Both the position numbers and the translations under genes were made by a program. Under the pieces are notes generated by a model. That model was given only the letters and a program-made list of their open reading frames with translations. It had not been told where the DNA came from and made no database searches. This document shows, piece by piece, positions 1-43,353 of a DNA stretch of 43,353 nucleotides (the first letter of the stretch is position 1; each line of letters starts with the position of its first letter). Source of the stretch: a virus; IMG/VR virus record IMGVR_UViG_3300010334_002515, positions 1 to 43,353 of that record, one strand, 5' to 3'.

Positions 1-2
1 AT

Positions 3-254
3 ACTGATCAGGGTGATGAATACACTGCACACATTCCAATATACGAGGCACCTGCCGCAGTTTTTAAATTTTGGGATACAGACGAATCTCAACGATTATT
101 TAATATGGATGCCGACGGCACTGTTTATCTAGTAGATACTATTATTCCTCACGAAACAGAAAACTATGATACTACAGATAGAATAGGACTAGTGTTTAGA
201 TTTAAAAGAGATGACTTGCCCAAGTTACTAAACATTACTGGCGAAATATCATGA
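3..254 (+). CDS. 2OG-Fe(II) oxygenase-like protein, C-terminal fragment
   Basis: An open frame enters from the left edge and stops with TGA at 252-254, so only the last 83 codons are visible. The tail reads as the end of a double-stranded beta-helix: a turn with TIIPHETENY (candidate distal iron-ligand His), then a strand with DRIGLVFRF (candidate 2-oxoglutarate-binding Arg). The same His...Arg ending closes the other oxygenase-like proteins in this window. The N-terminal half with the HxD pair lies outside, so the assignment is inferred from the tail and the neighbours. Its stop overlaps the next start (ATGA), which suggests translational coupling. Confidence 0.55.
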   Translation, partial: TDQGDEYTAHIPIYEAPAAVFKFWDTDESQRLFNMDADGTVYLVDTIIPHETENYDTTDRIGLVFRFKRDDLPKLLNITGEIS

Positions 255-892
255 CTGTAATATATACTCCTATAGATATAGAATTTGATGTACCTAATGA
301 ACAAGATGTAATTGACTGGTTTCATGCTAATAAAATAACCGACAACGACTATTGGGAATATAAAGAAGGCCGACACGAATGGTGTTATGTAGCATTGCGC
401 GAAGAACCCAAGGATTGGCGATCATATCGTGCATGGTTAGATTGGGCTGAAGAACGCAAGCCAATTGACAATCCTGGCATATTCTTTTATCCTGGATTTG
501 AAGAAAAGTTTCCAGGGCTGGCAAAGTGCGTTCGAGAATTGCCGTTCGATCAAATAGGCACTAGCGGATTTATTATGCAAATAGGCACTATCCCTCCACA
601 CCAAGATGCTACCTATGATATGACCGAGCCTCGCCGCTATATTATCTATATAACTGATCCTGCATATAACACATTTCATCTTCTACACAAAGGTAAAAAG
701 ATTTGGCCGCAAATAGATCCTAAATATCGATGCTTTGCGTTCAACAATACAGACGTTGAACATGCCGCAGACCCTACCAGTAGAACTAAAATATTGTTAA
801 GTACTGTTGGTATAATGAATAAAGAAAAGCACGAAGCTTTATTAAAACGCAGTATAGAAAAATTTAAAGACAAGGTGATATATGGAGTTTGA
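251..892 (+). CDS. 2OG-Fe(II) oxygenase-like protein
   Basis: A 213-residue protein with a PPHQD segment (His117, Asp119), a distal His171 in VEHAADP and Arg178, the order and spacing of iron ligands and 2-oxoglutarate anchor in Fe(II)/2OG dioxygenases of the aspartyl/asparaginyl-hydroxylase type. Such enzymes hydroxylate an unactivated C-H bond using O2 and 2OG; the substrate cannot be read from the sequence. ATG at 251 overlaps the upstream stop (ATGA), and the 3' end overlaps the next gene by 11 bp, so it sits in a coupled plus-strand block from before 1 to 2358. It is soluble, with no signal peptide. Confidence 0.65.
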   Translation: MTVIYTPIDIEFDVPNEQDVIDWFHANKITDNDYWEYKEGRHEWCYVALREEPKDWRSYRAWLDWAEERKPIDNPGIFFYPGFEEKFPGLAKCVRELPFDQIGTSGFIMQIGTIPPHQDATYDMTEPRRYIIYITDPAYNTFHLLHKGKKIWPQIDPKYRCFAFNNTDVEHAADPTSRTKILLSTVGIMNKEKHEALLKRSIEKFKDKVIYGV

Positions 893-1571
893 ATATTATT
901 ATAATCATGTACCCGGTGAAGAGCCTAGCAGGAATAATTTAATTTATACTAGTCTTATAGATAAAAAGAAAAAGGTGTTTGTACAATGGTACTATAATGA
1001 TACGGATTATCATCAAGGACAAAATGAAGTTGTTGATCCTAAACTGATGGAAGAAAAGTTTCATAGAGAATTACATTTTTTGAGCAACATGGCTTGGCGC
1101 AATCCACATATGGTTCCAAAGATTATAGAAGTTAATGTTCCAGAGCGTAAAATATATTTGGCTATCAATGGCGAGGATTTTTGGAATCAAGCAAAATGTA
1201 GCGTTGAAAATTATGACAACGTATTGCCTGACTGGCAAGAGCAAATGTTAGCAATACTTCAAGCACACAAAGACAGAGGTTGGTATAAATTTAGTTTACA
1301 TCCTAGCAGTTACTTTATTGTAGACGGTAAATTAAAAAGTATAAATTATTTTTTTACATACAGTAGCAATGAAGGCCCTATTAGCATCGCAGATCATGCA
1401 AGTCATATATACAGTGCAAGACAAGATATTATGCGAAAACAAGTTGACGCGATGGGGTTAGACTGGGATGCTCCACAACCGCTAGATAAATTACAGCAGT
1501 TATGTTTTGAAAGTTTTAGAACAAATTATCCAGATGACTTTATAGCAAAGGCCAAAGCAATATATGATTAA
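882..1571 (+). CDS. Hypothetical protein, possibly degenerate kinase fold
   Basis: A 229-residue soluble protein, not firmly recognised. The layout recalls a shrunken protein/sugar-kinase fold: an N-terminal beta-rich part with KKVFVQWYY, a hinge-like segment (VPKIIEVNVPERKIYLAI, residues about 79-96), then a segment shaped like a catalytic loop (LHPSSYFIVDGKLKSINYFF) in which the usual HxD and DFG residues are not preserved. If the fold is right it is probably a pseudokinase or a binding protein. It lies between two oxygenase-like genes and overlaps both (11 bp and 8 bp). A gene of similar layout lies at 19582-20367. Confidence 0.4.
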   Translation: MEFEYYYNHVPGEEPSRNNLIYTSLIDKKKKVFVQWYYNDTDYHQGQNEVVDPKLMEEKFHRELHFLSNMAWRNPHMVPKIIEVNVPERKIYLAINGEDFWNQAKCSVENYDNVLPDWQEQMLAILQAHKDRGWYKFSLHPSSYFIVDGKLKSINYFFTYSSNEGPISIADHASHIYSARQDIMRKQVDAMGLDWDAPQPLDKLQQLCFESFRTNYPDDFIAKAKAIYD

Positions 1572-2358
1572 AGGAATTAATGGACAGCCGTATATAGACA
1601 TGTCTCCATATATTGATATGTGTGCATTTGATCGTTTGCAACCTGAAATACTAAGAGGCTTTGCAGATGCACGTGAATATGCTAAAGAAGGCACTTGGAT
1701 GAAACCTGCTTTTAAAATAGAGGATATGAGTTACATTCCAAATTGGAAACCTATCTATAAAGCAATTGAAGAATTTTTGGCATTGCCGGATGACAATCCG
1801 ATTAAACAAGGCGGCATTGACTTGTACAGAGATTTCCAAGATTTTACAATACGCAATAGATTTACGCGATATATCAAGATGGCTATGGGCGCATACGATC
1901 CTTACATCTATTATTTCCTATGGGAACAAGGTAGTTGGGACGATCGTGACTCACCGCGCAAACTCACACCCGAAGCTGAATATTTTCCGGGAGTAGTCAA
2001 ATGGATTGAGGATATGATCGAACATCGTATTTTTGAAAGCATTGGCAGAGTTATTTTCTTTCACTGCGAAGCCGGTGGTATTCCGTTTGAACATAGAGAT
2101 CTAGATGGCGAAAAAGGATTACAACAAGGGTATACCGATAATGTAAATGAATTCATACACATACGCCCTAACACAAAGAAACCTTTTTACCTGTGGGATC
2201 CCGAAACACGTAATCACACATATATTAATAGTCGTGCCGCATGGTGGAATGACCAAGACTGGCATGGTGGTAATCCTATTATGGAGCAAAGTTACGGTTT
2301 ACGTATTGACGGAAAATTTACAGAAGAATTTAAATTAACGATAGCCAGTAAAGGTTAG
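1564..2358 (+). CDS. 2OG-Fe(II) oxygenase-like protein
   Basis: A 264-residue protein, larger than most oxygenase-like proteins here. It carries FEHRDLDG (His177, Asp179), a distal His234 in QDWHGGN and Arg247 in YGLRIDG: the HxD...H...R set of Fe(II)/2OG dioxygenases. The N-terminal 150 residues are aromatic-rich and match nothing I recognise; they may bind the substrate. It overlaps the upstream gene by 8 bp. Its last 24 bp overlap the 3' end of the minus-strand gene at 2335, so the two transcripts run into each other. Confidence 0.65.
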   Translation: MIKGINGQPYIDMSPYIDMCAFDRLQPEILRGFADAREYAKEGTWMKPAFKIEDMSYIPNWKPIYKAIEEFLALPDDNPIKQGGIDLYRDFQDFTIRNRFTRYIKMAMGAYDPYIYYFLWEQGSWDDRDSPRKLTPEAEYFPGVVKWIEDMIEHRIFESIGRVIFFHCEAGGIPFEHRDLDGEKGLQQGYTDNVNEFIHIRPNTKKPFYLWDPETRNHTYINSRAAWWNDQDWHGGNPIMEQSYGLRIDGKFTEEFKLTIASKG

Positions 2359-2880
2359 CAAGTATTTGGGAACTAGTCCTATATTAGTTCCAGCATGCCA
2401 GCTGTGTATGTGGTTGTACTGATAGATGATTCCCTGCGGTTCATTATAATAAGCATCCTGTTCGGTAACGAATACATGTCCCGGCGCAGGTTTACTTAAG
2501 AAACAAAAAAATCTCACTAGTTCGCCTAACTGCTTGTGCTCTTCTTCCCATGGATTGATATCCCAATGCCATGGTGTACATTTACCAGGACGTAGCTCAC
2601 TGACCCAACACATCAAAGGGTTGGCATTAACAGACATACTGATGGCAAGTTCATAGTTTTTATGGAAATGCAAACCAGATTGGTAATGTCGATATTCCAC
2701 TGTATGTTCATTATATCCTGCAGAGGTCAGTGCGGCGGTTTGACTAATATACTCATTGTAGTAAGGATTAGATTCTTCCAGTGTCATGTGACCGTGACTG
2801 GGTTCAACTTTGCGTGTTTTTATTTCAGCGATTAGACTTTCACACAAAGCCCCAGTGAGCGTAGCTACATATTTTTTCAT
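2335..2880 (-). CDS. 2OG-Fe(II) oxygenase-like protein
   Basis: A 181-residue protein with TPWHWDINPW (His105, Asp107), GHVF, and then HSWHAGTNIGLVPKYLL (His162, Lys172). The ending closely matches the HGA.NIG..PR signature of the five tandem paralogues at 15468-19086, except that the 2OG-anchoring Arg is Lys here. Substrate unknown. ATG at 2880 overlaps the upstream stop (ATGA, 2877-2880), so it is coupled to the gene at 2877. Its 3' end overlaps the plus-strand gene ending at 2358. Confidence 0.65.
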   Translation of the reverse strand: MKKYVATLTGALCESLIAEIKTRKVEPSHGHMTLEESNPYYNEYISQTAALTSAGYNEHTVEYRHYQSGLHFHKNYELAISMSVNANPLMCWVSELRPGKCTPWHWDINPWEEEHKQLGELVRFFCFLSKPAPGHVFVTEQDAYYNEPQGIIYQYNHIHSWHAGTNIGLVPKYLLTFTGYR

Positions 2881-3542
2881 ATTATTTTAAACTCATTAGG
2901 TAAGATGCATTTCAACGAATTTAACTTGTCTTTTTCTATATTAAAATTTATTGTCACATTGCCGTATGAAAATTTGTTTATAAATCCTAGTTTATTTGCT
3001 TTGTTAAGCCAGGTGCTTATAGTGTTATCAAAAATAAATCTAGCATCGTCGGCATTTGCCACAGTTGAAGCTAAAGCCACGCTGACTGGATCTGTCAATT
3101 TATTCCTTTTTAGTAACTGTCTAACTACCAACTGTACTCTAGCACGACGACCAAAGTTAGTAGCAGTATGTAAAACTCCTGCATCCATGTCGTACCATAT
3201 TCCGTCTTGTACTAATTTGTGTAGTTGTGGTGTCACTAGGTCGATCAAGTAACATTGCTCGCCCAATATATTAAGATGATATCTATCATCTATATCTGCA
3301 TGTGTTTGATAGCATTGATTAGGATCCAAAATAATAATCCTCGCTTCGCCCTTCGGTACTGGCAACGAGTCATACAAAGTTTGCCAAACTGTATCTTTGT
3401 ACTCATCCTTTAATACCCACGAGTCGTAGAAGAAATCACCTGTTGACTGGTTAATCGTAGTTTTCATACCACCAGTGGGCAACGAACTACAAGCCTCTTG
3501 AAATAACTTTGAATCTACTGTATAATCTGTTTGAGTAAGCAT
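2877..3542 (-). CDS. 2OG-Fe(II) oxygenase-like protein
   Basis: A 221-residue protein from ATG at 3542. An in-frame extension to 3680 exists, but it would run through the divergent gene and does not look like protein. Motifs: YQTHADIDD (His81, Asp83), GVLHTATNFG (His125) and Arg133/Arg135, consistent with the aspartyl/asparaginyl-hydroxylase branch of Fe(II)/2OG enzymes. The C-terminal 80 residues go beyond the catalytic core and are not recognised. A CATAAATA box lies only 4 nt before the ATG and there is no Shine-Dalgarno sequence, so the message may be leaderless. Confidence 0.65.
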   Translation of the reverse strand: MLTQTDYTVDSKLFQEACSSLPTGGMKTTINQSTGDFFYDSWVLKDEYKDTVWQTLYDSLPVPKGEARIIILDPNQCYQTHADIDDRYHLNILGEQCYLIDLVTPQLHKLVQDGIWYDMDAGVLHTATNFGRRARVQLVVRQLLKRNKLTDPVSVALASTVANADDARFIFDNTISTWLNKANKLGFINKFSYGNVTINFNIEKDKLNSLKCILPNEFKII

Positions 3543-3546
3543 GAAA

Positions 3547-3554
3547 TATTTATG
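3547..3554 (-). promoter_or_regulatory. Predicted T4-type late promoter box (CATAAATA)
   Basis: Reads CATAAATA on the minus strand, one base from the T4 late consensus TATAAATA. The box is followed by TTTC and then the ATG of the oxygenase-like gene at 3542. In T4 the start site lies about six bases past the box, so the RNA would begin at or next to the start codon. A TATAAT-like sequence lies slightly further upstream (3561-3568 region), so a sigma-70 alternative is not excluded. Confidence 0.5.
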
Positions 3555-3569
3555 TGCTACTATTATAGT

Positions 3570-3576
3570 GTAAATA
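3570..3576 (+). promoter_or_regulatory. Predicted late promoter box (GTAAATA)
   Basis: GTAAATA, then AAAC, then the ATG at 3581. It sits back to back with the minus-strand box in a 38 bp divergent spacer. No ribosome-binding sequence separates it from the start codon, consistent with a leaderless late transcript. Confidence 0.45.
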
Positions 3577-3580
3577 AAAC

Positions 3581-4438
3581 ATGGAACGTATACGCATCGC
3601 AGAATCCTATGACGAAAAATGGCTAGAGTCCGAGCGGCCACAGCCGTTGATAGATAATCATATCGAAGCATTAACTGCACAAGTTGTTAAGGGTGGAGTA
3701 TTTAAGGATATTACAGATCAAGTATATATAGATTATAAAAAGGAAATGACCAGGTGGTTATTACAGTCTAAAATTAATACAGTTACAGGATTAGATGATT
3801 TTAATCGTGTAGATATTATAAACGGTTGTACACAGTTTATAGACACAGCATATATGAACGGACCTGTACAAGTCTTAGCCGGTGACTATAGATATCATGC
3901 TAGACTAGGTAATTGTTATATACATCCTGGATTCCTAAGTGAAGAAAAGCAATTAGTAATTGCTTGGCCATTTCCTAGTACAGGTGACACTCACCCAAAG
4001 ATGAAGGAGATATTAGATGAAGCGCAAGACAAGGGAATTGGTGTACATGTGGACGGTGCTTGGCTTACTTGCTGCCGCGGAATTGACTTTGATTTATCAC
4101 ATCCATCTATTAAGTCAGTTGCTATAAGTTTGAGCAAAGGACTGGGACTGGGATGGAACAGAATTGGCTTACGTTGGACTAAGAGTAAGGATGCTGATGC
4201 TGTTACAATACAAAATGACTTCAATATGAATCTTCGGGCTCCTGCTATGATCGGACTACATTTTTTACGGAATCTAGAACCGGATTACTTATGGAACACC
4301 CACAGCGATAGATACTATAAAATATGTCATGACTTTGTACTCAAACCGACTAGAAGTATATACCTAGCACTACGCAACGGACAACCGGTTGGTGTTAGCC
4401 CATTGATAAGGTATTTAGAAAATGCAAACATTTCATGA
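3581..4438 (+). CDS. Short PLP-dependent aminotransferase-like protein (fold type I)
   Basis: A 285-residue protein with the core of a fold type I PLP enzyme. It has an INGCTQFID segment (residues 80-88) like the phosphate-binding turn, HVDGAW (Asp158, the residue that normally pairs with the pyridine nitrogen) and SLSKGLGLGWNRIG (Lys186, candidate Schiff-base lysine). The family usually runs to about 400 residues; most of the C-terminal small domain appears to be missing, so activity is uncertain. It starts 4 nt after a late box and overlaps the PP-loop gene by 17 bp. It could provide an amino group or decarboxylation step for the radical SAM genes downstream; that is inference. Confidence 0.65.
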   Translation: MERIRIAESYDEKWLESERPQPLIDNHIEALTAQVVKGGVFKDITDQVYIDYKKEMTRWLLQSKINTVTGLDDFNRVDIINGCTQFIDTAYMNGPVQVLAGDYRYHARLGNCYIHPGFLSEEKQLVIAWPFPSTGDTHPKMKEILDEAQDKGIGVHVDGAWLTCCRGIDFDLSHPSIKSVAISLSKGLGLGWNRIGLRWTKSKDADAVTIQNDFNMNLRAPAMIGLHFLRNLEPDYLWNTHSDRYYKICHDFVLKPTRSIYLALRNGQPVGVSPLIRYLENANIS

Positions 4439-5150
4439 TATAGACAGTGTGCGTATTCATTTGCGCGACGACTGGAAAAATGTTGCTATCAGTGTAAGTG
4501 GGGGGGCAGACTCTGCGCTATTAGCATACCTAATATGTTCGTTAGTAACAGATCAAACTGTACATATAATTTCTCACAACCGAATGTGGAAGACTCGTCC
4601 ATGGCAAAGCTATGATAGTTTTAATGTATATACTTGGCTGTTAACAAGATTTCCAAATATTAGATTTGTAAGACATATTAATTTTATAGCACCAGACATC
4701 GAGTACGGAAATATAGGCCCTAATCTAACTGACGAGTATGGCAAAAAGGTCAGCGGTGATAATATACAACAACGTGCTTACGCAGAATTTGTTTGTCACA
4801 CTAACGACGTAGATGCATACTATAATGGTGTTACACGTAATCCTCGTCTAGCACAGTTCAATGGCATGCTAGAACGCGACATTGAACGTACCAACGATAA
4901 TGAACATTTGGAATACATGATTCACATGGGAAGAGTTGCATGCCATCCGTTTCGATTTGTAGACAAATCATGGGTTGTAAACAAATACAAAGAGTTAGGC
5001 ATTATGGATTTGTTTGACATTACACGCAGTTGCGAGGGTGAGTTTGAAGATATAAATTACACAAATTACAAAGCCGGGCAATACGTTCCCATATGTGGCG
5101 AATGTTTCTGGTGTAAAGAAAGGACCTGGGCAATTGAACAAAGCAAGTAA
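4422..5150 (+). CDS. PP-loop (N-type) ATP pyrophosphatase, QueC-like layout
   Basis: A 242-residue protein. The SGGADS motif at residues 26-31 is the PP-loop of N-type ATP pyrophosphatases, which adenylate a carbonyl or carboxylate for attack by ammonia or sulfur. The C-terminus has Cys204, then CGECFWC (Cys225, Cys228, Cys231), a four-cysteine zinc site arranged as in QueC (7-cyano-7-deazaguanine synthase), though with a longer gap between the first two. No QueD, QueE or FolE neighbour is present, so preQ0 synthesis is not supported. More likely it is an amide- or nitrile-forming or thiolating relative acting with the radical SAM genes next to it. Confidence 0.7.
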   Translation: MQTFHDIDSVRIHLRDDWKNVAISVSGGADSALLAYLICSLVTDQTVHIISHNRMWKTRPWQSYDSFNVYTWLLTRFPNIRFVRHINFIAPDIEYGNIGPNLTDEYGKKVSGDNIQQRAYAEFVCHTNDVDAYYNGVTRNPRLAQFNGMLERDIERTNDNEHLEYMIHMGRVACHPFRFVDKSWVVNKYKELGIMDLFDITRSCEGEFEDINYTNYKAGQYVPICGECFWCKERTWAIEQSK

Positions 5151-6399
5151 AACATTTTGTATGCACCCTTTTACAGGATTGGCTACTAGAGAAGACGGCG
5201 CCATACAGGCTTGCTGTCGTAGCCACCCTGTTGGTTTTATACAGCAGAACAGTTTGGAAGAAATTTGGAACAATGACACAATGAAACGTATACGTAAGTC
5301 AGTGCTTACTAACATACGTCCGCCAGAGTGCGAGCCATGTTTTAGACTAGAAGATCAGGGCGTCGAATCCTTGCGAGAACGTCATATAAGCGGTGTAATC
5401 CCCGAAGCACGGGTCAACTTGTACCCCAATGCGTTAAATGCGTTAAAAGACGATTACACTATGCCTTTTGAAATTCCTACGATGGAACTAAAGTTAAACA
5501 ATCTGTGTAACCTCAAATGCCGCATGTGTCACCCAGGAGACAGCACTAGTTGGAACGATTGGGATGTAGTAAAAAAGTACTATCAAGGTGAAGGTCAAGT
5601 TATTTTTAACATGGTTGAAGAACACGACTTAGAACGCAAGCCATTACTCGACAAGTTCAAAGATAATAAAGACTGGTGGACAAGTTTAGAAAAGAATTTG
5701 CCATATTTTAGACGTGTTGAGTTTGCCGGCGGCGAGCCTTTAATGGATCCACAGCATTATCGTATATTGGACATGCTCAAGCCATACGGGCATCAAATTG
5801 AAATCAAGTATGCTACCAATGGCACAACATTGGGAATCAAAGGTGGAAGGAATATACATGACTATTGGCCTCATTTTAGAAGTGTTGCCGTTAACGTCAG
5901 CATTGACGGCATTGACAATGTTTACAATTACATTCGCGGCAACGGTGATTGGAATCAGATTGTTACAAATATAAAAGAAATACAAACTATTCCAAATGTG
6001 AGTAGAGTAGTCGGCGCTGTAGCTGTACAAGTTGGTAATATTATGCATCTCGATAAAATGCTGAAATACTTTTTAGATGATTTAGGAATTGTATTTTATA
6101 CCAATATGGTTAATCATCCCACGGTGCTGTCAACACAGGTACTACCTGCTCATCTCAAAGAACAAGCTACTATTAATTTAAATTTTGCTAAACTCTATGT
6201 ACAAGATTACAAATTGGTAAAACAACATCCTATGTTATTAGATCTTACTCTAAAACAGATAGACGGTGTTATTAATTATATGTGGGCAAATGATCATAGC
6301 GACCGATGGCAAGATTGCATAGCATTTAATCAAGCATTGGATAAAACACGCAATCAAAGTTTCTTTGATGTTATACCGGATTTTATAGATTATGCTTAA
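5134..6399 (+). CDS. Radical SAM protein with N-terminal cysteine (twitch-type) domain
   Basis: A 421-residue protein from TTG at 5134. An N-terminal cysteine domain (FCMHPF with Cys9, Cys27-Cys28, and CEPC with Cys66/Cys69) probably holds an auxiliary Fe-S cluster. It is followed by CNLKCRMC (Cys125, Cys129, Cys132), the radical SAM 4Fe-4S motif, and AGGEPL (about 199-202) for SAM binding. The TTG is chosen because AAAGGA lies just upstream and because a short N-terminus before FCxxPF is usual; GTG at 5095 is the longer alternative. Paralogue at 9048-10460. It overlaps the PP-loop gene by 17 bp and the next radical SAM gene by 8 bp. Such enzymes often modify peptides; the substrate here is unknown. 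Confidence 0.8.
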   Translation: MNKASKTFCMHPFTGLATREDGAIQACCRSHPVGFIQQNSLEEIWNNDTMKRIRKSVLTNIRPPECEPCFRLEDQGVESLRERHISGVIPEARVNLYPNALNALKDDYTMPFEIPTMELKLNNLCNLKCRMCHPGDSTSWNDWDVVKKYYQGEGQVIFNMVEEHDLERKPLLDKFKDNKDWWTSLEKNLPYFRRVEFAGGEPLMDPQHYRILDMLKPYGHQIEIKYATNGTTLGIKGGRNIHDYWPHFRSVAVNVSIDGIDNVYNYIRGNGDWNQIVTNIKEIQTIPNVSRVVGAVAVQVGNIMHLDKMLKYFLDDLGIVFYTNMVNHPTVLSTQVLPAHLKEQATINLNFAKLYVQDYKLVKQHPMLLDLTLKQIDGVINYMWANDHSDRWQDCIAFNQALDKTRNQSFFDVIPDFIDYA

Positions 6400-7288
6400 G
6401 GTAACTAGTCGCTGGCCTCATCAGAACTCTGTCAAGATTGAATGGAATCTTGGAAAACGTTGCAACTACGATTGCAGTTATTGCCCGAGTGAGATACACG
6501 ACAACTCCAGTCAGCATACTGACATAGAAATACTTAAGAGTTCTGTGGATCAATTAATGAAACTAGGAAAACCTATTCGTATTAGTTTTACAGGAGGCGA
6601 GCCTACTGTGCATCCCAAGTTCGAAGAGTTGGTGAACTACTGTAAGAATCAAGGCGTAAGTTGGGTGAGCGTTACTACCAATGGCACACGCAAAGATGAT
6701 TGGTATGCTAATCTACGTGCAGATCAGATTGTGTTTAGTGTACACATGGAGTACGATGTCCGACGAGTTTTAAATACAATCGTAAATGTTAACGAATACT
6801 TTGCAGGAAAAGTAATGGTACATGTCATGGCGCATCAGGATCATATGAAGCGCACTAGATATATTGCAGGTGCATTGGCCGCAAGTGCTGTTCCACACGC
6901 TGTCCGTAGAGTACGTTGGACACAAGGTGATCATGATCTGTTTGACGATATGCGGTATGGAGCGGACGACCTAGCATGGGTCAAAGAATACGAGACCACT
7001 GTAGAAGGTAATTGTATCATTGATGATACTAAAAAGATGCATGCCAACGATGTTATTAAACTGCATCTAAACAAGTACAAAGATTGGACTTGTAACGCAG
7101 GTATAGAAAGTCTAATGATAAATTGGGATGGCGATGTACACAGAGCCACTTGTAGAGTTGGCGGTAGTTTGGGCAATATTTATGATGGTAGTTTTGTTGT
7201 GCCTAGTCAACCTGTAGTTTGTGATCGTAACTTCTGTACCTGTGCGGCAGACATTCCACTTACAAAATATGCGTCTAACAAATCTTAA
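6392..7288 (+). CDS. Radical SAM protein with SPASM-like C-terminus
   Basis: A 298-residue protein: CNYDCSYC (Cys24, Cys28, Cys31) binds the radical SAM cluster and TGGEPT (67-72) the SAM. The C-terminus carries a cysteine pattern starting KDWTCNAGIESLMINWDG and ending FCTCAAD that probably ligates a second cluster. The same ending occurs in the proteins at 8065-9051 and 30235-31191, defining a three-member family here. ATG at 6392 overlaps the upstream stop by 8 bp. It follows a twitch-type radical SAM gene, the same order as in the minus-strand block at 8065-10460. Confidence 0.8.
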   Translation: MLKVTSRWPHQNSVKIEWNLGKRCNYDCSYCPSEIHDNSSQHTDIEILKSSVDQLMKLGKPIRISFTGGEPTVHPKFEELVNYCKNQGVSWVSVTTNGTRKDDWYANLRADQIVFSVHMEYDVRRVLNTIVNVNEYFAGKVMVHVMAHQDHMKRTRYIAGALAASAVPHAVRRVRWTQGDHDLFDDMRYGADDLAWVKEYETTVEGNCIIDDTKKMHANDVIKLHLNKYKDWTCNAGIESLMINWDGDVHRATCRVGGSLGNIYDGSFVVPSQPVVCDRNFCTCAADIPLTKYASNKS

Positions 7289-8078
7289 TCCTTCTAAGTA
7301 CAAAAGGTTCTTTGCCTTTGGTTGTAGTTTTACGAAATATTCATGGCCAACTTGGGCAGATATTATAGGCCAAGATGTGCCTGTTTATCAAAATTGGGCT
7401 ACACCCGGTGCTGGCAATCATTATATATTTAATAGCATTATGGAAGCCGATGCACGATATAAATTTAATAACAATGACTTAGTGATAGTAATGTGGAGTT
7501 GTAAAGAGCGAGAAGATCGATACTCTAATAACAAATGGCTGAGTGACACAAATTTATCACAAGAAAAAACTTACGGTAAAAAATGGGTTAAAAACTTTGG
7601 TACAGATTTGCGCGGCTTTCTAATTAGAGATCTCGGTTACATAGCAGGAGCACAAAGTACAATACAAAAAGCTAGTTGGGAACAGTTTTGTCTGAACCCG
7701 TTAACAAACATCGATGATACTAAAGCAGTATTAGATGGAGTTGACTTAGATTCTATTACTGAAGAGATTGGAAGAGAATATTGGATTAAGGCATTTGATA
7801 AACTATGCACCGGCAGTGATATTGATCCATACCTTGATAATGCAGATGTTATAGAAACTTATAAGGATTTATTTTTAAATATTAACAAATCGCTTGAAGG
7901 TAGATGGACTTTTGAGTATGTTAAAAATCGTGTAGCACCAAACAATGATAACCATCCCACTCCTTTAGAAGCATTGGAATTTTTAAATAATGTATGGCCT
8001 GGCAATTCGTTAAGTATTGAAGCACAGAACCATGCAAGACAATGGAACGTTAATCATTCGTTAATTACAAGACTTTAG
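7269..8078 (+). CDS. SGNH-hydrolase-like protein
   Basis: A 269-residue protein from ATG at 7269. FAFGCSFT gives the block I nucleophile (Ser20) and NDNHPTPLEA the block V Asp/His pair (Asp227, His229) of SGNH/GDSL esterases, which act on O-acyl groups of sugars, lipids or peptides. An in-frame codon at 7221 would lengthen the overlap with the radical SAM gene and adds nothing typical of the fold. It overlaps the upstream gene by 20 bp, and its 3' end overlaps the convergent radical SAM gene by 14 bp. Related proteins lie at 14707 and 17763. Confidence 0.65.
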   Translation: MRLTNLNPSKYKRFFAFGCSFTKYSWPTWADIIGQDVPVYQNWATPGAGNHYIFNSIMEADARYKFNNNDLVIVMWSCKEREDRYSNNKWLSDTNLSQEKTYGKKWVKNFGTDLRGFLIRDLGYIAGAQSTIQKASWEQFCLNPLTNIDDTKAVLDGVDLDSITEEIGREYWIKAFDKLCTGSDIDPYLDNADVIETYKDLFLNINKSLEGRWTFEYVKNRVAPNNDNHPTPLEALEFLNNVWPGNSLSIEAQNHARQWNVNHSLITRL

Positions 8079-9051
8079 ATTTAGTAATATGAGTATCCGA
8101 TTGACAACTACAATAATTTAATGGACAAATGATTTGCTCTGGGGTAACATCTGCATCAAACCCTTCACTAAAAAGATTTAAAGTTTTGCCACCAAATGCG
8201 TTTAATTGGCAAGATCCTGCTAGTAAATCTCCGGACGCATTTATACTAATAGATTCGTAACCAACATTACATTTCCAGTCTTTAAATTTATTCCATCCAT
8301 TAGTTATTAGTGTATGTGGACGAGCAGTTACCGCAGTATCATCATTAAATAAAACAACACTTTCGTGAAATTTAATTTCATTTATTCTTTTAAATATCCA
8401 AGTACTGTCCGGTATGCGTTTAAGGCTGTTATTAACATAATCAAACTGTTCTGGAGTATATACATCTATACCGTGTCCTGGAGCATCGATAATTTCTTTA
8501 GTTTGTATGTACCAAGGATGTTTACTAGTCATCATTCGATCAACATAACTAATACATTTGTCCCATTGTTTGGCATCCATCAGCATTAACGCAGTTACTT
8601 TCAAACCTGCTTCAAATAATAAATCACCCACAGCAATATGATGATCAATATCCACATACTCGCTATGACAACTAAGAACTGCATCATCAAAATACGCAGA
8701 ATTATCATTCCACCATCTTAAAGTTCTCGATGCGTTTGTAACAATAGTAATATAAACATCGTGACTTTCTTTAAGTTCTTTGCAAAATTGTTCTATGTGT
8801 GGCCACATAGTGGGCTCGCCACCGCCCGCTATAGTAAGATGAAATTTCTGTTTATTGAGCTTCTTTGTATATGCATCAAATAATTTTTTAAAATTTTTAA
8901 TTACTAAATCTACATTTTTTGGGTATCGATAACGTTCATCATGCGATCCTGGAAAACAATAGCTACAATTAAAATTACAGATATCTGTAGGGAAGAATAC
9001 AACCTTTACTAAGTTTGTTTCTTGTGTAGAAATAACTTTAATAGGTATCAT
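8065..9051 (-). CDS. Radical SAM protein with SPASM-like C-terminus
   Basis: A 328-residue paralogue of the protein at 6392. CNFNCSYC (Cys25, Cys29, Cys32) is the radical SAM motif and GGGEPT the SAM-binding turn. The C-terminus keeps KDWKCNVGYESISIN and the final YCSCQSD cysteines, probably an auxiliary Fe-S site. Its ATG overlaps the stop of the gene at 9048 (ATGA), so it is translated last in a three-gene minus-strand radical SAM block (10453, 9048, 8065). Confidence 0.8.
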   Translation of the reverse strand: MIPIKVISTQETNLVKVVFFPTDICNFNCSYCFPGSHDERYRYPKNVDLVIKNFKKLFDAYTKKLNKQKFHLTIAGGGEPTMWPHIEQFCKELKESHDVYITIVTNASRTLRWWNDNSAYFDDAVLSCHSEYVDIDHHIAVGDLLFEAGLKVTALMLMDAKQWDKCISYVDRMMTSKHPWYIQTKEIIDAPGHGIDVYTPEQFDYVNNSLKRIPDSTWIFKRINEIKFHESVVLFNDDTAVTARPHTLITNGWNKFKDWKCNVGYESISINASGDLLAGSCQLNAFGGKTLNLFSEGFDADVTPEQIICPLNYCSCQSDTHITKSKVL

Positions 9052-10460
9052 AGTAGGTGTTCCAACTCAGGAAATACTTTCTTAGCCGTTAACTTGCGAA
9101 TAGCATCCAAGTTAACAACATATTCTTTGAAATCTGGCAGCAAGTGTGTATGGTCTTCTGCTTGTATAAATTTTAAAATAGCTTCCCAGCGTTTCCATCC
9201 GTAAGGATTATCTTTCCAGAAGTTGTCGTCCTGTCGGTAGTTGTCCCAAAGCCATTGTTTAAAGTCTGCAAACTGTTGCACGATTTCATCTTTGTCTGAC
9301 TGTGGCAATATCCTAGCACTTAGAAATGTTGGAATATACAACAAGTGTAGGTTGATAATGCCACCGCCGGTTTCATAGTCGTCTAGTTTAAACTTATTAA
9401 TTTTCTTAAAGCCTTGTGATAATTTCCATTTAGCAAAATCGATGATGTGTTTTACATTAAACACCTGTACTGCACATGCAATAGCACAGTGTATGGTATC
9501 AGGGGCATTGTCCATTAACCATAAACTACGTTCAATGTCGGCCCAGTCGGTAGGATATCGAATGTAATTGTTGCGTTCCATAACTGCATCTATACTAAAA
9601 GCATAACGTACTTGCTTGAACTGAGCCCATACTGCAATAATATCTTCGTTGACAAATATACCATTGCTGTTGTATCGTAAACTAATGTTCTTAGCATAGC
9701 CGCGCTTGATAATTTCATCTAAAAATCTACGATGCTCTTTTATCATCAAAGGCTCGCCACCGGCAAAGTATAATTGTGTTATGTTAGGAATCTGTTCAAA
9801 AACATCGTCCCAAAACTCTGGCTTTTCGTACCACGTGTTATTGAATTCCTCTTTGTCAAAACCTACCTGCTTCAACACAATAGTACTTTTTGTTTTGGCA
9901 ACTAGTTTATCATAATCTTGTAACCATCGACTGCTGTCATGTGGACTGCACATGACACATTTTAAATTGCAAGTGTGTCCAAGTCTCAAGTCTAGATATC
10001 GGATAATAGGAGGCACAGCTCCAGTAGCATCGGTGTCAGCTACAAGTTTATTAAAATCAAGGCCGTCATGATTCCACTCGTACATTTCCCATAAGCGTTT
10101 GCTTACAACACCGTTGGACTCTTCTTCAAAGCACTTTGTACAGCTGGCAGGTATCTTGCCTTCTAACATGGTTAACCTTACACTGCGCATGTATTGATTA
10201 TTGAATGCCTCTAATGGTGTTTCACGTCCAAAGTTTGCAGGTTTGCCATCTTCTTTCTTAACTAGTCCCACTTCGTGATCACCTGTTGACGCTCCACTGG
10301 CATTAGTTACACAGCATAATCTAGCATCACCATTCGGTCGGGTAGCTACATGTATCCAGGGCAATGCACAAAAACTATAGCTACCTGTTTTTTGTTTTAT
10401 AAGTTGTTGACCTGCTCCGATACGTGTATGTTCAGGTTGTAGCCAATATATGTTATTCAT
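9048..10460 (-). CDS. Radical SAM protein with N-terminal cysteine (twitch-type) domain
   Basis: A 470-residue protein, the paralogue of the one at 5134. The N-terminal cysteine domain shows FCALPW (Cys31), Cys49-Cys50 and CTKC (Cys107, Cys110). The core follows with CNLKCVMC (Cys164, Cys168, Cys171) and AGGEPLM. The extra N-terminal residues and a longer insert before the core make it larger than its paralogue. It overlaps the upstream radical SAM gene by 8 bp and the downstream one by 4 bp, so the three are probably made in fixed ratio. No substrate peptide gene is evident nearby. Confidence 0.8.
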   Translation of the reverse strand: MNNIYWLQPEHTRIGAGQQLIKQKTGSYSFCALPWIHVATRPNGDARLCCVTNASGASTGDHEVGLVKKEDGKPANFGRETPLEAFNNQYMRSVRLTMLEGKIPASCTKCFEEESNGVVSKRLWEMYEWNHDGLDFNKLVADTDATGAVPPIIRYLDLRLGHTCNLKCVMCSPHDSSRWLQDYDKLVAKTKSTIVLKQVGFDKEEFNNTWYEKPEFWDDVFEQIPNITQLYFAGGEPLMIKEHRRFLDEIIKRGYAKNISLRYNSNGIFVNEDIIAVWAQFKQVRYAFSIDAVMERNNYIRYPTDWADIERSLWLMDNAPDTIHCAIACAVQVFNVKHIIDFAKWKLSQGFKKINKFKLDDYETGGGIINLHLLYIPTFLSARILPQSDKDEIVQQFADFKQWLWDNYRQDDNFWKDNPYGWKRWEAILKFIQAEDHTHLLPDFKEYVVNLDAIRKLTAKKVFPELEHLL

Positions 10461-11544
10461 TAAACTCTCTAAGTTCTAAAAATTGATCTCTGCACTGGCT
10501 GACTTCTACTTCTGGAAATTTACCACATACCCTAGCGCACATTAGGATAGATTTGTCTTCAAATCTTTTGTTCCACATAGTTTGCCATGTTTCACTATCG
10601 ACAATTTCTTGCATAGTATGGATTCGTAGATCCAGCCCATCTATCCCGCCAAACTCTGTAATTGCCGTCAACAGTGAAGCTGTACTGTCGTTCATAAAAT
10701 TATACACTAACTTGTCCGGAGTGGCGTATTGATACGGCACACTGGCTAGGAAACAACAAGGCCATAGGTGCCCTTGTGCATCTATGTATATACTGCGTTC
10801 ATCTTCTACTTGACAACTGATAGTGGCAGTCTTGATAACTTCTCTATAGTTTTCTACGGTCTTGCGATCAATAAAGGCGATCTTTTGCTCTCCAGGCGGC
10901 AATAGAGTATGCGTTACCGTGCCATCCTTACCAAATACTTTAAATTCTTTGCTACCAATAAATCTACTAGTTTGCTTTTCGTGAAAACTTTCAAATCCCA
11001 AATCGTTAGCCATTTGTCTGCAAGTTTCTAATTGATGCTCGTTATGTTGGAATGTAATAAAGTTCCAACGTGCTCTTCCGCCTGCCTCGATAAATGCTTG
11101 AGCATTGCGTATGATCATATCAAAGTCTGTACCCACACGATATAAACTGTGTGTATCTGCTAGTCCATCGATCCCAAACAATACCAAATGATTCTTTGGC
11201 AATACCTGAGCAAGCTCTTGCCACCACTTGACTGTCCTAGCACTGGCATTGGTATGTATGTGAATGTCAATTTTGGGATTCTCTGCCACAGTGTATCTGA
11301 GCATGGGGATCAAATCATTGTTCATAATTGGATCACCAAAATTGCCACACATAGAGATACTACCTAATTGTGCTAGTAGACTAGGAATCATAGTATTCTT
11401 ATAAAACTCTAAATCCATATTTCGTTCTATCAAATTTGGATTAGTCAATCCGCCGTGGTTATTCCTAGCACACATTGGGCATGATGCTTGGCATAGAGTT
11501 GATATCTCTAGGTGTATTTGACGAATCTCATTATATTTGTACAT
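10453..11544 (-). CDS. Radical SAM/SPASM-domain protein
   Basis: A 363-residue protein of MoaA/PqqE-like layout: CQASCPMC at Cys18, Cys22 and Cys25, and CGNFGDP in place of the usual GGEP. The C-terminal cysteines include SCQVEDE, LWPCCF and CARVC, consistent with one or two auxiliary clusters of the SPASM type. SPASM enzymes commonly modify ribosomal peptides or protein residues. It is the first gene of the minus-strand block. A GTAAATA box lies 27 nt upstream of the ATG, with no Shine-Dalgarno sequence between. Confidence 0.78.
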   Translation of the reverse strand: MYKYNEIRQIHLEISTLCQASCPMCARNNHGGLTNPNLIERNMDLEFYKNTMIPSLLAQLGSISMCGNFGDPIMNNDLIPMLRYTVAENPKIDIHIHTNASARTVKWWQELAQVLPKNHLVLFGIDGLADTHSLYRVGTDFDMIIRNAQAFIEAGGRARWNFITFQHNEHQLETCRQMANDLGFESFHEKQTSRFIGSKEFKVFGKDGTVTHTLLPPGEQKIAFIDRKTVENYREVIKTATISCQVEDERSIYIDAQGHLWPCCFLASVPYQYATPDKLVYNFMNDSTASLLTAITEFGGIDGLDLRIHTMQEIVDSETWQTMWNKRFEDKSILMCARVCGKFPEVEVSQCRDQFLELREFNE

Positions 11545-11557
11545 GTGTGCAGGGTGG

Positions 11558-11564
11558 TTAAATA
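11558..11564 (+). promoter_or_regulatory. Predicted late promoter box (TTAAATA)
   Basis: TTAAATA, then TACC, then the ATG at 11569, the same 4 nt spacing as at 3542, 3581 and 26207. No ribosome-binding site fits between the box and the start codon. Confidence 0.45.
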
Positions 11565-11568
11565 TACC

Positions 11569-12714
11569 ATGTATTTACAAAAACAAGATATTGCCTACTG
11601 CATTATAGACAACACTAATACTTACTCGTCAAATTGGGTTAAGTCATTAATGATCAACCAGGCCGACTATACTGTCACTAACATAGTGTCAAAAGGCTAC
11701 AAGGTATTTTGGGAAACAAATGAAGACCGCGTGTTAAAACAAGTGGCAGATTTGGGATATAAACTTGCCATAGTGTTTAGCACAGGAACTGAATTTATCA
11801 ATGGTGATGATTTCTTTGATCAAATACAAGTAAAAGCACTGGCTGACTTTTTCATTGCAGGCCATGTACTAGACAGAGCCGATGCCTATTACGAACTGCA
11901 TCACCAGTGCTACGCAATCAATTTAAAAATGTATGCAACATTGGGATATCCTACTATTGGTAAATTTGAGCCCGGTAGACAACATACTGAATTCGAACCG
12001 TTGCGTAGTCAAGAAACATTCCATGATGCACACACTCCATTCTGGGTCAAACCTGGTACTAAAGAAAAATTGTATCAGCATTGCTGTCATGGCTGGAACA
12101 TATTACGAACAGCATTTGAAAACAACTTGCCTGTAATAGTATTTGATACGCCTATTAGAAATTCTAAGAAACATTTTTATCCAGAAAATTTACAAGAGTT
12201 TTACAAACATTTGCCCTGGGCATATAAGCGACAAGACTTTTGTCAAAATGAATTTATACACACTGAAAGCACAGATACTGCTTTGCCCAAGTTGACAAAT
12301 ATTTTGCAAGTGTTTACTCCCGCAAGTGGCACAGCATGGACAGAAATAATTCATAAGACAGAACCTGTTAGTGTAGTATTTTATGACTACAGCGACAAAG
12401 CATTAGAATACTGGAAATCGCATGCTCCGCAGTTAGATAACGTTACATATTCATTTGCTAAAATAAATCTGTTACACGATGAGCTAGTGCTGTCTAGATA
12501 TCTCGATACTAGCATCAAAGAAACATTTATTAATTTGACAAATGTATTTGCATACGAAGGCACTGCTTTTTTTAATAGTTTAGGTTATAGGACCATTCGA
12601 GAAAAACAATTAATAGATAATATTAAACAAGTTTTACCTGATGCTGTTATCTATCAGTCAGTTACAGCTAGTACAGGATTTGACAACACTCCACCGTGGC
12701 ATACATATGATTGA
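11569..12714 (+). CDS. Unrecognised two-part protein (possible transferase)
   Basis: A 381-residue soluble protein starting at ATG 11569, directly after a late box; the in-frame GTG at 11512 would lie inside the divergent gene. I do not recognise it firmly. The N-terminal 230 residues (AYCIIDNTNTY, GHVLDRADAYYELHHQCYAI) recall a glycosyltransferase-like alpha/beta domain. The C-terminal 150 residues (VSVVFYDYSDKALEYW, TFINLTNVFAYEG) recall a Rossmann methyltransferase without a clear SAM-binding glycine loop. Either reading is tentative. It overlaps the downstream oxygenase gene by 8 bp and opens the longest plus-strand block (11569-20537). Confidence 0.5.
   Translation: MYLQKQDIAYCIIDNTNTYSSNWVKSLMINQADYTVTNIVSKGYKVFWETNEDRVLKQVADLGYKLAIVFSTGTEFINGDDFFDQIQVKALADFFIAGHVLDRADAYYELHHQCYAINLKMYATLGYPTIGKFEPGRQHTEFEPLRSQETFHDAHTPFWVKPGTKEKLYQHCCHGWNILRTAFENNLPVIVFDTPIRNSKKHFYPENLQEFYKHLPWAYKRQDFCQNEFIHTESTDTALPKLTNILQVFTPASGTAWTEIIHKTEPVSVVFYDYSDKALEYWKSHAPQLDNVTYSFAKINLLHDELVLSRYLDTSIKETFINLTNVFAYEGTAFFNSLGYRTIREKQLIDNIKQVLPDAVIYQSVTASTGFDNTPPWHTYD
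11572..11578 (-). promoter_or_regulatory. Predicted late promoter box (GTAAATA)
   Basis: Reads TGTAAATAC on the minus strand, inside the first codons of the divergent plus-strand gene. It is 27 nt from the ATG at 11544, so this transcript would have a short leader. No Shine-Dalgarno sequence is visible in that leader. Confidence 0.35.
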
Positions 12715-13447
12715 TCAAGAAACATTAGACTTTTATAACCGCAACAAAAATCTCATTTGGGAGTTGCCGCCTATTCCATATAATCTTACAACTGATTACG
12801 AAATAGCCTATTGGGCTATGCACAATCCTAAAATAGGATGGATTGAACTAGATTTAAATTTAGACTTACCGGCCTGGAAAGCAGACTGTCGAGTAGCCAA
12901 TGACTATTTTGTAGATCATCGAGGTCTAGATCACCCCGGATGGAATAGCTGTTGCATACACGGGATAGATGTAGATAAAACAGGTAGCTACGATACATAC
13001 GGTTATACTGATGAATCGCAAGTAAATTATCACTGGACAGAACTAGCAGACAAAGTGCCAACTATTGCAAATTTCTGGCGCAACTTTCCAGTAGAGCAAT
13101 ATCGTAGAATACGCTTTATGGAGTTAGAGCCTAGAGGATATATTGCGCCACACAGTGACAACCCAGGCAACGTTGATGCACTAGAGCACGGCGCACCCTT
13201 AAACATAGCAGTTATTCACCCTAGTAATTGTCACATGGTTTTGGAAGGATTTGGAACTGTTCCTTGGGCAGAAGGGAAAGCGTTTATTGTTAATATTAGA
13301 AATCGTCATAGCGTGATAAATTTTAGCAATCAGCAACGTATACACGTTATAGGGCATGGAAAATACGGTAGTAGGCTAGCTGATTTTTGCAGTCTAGTAG
13401 CAAATAATTACAAGAAAAACTTTGATAAATACCATGATAGGAGTTGA
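12707..13447 (+). CDS. Aspartyl/asparaginyl beta-hydroxylase-like 2OG oxygenase
   Basis: A 246-residue protein from ATG 12707. GYIAPHSDNPG gives His149 and Asp151, FIVNIRNRHSVIN gives His201, and QQRIHVIGHG gives Arg211. This order, with the PHSD form and the short NIRN.HSV strand, fits the aspartyl/asparaginyl-hydroxylase family better than the prolyl-hydroxylase family. It probably hydroxylates an amino-acid side chain, free or in a protein. An extension upstream to 12641 would add unlikely sequence overlapping the previous gene. It overlaps that gene by 8 bp. Confidence 0.72.
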   Translation: MIDQETLDFYNRNKNLIWELPPIPYNLTTDYEIAYWAMHNPKIGWIELDLNLDLPAWKADCRVANDYFVDHRGLDHPGWNSCCIHGIDVDKTGSYDTYGYTDESQVNYHWTELADKVPTIANFWRNFPVEQYRRIRFMELEPRGYIAPHSDNPGNVDALEHGAPLNIAVIHPSNCHMVLEGFGTVPWAEGKAFIVNIRNRHSVINFSNQQRIHVIGHGKYGSRLADFCSLVANNYKKNFDKYHDRS

Positions 13448-13449
13448 AC

Positions 13450-14142
13450 ATGACAACATTTACTGAAACAGATATTAAAAAAGCTATTATAAAAAGCCAG
13501 CATTGCCAGCGTAATTGGGATTTAACTAAAGAAATTCCCGAAGAACATTTAGAGTTACTAAAGACCTCAGTTACACAAGCCCCAAGTTTGCAGAATGTAG
13601 CATTTTATAGAGTACACTGGATTCAGGATCGTGAAACTATTGAGAAAGTTCACGCTTGTACACACGGTGCTCCTTACAAAAATACCGAGAAGGGCAAAAT
13701 GGTTGATCCACATCCTAGAGAAGATGATCATCTTTACGAAATGGGAGATACTACCCAACCACAGACACTTGCTAATTTAGTAGTAGTGTTTGAAAAATAT
13801 TTCAACCCAGAAGAATATTTTAAAGAAAAAAGAATCTTTAATACATCGTATGGCAGAACAGTAGAACATGGCGGAGAAGACTTTGATACAGTAACAGCAC
13901 TAGGAATCGCATCTGGATACCTTAATTTAGTTTCTAGTTTATTGGGATATAAAACAGGATGCTGTATTAGCTTTAAACATTCTGAATTAAAAGAAGCATT
14001 AAACTTAGAAGGTGAACCATTACTTATTATGGGTGTAGGATTTAAAGATCCCGAAGTAAATCGTCGCTTACATCAAACTGACCACGATATAGTGTTCCCA
14101 ACAAACCCAAGGCAAGAGGTTCCGGTTGTTGAGTACAAATAA
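13450..14142 (+). CDS. Nitroreductase-family-like flavoprotein
   Basis: A 230-residue protein. The start is ATG 13450, because AGGAG (13439-13443) sits six bases ahead; an in-frame TTG at 13444 is too close to that site. Nitroreductase-like features are an early Arg-containing FMN-phosphate segment (HCQRNWDL), PSLQNVAFYRV, an AALGIASGYL-type helix (here TALGIASGYLNLVSSLLGY) and PLLIMGVGF near the C-terminus. The family uses FMN and NAD(P)H to reduce or dehydrogenate substrates and includes peptide-oxazole dehydrogenases. It could supply reduced flavin or act on a product of the neighbouring oxygenases; this is inference. Confidence 0.65.
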   Translation: MTTFTETDIKKAIIKSQHCQRNWDLTKEIPEEHLELLKTSVTQAPSLQNVAFYRVHWIQDRETIEKVHACTHGAPYKNTEKGKMVDPHPREDDHLYEMGDTTQPQTLANLVVVFEKYFNPEEYFKEKRIFNTSYGRTVEHGGEDFDTVTALGIASGYLNLVSSLLGYKTGCCISFKHSELKEALNLEGEPLLIMGVGFKDPEVNRRLHQTDHDIVFPTNPRQEVPVVEYK

Positions 14143-14710
14143 GTCTTATCACTCTCTAAATTTAAAAAACTGGGATAAGATAAAACAAAGATACTCGTCA
14201 TACATTGCAGACGACATAACCGGTCAAGAGCTCATTATTTTTCAACAAGGTAATGAGGAACTTGACTGGTTAGAAGACAACATACTAGAAGATATCTGTA
14301 ACTACACAGGTAAAGAACATAAAATAAAATTTGCCGCGCTTGGCGGCCTATGTGCTAACAATACTCTCAAAGAGCATATAGATGGTTTTTACCCTCCTCG
14401 ACTAGGTTCGTCAAAATGGTCATTAAACATACCAATTAAAAATTACGACAATTTTGAAATGCTCTGGTATGATGGTGACTATGAACATCAAGAAAGAACA
14501 GACCCCCCTGATTTAACTTCACCGTTAAAAGCAGATGAAATGCAGGTTATTAGGCCAAAATGGATTGGTGCCAAAAATCTTAAAGATTCCAGACTCATTA
14601 AAGGACCAACGATTGTCCAAATAAATATCCCACACGTAGTACACAACTATAGCGATAGCACAAGGGTAGTACTTGCTGTAAGGTTTACACCCGACGTAGA
14701 AATAAAATGA
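14126..14710 (+). CDS. 2OG-Fe(II) oxygenase-like protein
   Basis: A 194-residue protein from TTG 14126, which has AAGAGG six bases upstream (14114-14119). LKEHIDGFYPP supplies His84 and Asp86, PHVVHNYSDSTRVVLAVRF supplies His173 and Arg180: the aspartyl/asparaginyl-hydroxylase-like set. It overlaps the nitroreductase-like gene by 17 bp and the SGNH gene by 4 bp (ATGA). Confidence 0.68.
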   Translation: MLSTNKSYHSLNLKNWDKIKQRYSSYIADDITGQELIIFQQGNEELDWLEDNILEDICNYTGKEHKIKFAALGGLCANNTLKEHIDGFYPPRLGSSKWSLNIPIKNYDNFEMLWYDGDYEHQERTDPPDLTSPLKADEMQVIRPKWIGAKNLKDSRLIKGPTIVQINIPHVVHNYSDSTRVVLAVRFTPDVEIK

Positions 14711-15471
14711 AAACACTTTGGATATTTGGAGATTCTTTTAGCACTAGTAGAGACCCTGACGAACATGTTGCTTGGTCTAATCTTCTTTCCAACAAATTAA
14801 ACGCACAAGTTAAAATCATAGCCGAAGGTGGTAGCTCTATTGGATGGTTAATGTATCAATCATTTTTAATGAAAGATCAATTTAAAAAAGATGATTATGT
14901 TATCTTTCAAACGTCGACGCTAGTTAGAGCGTTCCTTAATAAAAATAAACCAGGAATGACAGAGTTTTGGAAAGATTGTCCTTATTGGAACTCCTTGAGC
15001 AAAAGAGAAAAAGACGGGTATGCCTTTCATGTGACAAATATTCACGATGAAGAAATATTGCAACAACAAATACAGCTCTGGATATGGGGGATGGCACACT
15101 ACACCTCTCATTTAATTACTAAGCCTGTATTATCTAGAGGATGGGATATTGGCCCGTTAGAAGTGCCGGAAGACTGGACATTAAGCCAAGGATTCTTATT
15201 AGATGCTAGCCTTGACGAATTTGATAAATCAAGAGATGAAAGCATAGACTGGATGTTGCGTGTAGGAGGTGATCCAAGGAACAATCACCTTAGCGAGGTC
15301 AATCATTACATACTTGCAGAAATGTATTATGATGCGCTGGTAAACAACTCTGTTCCAGATTTTAAAAAATTAAAAACAAAACTGTACAAGACATATTCTG
15401 AATTAGGAAATGAAAATCAAATACGTAATGATATAGAAGATGAAAGTTTTGGTAAACGTTGGATAGCATGA
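14707..15471 (+). CDS. SGNH-hydrolase-like protein
   Basis: A 254-residue protein. WIFGDSFSTS places the nucleophile at Ser10, and DPRNNHLSEVNH near residues 197-208 resembles block V with its His. Gly and Asn of blocks II and III are plausible (EGGSS at about 40; no clear GxND), so catalysis is likely but not certain. It is flanked on both sides by oxygenase-like genes with 4 bp overlaps, the same order as 17222-19086. Probably cytoplasmic, since no signal peptide is present. Confidence 0.65.
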   Translation: MKTLWIFGDSFSTSRDPDEHVAWSNLLSNKLNAQVKIIAEGGSSIGWLMYQSFLMKDQFKKDDYVIFQTSTLVRAFLNKNKPGMTEFWKDCPYWNSLSKREKDGYAFHVTNIHDEEILQQQIQLWIWGMAHYTSHLITKPVLSRGWDIGPLEVPEDWTLSQGFLLDASLDEFDKSRDESIDWMLRVGGDPRNNHLSEVNHYILAEMYYDALVNNSVPDFKKLKTKLYKTYSELGNENQIRNDIEDESFGKRWIA

Positions 15472-16175
15472 TAAAATACATTGGAAATTTTAAAGACTGG
15501 ATCAAACCCGAGTGGATTGAGGAAGTCATGTCCAAACCGGGGTTTGATATGCCTAAACACGGTCTTAGAAATGAAGCAAGATTTAATCCAATACTATTTG
15601 ACTACCTAGGCGGAGATGTAACTCGAGTACACACTAAAGAAGAATACTTGCAATTTGTCAAAGAACTGTCAGAGATGGATGAAATTGATCCTGTTGTAAA
15701 ACATGCTAGAACACACGTTGCATATTTAGATCCAGACTTTCCAGTCGATGATGAATATAACATGTATAGAAATTCAGGATACGACATATGGGGTGTGTAT
15801 TTTAGATTGCTAGAAAAATTTGATGTTAGTTTTGATATACTAAAAGATCCACCACCATTCTTAGATTATAAAGACAAACACATAACATGGTGGTTTAGTA
15901 AAATGAATCCTGGACAACGTATGCCAGTCCACGTTGATAGAGCTAAGCCGGAAATAGAGATACACAAGTACTGGATGCCGTGGACCGATTACCAGCCCGG
16001 GCATATTTTTACCATAGGTGATAAAGTTATAACTGACTACAAACAAGGTGATGTATATGAATTTGACTATGCTGGCGAATGGCATGGAGCATGCAACATA
16101 GGTCATACACCGAGAGTTGTGTTACAAATAACTGACTACAAACCATCGAGAAATATAAATGAAACTTCTAGCTAA
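15468..16175 (+). CDS. 2OG-Fe(II) oxygenase-like protein, tandem paralogue 1
   Basis: A 235-residue protein from ATG 15468 (ATGA overlap with the upstream gene), the first and longest of five related genes. The family N-terminus YIGNFKDWIKPEW is followed by an insert, then MPVHVDRA (His155, Asp157), a GHIFTIGD strand, DYKQGD, and EWHGACNIGHTPRVVLQI (His206, Arg216). These are the Fe(II) ligands and the 2-oxoglutarate anchor. The long N-terminal insert distinguishes it from the shorter paralogues and may set substrate choice. Confidence 0.72.
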   Translation: MIKYIGNFKDWIKPEWIEEVMSKPGFDMPKHGLRNEARFNPILFDYLGGDVTRVHTKEEYLQFVKELSEMDEIDPVVKHARTHVAYLDPDFPVDDEYNMYRNSGYDIWGVYFRLLEKFDVSFDILKDPPPFLDYKDKHITWWFSKMNPGQRMPVHVDRAKPEIEIHKYWMPWTDYQPGHIFTIGDKVITDYKQGDVYEFDYAGEWHGACNIGHTPRVVLQITDYKPSRNINETSS

Positions 16176-16698
16176 TTATAAAGATTGGATTAAGCCTAAG
16201 TGGGTTGAGGAAGCCCTTGCATTAGATGGCTATAAAGTCCCACACGATTTTTTTAAAGATAATAAACTTACGCTTGAAGAACAAGCAGGATTGCGAGAAG
16301 CAATGGATCCTTCAGAACGTGAGATATATGATGTGTACGGTACTGATGGAGTGTTTTTTCATTTGCTTGAAAGCAGTTTGTTTAGCTTCGAAGTTGATCA
16401 ACCACCATGGATTGCGCCCAGTGAAACATTCTGTTGGGAAGTAATAAAAATGCACACTGGAGAATTTATTCCAGTACACAGAGATATACTAAAACATCAA
16501 GATCCTAACTCAAAAAGATTTTGGGTTCCAATGCTAGATTGGAAGGAAGGACATATTTTTATGTACGAAGACCTTTATGTACATAACTATAAAGCAGGTG
16601 ATGTGTTTTTGTATGACGACCCTCGAGCATTACACAGCGCAATTAATATTGGAGCAGATATTAGGTTAATTATGCAAGTAACAACTTACAAGGAATGA
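16159..16698 (+). CDS. 2OG-Fe(II) oxygenase-like protein, tandem paralogue 2
   Basis: A 179-residue member of the tandem family: LLANYKDWIKPKW at the start, IPVHRDILK (His107, Asp109), GHIFMYED, NYKAGD, ALHSAINIGADIRLIMQV (His159, Arg169). The HG of the other paralogues is HS here, and PR is IR. It overlaps paralogue 1 by 17 bp. Confidence 0.72.
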   Translation: MKLLANYKDWIKPKWVEEALALDGYKVPHDFFKDNKLTLEEQAGLREAMDPSEREIYDVYGTDGVFFHLLESSLFSFEVDQPPWIAPSETFCWEVIKMHTGEFIPVHRDILKHQDPNSKRFWVPMLDWKEGHIFMYEDLYVHNYKAGDVFLYDDPRALHSAINIGADIRLIMQVTTYKE

Positions 16699-16700
16699 TC

Positions 16701-17219
16701 ATGGAGTATGTGGGAAATTTAAAAGACTTGATAGATACAAGTTGGGTGGAACCTTTATTAAAAGAAGTGTTAGGTAAGACTGGAATCTTAAGACCTAAAG
16801 AGGGAGGTAAACCTGACGGAGCAGAAGGCAATGCAGAATGGCAGAAAGCTATTGATGCTGGGTACAGTCCCGATGCTGTGTATTTCCAAATGTTTAATCA
16901 ATCTAATCTAACTACAGAAATACCCGAGTTTCATACTTGCGGAAGAGCAAGGCACTGGTGGATTACAAAAATGATGCCAGGGGATTTTATGCCCATGCAC
17001 ATTGACCCGCATACTAAACAAGAAAAAAATGTAGATCGTTTTTGGATTCCATTACAAGATTGGGAACAAGGACATATTTTTATGTACGAGGACGATGTTG
17101 TGACTAACTATAAAGCAGGTGACGTTTACAAGTATTCGTCTGCACAAGCATTACATGGTGCGGCAAACATAGGACTAGTTCCTAGATTAGTTTTGCAAGT
17201 AACCCTTTACGAGGAATAA
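16701..17219 (+). CDS. 2OG-Fe(II) oxygenase-like protein, tandem paralogue 3
   Basis: A 172-residue protein. Two in-frame ATGs exist (16695 and 16701). AAGGA ends directly against the first and sits six bases before the second, and only the second aligns with the paralogue start (EYVGNLKDLID), so 16701 is chosen. Motifs: MPMHIDPHT (His100, Asp102), GHIFMYED, NYKAGDVY, ALHGAANIGLVPRLVLQV (His152, Arg162). Confidence 0.72.
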   Translation: MEYVGNLKDLIDTSWVEPLLKEVLGKTGILRPKEGGKPDGAEGNAEWQKAIDAGYSPDAVYFQMFNQSNLTTEIPEFHTCGRARHWWITKMMPGDFMPMHIDPHTKQEKNVDRFWIPLQDWEQGHIFMYEDDVVTNYKAGDVYKYSSAQALHGAANIGLVPRLVLQVTLYEE

Positions 17220-17221
17220 AA

Positions 17222-17776
17222 ATGGAATTTATAGGAAACTACAAAGAATGGTTGAAGCCAGAGTGGGTTGAATATGTTCTAAATAATGATGGCTATGAAA
17301 TGCCTAAATGGGAGTTTGAACAGAACGGAATACTTGAAGCCATCGAGCGAGGTGATCGCGCAGAGTTTTGTGAGTTTCAAAAGAAGTATGAAGAAGTAGG
17401 ATTCAAACACAATTCTCTACTTTACTATTTGTTTGAGGAAGATAATTTTCCGTTTGAAGTGCCCTTGCCCCCTTTTATAAATTTAAAAGAAGGGCAAGGA
17501 TATTATTGGAATTTATTTAAATACAAACCAGGAAACTTACTACCAGTGCATAGTGACCGAGTAACTAAGTTTGAAAAAAATTGTAAACGTTACTGGATGA
17601 GTTGGCTTGACTGGCAGGACGGCCATATTTTAATTTACGAAAATCAAATGATTGCACCGTATAAGGCTGCTGATACTTACATCTTTACTAATCCATTCGG
17701 AACACACGGCGCCGCTAACATTGGCTTAACACCAAGAATATCATTTCAGATTACTATCTACGATGAGCAACATTAA
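17222..17776 (+). CDS. 2OG-Fe(II) oxygenase-like protein, tandem paralogue 4
   Basis: A 184-residue protein: EFIGNYKEWLKPEW at the N-terminus, LPVHSDRVT (His110, Asp112), GHILIYEN, PYKAADTY (the usual Gly of KAGD is Ala), GTHGAANIGLTPRISFQI (His162, Arg172). It begins two bases after the previous stop and overlaps the SGNH gene by 14 bp. Confidence 0.72.
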   Translation: MEFIGNYKEWLKPEWVEYVLNNDGYEMPKWEFEQNGILEAIERGDRAEFCEFQKKYEEVGFKHNSLLYYLFEEDNFPFEVPLPPFINLKEGQGYYWNLFKYKPGNLLPVHSDRVTKFEKNCKRYWMSWLDWQDGHILIYENQMIAPYKAADTYIFTNPFGTHGAANIGLTPRISFQITIYDEQH

Positions 17777-18554
17777 AAGAATAGTAGCGTTTGGATGCAG
17801 TTACACTGCCGGAGAAGAGTTGTTATACCATCAACTTGGAGACCTCGACGAATATAGAAAAAGTACATCACACAATCCCCGATTATTTTTTCAAAAACTA
17901 TCAAAGGATCCTGTTGCACAAGAAACTTTGAAAACCATACGATCTGATCAATTGAAATTAGCATGGCCGGCAAAACTTGCCGCATTATTGAATATTGACT
18001 ATGTCAACTTTGCAGAAGCTGGCAACAGTATGGATAAAATACTATGGCAAGTAGAACAGAAGAAATTAGAAAAATTCTTCCAACTCGGAGATGTAATATT
18101 TGTAGGTGCCACTAATCCTGATAGGAATATATTCTTTAAGGACACTGGTCCTATGTCGTTTCAATTACCATCATTACATTGGGCGTCTGAAGAATCGCTA
18201 ATAGGTGTTGATAGTGTCGGCAACATCGATGTTGTTATAAGCAAAAATGCAGATAAAGAGTTACTCAACTGGTTTACTGATGATCGAATTGTTTGGGATT
18301 ATCTTAAATCGTTAAGGTCGTTAGCATCTCTGGGTGCTGCCATTGTAAATGCTATGTCGTGCGATATAAATTTAAATGTGCAATCATATAATGTTGAACT
18401 ATTTAAAAACATAAAAGATAGCATACAATATCTTCAAAGTAATGATATGGATTCGTTCGCAGGAAAAGATGATTACTTGGCATGGGGTCACCCTAATGAG
18501 CAAGTGCATCAACGATTTGCGGAAAGCATATATGAAATACTGCGGAAATTATAA
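17763..18554 (+). CDS. SGNH-hydrolase-like protein
   Basis: A 263-residue protein. VAFGCSYTAG gives block I with Ser13, AEAGNSMDKI (about 84-93) a block II-like glycine turn, and WGHPNEQVHQRFA a C-terminal block V-like His. It resembles the proteins at 7269 and 14707 in overall order, though identity looks low. Like the one at 14707, it sits between two oxygenase-like genes of the tandem family, overlapping them by 14 and 23 bp. That repeated arrangement suggests removal or addition of an acyl group on the same substrate. Confidence 0.65.
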   Translation: MSNIKRIVAFGCSYTAGEELLYHQLGDLDEYRKSTSHNPRLFFQKLSKDPVAQETLKTIRSDQLKLAWPAKLAALLNIDYVNFAEAGNSMDKILWQVEQKKLEKFFQLGDVIFVGATNPDRNIFFKDTGPMSFQLPSLHWASEESLIGVDSVGNIDVVISKNADKELLNWFTDDRIVWDYLKSLRSLASLGAAIVNAMSCDINLNVQSYNVELFKNIKDSIQYLQSNDMDSFAGKDDYLAWGHPNEQVHQRFAESIYEILRKL

Positions 18555-19086
18555 ACACTTAATCAATCCAGAATGGATAGAGTTATTGTTATCAACAAAA
18601 GGTATCCCTATCAGCCCTTGGAAAGATCATAAAGTAGACGAGGTTAAAGAAGAAATTGATTTTGATCAATTGTTGACATCTACACAAGATGAACGAGATT
18701 TGTTTGTGACTGGACCGTATGGGGAAAGTCTCATCATGGCTGAGATGTTCACTGAAGAGAATATACCGTTTGTACTAGATTTCAAAGAAGTTCAACATCT
18801 ATTTGCAGGTGACTGGTGGATCATAAAACAACTGCCAGGGCAGTATATGCCGATACATAGAGATACTGCATTATTCTACCAAGAAAATAATAGAATATGG
18901 ATGCCGCTTATAGACTATCAACAAGGTCACATTTTTATTCATGAAGGTAATTTTATAAAAGATTACAAGGCCGGTGACATGTTTAAATATTTCAAAGATA
19001 ACGATTTGCATGGTAGTATAAATTTAAGCTCGACCCCCAGAATTGTTTTGCAAATAAGCCAGAAACCTATACCATATGATCGTTAA
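18532..19086 (+). CDS. 2OG-Fe(II) oxygenase-like protein, tandem paralogue 5
   Basis: A 184-residue protein from ATG 18532, chosen because KYCGNYKHLINPEW then aligns with the other paralogue starts; an upstream codon at 18442 would add 30 unrelated residues. Motifs: MPIHRDTAL (His109, Asp111), GHIFIHEG, DYKAGDMF, DLHGSINLSSTPRIVLQI (His160, Arg170). It overlaps the SGNH gene by 23 bp and the SDR-like gene by 11 bp. Confidence 0.72.
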   Translation: MKYCGNYKHLINPEWIELLLSTKGIPISPWKDHKVDEVKEEIDFDQLLTSTQDERDLFVTGPYGESLIMAEMFTEENIPFVLDFKEVQHLFAGDWWIIKQLPGQYMPIHRDTALFYQENNRIWMPLIDYQQGHIFIHEGNFIKDYKAGDMFKYFKDNDLHGSINLSSTPRIVLQISQKPIPYDR

Positions 19087-19585
19087 TAATTTAAAAGTTG
19101 CTATAACAGGGCATACCGGAGAGGTAGGTTCTGCGTTATCTAAAGTGTTTACCGATGCTGGACATAGTATAGTCGGCATATCAAGATCTACTGGGTTTGA
19201 TTTAAACAACAATGAAAACTACAAAGATATTATTTCCACAATTGATCAATGCGATGTGTTTATCAATTGTTGTCAAATAGGTCAAGATGCACTACTACGG
19301 AATGTTTGGAATTTATGGCAGGGCTGTGAATACAAACGGATTATCAACATCAGTGCAATCAGCGCATCTGACCCTGCTGAGAATAAAGAGTATTATCAAA
19401 ATAAAAGAAACTTAGAATCAACGTTCTGGGAATTACTTAAAATAAATCAGTTCCCACCTATGACTATCGTTAGAGCAGGCCTAAGAGAACATGACCCTAG
19501 TTACGATAACTGGGCAAAGTTCTTAATGAAATTGCTAAATGAACCTGAATATCATTTTTTAGAAGTGAGTTATTTTAAATTATGA
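19076..19585 (+). CDS. Short SDR/NAD(P)-dependent Rossmann protein
   Basis: A 169-residue protein with AITGHTGEVGSAL (TGxxGxxG at residues 11-18, dinucleotide binding), INISAISAS (Ser93) and YYQNK (Tyr106, Lys110): the Ser...YxxxK set of short-chain dehydrogenases. It is well short of the usual 230-260 residues, ending soon after the active site, so the substrate-binding half is reduced. It could oxidise or reduce the alcohols made by the adjoining oxygenases; this is inference. Overlaps of 11 and 4 bp bind it into the block. Confidence 0.7.
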   Translation: MIVNNLKVAITGHTGEVGSALSKVFTDAGHSIVGISRSTGFDLNNNENYKDIISTIDQCDVFINCCQIGQDALLRNVWNLWQGCEYKRIINISAISASDPAENKEYYQNKRNLESTFWELLKINQFPPMTIVRAGLREHDPSYDNWAKFLMKLLNEPEYHFLEVSYFKL

Positions 19586-20367
19586 TTACTAATTTAAAAC
19601 TTATACTCGAAAATAAATGTGCAACATTTGAAAGTTGGACCAATACGTTTGACAATTTTATAAACCATCAACCGAGAGATTCCGATAGTGTACTAGAAAA
19701 ATATAAAAATTCTCCTGATTTCTGTACTTGGGAAATAGACGAAGACATTACAACTATTAGCTATCGTTATGTACATAGATTATGCAGTAATGGGGACATG
19801 CATTGTTTACAATCATACACTGAAGAAAAATATCAATCGTTAATAAATTACAAAACATTAGGTCTAGAACTTCCTATTTTAGAAATAATGTCTGTTGAGA
19901 ATGATTTGTTGTATACAAAATTTACCAGCCCCACTGGGGACTTAGGATATCCACCACCCTATGTGTTATTGAACATAATGTATAACAGCAGTAATGTTAT
20001 AGAGGAATTCCGTAACTATATTACTGTTATAATTGATAATTATATAGAATTAACTAAGAAATGTATACAACACAATATACCATTTTTTAGCCCGGCTCGG
20101 ACTATGACTAGCCATTACTTTGATAATATGTTTTATTTTAAAGATACTGTATTCTTTTCTAGCAACAAAGAGCTAACGGTTGAAGATATAGCAGATATCA
20201 TTAGTAGTAACATTGACGGGTTTAGAAGAGCAAAAGGAATAATATCAGCATATCAAGGCAGAGCTGATTCACATCCGGATACTGTTGATTTGATTTATAA
20301 AGAAATAGAAAATCTAAAAAGTTATGCGAGGACGCAATGTCTAAATTTAAAGAATGTAACTCTGTAA
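19582..20367 (+). CDS. Hypothetical protein, possibly kinase-like fold
   Basis: A 261-residue soluble protein, not recognised with confidence. The middle (LPILEIMSVENDLLYTKF) and the segment NIPFFSPARTMTSHYFDNMF followed by FKDTVFFSS recall the hinge and catalytic-loop region of small-molecule kinase folds, as in the protein at 882, but the diagnostic HxD and DFG residues are absent. A long helical tail follows. ATGA overlap with the SDR-like gene. Confidence 0.45.
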   Translation: MITNLKLILENKCATFESWTNTFDNFINHQPRDSDSVLEKYKNSPDFCTWEIDEDITTISYRYVHRLCSNGDMHCLQSYTEEKYQSLINYKTLGLELPILEIMSVENDLLYTKFTSPTGDLGYPPPYVLLNIMYNSSNVIEEFRNYITVIIDNYIELTKKCIQHNIPFFSPARTMTSHYFDNMFYFKDTVFFSSNKELTVEDIADIISSNIDGFRRAKGIISAYQGRADSHPDTVDLIYKEIENLKSYARTQCLNLKNVTL

Positions 20368-20537
20368 TAGCACACTACAAACACAATAAAAAATACATAG
20401 AGCTTGTTACTAGCCTATATGTATTTTCTGAAGCACAATCTACAGGGTCACCTACCCATTACGATGCAACTACTTGGCAATGGGGTGACAAAACTATTTT
20501 AATTCAAGAAGTAGGAATTCATCCTGAGATTGAATAA
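20337..20537 (+). CDS. Small hypothetical protein
   Basis: A 66-residue protein of unknown function. The start is supported by AGGA four bases ahead of ATG 20337. It overlaps the upstream gene by 31 bp and its 3' end overlaps the convergent tail-fibre-like gene by 19 bp. Composition is ordinary (SKFKECNSVIAHYKH at the N-terminus, WQWGDKTILIQEVG near the end), with no membrane segment or motif. Confidence 0.5.
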   Translation: MSKFKECNSVIAHYKHNKKYIELVTSLYVFSEAQSTGSPTHYDATTWQWGDKTILIQEVGIHPEIE

Positions 20538-21490
20538 GAAGGTATAGCTCTAGTTTGTCCGTTAATTGTAACTTTGATATATTTGACATCGTCAAAATTT
20601 ACATTTTCTTTGCCTACTTCTTCTAACTCTAATTCTAGAGTCGATGAAATCTTAGCACCATAGTAAGCATACAGTTTTCCGCTATTGGAAATCTTAACTC
20701 TTACCTCTGGCATAGCACCCGGGGTAGTACGTGTCACCCAATTCATTGCAGTTGGTAGGAATTCCTCAGTCGGATTACCGTCAACTGTAGCTGTCTGAGC
20801 CATGCCCCATTCCCATGGATCGTCACCGGCTTTACCTAACCAATCAAACGCATATATAAAATCGCCATCTTGCAATGGTAACGGATTTTCTGGGGTTCCT
20901 CTAAATCTGTTAAACGCCGTCCAACCTGCTTTATAAGGATTATTATCATAGCTGTCAAATCTCAATGCTGGCTGTTTAAAATTACCTTGCTGAGTGATTA
21001 ATATACCTGTTGATTTTGTATCAATTGTAAGAGGCACTGGGTAATCAAATCTACATCCGCCCGACATCCACCAATCTTGCGATTTGTCTCGATCTTCAAC
21101 AGCATTGTTATTGTTTACAATCTTTATACCTTTGGCAGATAAAACTCCTCTAGAGTCGATAGATACATACTCTTCTGTAAAGATTCCCTTAGTTGCTCCC
21201 AATATCAAACTAGCGTCTACGACGTCTTGACCATCAACAACATCTTGTGTTACAATAGCACTTACAAATGCCGCATTAACATATGACGAATCGTTACCGC
21301 CTTTAGAGTATGCAGTAAATTTGAGCACACCGAGCTGATCCCCATTTTGGCAATTCTCAGGGGCATCAAGTGTTCCCCTTGAACTACCAATTTTAAGGCT
21401 AGGTTGGTTCTTTTTGAAGCCGCCGGTTATTCCACGAATGAATAGTGGAGTATCGAAGCCGTCTGTTTCAAGTATTTTCTCGTTGTTCAT
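20519..21490 (-). CDS. Tail-fibre-like structural protein
   Basis: A 323-residue protein from ATG 21490; an upstream in-frame stretch to 21805 lies inside the halogenase gene and is rejected. The motif SSRGTLDAPENCQNGDQLG followed by LKFTAYSKGG and AAFVSAIV matches the repeat of phage tail fibres and side-tail adhesins (RGT..P..v..GD.Lg...f.g yd). A second copy begins FRGTPENPLPLQDGDFIYAF. Valine-, serine- and glycine-rich beta strands dominate. It is the only plainly structural gene in the window, stands alone on the minus strand, and has an exact T4-type late box upstream. It may be a target of the surrounding enzymes, which is inference. Confidence 0.65.
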   Translation of the reverse strand: MNNEKILETDGFDTPLFIRGITGGFKKNQPSLKIGSSRGTLDAPENCQNGDQLGVLKFTAYSKGGNDSSYVNAAFVSAIVTQDVVDGQDVVDASLILGATKGIFTEEYVSIDSRGVLSAKGIKIVNNNNAVEDRDKSQDWWMSGGCRFDYPVPLTIDTKSTGILITQQGNFKQPALRFDSYDNNPYKAGWTAFNRFRGTPENPLPLQDGDFIYAFDWLGKAGDDPWEWGMAQTATVDGNPTEEFLPTAMNWVTRTTPGAMPEVRVKISNSGKLYAYYGAKISSTLELELEEVGKENVNFDDVKYIKVTINGQTRAIPSYSISG

Positions 21491-21509
21491 AGTATAAGTA
21501 ATGTAAGCA

Positions 21510-21517
21510 TATTTATA
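21510..21517 (-). promoter_or_regulatory. T4-type late promoter (exact TATAAATA)
   Basis: Exact TATAAATA on the minus strand, 19 nt upstream of the tail-fibre-like start at 21490. T4-type late promoters consist of this single box, read by gp55/gp33-type sigma and coactivator factors. No clear plus-strand box is seen for the divergent halogenase gene, which instead has a GTGGA ribosome-binding-like site. Confidence 0.7.
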
Positions 21518-21530
21518 GTGGAAATTAATA

Positions 21531-23099
21531 ATGAAAATTTTAATCATCGGTGGTGGAACAGCAGGATGGATGACTGCCGGATATTTGGCCAAATATCGGG
21601 GCGGTGAAAATATTACACTTGTAGAGTCAGCAACTATACCTAAAATTGGTGTTGGGGAAAGTGTAACTCCGCACGTTTGTAACTTTTTTAAAGAAATCGG
21701 AATTGACGAATTTGACTGGATGAAAGTTACAGGTGCTGTACACAAATATGCCAATAAATTTGTCAATTGGCAGGGCACCGGTGATGAACAATATTTCAGT
21801 TTCAACTACACAGTACCTACCGAAAACTTTTATAAAGATATACCAGTGAACAAAACGCAAGAAGATTTCACTAGAGTTGTTGATGCCCCTAGGAGCATTG
21901 ACACAGTTAGCGAACTTTGCCAATCTAAAATTTTTAATAGATTTGACAAATATTTTAATCCACAGTTTCACTACATGGAACAAAATGTAATGCCCTATAA
22001 AGATGGTCAAGATTTGTTGAACCAGCCATTTAGCCATGCGCACCATATCAATGCAGAATTAGCAGGCCCTTACATTAAAGATAAAATAGCAATACCTGCA
22101 GGTGTAAAACACGTTGTCAACGATGTTGTTAAAGTAAATATTGAAGGTAATCGCATAACATCAGTTTTGTTAGGTGATGGTACAGAATTAACCGCAGACT
22201 TGTACATAGACTGTTCTGGTTTTGCACGAGTACTTTCAAATGCGCTTGGGTGGAAATTAGTAGAAAAAAATACACCAATTGACCGTGCATGGGTCTGTCA
22301 AACAGAGTATGTCGATCCAGAGACTGAGATGGTTAACTATACTCAAAGCATTGCTGAACCCTATGGCTGGCGATTTAAAATAGGTGTGTATCATCGTATG
22401 GGTAATGGCTATTGCTTTAGCAGTAAGCACACCACTGAAGAAGAAGCACTAGATCACTTTATAAAACAAATTGGTCCGCAACGTAGACCACCTCGATTGA
22501 TTAAATGGACTCCAACTAGATTAGAAAAATTCGGAGATGGTAACTGTGCGGCTATCGGACTAAGTTGCGGATTCACTGAGCCGTTAGAAGCCAATGCACT
22601 CTACACTATTATTACAAGCATACGTAGGCTGAATAATGTACTAGATGAAAGTACGTTAGATTTCAGTACCTACAATGAAAAAATGGCGTATACTATTGAC
22701 GACATATCAGATTTTATTCTAGTACACTATACATTGAGCAATAGATCAGATACTAAATTTTGGACTGACATGCAAGAATTAGGTAAAAAATTAAAACATC
22801 GAGAACTAGTTGTTAAAAAGATATACGAAGAAAAAAACACAATGAAATCAGCTGTTGAAGGCTACACAATGTTTCCGGACTATATGTGGGCACAATTAGC
22901 AGTATCATGGGGAATACCCTTTGACACGAAGTCAACAAGTGCTATAGAAAAAGAATTGTCTAAACAATATTTTGAATACAGCGAACACAAGCACCGGCTA
23001 GTATCTTCAATATGCAAAAATAATTATCAATGGCATAAAGAAAATATCTTTAATAACATGCCAAACACTGAATGGGAGAAACAATGGATTTCGAAATAA
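21531..23099 (+). CDS. Flavin-dependent halogenase (tryptophan-halogenase family)
   Basis: A 522-residue protein of typical family length. IIGGGTAGWMTAG (residues 5-17) is the FAD-binding GxGxxG of the family, IPKIGVGESVTP (36-47) and DCSGFARVL are family blocks, and GFTEPLEANAL is the flavin/substrate strap. The diagnostic WxWxIP reads WRFKIG (280-285), so it departs from classical tryptophan halogenases, and the EPLEST serine is replaced. A lysine in HKYANKFVNW (Lys72 or Lys76) could be the catalytic haloamine lysine. Viral members exist: a cyanophage halogenase has been characterised as acting on varied substrates. The substrate here is unknown. It overlaps the next gene by 16 bp. Confidence 0.85.
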   Translation: MKILIIGGGTAGWMTAGYLAKYRGGENITLVESATIPKIGVGESVTPHVCNFFKEIGIDEFDWMKVTGAVHKYANKFVNWQGTGDEQYFSFNYTVPTENFYKDIPVNKTQEDFTRVVDAPRSIDTVSELCQSKIFNRFDKYFNPQFHYMEQNVMPYKDGQDLLNQPFSHAHHINAELAGPYIKDKIAIPAGVKHVVNDVVKVNIEGNRITSVLLGDGTELTADLYIDCSGFARVLSNALGWKLVEKNTPIDRAWVCQTEYVDPETEMVNYTQSIAEPYGWRFKIGVYHRMGNGYCFSSKHTTEEEALDHFIKQIGPQRRPPRLIKWTPTRLEKFGDGNCAAIGLSCGFTEPLEANALYTIITSIRRLNNVLDESTLDFSTYNEKMAYTIDDISDFILVHYTLSNRSDTKFWTDMQELGKKLKHRELVVKKIYEEKNTMKSAVEGYTMFPDYMWAQLAVSWGIPFDTKSTSAIEKELSKQYFEYSEHKHRLVSSICKNNYQWHKENIFNNMPNTEWEKQWISK

Positions 23100-23692
23100 T
23101 CAAAGTCCGTAACAACTTATGTAAAATTAAGTTAACGACACCGTATAGTTACGCACAGTTGTTAGCCGAATTTGAAAAAGAAGAATGGGTTAACCATGCT
23201 GACTATGAAGAACGTGCTGGTGATCCACACCTGTGCAGGTCGGCACTTCCTTATCCTAAAAGTATTATCTTACAGGAAATTGTAAACTACTTGTCGTCAG
23301 ACGAAGTTAAAAGAAAGATCATAGACACTATGTATGAGCTATTTCCAGGAATACAAAATATGTGGGATGGTTGGTCGAACAATAAAATGTTTAATTCAAC
23401 GCTTTGGGGAGGACAATTTCTCAAAGACGAACCTGGTTTTATAATTGAACCGCATATTGATACTAGACTACAAATATTAACATCACTAGTCTATTTTATA
23501 GAAGACAACGATCCTAAACAAGCAACTGTGTTTTACACAGACAAGAATCGTTCCGATCCGTGGACAGCTGAAACAGGTGTTGGGGTGGGGACTTTGCATA
23601 TTAACGATTATGATGTATGGCACGAAGGTTCTAACAGATCGGATAAAGATCGATACCTCATGAGCTTAGGACTAATTGTAAATGTTAAATGA
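23084..23692 (+). CDS. Prolyl-4-hydroxylase-like 2OG-Fe(II) oxygenase
   Basis: A 202-residue protein. ATG 23084 is preferred to ATG 23072 because GGGAG (23074-23078) lies five bases ahead of it. IIEPHIDTRLQ gives His124 and Asp126; YDVWHEGSNRSDKDRYLMSLG gives His180 and Arg190. WGGQFLKDEPGF and the HxD...H...R layout are closer to the prolyl-hydroxylase type than the tandem family is. It follows the halogenase with a 16 bp overlap, so hydroxylation and halogenation may act on one substrate. Confidence 0.68.
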   Translation: MDFEIIKVRNNLCKIKLTTPYSYAQLLAEFEKEEWVNHADYEERAGDPHLCRSALPYPKSIILQEIVNYLSSDEVKRKIIDTMYELFPGIQNMWDGWSNNKMFNSTLWGGQFLKDEPGFIIEPHIDTRLQILTSLVYFIEDNDPKQATVFYTDKNRSDPWTAETGVGVGTLHINDYDVWHEGSNRSDKDRYLMSLGLIVNVK

Positions 23693-24098
23693 ATGGATAT
23701 CTAGAATTTCAACACCTAAGGAAGAACTAGGTGGAATGAGTGTGTGTCCTTATGCTAAAAGTGCAGAGTATGAATTAATCGAAACTGACGGTAGTGATAT
23801 AAATCCCCCACCCTGGGACTTTGAACTTATTGTATATAAACTACCCGATAGTTATTCTATAGAAGAGCTCAACGATATAGCAGTAGAATACAATAACTTA
23901 TTTCCGGAGATGGTGTTTTTGCCCGATCATAAAGATAAAGCAACATTTATAAACGGCATTCCTACTAACAACGGTGTATATAATCTTATGCTATGTCAAT
24001 GGCGTGATAATTTATCAAAGGCTCGAGAAAAATTATCTAATACTGCCTATTATACCTACTGGGCAGAAGACTATTTGAAAGAAATATTAAACACATGA
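23682..24098 (+). CDS. Conserved-looking hypothetical protein
   Basis: A 138-residue soluble protein, not recognised. It has a central CPYAKSAEYEL motif (Cys22), a proline-rich turn (INPPPWDF), and a helical C-terminus (LSKAREKLSNTAYYTYWAED). It overlaps the oxygenase-like gene by 11 bp and the amidinotransferase-like gene by 4 bp, so it probably belongs to the same pathway as the halogenase group. The single conserved-looking Cys in a CPYA context may be functional, but no activity can be assigned. Confidence 0.5.
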   Translation: MLNEWISRISTPKEELGGMSVCPYAKSAEYELIETDGSDINPPPWDFELIVYKLPDSYSIEELNDIAVEYNNLFPEMVFLPDHKDKATFINGIPTNNGVYNLMLCQWRDNLSKAREKLSNTAYYTYWAEDYLKEILNT

Positions 24099-25099
24099 TC
24101 TGGACTGAATGGGATCCTTTAGAGTCAATTATTGTCGGTGACTGTTTTACCGATAGCGACCATCCTGGATTAAAAACGATCTTAAAAGAAACTAAAGAAG
24201 ATCTAAATACTCTAGCAAATTACTTAACTAGTTTAGGTATAAAAGTCTATCGACCTAACGTTGCGCATAACTCTGCAATGGCTCCTATTGTTCCAAGAGA
24301 TCAATACCTAGTGTATGGCGAAACAATATATCAAACATACACATCAATGCCTGATAGATTCAATGATAGTTTAAACTACTTAGGCATATTTAGAGAGCTA
24401 TTTCAACAAGGTCATAACTGGATCAGTCAACCGCCGCCTGTGCTTGCACCTTTAAACTCTACAGACAAGTGGTGGAATGATGGTAAGCACATCTATCACG
24501 ATCTAAACAAAGATAAAATACTGTGGCATACTGCCACCATGTTTAAATGTGGAGATGCATTAATAACTAACAAACAAGGTCCAGGAACGCTACTTGGACT
24601 AGAATGGATGAAGCGTAACTTGCCCGGTACACGTATTATTGAAAACAATAAGTGGGGCCACATTGATCACGGGTTTTTTATGATTGACGATGATACTGTT
24701 ATTTGTATCAACCAGTCTTGGGTTCCCGAAGTGTTACAATCTAAAACACTTATTGAAATTGAAGAATATATTGAAGTTTTAGATTATAGTAAAATTGTAG
24801 AATCTTTTTCTACTACCAGTGGTACACTAAGTCAAGAGTGGATAGACAAATGGCTCAACGAGTGGAAGGGGTATGTGCAAGATGTTGCGTTTGACAGTAA
24901 TGTGCTGGTAATAGATTCTAAGAATATCTTGTTCTCTAGTGAACAACCTAAGCTGTTTAATTTTTTAAAACAAAAAGGTATTACATGCCACGTAGTAAAC
25001 ATGCGTCATAGCATGTTTTGGGAAGGCGGAATACATTGCCTAACACTAGATGTTAGTCGACGTGGAGAGAAGCGGCGAGTCGTTCCTGTAACTTTGTAA
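24095..25099 (+). CDS. Glycine amidinotransferase-like enzyme (guanidino-modifying superfamily)
   Basis: A 334-residue protein with the Asp-His-Cys set of the amidinotransferase/arginine deiminase fold. IVPRDQYLVYGETIYQ (residues 65-80) is the substrate entry motif, MFKCGDALI gives Asp154, WGHIDHGFF gives His189, and FWEGGIHCLTLDVSR gives the nucleophile Cys315. Known members transfer the amidino group of arginine to an amine (glycine, lysine, inosamine) or hydrolyse it. The GGIHCLT block and PRD motif fit an amidinotransferase better than a deiminase. Its 3' end overlaps the convergent aminotransferase gene by 47 bp, the longest overlap here. Confidence 0.82.
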   Translation: MIWTEWDPLESIIVGDCFTDSDHPGLKTILKETKEDLNTLANYLTSLGIKVYRPNVAHNSAMAPIVPRDQYLVYGETIYQTYTSMPDRFNDSLNYLGIFRELFQQGHNWISQPPPVLAPLNSTDKWWNDGKHIYHDLNKDKILWHTATMFKCGDALITNKQGPGTLLGLEWMKRNLPGTRIIENNKWGHIDHGFFMIDDDTVICINQSWVPEVLQSKTLIEIEEYIEVLDYSKIVESFSTTSGTLSQEWIDKWLNEWKGYVQDVAFDSNVLVIDSKNILFSSEQPKLFNFLKQKGITCHVVNMRHSMFWEGGIHCLTLDVSRRGEKRRVVPVTL

Positions 25100-26207
25100 A
25101 ATATTCTGTATCAGCAATCAAAGGCAGTACTAACATAAGGTTATCCTGCCCATTATTCCATACTCCTATATGCAAACCGTTGTCATAGAATGTTTGTTCA
25201 GGAGTTGACTTAATATCTATATCAAACATTAATCCGTAGTTTCTAAAAGTTAACCCCATACTAGTAAAAAGTCTGGTCGCAGTATCGACAGTTGCAGTGT
25301 ATTGATTTAATAAATCTTCTGTTTCTAATATTTCTAAATATTTTAAAGTTGAATAAATTCCACTTAATGAAAATGTATAGGTGAACCCGTGTCCCAAAAA
25401 CTCATGCTTTACTACTTCGTTAACACGATCGCTTACTAGCGTAGCACTTAAAGGAAAGTATCCCCCAGTCAATGCCTTGCCCATGGTAAAAATATCAGGA
25501 TCCAACTCAGTATCGAATCCAACAAACTTACCTGTCTTGCCACCACACATGGCAATATCATCTAAAATAAAAATCACATCGTGATCTCTGCATGTTTGTC
25601 TAAGTTCTCGCCAAAAATCTTTAGTATACTGTTTAAGACCCTTATTCCACGAGCATGTTTCCATAACTAGGCAACAGGCTGTTTTAGTTTTAACAGCGTC
25701 TATTAATTCTTCTTGATTCAAAGCAATACAATTTTCAACAGGATGTTTGGTCATATACTCTAATTGGCCGATGCCGGATGTTAGGTAAGTACTTCCGTGG
25801 TAAGAATTTTTAACACCGAGTATAGTGTGCCTAGGGTTACCTTTAGCTTCGTGATATATTTTGGCTAATTTAATTGCACCCTCGACTGCGTCACTTCCAC
25901 TTAGGGCAAATATACTTCTATAACCACCAGTGATATCATATAGTTTATTTGTTAGATCTATAACTGCCTGATTAGTGGTCATGTATTCGCCGCCAGCGAA
26001 TGGATTGTCTAACATTTTATCAGCAACATAGTGTATAATGTCTTTACGATCAAATCCTAGTAAAAAACAGCCGCAGGATCCTAGACTTAAATCTATTAAA
26101 TCTTTGCCGTTTTCTACAAATCCAAATCTTGTATAATTATCAATCTTTCTTGCGTTAGAATGATCGTAGTTGTAGTTAAAAGGGAACAAGAGCTTTAAAT
26201 TTTTCAT
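25053..26207 (-). CDS. Class III PLP-dependent aminotransferase
   Basis: A 384-residue protein. FALSGSDAVEGAIKLAK (100-116) is the cofactor phosphate turn, NSYHGSTYL (134-142) the ring-stacking region, ILDDIAMCGGKTGKF (214-228, Asp216) the pyridine-nitrogen contact, and FTMGKALTGGYFP gives the Schiff-base Lys244. Class III enzymes move amino groups at the omega end of diamines or amino acids, or racemise/isomerise (GSA aminomutase). An Ala-Gly-Gly-Glu segment near residue 71 may set specificity. The ATG lies 4 nt after a TTAAATA box, so the message is probably leaderless. Confidence 0.85.
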   Translation of the reverse strand: MKNLKLLFPFNYNYDHSNARKIDNYTRFGFVENGKDLIDLSLGSCGCFLLGFDRKDIIHYVADKMLDNPFAGGEYMTTNQAVIDLTNKLYDITGGYRSIFALSGSDAVEGAIKLAKIYHEAKGNPRHTILGVKNSYHGSTYLTSGIGQLEYMTKHPVENCIALNQEELIDAVKTKTACCLVMETCSWNKGLKQYTKDFWRELRQTCRDHDVIFILDDIAMCGGKTGKFVGFDTELDPDIFTMGKALTGGYFPLSATLVSDRVNEVVKHEFLGHGFTYTFSLSGIYSTLKYLEILETEDLLNQYTATVDTATRLFTSMGLTFRNYGLMFDIDIKSTPEQTFYDNGLHIGVWNNGQDNLMLVLPLIADTEYFTKLQERLAASLHVD

Positions 26208-26211
26208 ACAG

Positions 26212-26218
26212 TATTTAA
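26212..26218 (-). promoter_or_regulatory. Predicted late promoter box (TTAAATA)
   Basis: TTAAATA on the minus strand, then CTGT, then the ATG at 26207. It shares the ten bases TAAATACTGT with the box before 31191. No Shine-Dalgarno sequence fits in the 4 nt gap. Confidence 0.45.
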
Positions 26219-26222
26219 CAAG

Positions 26223-26229
26223 GTAAATA
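26223..26229 (+). promoter_or_regulatory. Predicted late promoter box (GTAAATA)
   Basis: GTAAATA, then TGGTGTC, then the ATG at 26237, back to back with the minus-strand box in a 29 bp divergent spacer. The predicted leader is one or two bases. Confidence 0.42.
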
Positions 26230-26236
26230 TGGTGTC

Positions 26237-28153
26237 ATGAAAAATGTCTATCTTATACAAACTGAAATTACTTCCGGACCCTCTAATGAGCACTACCTAC
26301 CATTCAGTGTAGGATGTATTTGGGCCTATGCAAACCAATTTGATTATGTGAAAAATAACTATAAATTGCAAGATGTTATTTGGCGGAGAGATAGACAAAA
26401 AAATGTAATTGAAAAGATCATCGACCCTAGTATCATTGGATTTAGTTGCTACGTATGGAATCATAAATGGAATCTAACCTTAGCTAAGAAATTAAAAGAA
26501 CGTTTTCCAAACTGTCTAATAGTGTTTGGTGGTCCTAGTGTTAATGAAGAATGGCTCAAATACGATTTTATCGATGTTGCAATGTTTGGCGAGGGAGAAG
26601 TTGCATGGGCTAATCTTTTAAAGATGAATCTTAATAACGAGACTATTCCGAGATATTGGAATAACCCGAGACAAACAGATATTGAAAATTATCCTAGCCC
26701 TTACACTACAGGGTTCTTTGATAAAATTATTGCAGACAATCCAGATATTAGTTGGTTTATGATGCTAGAAACTAACAGAGGATGTCCTTATCACTGTACG
26801 TTTTGCGGCTGGGGAGCCGACTATCTTAACAAACTAAAAAACTTTAACCTACATAGGGTTGAGGAAGAAATCAAATGGGCTATAACACATAACATACATT
26901 GGATGTTTGTGATCGATGCTAACTCAGGTATAATGAAAGAACGTGATGTCGAAGTAGCGTGGATGATCCGCAGAGCTATAGAAGCACCCAACAGCAAAAT
27001 TAGACGTGTAACCTTTAACCATGCTAAAAATTTAAATGAGCATTGTTTTGAAATGGAAAAGATTATTCAAGCATGGACTTACGGTTTAGAAATGGCTATA
27101 CAAAGCATGCACCAGCCCACACTAGATGCTGTGAAAAGAATTAACATGGGTATGAACAATTTAGAACGTGCTTATGCCTTATGCCGTAAACACGGTATTA
27201 GATACTACACAGAGATGGTTTTAGGTTTACCTTTAGAAACCAAGGACACTTATATTAATGGCCTAATGAGATTAATGGAATTAGGACAACACGACAGCGT
27301 TAAAACTTATCCTGCTACTGTTATTCCTAATAGTGAAATGGACAGTGAAGAGTATAGAAACAAATACGGAATTAAGTTGATATATCCTAAAGATATGTAT
27401 CGTAGTCCCGAAGAACGCATATGGGACGACGAAGATAGTAGTCATGAAAATATTGCCATGGTGTCGAGCACAAATACTGCTACCAGCCAAGATATTGCAG
27501 ATTCATTAGCGTACAGTTGGATGATGAGTCAATTTCATTATTTAGGAATAACACAACTTACTTCACGGTACTTGTATGAAATGCATAATGTTCCATACCG
27601 TCAATATTATGATGCATTATACAACGCAATTAAGAACGACATTATAGGCGGTCCTATACTAAATGATGTAGAAGAAATATTTGTAAATTATTTCACTTAC
27701 GGTGAAATGCCTGTAGGTGAAAAATGGAAGAACGTAGTTGCATTGACTATGCCCGAAAGTTACGGTATGGACGATATATTTGAAAACAAGAATCATTTTA
27801 TAGACCTCGGAGTTACCGTTGGAAACTTATTTCATACTATAGATCCAAGTGTCATAGAATTACAGTATGCTTTTATGTTGGATGAAAGCAAATCATATCC
27901 ATTCATTCTAGAATCAGATATAGATATTGATAGATGGGAACGTTTATCATGCTCATATTCGGTTAATAGGCGTTACATGGTTAGTCACATGCATGACCAA
28001 ATGTATCAAAAATATTTGCTTAAAACTGATATTGCAAATATTAATAATCCTTATGTTGAAACCGACATAGAAGATTCATATAAAGGCAATAAGATCTCAG
28101 TCATTCCTATTTTACCTATACCTACAACTACCGCTAGTGGGAGAGTTATGTAA
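26237..28153 (+). CDS. B12-binding-domain radical SAM protein
   Basis: A 638-residue protein. Residues 1-150 form a cobalamin-binding-like Rossmann domain (KNVYLIQTE, IIGFSCYVWN, LIVFGGPSVNEE, MFGEGE); the DxHxxG His ligand is not evident, as in many class B members. The core has NRGCPYHCTFCGWG (Cys183, Cys187, Cys190) and an AIQSMHQPTLDAVKR-type strand typical of B12 radical SAM enzymes, followed by a roughly 230-residue C-terminal extension. Class B enzymes methylate unreactive carbon or phosphorus, or rearrange carbon skeletons. Its stop overlaps the next radical SAM gene by one base (TAATG). Confidence 0.82.
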   Translation: MKNVYLIQTEITSGPSNEHYLPFSVGCIWAYANQFDYVKNNYKLQDVIWRRDRQKNVIEKIIDPSIIGFSCYVWNHKWNLTLAKKLKERFPNCLIVFGGPSVNEEWLKYDFIDVAMFGEGEVAWANLLKMNLNNETIPRYWNNPRQTDIENYPSPYTTGFFDKIIADNPDISWFMMLETNRGCPYHCTFCGWGADYLNKLKNFNLHRVEEEIKWAITHNIHWMFVIDANSGIMKERDVEVAWMIRRAIEAPNSKIRRVTFNHAKNLNEHCFEMEKIIQAWTYGLEMAIQSMHQPTLDAVKRINMGMNNLERAYALCRKHGIRYYTEMVLGLPLETKDTYINGLMRLMELGQHDSVKTYPATVIPNSEMDSEEYRNKYGIKLIYPKDMYRSPEERIWDDEDSSHENIAMVSSTNTATSQDIADSLAYSWMMSQFHYLGITQLTSRYLYEMHNVPYRQYYDALYNAIKNDIIGGPILNDVEEIFVNYFTYGEMPVGEKWKNVVALTMPESYGMDDIFENKNHFIDLGVTVGNLFHTIDPSVIELQYAFMLDESKSYPFILESDIDIDRWERLSCSYSVNRRYMVSHMHDQMYQKYLLKTDIANINNPYVETDIEDSYKGNKISVIPILPIPTTTASGRVM

Positions 28154-29313
28154 TGTTAATGGGCTTTAATCAAACTAACATAGACCGATTACTAGCAAGT
28201 ATAAATGGTACAGTTTTAGATCCAACAGTAAGCCTATGCCATCATTGCCATAGACATATACCAGCATGGCGCTACCATAAAGATAATCAGGTGTTTATAG
28301 CCAAGTCATGTCCCATACATGGTATTAGCCATCATATGATCGAATCTGACTATGAGTTTTATGCTAATCTATATTACACCCAGGATAATCCAGATTTTAA
28401 TTTTAATGGCGGAGTACTTATCGAAGGTAGTGACCGCTGTAATTTAGAATGCCCACATTGTTACCATTTACCAGAAAACGATGCCCGCGACCCTTCTATA
28501 GAAGAATTGCTCGATCAAATACGAGATATGCCGGTAGGCGAGGATGGAGTACATAGAATCATCCTCGCCGGTGCTGAAAGTACCTTACGCAAAGACTTTC
28601 CAGAATTGATAACAGCTATCCGTGAGTTAGATCCCGAAATGGATGTTAGTGTAATGACTAATGGCATACGTTTCAATGACAGCGATTTTATTCATAAATG
28701 TGTTGAAGCTGGACTTGCAGGTGTTAACATTGGGCTTAATCATCCAAGTTACATCGATCACGAAACTGTAAGACGTAAACAAGTTAGTGCTATTGAAAAC
28801 ATGCACCGTGAAGATATCAAGATAGGTTACATTAGTTATACTATGGTAGACTTCAGTGAGCTTGATTACATACTAACTGAGATTACTAGTAATCCTTGGA
28901 CTCCTAAAAATTTCCGCATACGTAATGGTGCAGAAATAGGACGTAATGCCAGCACCGAACAACCGTTTGTTAGCAACTTATACAAACGTGCGGAGCAATG
29001 GTGCAAGGATCATAGTAAACAGTTTGAACGAATCATAGAAGCAGACAATAATATCTATCATGTTATGGTTAAGATTGAAGATAAAATTGTGCGATTAATC
29101 AGCTGGTGCGATGAAACCAATATTGATATGGAAGAATTGCGTAGCGGACCTTGGTGTAACTTTGTACCCGACGGTATTACAAACTTCTTACATCAGATTA
29201 TACGCAGAGATGTGTTTAAAAATAAAGGACTAGCCTTACCGGATAGCCCTCCTAGTCGATATAAATTTAATCGCACACCCGATAAGTCAAAACTTAATTT
29301 GCTAAATCTATAA
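28153..29313 (+). CDS. Radical SAM protein with N-terminal zinc-finger-like domain (Tes/MJ0619-like layout)
   Basis: A 386-residue protein. The N-terminus shows LCHHCHRHIPAW (Cys29, Cys32) and KSCPIHG (Cys53, His56), a rubredoxin-like metal knuckle seen in the radical SAM family that includes archaeal tetraether-lipid synthase and MJ0619 relatives. The core motif is CNLECPHC (Cys96, Cys100, Cys103). C-terminal cysteines (SWCDE, GPWCNF) may bind a further cluster. Family members join or methylate alkyl chains or pterins. The target here is unknown. It is coupled to the B12 enzyme by a one-base overlap. Confidence 0.75.
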   Translation: MLMGFNQTNIDRLLASINGTVLDPTVSLCHHCHRHIPAWRYHKDNQVFIAKSCPIHGISHHMIESDYEFYANLYYTQDNPDFNFNGGVLIEGSDRCNLECPHCYHLPENDARDPSIEELLDQIRDMPVGEDGVHRIILAGAESTLRKDFPELITAIRELDPEMDVSVMTNGIRFNDSDFIHKCVEAGLAGVNIGLNHPSYIDHETVRRKQVSAIENMHREDIKIGYISYTMVDFSELDYILTEITSNPWTPKNFRIRNGAEIGRNASTEQPFVSNLYKRAEQWCKDHSKQFERIIEADNNIYHVMVKIEDKIVRLISWCDETNIDMEELRSGPWCNFVPDGITNFLHQIIRRDVFKNKGLALPDSPPSRYKFNRTPDKSKLNLLNL

Positions 29314-29650
29314 AGCCATTTGACCTATCAAGGAATTTAGTTTTAATATTTAAAATATTAAACTTATTCAAAACTTTAACAACATCTGGTACATTAAATT
29401 TTTTACAACTATAAACATCTAGTTGTATTAGACCAGTATCCCAAGTGTGCATGACAATATGACTAGTAGTTATAGCCATGAGTGCTGTGTATCCTTCGTT
29501 ATCTAAAACTTCTGATCTATAGACATATGGCCCTCCTAGTATTTCCATGTCAATAGTTGATACAATATCTAGTAGAATGTTTTTAACATCTAATTCAGAC
29601 AATTGTGTTTCAGCAGTACCTTGTATTAATAGGTGCAAATGATCTAACAC
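29294..29650 (-). CDS. speD: SpeD-like S-adenosylmethionine decarboxylase family protein
   Basis: A 118-residue protein from GTG 29650, which has GGAAG six bases upstream inside the previous gene. Ser63 (pyruvoyl precursor), His68 and Cys82 fall at or within one residue of the catalytic positions of the short bacterial SpeD chain, in TTSHIVMHTWDTG and LDVYSCKKFN. The residue before the cleaved Ser is Thr instead of the usual Glu. SpeD is frequent in T4-type marine phages, and part of the family has shifted to ornithine or arginine decarboxylation, so the substrate is open. No SpeE-like aminopropyltransferase is seen nearby. Confidence 0.8.
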   Translation of the reverse strand: MLDHLHLLIQGTAETQLSELDVKNILLDIVSTIDMEILGGPYVYRSEVLDNEGYTALMAITTSHIVMHTWDTGLIQLDVYSCKKFNVPDVVKVLNKFNILNIKTKFLDRSNGFIDLAN

Positions 29651-30244
29651 TTAAGGCTTCCTTCCTATGATCATGTAACGTGTGTACAGGGGTAATTTCA
29701 TTTCGCCGCCCCAAAGAAAATGTAATCCACAAGTTTCCTTAAATTCATCAAATGATTTATGCCACCGCACATGCTCGGGGATATTATAATCATTACTTTG
29801 GATAATAATCAAACTACCGTTAGGCATTCTATCCAACCATTTATCGTATTGTGCTTGTGTTAAGTGTTCACAGCTAGTATTAATAATAATATCTGCAACA
29901 GAAATTACATCGCACATATCTGCCGTATACGCTTTGAACCGACCTTCAATTTCTTCACCCTTGTTCATTAGCGTAGCAATAGGTTCGCAGGTTGGATCAA
30001 TGTCAATACTGCGAATAGTAGTAATGGGAATGTTGCTCTGAAATAACATGCTGGCAAGTGTACCAACCCAGCCGCCGAAGATGTCTATGCTAGATGCAAA
30101 ATGCACATGCTCATCTAGACAATCAATCAACCATTCTTTGCTTTTTAATTGCCCCGACCAAAAGGCATCCATAGTACGCATAGGGTCCGGGCTTTGACGG
30201 ATGGCCTGCATCCAATGGTGTAAATGGTTTGTATCTATCTGCAT
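29651..30244 (-). CDS. Class I SAM-dependent methyltransferase-like protein
   Basis: A 197-residue protein with a Rossmann SAM-binding layout: SIDIFGGWVGTLAS (glycine-rich loop, about residues 52-65), RSIDIDPTCEPIA (acidic end of beta2, Asp80 region), AYTADMCDV (about 105-113) and ADIIINTSCEHLT (motif IV). The glycine loop is unusual (GGWVG for GxGxG) yet the rest is well kept. Target unknown. It overlaps the upstream radical SAM gene by 10 bp, and its stop abuts the SpeD start. Confidence 0.68.
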   Translation of the reverse strand: MQIDTNHLHHWMQAIRQSPDPMRTMDAFWSGQLKSKEWLIDCLDEHVHFASSIDIFGGWVGTLASMLFQSNIPITTIRSIDIDPTCEPIATLMNKGEEIEGRFKAYTADMCDVISVADIIINTSCEHLTQAQYDKWLDRMPNGSLIIIQSNDYNIPEHVRWHKSFDEFKETCGLHFLWGGEMKLPLYTRYMIIGRKP

Positions 30245-31191
30245 TTTGGTATCTTGCTGTCCGCACTACTAACACATCTAGTAGTCACGCATTTTTGTGG
30301 CACAGAAAACAAAGTAAATTTTTCTATCGTGCCCAGTGCGGCTTCGTGGCAACTGTAAGCACGTTTGACTTCCGTACCTTTTATTATAACACTCTGATAA
30401 CCTGCATTACAAGTCCAATTGGCAAATTGATTAAACCCCAGTGCATTAAACCGTTCTGCTTGATCTATAAAATAATTTTTATCACCATCCATTAAACGGA
30501 TTTGATAACCTTCCTGCTGTTCAAAATCGTTTTGCATTATATCAACCATCTCAGCTGTGTAGCCTTCCACTATGGCGGTGGCACTGTCATTGCTTTGTGG
30601 TTTAAGTGTTACATTAATTCCACGAGCTCGAAATCGTTCACAGCGTTCTAGTGTTTCAAAGAACAGTTCTGGCACCATAACTTGATTAACAGTTACATGA
30701 ACCCGCTCGTTCATTAACTGTAAACACTTGTCACCGAACTCGTGCTCCTTGGCGAACTCTGCATGAAAGCTGGCTGTAATACTGCGGCGCTGTAGACAAT
30801 CAGTGATGCTACACCAGTTTTTCCACCAGCTGGGTCCCGGACTCAAATTGGTAGTCATATGTATACTTTGGTAGGGACTTTCTAATTCATCTATATGTTT
30901 GATCAATTCGGGCAACTGTTTGTACGCAGTAGGTTCACCTCCTGAGAAGCTCCAGTGAAATTGGGTGAATCCGTTCAAACGAGCTTGACGTTTTATCTCG
31001 TCGACTGTAGTCTTATAGACTTCTAAACTTTGGTAATCCAAATTGTCGCTTCGGGCATAGGGCCAACAATAGCTACATTTGTAATTACAAAATCTACCTA
31101 GGATCCAACTTATGTTAAATAATGGGCGATCCAACATTGTTTGTTGCCCAAAATGCGTTATGTCTTTGAAAGGAATGATTGCGAAGTTCAT
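30235..31191 (-). CDS. Radical SAM protein with SPASM-like C-terminus
   Basis: A 318-residue third member of the family at 6392 and 8065. CNYKCSYC gives Cys35, Cys39 and Cys42; SGGEPT binds SAM; the ending NWTCNAGYQSVIIKG with later cysteines (YSCHEAA, KCVTTRC) parallels its relatives, though the final CxC is spaced differently. It is the first gene of a minus-strand block with a methyltransferase-like gene and SpeD. A GTAAATA box lies six bases before the ATG. That start codon also overlaps the -35 element of the divergent tRNA promoter. Confidence 0.78.
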   Translation of the reverse strand: MNFAIIPFKDITHFGQQTMLDRPLFNISWILGRFCNYKCSYCWPYARSDNLDYQSLEVYKTTVDEIKRQARLNGFTQFHWSFSGGEPTAYKQLPELIKHIDELESPYQSIHMTTNLSPGPSWWKNWCSITDCLQRRSITASFHAEFAKEHEFGDKCLQLMNERVHVTVNQVMVPELFFETLERCERFRARGINVTLKPQSNDSATAIVEGYTAEMVDIMQNDFEQQEGYQIRLMDGDKNYFIDQAERFNALGFNQFANWTCNAGYQSVIIKGTEVKRAYSCHEAALGTIEKFTLFSVPQKCVTTRCVSSADSKIPKCR

Positions 31192-31219
31192 TGACAGTAT
31201 TTACAAATGATAGTATAAT
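31191..31219 (+). promoter_or_regulatory. Consensus sigma-70-type promoter for the tRNA-like gene
   Basis: TTGACA (31191-31196), 17 bp spacer, TATAAT (31214-31219): a perfect match to the bacterial vegetative promoter. The mature tRNA 5' end at 31226 lies where transcription is expected to start, leaving no 5' leader. Confidence 0.85.
31198..31204 (-). promoter_or_regulatory. Predicted late promoter box (GTAAATA)
   Basis: GTAAATA on the minus strand, then CTGTCA, then ATG 31191. It lies within the spacer of the plus-strand sigma-70 promoter, so the early and late promoters overlap physically and could exclude each other. Confidence 0.42.
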
Positions 31220-31225
31220 ATACAT

Positions 31226-31321
31226 GTAGACGTGAGTGGAACTTGGTATACCTCCAGCTTGCTGGGACTGGGCCTGGCCCTTAGGGTGGCTTTGTAGGTT
31301 CGAATCCTACCGTCTACACCA
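31226..31321 (+). tRNA. Class II tRNA-like gene with irregular anticodon arm (identity uncertain)
   Basis: The acceptor stem GTAGACG (31226-31232) pairs with CGTCTAC (31311-31317), followed by A and an encoded CCA. The T arm is perfect (GTAGG, TTCGAAT, CCTAC). A long variable arm (31272-31290, GCC...GGC around a CCC/GGG hairpin) makes it class II, and the D loop (GGAACTTGGTAT) looks leucine-like. The anticodon arm is abnormal. CCAGC (31254-31258) can pair with GCTGG only if A31267 bulges, giving loop TTGCTGG with anticodon GCT (Ser). Without the bulge there is an eight-base loop and a C/A mismatch. The D stem also has an A/C pair. It may be a decayed tRNA or one with altered decoding. Confidence 0.72.
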
Positions 31322-31353
31322 TTTTACAACTTAGGCAAAGAAAGAGGCAAGTG

Positions 31354-31686
31354 ATGAAGAAAGTACTTTTTATGTTGTTGTTAGCGGCATCTAGTGCTCA
31401 GGCAGAATATCGTGATGAGCCATTCAAAGAGTTCGATGCCACACGCAACCAAGTTAACCAGGCAACGATCATTTGGCGTCAAGAAGCCAATGTGACAGCG
31501 GCATGTGATTTTGAAAGCAAGCGCCGTGGTAACAGCGGATTTGGTTTCAACGTTTTGGGTTGTGAATTTCATTATGATGTGAACAAGACAAGAGTCTGTA
31601 CTATAATTACACCACTAAACACCACTTTGACCAATCTAGGACACGAAGTGCGACACTGCTTCCAGGGAAGCTGGCACGGCTTTTAA
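31354..31686 (+). CDS. Secreted small HExxH protein
   Basis: A 110-residue protein from ATG 31354, which AGAGG precedes by six bases (a GTG at 31351 is too close). The N-terminus MKKVLFMLLLAASSAQA is a signal peptide with a likely cut after AQA. Near the C-terminus LGHEVRHCFQGSWHG holds HEVRH, the zinc-binding HExxH of metallopeptidases, and a further His that might be the third ligand. Three or four cysteines could form disulfides in the periplasm. The catalytic domain is very small, so proteolysis is not certain. It lies 32 bp after the tRNA-like gene and may share its promoter. Confidence 0.62.
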   Translation: MKKVLFMLLLAASSAQAEYRDEPFKEFDATRNQVNQATIIWRQEANVTAACDFESKRRGNSGFGFNVLGCEFHYDVNKTRVCTIITPLNTTLTNLGHEVRHCFQGSWHGF

Positions 31687-31687
31687 T

Positions 31688-32245
31688 ATGAATAAACCAG
31701 TAGCAAGTAGCCCTGATCGACATACCTTTCAAAAGGAACGTAGCATCAAACGGGCAGAAGAAGCGGGCGAAGAGCCTAATCAAGCATACATCGAAATGTG
31801 GGAACAGGTTAAAATTGATGATGCCAACAAGATCCACGATCCAGTTTGGCAACGAAACAATATGGAATACGATTTGCGCTCTAGTAAAGAACTATGCGAT
31901 AAAGTCAAAGCCAGTGACAACTATGCTCAAAACTTATACGCCGCAATGTGCAACATGACTTGGCAAAGCAGAGAGTTTTGGCAAGAGCTAAAAGGTGAAA
32001 CTTGGAGTTGCAGTTGGCGTCACAGTGGTGGTATAATTGCTGATATGCGTGAACAAGGTGACTACATTGATTGGTACTGTAGCGGCATTGGTAATGCAGA
32101 ATTGGGCAACGGATTAGACGGTACTGTGCCAGACACCACTGATGGTCGAGACTATGTACCAGAAGGTGTAGTGACTGAAGAAATTGAACTGGATCTAAAT
32201 CGATTGGGTTGGCGTCCAGTTCCTTGGAGTGATGATGAAGATTGA
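31688..32245 (+). CDS. Phage-type hypothetical protein
   Basis: A 185-residue, acidic, soluble protein with no motif I can name. Four cysteines (ELCDK, AAMCNMTWQSREF, SCSWRHSGG, WYCSG) and many Trp residues are spread through the centre, with WRHSGGIIADMREQGDYIDW the most distinctive stretch; the tail is rich in Asp and Glu. It starts one base after the previous stop. Confidence 0.55.
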   Translation: MNKPVASSPDRHTFQKERSIKRAEEAGEEPNQAYIEMWEQVKIDDANKIHDPVWQRNNMEYDLRSSKELCDKVKASDNYAQNLYAAMCNMTWQSREFWQELKGETWSCSWRHSGGIIADMREQGDYIDWYCSGIGNAELGNGLDGTVPDTTDGRDYVPEGVVTEEIELDLNRLGWRPVPWSDDED

Positions 32246-32248
32246 GAT

Positions 32249-32254
32249 TAAATA
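32249..32254 (+). promoter_or_regulatory. Possible late promoter box (TAAATA)
   Basis: TAAATA, then GAATT, then ATG 32260, matching the spacing seen at the divergent points, and no Shine-Dalgarno sequence is present. This one lies inside a co-directional block, so chance is harder to exclude. Confidence 0.3.
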
Positions 32255-32259
32255 GAATT

Positions 32260-32430
32260 ATGACACATTGGACTATAACAGTTGAAGAAGCAGATGACGG
32301 TAGCGGAGATCTAGTTCTCCCACTGCCGCAGGAGATGTTGGATTTGCAAGGATGGAAAGAAGGAGACACATTGGAATGGAACGATCTAGGTGACGGCTCG
32401 TGGACCATTTCAAAGGCAACAAATGGCTAA
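32260..32430 (+). CDS. AbrB/MazE-like DNA-binding-domain protein
   Basis: A 56-residue protein from ATG 32260; an in-frame TTG at 32242 is possible but overlaps the previous stop. LVLPLPQEMLDLQGWKEGD followed by LEWNDLGDGSWTISK has the swapped-hairpin pattern of AbrB/SpoVT/MazE domains (P..l....gw..GD.l.......g...i.k). Such proteins bind DNA as dimers, as transition regulators or antitoxins. No toxin partner is adjacent: the next gene is IF-1. A regulatory role is therefore more likely than a toxin-antitoxin pair. Confidence 0.65.
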   Translation: MTHWTITVEEADDGSGDLVLPLPQEMLDLQGWKEGDTLEWNDLGDGSWTISKATNG

Positions 32431-32641
32431 AGACGATATTATAGAATTGACAGGTTCAGTAGAAGAAGTATTGCCAGGCAACATGTTTAGAGTTAAAGTT
32501 GAGAACATGCCCAACCCGTTGCTGTGTTACATGGGTGGCAAATTGAAGCAAAACAAAATTAGGATCATTCTGGGCGACAACGTTCGTTTAGAAGTTAGTC
32601 CATATGATCTTACCAAGGGCAGAGTAACGTATAGGTTGTAA
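32423..32641 (+). CDS. infA: Translation initiation factor IF-1
   Basis: A 72-residue protein from ATG 32423, the exact size of bacterial IF-1. MAKDDIIELTGSVEEVLPG, NMFRVKVEN, then GGKLKQNKIRIILGD and SPYDLTKGRVTYRL reproduce the OB-fold S1-type core and the family signature around YDLTKGR. IF-1 binds the 30S A site and aids IF-2 and IF-3 during initiation. The loop between VEN and GGK (MPNPLLCYM) differs from the host-type (H..AH.S), which is where IF-1 touches the ribosome. It overlaps the AbrB-like gene by 8 bp. Initiation factors are known in some very large phages but are rare. Confidence 0.88.
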   Translation: MAKDDIIELTGSVEEVLPGNMFRVKVENMPNPLLCYMGGKLKQNKIRIILGDNVRLEVSPYDLTKGRVTYRL

Positions 32642-32643
32642 AT

Positions 32644-33306
32644 ATGAACATCATTCTCGAACGTGTGTATAATGTATGTAAAAAAGTTCGAGAAGATAGT
32701 CCCGAACAGACCAATTTTAGAAACCTTATAGGTCGCACCCGCAACACATTCAAATTGCACAATTTTGATATTGCAATCAAAAGTAAAAAAGATAAAACTC
32801 TAGATCCAGACAAATGGTATGTTGTGGCTTACTATGACAGTGAGAACGACTTCAATATGGACACTGCTATTGAAGTTGTGGTACAACACAATCTGCAAGG
32901 TACTGAACTATTTGGCCCACATCAAGTAACCAGTTTCCTCACTGAAATATTTGATGCCACAGTGCATGAGTTCCGACATCAGTATCAAAGTATGCGCAGA
33001 GATCATAATCAGTACGGTGAGCATTTTGATACACCATATGAACTGTACCTTGCCGACGATGATGAGTTAGATGCGTATGCGTTTAGCATAGCCATTGAAC
33101 TGCTACGTACTATGGATGCTGAACGTGCCAAACGGCGTTTATCCAAAATCAGTGTGTTAAGTAAAATGCGTACAGGCGCCCAATATTCTAGCCCGCAGTT
33201 GAGAGCCTACATCGGACATTTTGGGCTCAGCACTCTAACTAAAAAGTTAGCCAAAAAGGTCTATTTGCACCTACAAACTATTGACAAGCGATTTGTTTTC
33301 ATGTAA
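32644..33306 (+). CDS. HExxH putative zinc metallopeptidase
   Basis: A 220-residue soluble protein. ATVHEFRHQYQ supplies HEFRH (His108, Glu109, His112), and DDDELDAYAFSIAIELL, about 29 residues on, supplies Glu141 as probable third ligand, the gluzincin arrangement. The protein at 41822 shares the whole block (HExxHQxQ ... DExxAxAFxxAxEL), so the pair forms a phage family. A role in processing a phage or host protein is inferred. It starts two bases after the IF-1 stop, with no Shine-Dalgarno sequence; TAAATA overlaps the start codon. Confidence 0.65.
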   Translation: MNIILERVYNVCKKVREDSPEQTNFRNLIGRTRNTFKLHNFDIAIKSKKDKTLDPDKWYVVAYYDSENDFNMDTAIEVVVQHNLQGTELFGPHQVTSFLTEIFDATVHEFRHQYQSMRRDHNQYGEHFDTPYELYLADDDELDAYAFSIAIELLRTMDAERAKRRLSKISVLSKMRTGAQYSSPQLRAYIGHFGLSTLTKKLAKKVYLHLQTIDKRFVFM

Positions 33307-33309
33307 AAT
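33281..33309 (+). promoter_or_regulatory. Sigma-70-type promoter
   Basis: TTGACA (33281-33286), 17 bp spacer, TAAAAT (33304-33309), at the end of the HExxH gene and ahead of the gene at 33336. One mismatch to consensus in the -10. AAAGGG provides the ribosome-binding site downstream. Confidence 0.75.
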
Positions 33310-33335
33310 AACTGTACAATGAAAGGGCGACCACT

Positions 33336-33587
33336 ATGAGTAAAGCGAAACATATTCCCAAACTATTTATTGACGGTGAAACTGCTGATCGTATTACAAG
33401 TTTAACGTTGAGAGACTACCGTGCGTATCTCAAGAAAGAATTAAAGCAGTGGAAGAAGAATCCCAAAAGTGATTCAAACCCAGACGGTTATTGGTTACAT
33501 CCACACGATGTGGGACTCAATGTGCAAACCATTGCCGCATTGGATTTGATTATCAGTCATTATGCAGAAGTACCGGAGATCAACTGA
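33336..33587 (+). CDS. Small phage hypothetical protein
   Basis: An 83-residue protein, unrecognised. It is Lys-rich in the first half (LKKELKQWKKNPK), ends with a helix (NVQTIAALDLIISHYAEVP) and has HPHDV in the middle. It leads the operon driven by the promoter at 33281, and its stop overlaps the next start by one base. Confidence 0.55.
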   Translation: MSKAKHIPKLFIDGETADRITSLTLRDYRAYLKKELKQWKKNPKSDSNPDGYWLHPHDVGLNVQTIAALDLIISHYAEVPEIN

Positions 33588-33808
33588 TGTACAAAACAAT
33601 TTACACCGAAGTAGAAGTTGATGTTGACTTGAGTGAGTTTGATACAGATGATTTGATTGAAGAATTAGAGTCACGTGGGTCTGGTGTTATGGACTATGGT
33701 GACGGCAAGGAAGTGCTACAGTCCATATACGAAAAACGCAGGTTAGGGCAGGACTATCAACTAGAATTAGAAACATTGATCTATTTGGGATTAGGACGTA
33801 TCATATGA
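33587..33808 (+). CDS. Small acidic hypothetical protein
   Basis: A 73-residue protein from ATG 33587, which overlaps the previous stop (TGATG); an in-frame GTG-type start at 33491 would lie deep inside that gene. Acidic N-terminus (TEVEVDVDLSEFDTDDLIEE) then a helical tail. The beta strand followed by an EFDTDDLIEELE helix is common in small phage proteins; no function can be named. Confidence 0.55.
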   Translation: MYKTIYTEVEVDVDLSEFDTDDLIEELESRGSGVMDYGDGKEVLQSIYEKRRLGQDYQLELETLIYLGLGRII

Positions 33809-34020
33809 ATCAATGGATCCTGATCATTGCAATGTACAGCCCCGGCGGAGACTTTATAGACAAAAACACTATTGAGTTTAGATCTAAAAAAGATTGTGAA
33901 GCAGTAAAAGTACAGTTGGTGCAATTGGATAGTCCAATGCGTGTAAAGCATAAAGGGCTGTGTGTGACACGAGATCATTGGGAAGGCAAAAAGAAAATGC
34001 CCGGTGTTGATTACGATTAA
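33805..34020 (+). CDS. Small phage hypothetical protein
   Basis: A 71-residue protein, unrecognised. It has a hydrophobic start (MNQWILIIAMYSPGG) and two cysteines (KKDCEAV, GLCVTRDHW) that could pair; the first 14 residues are too short and lack the charges for a secure signal peptide. ATGA overlap with the previous gene. Confidence 0.5.
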   Translation: MNQWILIIAMYSPGGDFIDKNTIEFRSKKDCEAVKVQLVQLDSPMRVKHKGLCVTRDHWEGKKKMPGVDYD

Positions 34021-34028
34021 GGAACGAT

Positions 34029-34634
34029 ATGAAACAAGAAAACGACGAGTACCTGTGCAAGGTTTACCCAAAGATGATGGTGAACCGCAACCGGGATATG
34101 AAAGAAACTTGCATGTGTTGGGGGTTTGAATGTGGTGATGGCTGGTTCCAAATCCTAAATCAACTTATGGGTAATATTCAGCATCACATTGATTGGAAGA
34201 TTAGACAGCGTGAAGTCGCTATCAAATTTAATCAGATGGCTGAACAACTCAAAGCTGGTGACTCTACACTGTTCGATGAAGATATGAAAGACATGCTAAA
34301 TCGAGATTACGTAGAAAAACGCAAGCAAGAACTTATTGAAGATCCCCTGCGTGAAATTCCTGCAGAGATTCCGCAAGTAACATTGGATCAGGTTAAAGAG
34401 AAGTTTGGTACGCTACGCTTCTACTACACAGGTGGTGATGAATATATCTCTGGGCTGGTTAGCATGGCAGAATCTATGTCAGGTGTAACATGTGAAGAGT
34501 GTGGCAAGCCTGGCACACAGACTTCAGGTGGATGGATCAAGACAGTGTGCAAAGAGCACGGTGGTGTAGATTATGACACTCCGGAAGATGAACTGACAGA
34601 AGACCAATTAATTAAACAAGGATTTGAACAATGA
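34029..34634 (+). CDS. Phage protein with C-terminal zinc-ribbon-like motif
   Basis: A 201-residue protein; AAGGA lies seven bases before ATG 34029. The C-terminal third has VKEKFGTLRFYYTGGD and then TCEECGKPG with VCKEHGG: CxxC...CxxH, a probable zinc knuckle. The N-terminal part has CMCWGFECGDGW, with further cysteines. The FGTLRFYY...TCE.CG layout is common in phage genomes and has no assigned function. Confidence 0.62.
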   Translation: MKQENDEYLCKVYPKMMVNRNRDMKETCMCWGFECGDGWFQILNQLMGNIQHHIDWKIRQREVAIKFNQMAEQLKAGDSTLFDEDMKDMLNRDYVEKRKQELIEDPLREIPAEIPQVTLDQVKEKFGTLRFYYTGGDEYISGLVSMAESMSGVTCEECGKPGTQTSGGWIKTVCKEHGGVDYDTPEDELTEDQLIKQGFEQ

Positions 34635-35263
34635 TTACACTTAAAGAATGGATGGAACTAGTCGACTATAAGATTACCGAAGGTAGTGATTATGGTTGGG
34701 GTTGCTATGGCCCAAACAGCTTTACACTAGATTCATGGAATGGCGTTCATGGCAAAGGTGGATACAGTTTCAGTATTGTATTCTCAACCAAAAGCCAAAA
34801 GATTTATGAAGTCACTATGTGCGACTATACCAACGACCGTGCGTACAGAATGATCAATCCCAAGTTCCAAGAAAAACATCGCAAAGAAGCAGAGACTCGC
34901 GGTGTCAATCTGAACGAAGCATGGGATAGTGTTGACTACGTTGATTTGGATGTGTTAGACGACTTTGTCCAAAAAGCCCTAGCCATTCGGGCAGGGGAAT
35001 CTTATGATACCCGTGTGCAAGTACAGGTTGACTTTTCGGATGAAGATCTGTTACAATATATGAAACTGGCACATGAACGTGACGTTACTTTCAATCAATT
35101 GATTGAAGAAGCACTGCGCAATGCTATTGAAGAAGTTGAGGCAGGACAGCTTACCAAAGAAGATGCCAAAAATTGGTTAGCAAGAAACGACTTGCCAAAA
35201 TTTCCAACCGACTATAAAATAGTAGACTACAAGATAGTAGACGACGATTCAACAGAGGACTAA
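34631..35263 (+). CDS. Hypothetical protein with ribbon-helix-helix-like segment
   Basis: A 210-residue protein. The N-terminal 100 residues (GWGCYGPNSFTLDSWNG, GYSFSIVFSTKSQKIYEV) are unrecognised. Residues about 127-160 (VQVQVDFSDEDLLQYMKLAH, then VTFNQLIEEALRNAIEE) look like a strand and two helices of a ribbon-helix-helix DNA-binding unit. The end has a short tandem repeat (DYKIV twice) from an imperfect 15-base duplication near 35211-35240. ATGA overlap with the gene before. Confidence 0.5.
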   Translation: MITLKEWMELVDYKITEGSDYGWGCYGPNSFTLDSWNGVHGKGGYSFSIVFSTKSQKIYEVTMCDYTNDRAYRMINPKFQEKHRKEAETRGVNLNEAWDSVDYVDLDVLDDFVQKALAIRAGESYDTRVQVQVDFSDEDLLQYMKLAHERDVTFNQLIEEALRNAIEEVEAGQLTKEDAKNWLARNDLPKFPTDYKIVDYKIVDDDSTED

Positions 35264-36124
35264 ATGAAAATTAAATTGGTGTCAGATCTCCATTTAGAGT
35301 TTGACGACATTAACATTCAAAATGATCAAGACTATGATGTGTTGATCCTAGGTGGCGATATTATGATCGCCCAGGATCTTCACGATCATCCAGAGTCAAC
35401 TAATACTAGTGATCAAGCGGCAATTGCCAACGGTACTGGCTTGGGCAAGCGTCAGCAACGAGCACAGCGATTCCGTGATTTTTTCAAGCGTTGTAGTTTT
35501 CAATTTCCTCATGTGATCTACATCATGGGCAATCACGAATTTTACAATGGCAAGTTCTACGCCAGCGTTGATCATATGCGTGAAGAATGTGCCAAGCATC
35601 CCAACGTGTATATGTTGGAACAAGATACAAAGATCATCGATGATGTTGTGTTTGTAGGCGGAACACTTTGGACCAACATGAACCGGCGTGATCCGCTGAC
35701 CATGCATGCCATTGAAGGTATGATGAACGACTTCCGTATCATCCGCAACGACTTTAGAAGTTATGCTACTATGAGTGCGTTGGATGTGGCTATCCGCCAC
35801 GACAAAACTTTGGCTTACATCAAGCACATTATCCAAGAACACAAGGACAAGAAGTGCGTTGTGGTGGGACATCATAGTCCCAGTTTCCAAAGTGTACACC
35901 CAATGTATGCTCACGAAACTTTGATGAACGGTGGATATCACAGCGACTTGAGTGAGTTCATTTTAGATCACCCACAGATTAAATTGTGGACACATGGTCA
36001 CACGCATCATCCGTTTGATTATCAAATCGGTGAAACAAGAGTTGTATGTAACCCACGTGGTTACGAAAGTCCAGGCTACAGTGAAGACACTGGCTGGAAC
36101 CCTAACATTTTATTGGAGATTTAA
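35264..36124 (+). CDS. Calcineurin-like metallophosphoesterase
   Basis: A 286-residue protein with all metal-binding blocks: SDLHLE (Asp8, His10), LGGDI (Asp32), GNHEFY (Asn90, His91), VGHHSP (His203) and HGHTHH (His244, His246). The family uses two metals to cleave phosphomono- or diesters of nucleotides, proteins or nucleic acid ends. The substrate is open. It starts directly after the previous stop, and the next small gene starts directly after its own. Confidence 0.85.
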   Translation: MKIKLVSDLHLEFDDINIQNDQDYDVLILGGDIMIAQDLHDHPESTNTSDQAAIANGTGLGKRQQRAQRFRDFFKRCSFQFPHVIYIMGNHEFYNGKFYASVDHMREECAKHPNVYMLEQDTKIIDDVVFVGGTLWTNMNRRDPLTMHAIEGMMNDFRIIRNDFRSYATMSALDVAIRHDKTLAYIKHIIQEHKDKKCVVVGHHSPSFQSVHPMYAHETLMNGGYHSDLSEFILDHPQIKLWTHGHTHHPFDYQIGETRVVCNPRGYESPGYSEDTGWNPNILLEI

Positions 36125-36298
36125 ATGACTGAAGAACTTAAAAACACAGTAACCGTTGCAGAAATGCTACGAACCACTGGCAAAAACACAGCCGAGTTTA
36201 TGGAACAAGTGGCTTCCCATATTGAGAAATTAGAGGAAGGCATTGTACAGTTGCAGGCTCGAGTGTCTGGATTAGAGAACGCATCCAAATCAGAATGA
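36125..36298 (+). CDS. Small coiled-coil hypothetical protein
   Basis: A 57-residue protein in the gap between the phosphoesterase and glycosylase genes. ATG 36125 follows the upstream stop without a gap and the stop overlaps the next ATG (ATGA). The C-terminal half (VASHIEKLEEGIVQLQARVS) has a heptad pattern typical of a short coiled coil. Confidence 0.6.
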   Translation: MTEELKNTVTVAEMLRTTGKNTAEFMEQVASHIEKLEEGIVQLQARVSGLENASKSE

Positions 36299-36705
36299 AG
36301 TTCTTTGAACCTCTTCGTGACGATCTGATGGTGCAACAACAGATCAACAATGCCTGGGAACATATGGTGGGTGTCATCATGCTTAACCAAACTGGTCGCA
36401 AACCAGTCAAGATGACCTTACCAGAATTCCTTTATTGGTTTCCTACCCCGCAGGCCTTGCTCAACGCTGACGAGGACTTTGTCAAAACGATTTTGGCTCC
36501 TTTGGGCATGCTGAATGTGCGTTATCAAAGATTGATTGGAATGAGTCGAGATTACTTGACTTGGGACGGAGAAGATGCTACAATGTTGTATGGCATTGGC
36601 AAGTACGGCAGTGACAGTTATGAAATATTTTTTAAACGCAACTATGCGGTCGAGCCCAAAGACAAAGAGCTTGTCCGTTATCTACGGGAGGAAGTAAATG
36701 TTTGA
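36295..36705 (+). CDS. MBD4-like HhH-GPD DNA glycosylase
   Basis: A 136-residue protein close to the glycosylase domain of MBD4. GVIMLNQTGRKPV (26-38) resembles the MBD4 LNRTSGK segment, LAPLGMLNVRYQRLI (68-81) the KPLGLYDLRAK helix, LYGIGKYGSDSYEIF (98-112) the hairpin LHGIGKYGNDSYRIF, and EPKDKELVRY gives the catalytic Asp123. MBD4 removes T or U from G mismatches at deaminated CpG. A phage enzyme could repair deamination or handle a modified base. No Fe-S cysteines are present, unlike endonuclease III. Confidence 0.8.
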   Translation: MKFFEPLRDDLMVQQQINNAWEHMVGVIMLNQTGRKPVKMTLPEFLYWFPTPQALLNADEDFVKTILAPLGMLNVRYQRLIGMSRDYLTWDGEDATMLYGIGKYGSDSYEIFFKRNYAVEPKDKELVRYLREEVNV

Positions 36706-37099
36706 CTGTTTAATTGTAGGAGATAGTATTGGAGTTGGCGTTGCCAACATTCGCAAAGAATGTGTAGCCTATGTTAAAGGTGGAATCAATTCTAAGCAGT
36801 GGTTGGATAAGAATATCCAAAATACTCCGCTGATTGCTAGCCATGTGATCATATCGCTTGGCTCAAATGATCATCAGTATATTAAAACTGAACAAGAGTT
36901 ACGCACTATTAGACAGCTGACCAAAGCTGATCGAGTTTACTGGGTTATGCCCAGTAACAAGTTTCCAGTACAGCGTGATGCTATTTGGCGAATCGCAAAT
37001 GAATATCACGATACCGTACTTAAAACTGAACGTATGCAAGCAGACAACGTTCATCCAAGTTGGGCAGGTTATAAAGAAATTGCAGAGGCATCAAAATGA
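36698..37099 (+). CDS. Small SGNH/GDSL hydrolase
   Basis: A 133-residue compact SGNH protein: CLIVGDSIGVG (Ser10), GGINSK (block II Gly), SLGSNDHQ (Asn57) and DNVHPSWAG (Asp116, His119). All four blocks are present, so catalytic activity is likely, and it is clearer than the three related proteins in region A. It lacks a signal peptide. It overlaps the glycosylase gene by 8 bp. The acyl substrate is unknown. Confidence 0.78.
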   Translation: MFDCLIVGDSIGVGVANIRKECVAYVKGGINSKQWLDKNIQNTPLIASHVIISLGSNDHQYIKTEQELRTIRQLTKADRVYWVMPSNKFPVQRDAIWRIANEYHDTVLKTERMQADNVHPSWAGYKEIAEASK

Positions 37100-37536
37100 A
37101 AATCGGACTAAGTTATAGTCGTTGTGTTCGAGATATTGTAGACGGCAAGGTAGACATCGACGATGTGCTAGTCTTAATTACTCGTACGGATTTTGATCCG
37201 CACGATGACGAACAATGGTCGGGCATTTGGATTGGATACGGTGGCGGTACTGACAATGCTTACAGTAGCGGCTTCTTTAGCCAATCCAATCCAGAATGGG
37301 CAGGTTACCACGACGAGGATCAATTCCGTAGTGTCAGCATTGAACTTTGGGAGTCTGGCAAGATGCATCAGCCCCGTAAGTTTGGCGCACACCCAAAACG
37401 CCGTCCAGAAATTTGGCTAGAAGCTGTGTTGCCCAGCAGTGAATTGGCAAACAATCCTGCCGCAAAGACCGCTTGGGATAAATTCCAAACAGTGGCAGGC
37501 CTCACTAATGTAGAACTTAATGACAAATACCAATGA
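37096..37536 (+). CDS. Phage-type hypothetical protein
   Basis: A 146-residue soluble protein. KIGLSYSRCVRDIVDGKVD at the N-terminus and IWIGYGGGTDNAYSSG in the middle are distinctive; the C-terminus has MHQPRKFGAHPKRRPEIW. The pattern recurs in myovirus genomes, but I know no function. ATGA overlaps on both sides. Confidence 0.58.
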   Translation: MKIGLSYSRCVRDIVDGKVDIDDVLVLITRTDFDPHDDEQWSGIWIGYGGGTDNAYSSGFFSQSNPEWAGYHDEDQFRSVSIELWESGKMHQPRKFGAHPKRRPEIWLEAVLPSSELANNPAAKTAWDKFQTVAGLTNVELNDKYQ

Positions 37537-37937
37537 AACTTTTACCTGCACTTTTGGTTATCTTGCTGGCGGGTTGCAATAACTCGCCCATTCCTGTGGC
37601 TACAGCAGAGCCCATTCAAGAAGCACGGGTAGACAAGCCGCAAGGTTGCGTTATAGATACCAGCACTCGTTTGGTTACTCAACACCGAGTTGGCAACATC
37701 ACAAACTTAACCAAAGAAGAAGTAGCCAACGGTTGGGAAAACTCATGCACTGTGCATTTTGATATAGAAGTCAATGGTGTTGTGCATCATTTGGACGAAA
37801 CCGAAAAGGGACTTGAACAAATGGCCAGTATCTGCTACTATGCCAAACAAAAGGCAAGAGAGAATCTATTGCTGGGATTGGGTGGTGAATTCAAGAGTGA
37901 AGCCAAAATCGATTGTGTTATTAAAGATCGAGGTTGA
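37533..37937 (+). CDS. Putative lipoprotein
   Basis: A 134-residue protein with an N-terminal signal and lipobox: MKLLPALLVILLAGC, where LAGC fits the L-[AS]-[GA]-C consensus and Cys15 would be lipidated. The mature part has further cysteines (GCVID, SCTVHF, SICYYA, DCVIKD) that could form disulfides in the periplasm. No known domain. It overlaps the previous gene by 4 bp. The promoter for the next genes begins inside its stop codon region. Confidence 0.7.
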   Translation: MKLLPALLVILLAGCNNSPIPVATAEPIQEARVDKPQGCVIDTSTRLVTQHRVGNITNLTKEEVANGWENSCTVHFDIEVNGVVHHLDETEKGLEQMASICYYAKQKARENLLLGLGGEFKSEAKIDCVIKDRG

Positions 37938-37962
37938 CATTCCAGTCTAACTGCTGTATAAT
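37934..37962 (+). promoter_or_regulatory. Consensus sigma-70-type promoter
   Basis: TTGACA (37934-37939), 17 bp spacer, TATAAT (37957-37962): a perfect match that overlaps the stop codon of the lipoprotein gene. It drives the envelope genes from 38001 onward. Confidence 0.85.
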
Positions 37963-38000
37963 AGTAACATGTTCAACAAACACACACAGAAAGGTTTAAT

Positions 38001-38129
38001 ATGTTGAAGTACATTGTGGTTTTTATCGCAGGCGGTATTTTCTTTACAGTTGGGTTTGGCGGTGTTGCTCGCATGCTGGACAAAGGCGTAGACACAGTTA
38101 AAACACAATCAGTGGAGTTGGCAAAATGA
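38001..38129 (+). CDS. Small single-pass membrane peptide
   Basis: A 42-residue protein. ATG 38001 has AAAGG ahead of it, and the stop overlaps the next ATG (ATGA). KYIVVFIAGGIFFTVGFGG (residues 3-21) is a glycine-rich transmembrane helix, followed by a short charged tail. It is the first gene after a consensus promoter. Confidence 0.6.
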   Translation: MLKYIVVFIAGGIFFTVGFGGVARMLDKGVDTVKTQSVELAK

Positions 38130-38275
38130 ACCAATACAGAATCAAAAATATCATGTGGACAGTTATCATTATGACATTCTTGATGCTGTTCCTACTCAGT
38201 GGTTGTAGCACAGTTTCAGGTATTGGCAAAGACATTTCGTCAACTGCCGAATGGACTAAGGAAAAAATGAAATGA
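38126..38275 (+). CDS. Entericidin-like small lipoprotein
   Basis: A 49-residue protein. A hydrophobic N-terminus ends in the lipobox FLLSGC (Cys27), then CSTVSGIGKDISSTAEW, matching the C.T..G.G.DI pattern of entericidins, the tiny bacteriolytic/antidote lipoproteins of bacteria. Whether it is toxic, protective or neither cannot be read. ATGA coupling with the genes on both sides links it to the membrane peptide and the lipoprotein that follows. Confidence 0.62.
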   Translation: MNQYRIKNIMWTVIIMTFLMLFLLSGCSTVSGIGKDISSTAEWTKEKMK

Positions 38276-38823
38276 AAAAGACTCTATTACTATTACCCAT
38301 TGTTGCTGTCTTAGCCGCTTGTGGTACAACTGATGTGTATCAAAAACGTGCTGATCAAGAACGTGAACGCCAAGAACGATATGTTGAACGTGCTATCGAC
38401 AAGGCTCCGGATTGGATGACCAAAGTTCCATTGAGTAACAGTGCAGTGTTTGAAGCTGGCTCTGCGGTAAGTGGAGACTTTAGCATGGCAGACATCAAAG
38501 CCAAAGCAGATGCCTATGGCAAGATCTGTATGCTGGCAGGTGGTACTGCAACGCAACAAACCAAGATCTATCGTACAGACTCGGCCGTTGCCAGCACTGA
38601 AATGAGCGAAATGGCTCTGCGTACAAACTGCAAGGAAGTTGACCTTACTGGTGTAGAAGTACGTGACATCAAGCGCATCGCAGAAGGTGGACGCTTTCGT
38701 GTGTTCGTTCTAGTTGCTTTGCCCACAGGTGATGCCAATCTTTTGAAGAAGGCCAAACTGGCACAGGCTCAACAAGATTTTGCTACTAAACGTGCTCCGG
38801 AAGCATTTAAAGAACTTAACTAA
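38272..38823 (+). CDS. LPP20-like lipoprotein
   Basis: A 183-residue protein: MKKTLLLLPIVAVLAACG gives a signal with lipobox LAAC (Cys17). A charged coiled stretch (KRADQERERQERYVERA) is followed by APDWMTKVPLSN, VFEAGSAVSGDFSMADIKAK, resembling the LPP20 family of outer-membrane lipoproteins. It ends with an Ala/Lys-rich helix. ATGA overlap with the entericidin-like gene. Confidence 0.65.
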   Translation: MKKTLLLLPIVAVLAACGTTDVYQKRADQERERQERYVERAIDKAPDWMTKVPLSNSAVFEAGSAVSGDFSMADIKAKADAYGKICMLAGGTATQQTKIYRTDSAVASTEMSEMALRTNCKEVDLTGVEVRDIKRIAEGGRFRVFVLVALPTGDANLLKKAKLAQAQQDFATKRAPEAFKELN

Positions 38824-38834
38824 AAGGAAAAAAT

Positions 38835-39533
38835 ATGTTTGGAACAAATTATTCAGCTGACGGAATCGTTAGTTATCGTTCGGCAGGCGAAGTCAATCAA
38901 GCTATGGGCCGTGTGTACGGTTACATGGGGCTTGCCACACTGGTAAGTATGCTGGTCAGTTTCTTCGTAGGAACTGATCCAGAACTTGTGAAGTTTTTCT
39001 TTACAGGTGCAATGCATTGGGTAGTAATTTTTGCCCCACTAGTTGCTGTATTTGGAATTAGCATTGCACTCAACGCTAATCCTCCAAAAGAAACTGCTGT
39101 ACTATTGTTGGCAGGCTTTGCGGCCATTATGGGATTGAGCTTTGCTGTAATCTTTGCTGTCTATACTATGGCTAGTATCTTTAGTGCGTTCATGGGTGCC
39201 AGTGTGTTGTTTGGAACTATGAGCTTCTATGGATACTTTACCAAGAAAGATTTGGACAGTCTAGGTAAGTTTATGTTTGTGGGATTGATTGCTATTATCA
39301 TTGCCAGCATTATCAATATCTTTATCGGTAGCTCAGTAATGCAGATGGTTATCTCAGCCCTGGCTATCGTAATCTTCATGGGTCTAACTGCTTACGACAC
39401 ACAGCAGATTCGTGAAATGGTCAGTACCGATTCTAGCCCTGCCGCAGAAGTGATAGGTGCGTTAACTCTGTACTTGGATTTTATCAATATCTTCCTCAGT
39501 TTGCTACAGTTGTTCGGAGACAAGAAAGACTAA
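38835..39533 (+). CDS. Bax inhibitor-1/YccA-family membrane protein
   Basis: A 232-residue protein with about seven hydrophobic helices. GLTAYDTQQIREM and GALTLYLDFINIFLSLLQLFG are the C-terminal signature of BI-1/YbhL/YccA proteins; the Asp of AYDTQQ and that of LYLDFINIF are the pH-sensing acidic pair of bacterial homologues. These act as calcium/proton leak channels or modulate the FtsH protease. AAAAGG precedes the ATG. In a phage it could tune membrane potential or shield phage proteins from FtsH; that is inference. Confidence 0.85.
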   Translation: MFGTNYSADGIVSYRSAGEVNQAMGRVYGYMGLATLVSMLVSFFVGTDPELVKFFFTGAMHWVVIFAPLVAVFGISIALNANPPKETAVLLLAGFAAIMGLSFAVIFAVYTMASIFSAFMGASVLFGTMSFYGYFTKKDLDSLGKFMFVGLIAIIIASIINIFIGSSVMQMVISALAIVIFMGLTAYDTQQIREMVSTDSSPAAEVIGALTLYLDFINIFLSLLQLFGDKKD

Positions 39534-39534
39534 T

Positions 39535-39987
39535 ATGAAGTTGTTTGAACGCTCAGGCGGGTATTGGTTGTTTTGGTGGAGTGCTGTTTACTTCATCATT
39601 GGCATGCTAGATCTCTTTGTGCTCAAAACAGATTTGTTTCCATTGACACAGTTAGCATGGTTATGTATAATTGCATTACCGTTGGTTTGTAATCCGCTGG
39701 CTCGCTGGCTCAATATGAAAGAAAATACCATGTTTGATTTGTTTAAGAAAAATAAAATGCCAAAAAATGTAGTACCGTTTCCTGCTCCTCGAGCCGTAGC
39801 ACCAGTTGAACCGCCTGCTCCTAAAGAAAAGGATCCAACTACATACTACGAAATTGGGCATACCTCTGACAACCGTGTATCTCTAAAAATGGGTTATACC
39901 ACACTTACTATGAACTATCAAGGTGTTCAAAATCTTATAGATCAGCTGGAGTTATATCAAAGCCAATTACACCAGGAAACAGAATGA
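39535..39987 (+). CDS. Two-helix membrane protein with soluble tail
   Basis: A 150-residue protein. WLFWWSAVYFIIGMLDLFVL (11-30) and LAWLCIIALPLVCNPLARW (40-58) are likely membrane helices. A proline-rich linker (VVPFPAPRAVAPVEPPAPK) joins a small domain (NRVSLKMGYTTLTMNYQGVQ). An internal ATG at 39730 could give the soluble part alone. It starts one base after the BI-1-like stop, so it belongs to the same unit. Function unknown. Confidence 0.58.
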   Translation: MKLFERSGGYWLFWWSAVYFIIGMLDLFVLKTDLFPLTQLAWLCIIALPLVCNPLARWLNMKENTMFDLFKKNKMPKNVVPFPAPRAVAPVEPPAPKEKDPTTYYEIGHTSDNRVSLKMGYTTLTMNYQGVQNLIDQLELYQSQLHQETE

Positions 39988-40271
39988 AATTTAGAAAAAA
40001 ACCCGTAGTGATCGAAGCAGTTCGATTTATCTATGATGAACAGGGAATGATTGCTGTCAAATCTTTTTGTGGCACAGCATTGGGTAATGTGAGCAAGGAT
40101 CGTCATCCTAGCGCACTAGCAGAAGCAGAAATTGGAACATTGGAAGATGGTGTTCATTTGACTGTGAAACACATTGCCACAGAAGGGGATTGGATTATCA
40201 AAGGTGTGCAGGGCGAGTTCTATGCTTGCAAGCCAGACATCTTTGAACAAACATACGAGCCAGCAGAATGA
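39984..40271 (+). CDS. Conserved phage hypothetical protein (GDWIIKGVQGEFY type)
   Basis: A 95-residue protein of a widespread phage type: starts FRKKPVVIEAVRF and ends EGDWIIKGVQGEFYACKPDIFEQTY. This family is found in many tailed phages and has no assigned function. ATGA overlaps with both neighbours. Confidence 0.72.
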   Translation: MKFRKKPVVIEAVRFIYDEQGMIAVKSFCGTALGNVSKDRHPSALAEAEIGTLEDGVHLTVKHIATEGDWIIKGVQGEFYACKPDIFEQTYEPAE

Positions 40272-40645
40272 CCAATCCATTTAGAGATCAAGAAAAGTTT
40301 ATGAAAGCCTGTGATCAAGTCGCAGGTGGTGAGTTTAATCGAGATCAGTTTGCAATGTATCTCAGACTCATTGAAGAAGAATACAAAGAGCTTTGGGAAG
40401 CTGTCAACAACAATAATCAGTTAGAAACGTTAGATGCACTTATAGATATTCTAGTAGTCACTATCGGTGCCATTCATAGTACAGGTAGCGATGCCGAGGG
40501 TGCATGGAAAGAAGTTATGCGCACTAACTTTGCCAAGATCGATCACGAAACAGGCAAGGTGCGCAAGCGTGAAGACGGCAAGGTTCTAAAGCCAATTGGC
40601 TGGACTCCGCCAGAATTAAAACAATTTATTAAGGAACAATTATGA
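40268..40645 (+). CDS. MazG-like nucleotide pyrophosphohydrolase
   Basis: A 125-residue protein. LIEEEYKELWEAV (34-46) with ETLDALIDILVVTIGAI is the EExxE...xxxD helical metal-binding set of MazG/PRA-PH proteins, followed by the phage-typical tail VMRTNFAKIDHETGKVRK and KPIGWTPPEL. It cleaves nucleoside or related triphosphates to monophosphates, or may lower (p)ppGpp-like signals in infected cells. ATGA overlaps on both sides. Confidence 0.8.
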   Translation: MTNPFRDQEKFMKACDQVAGGEFNRDQFAMYLRLIEEEYKELWEAVNNNNQLETLDALIDILVVTIGAIHSTGSDAEGAWKEVMRTNFAKIDHETGKVRKREDGKVLKPIGWTPPELKQFIKEQL

Positions 40646-41169
40646 CACAACTAGTACCAAATGTAACATTTGCATTTCGCCAAGGCGATCTAGCACCCGA
40701 GGGCGGTGGTTGCCCAATCGGTGGAGAATTTGTATTCAAGACTACAGCAGAGCTGTTTGACAACAAGCGAGTAGTGGTATTCAGCTTGCCGGGAGCATTT
40801 ACCCCAACTTGTTCAACATACCAACTACCCGGCTTTGAAGAGCAGTATGAAGACTTTAGAGCACAAGGTATTGATGATATCTATTGTGTCAGTGTTAATG
40901 ATGCGTTCGTTATGAACGAGTGGGCTCGTAGTTTGAACATTCAAAATGTACATCCTATTCCAGACGGAGCAGGAGTGTTTACAGAAGGTATGGGCATGTT
41001 GATAGATATGAGTGCAATTGGTTTTGGAAAACGCAGTCGCCGTTATGCGGCCATCATCGATAATGGGCAAGTACAGCACATGTTCATCGAACCCGAAGCT
41101 AGCGACACTGATCCAGATCCCTACGGCGTATCAAGCCCAGAAAACGTAATGAAGCATCTTAAAGGATAA
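40642..41169 (+). CDS. Peroxiredoxin 5-type protein
   Basis: A 175-residue protein with [16 protein letters not shown]: Pro50, Thr54 and peroxidatic Cys57, plus Arg in GKRSRRYAA as the third catalytic residue. YxxxFxxx and [18 protein letters not shown] fit AhpC/Prx5. It reduces peroxides with thioredoxin or glutaredoxin as donor. It could protect a phage-modified cell in which many O2-using enzymes operate; that is inference. Confidence 0.85.
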
Positions 41170-41171
41170 AA

Positions 41172-41762
41172 ATGCCAAACCTAGTACCAATGGTGATCGA
41201 GCAAGAAGCTCGTGGAGAACGTAGTTATGATATTTACAGTCGCTTGCTCAAGGACCGTATTGTTATGCTGGACACAGATGTTAATGAACATTCGGCAAGT
41301 TTGCTGGTAGCACAGCTACTATTTTTAGAAAGTCAAGGAAATGAAGACATTACTTTTTTCATCAATAGTCCTGGGGGTGTGGTTACTGCCGGCATGGCTA
41401 TCTATGACACAATGCAATTTATTAAACCAGACGTCTGTACCGTCGTTATGGGTCAGGCTTGCAGTATGGGTTCCTTGCTCGCTACTGCTGGGGCTCCTGG
41501 CAAACGCAAAATGCTTCCAAACGCTCGCCACATGATTCACCAGCCAAGCGGTGGTGCAGGTGGACAAGCTACAGACATGGAAATCCAAGTAAACGAAATC
41601 ATTAAAATGAAAAAGAACTTGACCCAAATTTATGTAGACCATAACAGCAAGGGCAAGACGTTTGAGCAGTTCCACTCTGCTATGGAACGTGATAACTTTA
41701 TGAGTGCGCAAGAAGCACTAGATTTTGGATTAATTGACGAGATCATAACAAAACGCCCATAA
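41172..41762 (+). CDS. clpP: ClpP-type serine protease
   Basis: A 196-residue protein, the usual ClpP length. The catalytic triad is Ser98 (MGQACSMGS), His123 ([10 protein letters not shown]) and Asp174 (MERDNFMSA), with [12 protein letters not shown] and GLIDEII also present. It forms a barrel with Clp ATPases and degrades unfolded or tagged proteins. No Clp ATPase gene lies in the window, so it may borrow the host partner or act in capsid/tail processing. It is separated by two bases from the Prx gene and ends ahead of a late promoter. Confidence 0.88.
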
Positions 41763-41793
41763 AGTGCGTATATAATTGGTTGCTGTAGTAAAC

Positions 41794-41801
41794 TATAAAT
41801 A
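41794..41801 (+). promoter_or_regulatory. T4-type late promoter (exact TATAAATA)
   Basis: Exact TATAAATA, followed by about 20 nt containing AGGAG seven bases before the ATG at 41822. Unlike the boxes at the divergent points, this leaves a normal leader and ribosome-binding site. A TATAAT at 41771-41776 lacks a convincing -35. Confidence 0.7.
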
Positions 41802-41821
41802 GCTATGTCTAGGAGTTTACT

Positions 41822-42547
41822 ATGGCCCAACTACCATTCGATTGGTCGGAATTAACCCGCAGTAATCTGTACTCTATGTTCTATTCGCTCAACAGCGAAA
41901 TAGTGGGCAAAGAGCTATCTCCCAGTCAAATCCAAAAACGCATTATTCGCCACATTAAGGCGCACCTGCCTGTTAAACTCAAAAAGTGTTTGTATGCTCC
42001 TACTACACCTGGATTTGTATTCATGGGCGGAGTTTACTACAGCGATTTGGATCACAAAGGCAAGCCTGCGATTGAAGTCAATTTCAACTACAATCCAAAC
42101 GATCGAAAGTTACGATTAACCAATCATCGTTTTAAACGTATGGCTATCCGATTTGCTGATGTAGTACTGCATGAAATTGTACATCAGCGCCAATTCCGTG
42201 CCCGTAACTTTAAAAACATTCCCGGATACGAAAGCACTGCCTATTATGCTACTGATCGTAAAAAGCAAGAGTACTATGGTGACAGAGACGAAATGGGCGC
42301 ACATGCGTTCAATTGTGCCTGTGAATTGATTGATCGATTTGGATACGATCCTACAACAATTGGACGATACCTAGATTCAAATCAATGCCGTAGACATAAA
42401 AATTCAACTTGGAATGATTATTTGAAGTCATTTGATTGGAATCACAATCATCCAATTATACGCAGAATGCGTAATTTGATCTTGCGCCAATTGGAAAATG
42501 CCTATTACGGCAAGCCATTTAAGACCACAAACCACTTGACATACTAG
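41822..42547 (+). CDS. HExxH putative zinc metallopeptidase (paralogue of the one at 32644)
   Basis: A 241-residue protein. VVLHEIVHQRQ gives His117, Glu118 and His121, and GDRDEMGAHAFNCACELI gives Glu157 as the third ligand. The block is shared with the protein at 32644. It has an exact T4-type late box and a good AGGAG site, so it is a late gene while its paralogue lies among early genes. A role in virion maturation is possible. Basic C-terminal stretches (RRHKNS, IIRRMRNLILRQLENA) may bind nucleic acid or protein. Confidence 0.68.
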   Translation: MAQLPFDWSELTRSNLYSMFYSLNSEIVGKELSPSQIQKRIIRHIKAHLPVKLKKCLYAPTTPGFVFMGGVYYSDLDHKGKPAIEVNFNYNPNDRKLRLTNHRFKRMAIRFADVVLHEIVHQRQFRARNFKNIPGYESTAYYATDRKKQEYYGDRDEMGAHAFNCACELIDRFGYDPTTIGRYLDSNQCRRHKNSTWNDYLKSFDWNHNHPIIRRMRNLILRQLENAYYGKPFKTTNHLTY

Positions 42548-42564
42548 CAGTTAGGCTGTATAAT
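42536..42564 (+). promoter_or_regulatory. Consensus sigma-70-type promoter
   Basis: TTGACA (42536-42541), 17 bp spacer, TATAAT (42559-42564), overlapping the end of the HExxH gene. It drives the DNA ligase, whose AGGAG site (42587-42591) sits six bases before the ATG. Confidence 0.85.
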
Positions 42565-42597
42565 ATAAACTTATACAGCAACTTATAGGAGTCAAAC

Positions 42598-43353
42598 ATG
42601 AGCGTTTGTGCCAGTCACATTTGGGCCCTAGAAACCCATCCAAGCCGTTTAAACAAAGAAGCCATAATCCTAGCCATAGCTGAAGAAGGCAATAAAGAAT
42701 TCTTTGAAGGTTGTCGTCTTGCGCTAGATCCAATGATCACTTTTGGACTCAAACAGATACCTGAGAAAACAGATGCGGATGGTGCTGGCTTACCTTGGGA
42801 CAGTTTTACTCTCGCTCTTACTGGTTTTGTTACACGTCAAGTTACTGGTAATACAGCACGTGATATGATTGCCGCCATGATGAAGTCAGCAACCAAAGCA
42901 GAATGGAATGGTTGGTATCGTAGGATTTTAATCAAAGACTTGCGCTGTGGTGTAAGCGAAAAAACAATTAACAAAGTAGTGGAGAAGAAGTATGCTGACT
43001 ATGCTATTCCTGTATTCGGTTGTCAGCTTGCTCATGATAGTGCTAATCATGAGTCGAAGGTATCGGGCAAAAAACTTATTGAAGTTAAACTCGACGGAGT
43101 TAGAGTTATTACTATTGTACGTAGTGACGGTCGGGTGGATATGTTCAGTCGCAATGGTAAAGAACTTGCTAACTTTCCTCACATAGCACAACAGATTTCA
43201 AACGTGATTCAACTCAAAGGCGCCAGCAAGAGTATGGACATTGTACTGGATGGAGAAATTATGTCCAGCAGTTTCCAAGACTTGATGAAGCAAGTACATC
43301 GCAAGGACAATGTAGAAGCAGGCGATGCTGTGCTTAACCTGTTTGATGTGGTG
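42598..43353 (+). CDS. ATP-dependent DNA ligase, N-terminal part (cut by window end)
   Basis: 252 codons are visible and the frame is open at the right edge. The nucleotidyltransferase motif I is EVKLDGVRV (Lys164 as the AMP-bearing lysine), MFSRNGK is motif Ia and VLDGEIM motif III. Residues 1-130 form an N-terminal helical domain like that of T4-type ligases (gp30). It seals nicks in replicating phage DNA. The start ATG 42598 has AGGAG six bases ahead, and a consensus promoter immediately precedes it. Confidence 0.88.
   Translation, partial: MSVCASHIWALETHPSRLNKEAIILAIAEEGNKEFFEGCRLALDPMITFGLKQIPEKTDADGAGLPWDSFTLALTGFVTRQVTGNTARDMIAAMMKSATKAEWNGWYRRILIKDLRCGVSEKTINKVVEKKYADYAIPVFGCQLAHDSANHESKVSGKKLIEVKLDGVRVITIVRSDGRVDMFSRNGKELANFPHIAQQISNVIQLKGASKSMDIVLDGEIMSSSFQDLMKQVHRKDNVEAGDAVLNLFDVV

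Follow-up and report, generated by a model that had tools for sequence, protein, structure and literature searches.

A jumbo-phage gene island crowded with radical SAM and 2OG-oxygenase-like genes has a co-conserved core and a late-type motif

The first 31 kb of the window (the whole 43,353-nucleotide stretch analysed, IMG/VR record IMGVR_UViG_3300010334_002515) encode eight radical SAM proteins, thirteen 2OG-oxygenase-like proteins, a halogenase-like flavoprotein and further tailoring enzymes (Table 1). This block is common to many jumbo-phage relatives and very probably encodes some dedicated late pathway whose genes are conserved together. The window is contained as a fragment, with 5 mismatches, in a 265,680-base phage record, where the left end of the island lies upstream of the window at about base 187,394, g01 being cut by the window start. 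The GC content of the island is 0.373 compared with 0.426 in the remainder. Eight of the nine radical SAM matches of the 265,680-base genome fall inside it; for this region, picked beforehand in an earlier note, the probability of finding at least 8 of 9 in 31.6 of 265.7 kb is 3e-7.

Table 1. Genes, tRNA and TAAATA motifs of the island, in window coordinates.
Feature	Position	Strand	Assignment and evidence
g01	3..254	+	2OG-like, truncated by contig end; 209 aa full length in G002
g02	251..892	+	2OG-like by motif; invariant H117, D119, H171
g03	882..1571	+	Protein-kinase-like fold without usual catalytic Asp; core
g04	1564..2358	+	2OG-like by motif; core; invariant H177, D179, H234
g05	2335..2880	-	2OG oxygenase-like; core; invariant H105, D107, H162
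g06	2877..3542	-	2OG oxygenase; core; invariant H83, D85, H127, R137
TAAATA	3547..3552	-	4 nt before g06 ATG (start placed by hand)
TAAATA	3571..3576	+	4 nt before g07 ATG
g07	3581..4438	+	PLP-enzyme-like, fold type I by motif; core; invariant D158, S185, K186, R194
g08	4422..5150	+	PP-loop ATPase with QueC-like Cys motif; core
g09	5095..6399	+	N_Twi_rSAM radical SAM; core; NF033640 333.6 bits (cut-off 170)
g10	6392..7288	+	Radical SAM; core; Pfam 1.7e-14; invariant C24, C28, C31
g11	7221..8078	+	SGNH-like, motif read from sequence only; shell; no Pfam match
g12	8065..9051	-	Radical SAM; core; Pfam 1.5e-12
g13	9048..10460	-	N_Twi_rSAM radical SAM; core; NF033640 378.1 bits (cut-off 170)
g14	10453..11544	-	Radical SAM with SPASM-like tail; core; Pfam 3.2e-7
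TAAATA	11559..11564	+	4 nt before g15 ATG
g15	11569..12714	+	GT-A-like fold; AF2 pLDDT 93.9
g16	12707..13447	+	Asp/Asn beta-hydroxylase-family 2OG oxygenase; Pfam 1.1e-9, 38.7 bits (cut-off 22.6)
g17	13450..14142	+	Nitroreductase; shell; Pfam 2.3e-7, over cut-off
g18	14126..14710	+	2OG-like, motif only, sequence reading; shell
g19	14707..15471	+	SGNH-like, motif read from sequence only; shell; no Pfam match
g20	15468..16175	+	2OG oxygenase-like, g22 family
g21	16159..16698	+	2OG oxygenase-like, g22 family; alignment A14
g22	16695..17219	+	2OG oxygenase-like, core family; alignment A14
g23	17222..17776	+	2OG oxygenase-like, g22 family; alignment A14
g24	17763..18554	+	SGNH-like; shell; Pfam Lipase_GDSL 0.022, under cut-off
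g25	18532..19086	+	2OG oxygenase-like, g22 family; alignment A14
g26	19076..19585	+	Short SDR; Pfam Epimerase 4.3e-6, over cut-off
g27	19582..20367	+	No Pfam or PHROG match
g28	20337..20537	+	Small ORF; relatives in L030, L037, L040
g29	20519..21490	-	Tail-fibre-like domain; start re-called by hand
g30	21531..23099	+	Flavin-dependent Trp-halogenase-like; shell; Pfam 3e-93, over cut-off
g31	23084..23692	+	2OG-like by motif; shell; H124, D126, H180, R190 invariant (4 sequences)
g32	23682..24098	+	Precedes g33; PHROG 10325 2e-25; relatives in 25 cyanophage records
g33	24095..25099	+	Pentein-type amidinotransferase-like; invariant H189, H314, C315
g34	25053..26207	-	Class-III aminotransferase; Pfam 2e-44, over cut-off
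TAAATA	26212..26217	-	4 nt before g34 ATG
TAAATA	26224..26229	+	7 nt before g35 ATG
g35	26237..28153	+	B12-binding radical SAM, KedN5-like
g36	28153..29313	+	Radical SAM with HMPTM-type Zn ribbon; Pfam 9e-18, 5e-13
g37	29294..29650	-	AdoMet decarboxylase (SpeD) family; Pfam 2e-12, over cut-off
g38	29651..30244	-	Methyltransferase-like by motif; core
g39	30235..31191	-	Radical SAM, strongly conserved core gene; Pfam 1.6e-12
TAAATA	31198..31203	-	6 nt before g39 ATG
tRNA-Pro(ggg)	31226..31321	+	Right edge of island

The density of chemistry genes claimed in that note was confirmed with profiles and motifs, which recovered all eight radical SAM proteins and thirteen 2OG-like candidates, eight of the latter with profile support. 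Seven members of the radical SAM set (g09, g10, g12, g13, g14, g35, g36 and g39) exceed the Pfam cut-off; g35 falls below it (25.6 of 29.5 bits) and exceeds that of the B12-binding family (35.8 of 32.1 bits, 7.8e-9), and its resemblance to KedN5-type B12-dependent enzymes scores 155 bits, below the cut-off of 700. Family alignments showed invariant cysteines in g09 (C138, C142, C145), g13 (C164, C168, C171) and g14 (C18, C22, C25), and a mean column identity of 70% for g39 (19 sequences).

The 2OG-like candidates comprise eight identified by profile (g05, g06, g16 and the g20/g21/g22/g23/g25 family), four by an HxD...H motif that their relatives keep with little or no change (g01, g02, g04, g31) and g18 by motif alone. 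H102, D104 and H154 are invariant in the g22 family, which matches g05 (hhalign probability 99.8) and g06 (92.7). The g06 start was re-called by hand using the family alignment, and its profile matches PDB entries for a beta-hydroxylase (7v4f, 2e-18) and L-proline cis-4-hydroxylase (6e-5). H126, D128, H176 and R186 are near-invariant in the g01 family, whose Asp_Arg_Hydrox match (0.014) is under the cut-off. Pfam searches returned no match for g02, g18 or the PLP-like g07, and g04 had no profile match to g06 (hhalign probability 0.5) or to PDB.

Among the remaining proteins, the predicted structure of g03 (AF2 pLDDT 93.6) resembles kinases (Foldseek 2.6e-6; VIA Z 12.8, rmsd 3.4, 185 aligned), with the Asp of the catalytic loop replaced (alignment A1, read by eye). 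The g15 model matches the PBCV-1 capsid glycosyltransferase over residues 1-223 only (VIA Z 10.6, 157 aligned, rmsd 3.3). SGGADS and C204, C225, C228 and C231 are invariant in the g08 family, which has a weak QueC-like PHROG match (1.1e-4). g38 has 39 invariant columns (25 sequences) and no Pfam, PHROG or PDB match. The SGNH-like assignments of g11, g19 and g24 rest on motif, g24 alone having a Pfam trace; the amidinotransferase-like assignment of g33 rests on the conserved pentein signature and homology to a putative amidinotransferase of phage CP220. The GT-A-like, SGNH-like, sulfotransferase-like, desaturase-like, aminotransferase and amidinotransferase proteins would also suit glycans, lipids or small molecules, which weighs against a fibre substrate. 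A-type Fe-S carriers occur in 6 of 16 long records, with two in G002.

About 14 genes (g03-g10, g12-g14, g22, g38 and g39) form a core that recurs as a set in divergent IMG/VR phages. Among 40 g09-anchored loci, one per near-identical anchor, each flanked on either side by 5 kb or more and including that of the 265,680-base record itself, g06, g10 and g13 were each found in 39, g14 in 38, g03 and g38 in 34, g05 in 33, g04 in 32, g12 and g22 in 30, g39 in 27, g08 in 25 and g07 in 24. Anchoring on g04 (n=46) gave g03 in 46, g05 in 39, g13 in 37, g06 and g09 in 34 and g10 in 31. Adjacency within two genes was seen for g09-g10 in 101 loci, g38-g39 in 77 and g03-g04 in 66. All 16 long records, which were retrieved by way of other genes than g39, carry g39 and have 7-17 radical SAM matches each. 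The single scattering of homologues that the earlier note named as refuting its proposal thus does not hold for this core. Co-occurrence depends on the anchor: around g39 (n=20), g38 was found in 20, g10 and g14 in 18 and g04 in 2, the non-island flanking genes being equally constant (g41 and g43 in 17, g44 in 16); around g30 (n=8), other island families number 0 to 24.

The outer genes form a mosaic shell whose content differs strongly between phages. Because g17-g21 occur in only 1-2 and the halogenase in none of the 40 g09 loci, part of the gene density reflects this shell. Further, the same genome carries a second halogenase/2OG cluster (32.5-48.4 kb) adjoining tail-fibre genes. The proposal of a dedicated late pathway rather than scattered cargo is supported in part, by the co-conserved core and, as to lateness, by the late-type motif at strand-switch starts; the chemical modification that it would install is a hypothesis.

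That motif, TAAATA, lies within 60 nt upstream of 17/60 structural genes (3.7 expected) and 3/56 early-type small ORFs (1.5 expected), and from -60 to +120 of 9/11 island strand-switch heads. Across relatives it accompanies 35/36 heads at g39 (3.4 expected), 66/74 at g06 (12.3) and 39/42 at g07 (9.2), as well as 36/36 genes of the fibre-like F21 family, against 1/96 for g38 and 0/97 for internal g09. For g03 and g04 the head counts (20/61 and 10/34) differ little from those expected, g30 lacks the motif, and g39 also carries it in 24/44 'internal' cases. We infer a promoter function for these six bases, by which expression of the island apparently begins late in infection.

The left edge of the island is often adjoined by a tail-fibre-like gene. 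In an uncontrolled count over loci fetched around island genes, most of the 166 having no F21 gene in view, 33 of 42 fibre-like F21/g29 genes have at least three of their four neighbours on one side from the listed island families. The one structural gene that had been thought evident, g29, is fibre-like through its similarity to the fibre-like q227 (38.6% identity over 114 aa, 2e-17), with no Pfam or PHROG family match. Fibre loci are insertion hot spots, so fibre adjacency need not mean function.

Crowded radical SAM genes in phages are already in print (PMC2853527, PMC5332604, PMC12390700, each consulted in part). The CP220/CPt10 modules of Campylobacter phages are smaller, published relatives of the island: the consulted part of PMC2853527 describes interchangeable modules of radical SAM and glycine-amidinotransferase genes, with five radical SAM genes per cluster, 11-12 per genome and a putative amidinotransferase. 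Like the island, they cluster radical SAM genes with a putative amidinotransferase; unlike it, they are about a third of the size and belong to a different host group. Island profiles matched CP220 gp080, gp083 and gp084 (g14 type, 2e-27 to 4e-29), gp081 (g10 type) and gp086 (g33 type, 3.7e-53), and baseplate-lysozyme-like and PAAR genes lie a few genes upstream. A scan of two CP220 stretches gave no match at 1e-4 for the 2OG, g03, g07, g08, g38 or halogenase profiles, and the best g09 match was only 3.5e-6. Compared by description only, the T4-like environmental ocean genome TARA_ERS488813_N000010 shares with the island phages its T4-like type, many radical SAM genes (12) and an A-type Fe-S carrier, although the part of PMC5332604 consulted only tallies the genes in treating Fe-S metabolism and states neither their order nor their partners. 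Aeromonas phage 332-Vera, likewise compared by description, has eight radical SAM genes in a structural cluster with five tail-fibre genes but belongs to Chimallinviridae and is not T4-like (PMC12390700, in part). 2OG oxygenases, a PrnA-like halogenase and SpeD are among cyanophage accessory genes (PMC3037559, in part). g30 matches PrnA (2e-56) and the viral halogenase VirX1 (PDB 6qgm, 9e-53) by PDB profile, and phage halogenases at 27-34% identity among 30 matches listed of 77 records. In 50,697 phage records, g04, g09, g38 and g39 had no match at 1e-5; g10 matches 28 phage records at 1e-3, and g36 has matches in 15 records of Campylobacter phages, in neither case over 80% of its length.

In the reading we tentatively prefer, a late modular tailoring pathway acts on a virion surface protein, fibre substrate included. 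The core proteins (N_Twi enzymes g09/g13, radical SAM g10/g12/g14/g39, 2OG-like g04/g05/g06/g22, PLP-like g07, PP-loop g08, kinase-fold g03 and methyltransferase-like g38) would work one after another on a single late phage product. The likeliest candidate is a virion surface protein, for instance the tail-fibre-like protein whose gene often lies at the left edge. Radical SAM steps would make C-C, C-S or methyl bonds, the 2OG enzymes would hydroxylate the product, and g15/g16, g38 and sulfotransferase-like, GNAT-like and halogenase-like shell genes may decorate it. A fibre or a glycan is the favoured substrate.

It is somewhat unlikely that the pathway instead synthesises or modifies a glycan or lipid, either of the host envelope (e.g. 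against superinfection) or a virion-borne glycan. Consistent with this, GT-A-like g15 adjoins hydroxylase g16 in 30/39 loci, the island holds SDR and aminotransferase genes as well as SGNH-like motifs, some neighbours were named sulfotransferase-like and desaturase-like by sequence reading, and g33 relatives lie beside KdsA and KdsB in cyanophage S-SCSM2R and, in CP220, next to a pair of sugar-transferase-fold genes. However, just one gene of the island was recognised as GT-like, the island's Pfam matches include no sugar-nucleotide pathway or flippase, and twitch/SPASM radical SAM enzymes act more often on peptides.

A diffusible amino-acid- or peptide-derived small molecule, antibacterial or signalling, is unlikely. 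The mix of radical SAM, 2OG, halogenase-like, PLP and PP-loop proteins resembles biosynthetic clusters, but the gaps between ORFs of at least 80 aa (1.1% of 1.97 Mb of island DNA) hold no conserved short precursor gene, the best family reaching 3 loci, and no NRPS/PKS or exporter is among the window Pfam matches. A precursor that is at least 80 aa long, overlaps a long ORF or is encoded elsewhere would have escaped this search. Modification of nucleic acid, phage DNA or tRNA, is improbable: g08 is QueC-like and known hypermodification routes include radical SAM, PLP and flavoenzymes, but late-type expression fits poorly, G002 lacks a thymidylate-synthase-family gene, which is present in 4 of the 16 long records. 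Unlinked cargo that shares no pathway and has gathered in a plastic region close to fibre genes is about as improbable, for although GC is low, the shell varies and g36 loci (n=8, within 10 kb) contain g09 in 1 and g10, g13 and g14 in 0, the core co-occurs around g09 in 24-39 of 40 loci with recurrent adjacency and conserved promoter-like motifs.

If the core and shell do tailor a virion surface protein, shell turnover would alter receptor chemistry from phage to phage.

The core of the enzyme island (genes g03 to g10, g12 to g14, g22, g38 and g39) is inherited jointly across phages. Viral contigs were scanned with five island genes as anchors, namely the halogenase-like g30 (23 loci), the radical SAM (rSAM) gene g36 (34), g09 (76), g04 (at least 80; 93 confirmed stretches) and g39 (at least 80; 589 confirmed), and co-occurrence was counted by tblastn of all window proteins; the island genes recur as a group. 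Loci with 5 kb on each side and a single representative per near-identical anchor were kept, leaving 40 of 76 for g09, 46 of 80 for g04, 20 of 80 for g39, 8 of 34 for g36 and 8 of 23 for g30. Around g09, a median of 13 other island families was found (minimum 0, maximum 21): g06, g10 and g13 in 39 of the 40 loci, g14 in 38, g03 and g38 in 34, g05 in 33, g04 in 32, g12 and g22 in 30, g39 in 27, g08 in 25 and g07 in 24, with g17 to g21 in only one or two and g30 in none. Among the matches listed for g04 (46 loci), g03 was present in all 46, followed by g05 (39), g13 (37), g06 and g09 (34 each), g10 (31) and g36 (26), and g38 and g39 in only six. Those listed for g39 (20 loci) comprised g38 in 20, g10 and g14 in 18, g13 in 17, g09 in 16, g12 in 15, g07 in 12, g06 in 11, g03 in five, g08 in four, g05 in three and g04 in two, along with the non-island flanking genes g41 and g43 (17 each) and g44 (16). 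Next to g36, g35 was found in all eight loci, g33, g34, g38 and g39 in six each, g09 in one and g10, g13 and g14 in none; loci around g30 held between 0 and 24 other island families. Because the flanks measured 10 kb and the island was never seen whole, absence near one anchor does not equate to absence from the phage.

Gene order is also partly fixed. A listing of 34 loci together with the adjacency counts gave g06 on the minus strand, g07, g08, g09 and g10 on the plus strand, and g12, g13, g14, g38 and g39 on the minus strand, often followed by g40, g41, g43 and g44. For adjacency, as for the motif, motif-spacing, fibre-position and precursor analyses described below, 166 of 293 loci remained after removal of near-duplicates. 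Further, the 16 long records retrieved with g30, g36, g09 or g04 all matched the g39 profile and contained 7 to 17 rSAM matches, and six of them contained A-type Fe-S carriers. Selecting loci by anchor inflates the number that look island-like, yet it leaves the recurrence of the same other genes unexplained. The alternative that the enzymes are scattered cargo, against which the earlier note had argued, was tested on related phages: recurrent co-occurrence and adjacency led us to reject unlinked cargo for the core, and the scattered reading is retained for the remaining genes. Overall, the core falls into two or three sub-blocks and is accompanied by a mosaic shell.

The enzyme assignments of the earlier note proved correct, including all eight rSAM proteins; of its thirteen Fe(II)/2OG oxygenase (2OG)-like proteins, eight are backed by profiles, four by a conserved motif and one by a motif alone. 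Seven of the rSAM proteins exceed the Pfam cut-off (g35 falls below it), and the three cysteines of CxxxCxxC are invariant in the families of g09, g10, g13, g14 and g39. The island holds eight of the nine rSAM matches (P = 3e-7) of its 265,680-base parent record, IMGVR_UViG_3300028393_000019 (G002). With 333.6 and 378.1 bits against a curated cut-off of 170, g09 and g13 are members of N_Twi_rSAM (NF033640), and g14 (43), g39 (33) and g12 (29) score below it. The halogenase-like g30 matches Pfam Trp_halogenase at 313.6 bits (cut-off 21). Flavin-dependent tryptophan halogenases bear the motif WxWxIP, which is absent from g30, where the likely site reads GWRFKIGV by eye. The confident model of g03 (pLDDT 93.6) has a protein-kinase-like predicted fold (Z 12.8, rmsd 3.4, 185 aligned residues) and, by eye in the alignment, lacks the HxD-loop Asp that is usually catalytic. 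In g15 (pLDDT 93.9), residues 1–223 only form a GT-A-like fold (Z 10.6, rmsd 3.3, 157 aligned) with close structural relatives in uncultured phages; no DxD metal motif is evident by eye in the family consensus. Among solved structures, the g06 family has beta-hydroxylases and L-proline cis-4-hydroxylase as relatives. PDB profile searches with g07, g08, g38 and g04 returned nothing useful.

The window is a complete linear IMG/VR record of 43,353 bases and is contained in G002 (see the table). This larger record has PHROG matches to terminase, tail sheath, a UvsX-like recombinase and a DNA helicase, carries 30 tRNA genes and is read as a T4-like jumbo phage. The island ORFs, g01 to g39, are tightly packed with hardly any intergenic space, and their GC content of 0.373, versus 0.426 elsewhere in G002, shifts next to a tRNA-Pro gene.

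Positions of features in the window and in its parent record, G002
Feature	Record	Position	Remark
Window	G002	187,770–231,122	five mismatches
tRNA genes	G002	~174–180 kb	27 of the 30
g43, IF-1 (translation initiation factor)-like	window	32414–32641	by sequence reading; family in 40 dereplicated loci; PHROG match of unknown function
Peroxiredoxin-like gene	window	40642–41169	right of island; by sequence reading
ClpP-like gene	window	41172–41762	right of island; by sequence reading
DNA-ligase-like gene	window	42598–43353	right of island; by sequence reading
Second chemistry cluster (L059, L060)	G002	32,553–48,430	includes JmjC-like and NUDIX-like genes and several 2OG oxygenases
Trp-halogenase-like genes	G002	32.5–47 kb	four further genes
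q186, DnaK-like chaperone	G002	154,358–156,271	by sequence reading; matches an unknown-function phage family at 3e-268
tmRNA call (ARAGORN, L066)	G002	172,470–172,886	doubtful; asterisk-marked, tag unusually long

G002 also contains a second chemistry cluster. Among ten more of its proteins that were scanned, 2OG-FeII_Oxy families account for five (three over the cut-off), JmjC and DUF6445 for one each, and the remaining three had no match; additional ones are 2OG-like by eye. This cluster comes after three Gly-rich genes, one of which was scanned and gave matches to tail fibre families. Halogenase matches were found in 5 of the 16 long records, so the trait is not universal.

The consensus of T4 late promoters is given as TATAAAT (PMC3037559); TAAATA corresponds to the core of this promoter type. 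Within 60 nt upstream of genes in G002, TAAATA was found for 17 of 60 structural genes (3.7 expected), 23 of 70 genes at 120–172 kb (4.2), 3 of 56 early-type small ORFs (1.5) and 9 of 40 island genes (3.5). When the interval from –60 to +120 was considered for heads, the first genes after a strand switch, the motif was present at 9 of 11 island, 4 of 5 structural and 1 of 18 early heads. As TAAATA was chosen after inspecting island upstream sequences, the relatives serve as the independent check. There, heads carried it within 60 nt of the start in 35 of 36 cases for g39 (3.4 expected), 66 of 74 for g06 (12.3), 39 of 42 for g07 (9.2), 27 of 36 for g08 (8.8), 23 of 26 for g36 (6.3), 15 of 16 for g22 (3.8), 14 of 20 for g14 (3.5) and 15 of 24 for g13 (5.0), with weak enrichment for g03 (20 of 61; 13.4) and g04 (10 of 34; 6.5). 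Internal genes were mostly under expectation (g09 0/97, g38 1/96, g10 4/105), g39 being the exception (24/44; 5.7 expected). The tail-fibre-like family F21, which often borders the island, had the motif in 36 of 36 cases, and the first opposite-strand gene, F13, in only 3 of 58. Being present at heads and missing from most internal genes, TAAATA resembles a promoter more than a ribosome signal. The late-promoter core expected of a T4-type late regulon is upstream of most heads, not all.

Some counts read differently. The exact T4 octamer TATAAATA occurs ten times in G002 and once in the island, versus 1.2 expected by length, and [GCT]ATAAATA is start-linked 29 times in G002 (4.4 expected at random) with just one in the island; both spoke against late control before TAAATA was counted separately for each module and for strand-switch heads. 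Upstream of island genes the antisense motif (10/40) is about as frequent as the sense one (9/40), which we ascribe to divergent pairs sharing upstream space. In the second cluster TAAATA was found for 3 of 20 genes (0.9 expected) and neither of two heads. Sigma-70-like sites were at shuffle level.

In motif-bearing cases, TAAATA ends at most 9 nt before an in-frame ATG in 41 of 42 for g07, 72 of 78 for g06, 28 of 30 for g08 and 53 of 62 for g39, typically at 4–6 nt, and Shine-Dalgarno-like sequences lie between the two in 0, 4, 1 and 0 cases, respectively. Spacing in g13, g14, g22 and g36 is mixed, with about half close. F21 exemplifies a second class, with a median of 32 nt from motif to start and a Shine-Dalgarno-like sequence in 35 of 36. 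T4 late promoters have a characteristic spacing to the transcript start; if it holds here, many head mRNAs would have no leader or almost none.

Smaller relatives of the island are known. Campylobacter phages CP220 and CPt10 carry clusters of five rSAM genes and a putative glycine amidinotransferase, which the authors describe as a module that can be exchanged (PMC2853527). Island profiles match CP220 gp080, gp083 and gp084 (g14 type), gp081 (g10 type) and gp086 (g33 type, 3.7e-53), so that CP220 resembles the island in having several rSAM enzymes and an amidinotransferase homologous to its own. However, the gene set is not the same, as the 2OG, g03, g04, g07, g08 and g38 profiles gave no hit at 1e-4 in either of the two CP220 stretches scanned. 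Twelve rSAM genes are reported for the T4-like ocean genome TARA_ERS488813_N000010 (PMC5332604), and eight, amid structural genes, for Aeromonas phage 332-Vera (PMC12390700). Among 50,697 phage records, g09, g04, g38 and g39 had no match at 1e-5, and g10 and g36 had partial, weak matches only, many in Campylobacter phages. The literature search found no paper describing this cassette in its title or opening. The small form is already in print, and the large 2OG/rSAM/PLP core with a late-type motif is, as far as we have seen, not described in the literature searched.

In cellular genomes, the g09 profile found at least 42 loci, the full-length ones at 24–29% identity. Two bacterial contigs contain tandem N_Twi_rSAM-like arrays of about seven (L314) and about five (L317) genes, and apart from weak rSAM cross-matches other core genes are absent from both. 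Ten scanned neighbours of cellular g09-like genes shared no common partner. The g07 profile, run without a positive control, matched none of 299 genomes from one phylum and, in a separate scan, none of 5.

Fibre-like genes often lie beside the island. The 166 dereplicated loci yielded 42 of them (F21 37 times, the window gene g29 five times; G002 twice). An island-list gene occurs within four genes of every one, and 33 have three or more on one side. The list used also takes in families encoded beyond the window, among them desaturase-, GNAT- and sulfotransferase-like ones, and the count has no control, since island genes were used to retrieve the loci. In G002, the order is the fibre-like q227, then genes that by sequence reading are sulfotransferase-, desaturase- and GNAT-like, followed by g01.

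That the island encodes some dedicated late pathway is highly probable. We infer a multi-step tailoring pathway whose enzymes would act late on the adjacent fibre protein; position, late-type control, the twitch/SPASM rSAM type and the 332-Vera parallel make this the favoured substrate, although the choice is a tentative one. Nearly as good is a glycan or the envelope as the target, in keeping with the GT-A-like, SGNH-like, sulfotransferase-like and amidinotransferase genes and with cyanophage S-SCSM2R, where a g33 relative sits beside KdsA/KdsB. Two other products were rejected: a RiPP with a local short precursor, as no conserved gene of 18–79 aa was found in locus gaps (best family, 3 loci), and thymidine or cytosine hypermodification of DNA, as G002 has no thymidylate-synthase-family hydroxymethylase; a family member is present in 4 of the 16 long records.

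Returning to the fibre as substrate, a bolder and, taken whole, improbable version would be a late, modular, phage-specific route of post-translational modification that puts radical and oxygenase chemistry on receptor-binding fibres, in which the stable rSAM/2OG core builds the scaffold, the fast-changing shell supplies decoration, adhesin chemistry is diversified by enzymes rather than by sequence, and operon heads are late, leaderless or near-leaderless mRNAs.

Large tailoring pathways are seldom associated with phages, and this one, whose enzyme classes are valued for difficult reactions, is found repeatedly across many IMG/VR phages. Its conserved core provides a defined gene set for expression and testing. 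If the product is a small molecule, the island would be a viral natural-product pathway; if it is on the virion, these phages would have an extra route of receptor diversification.
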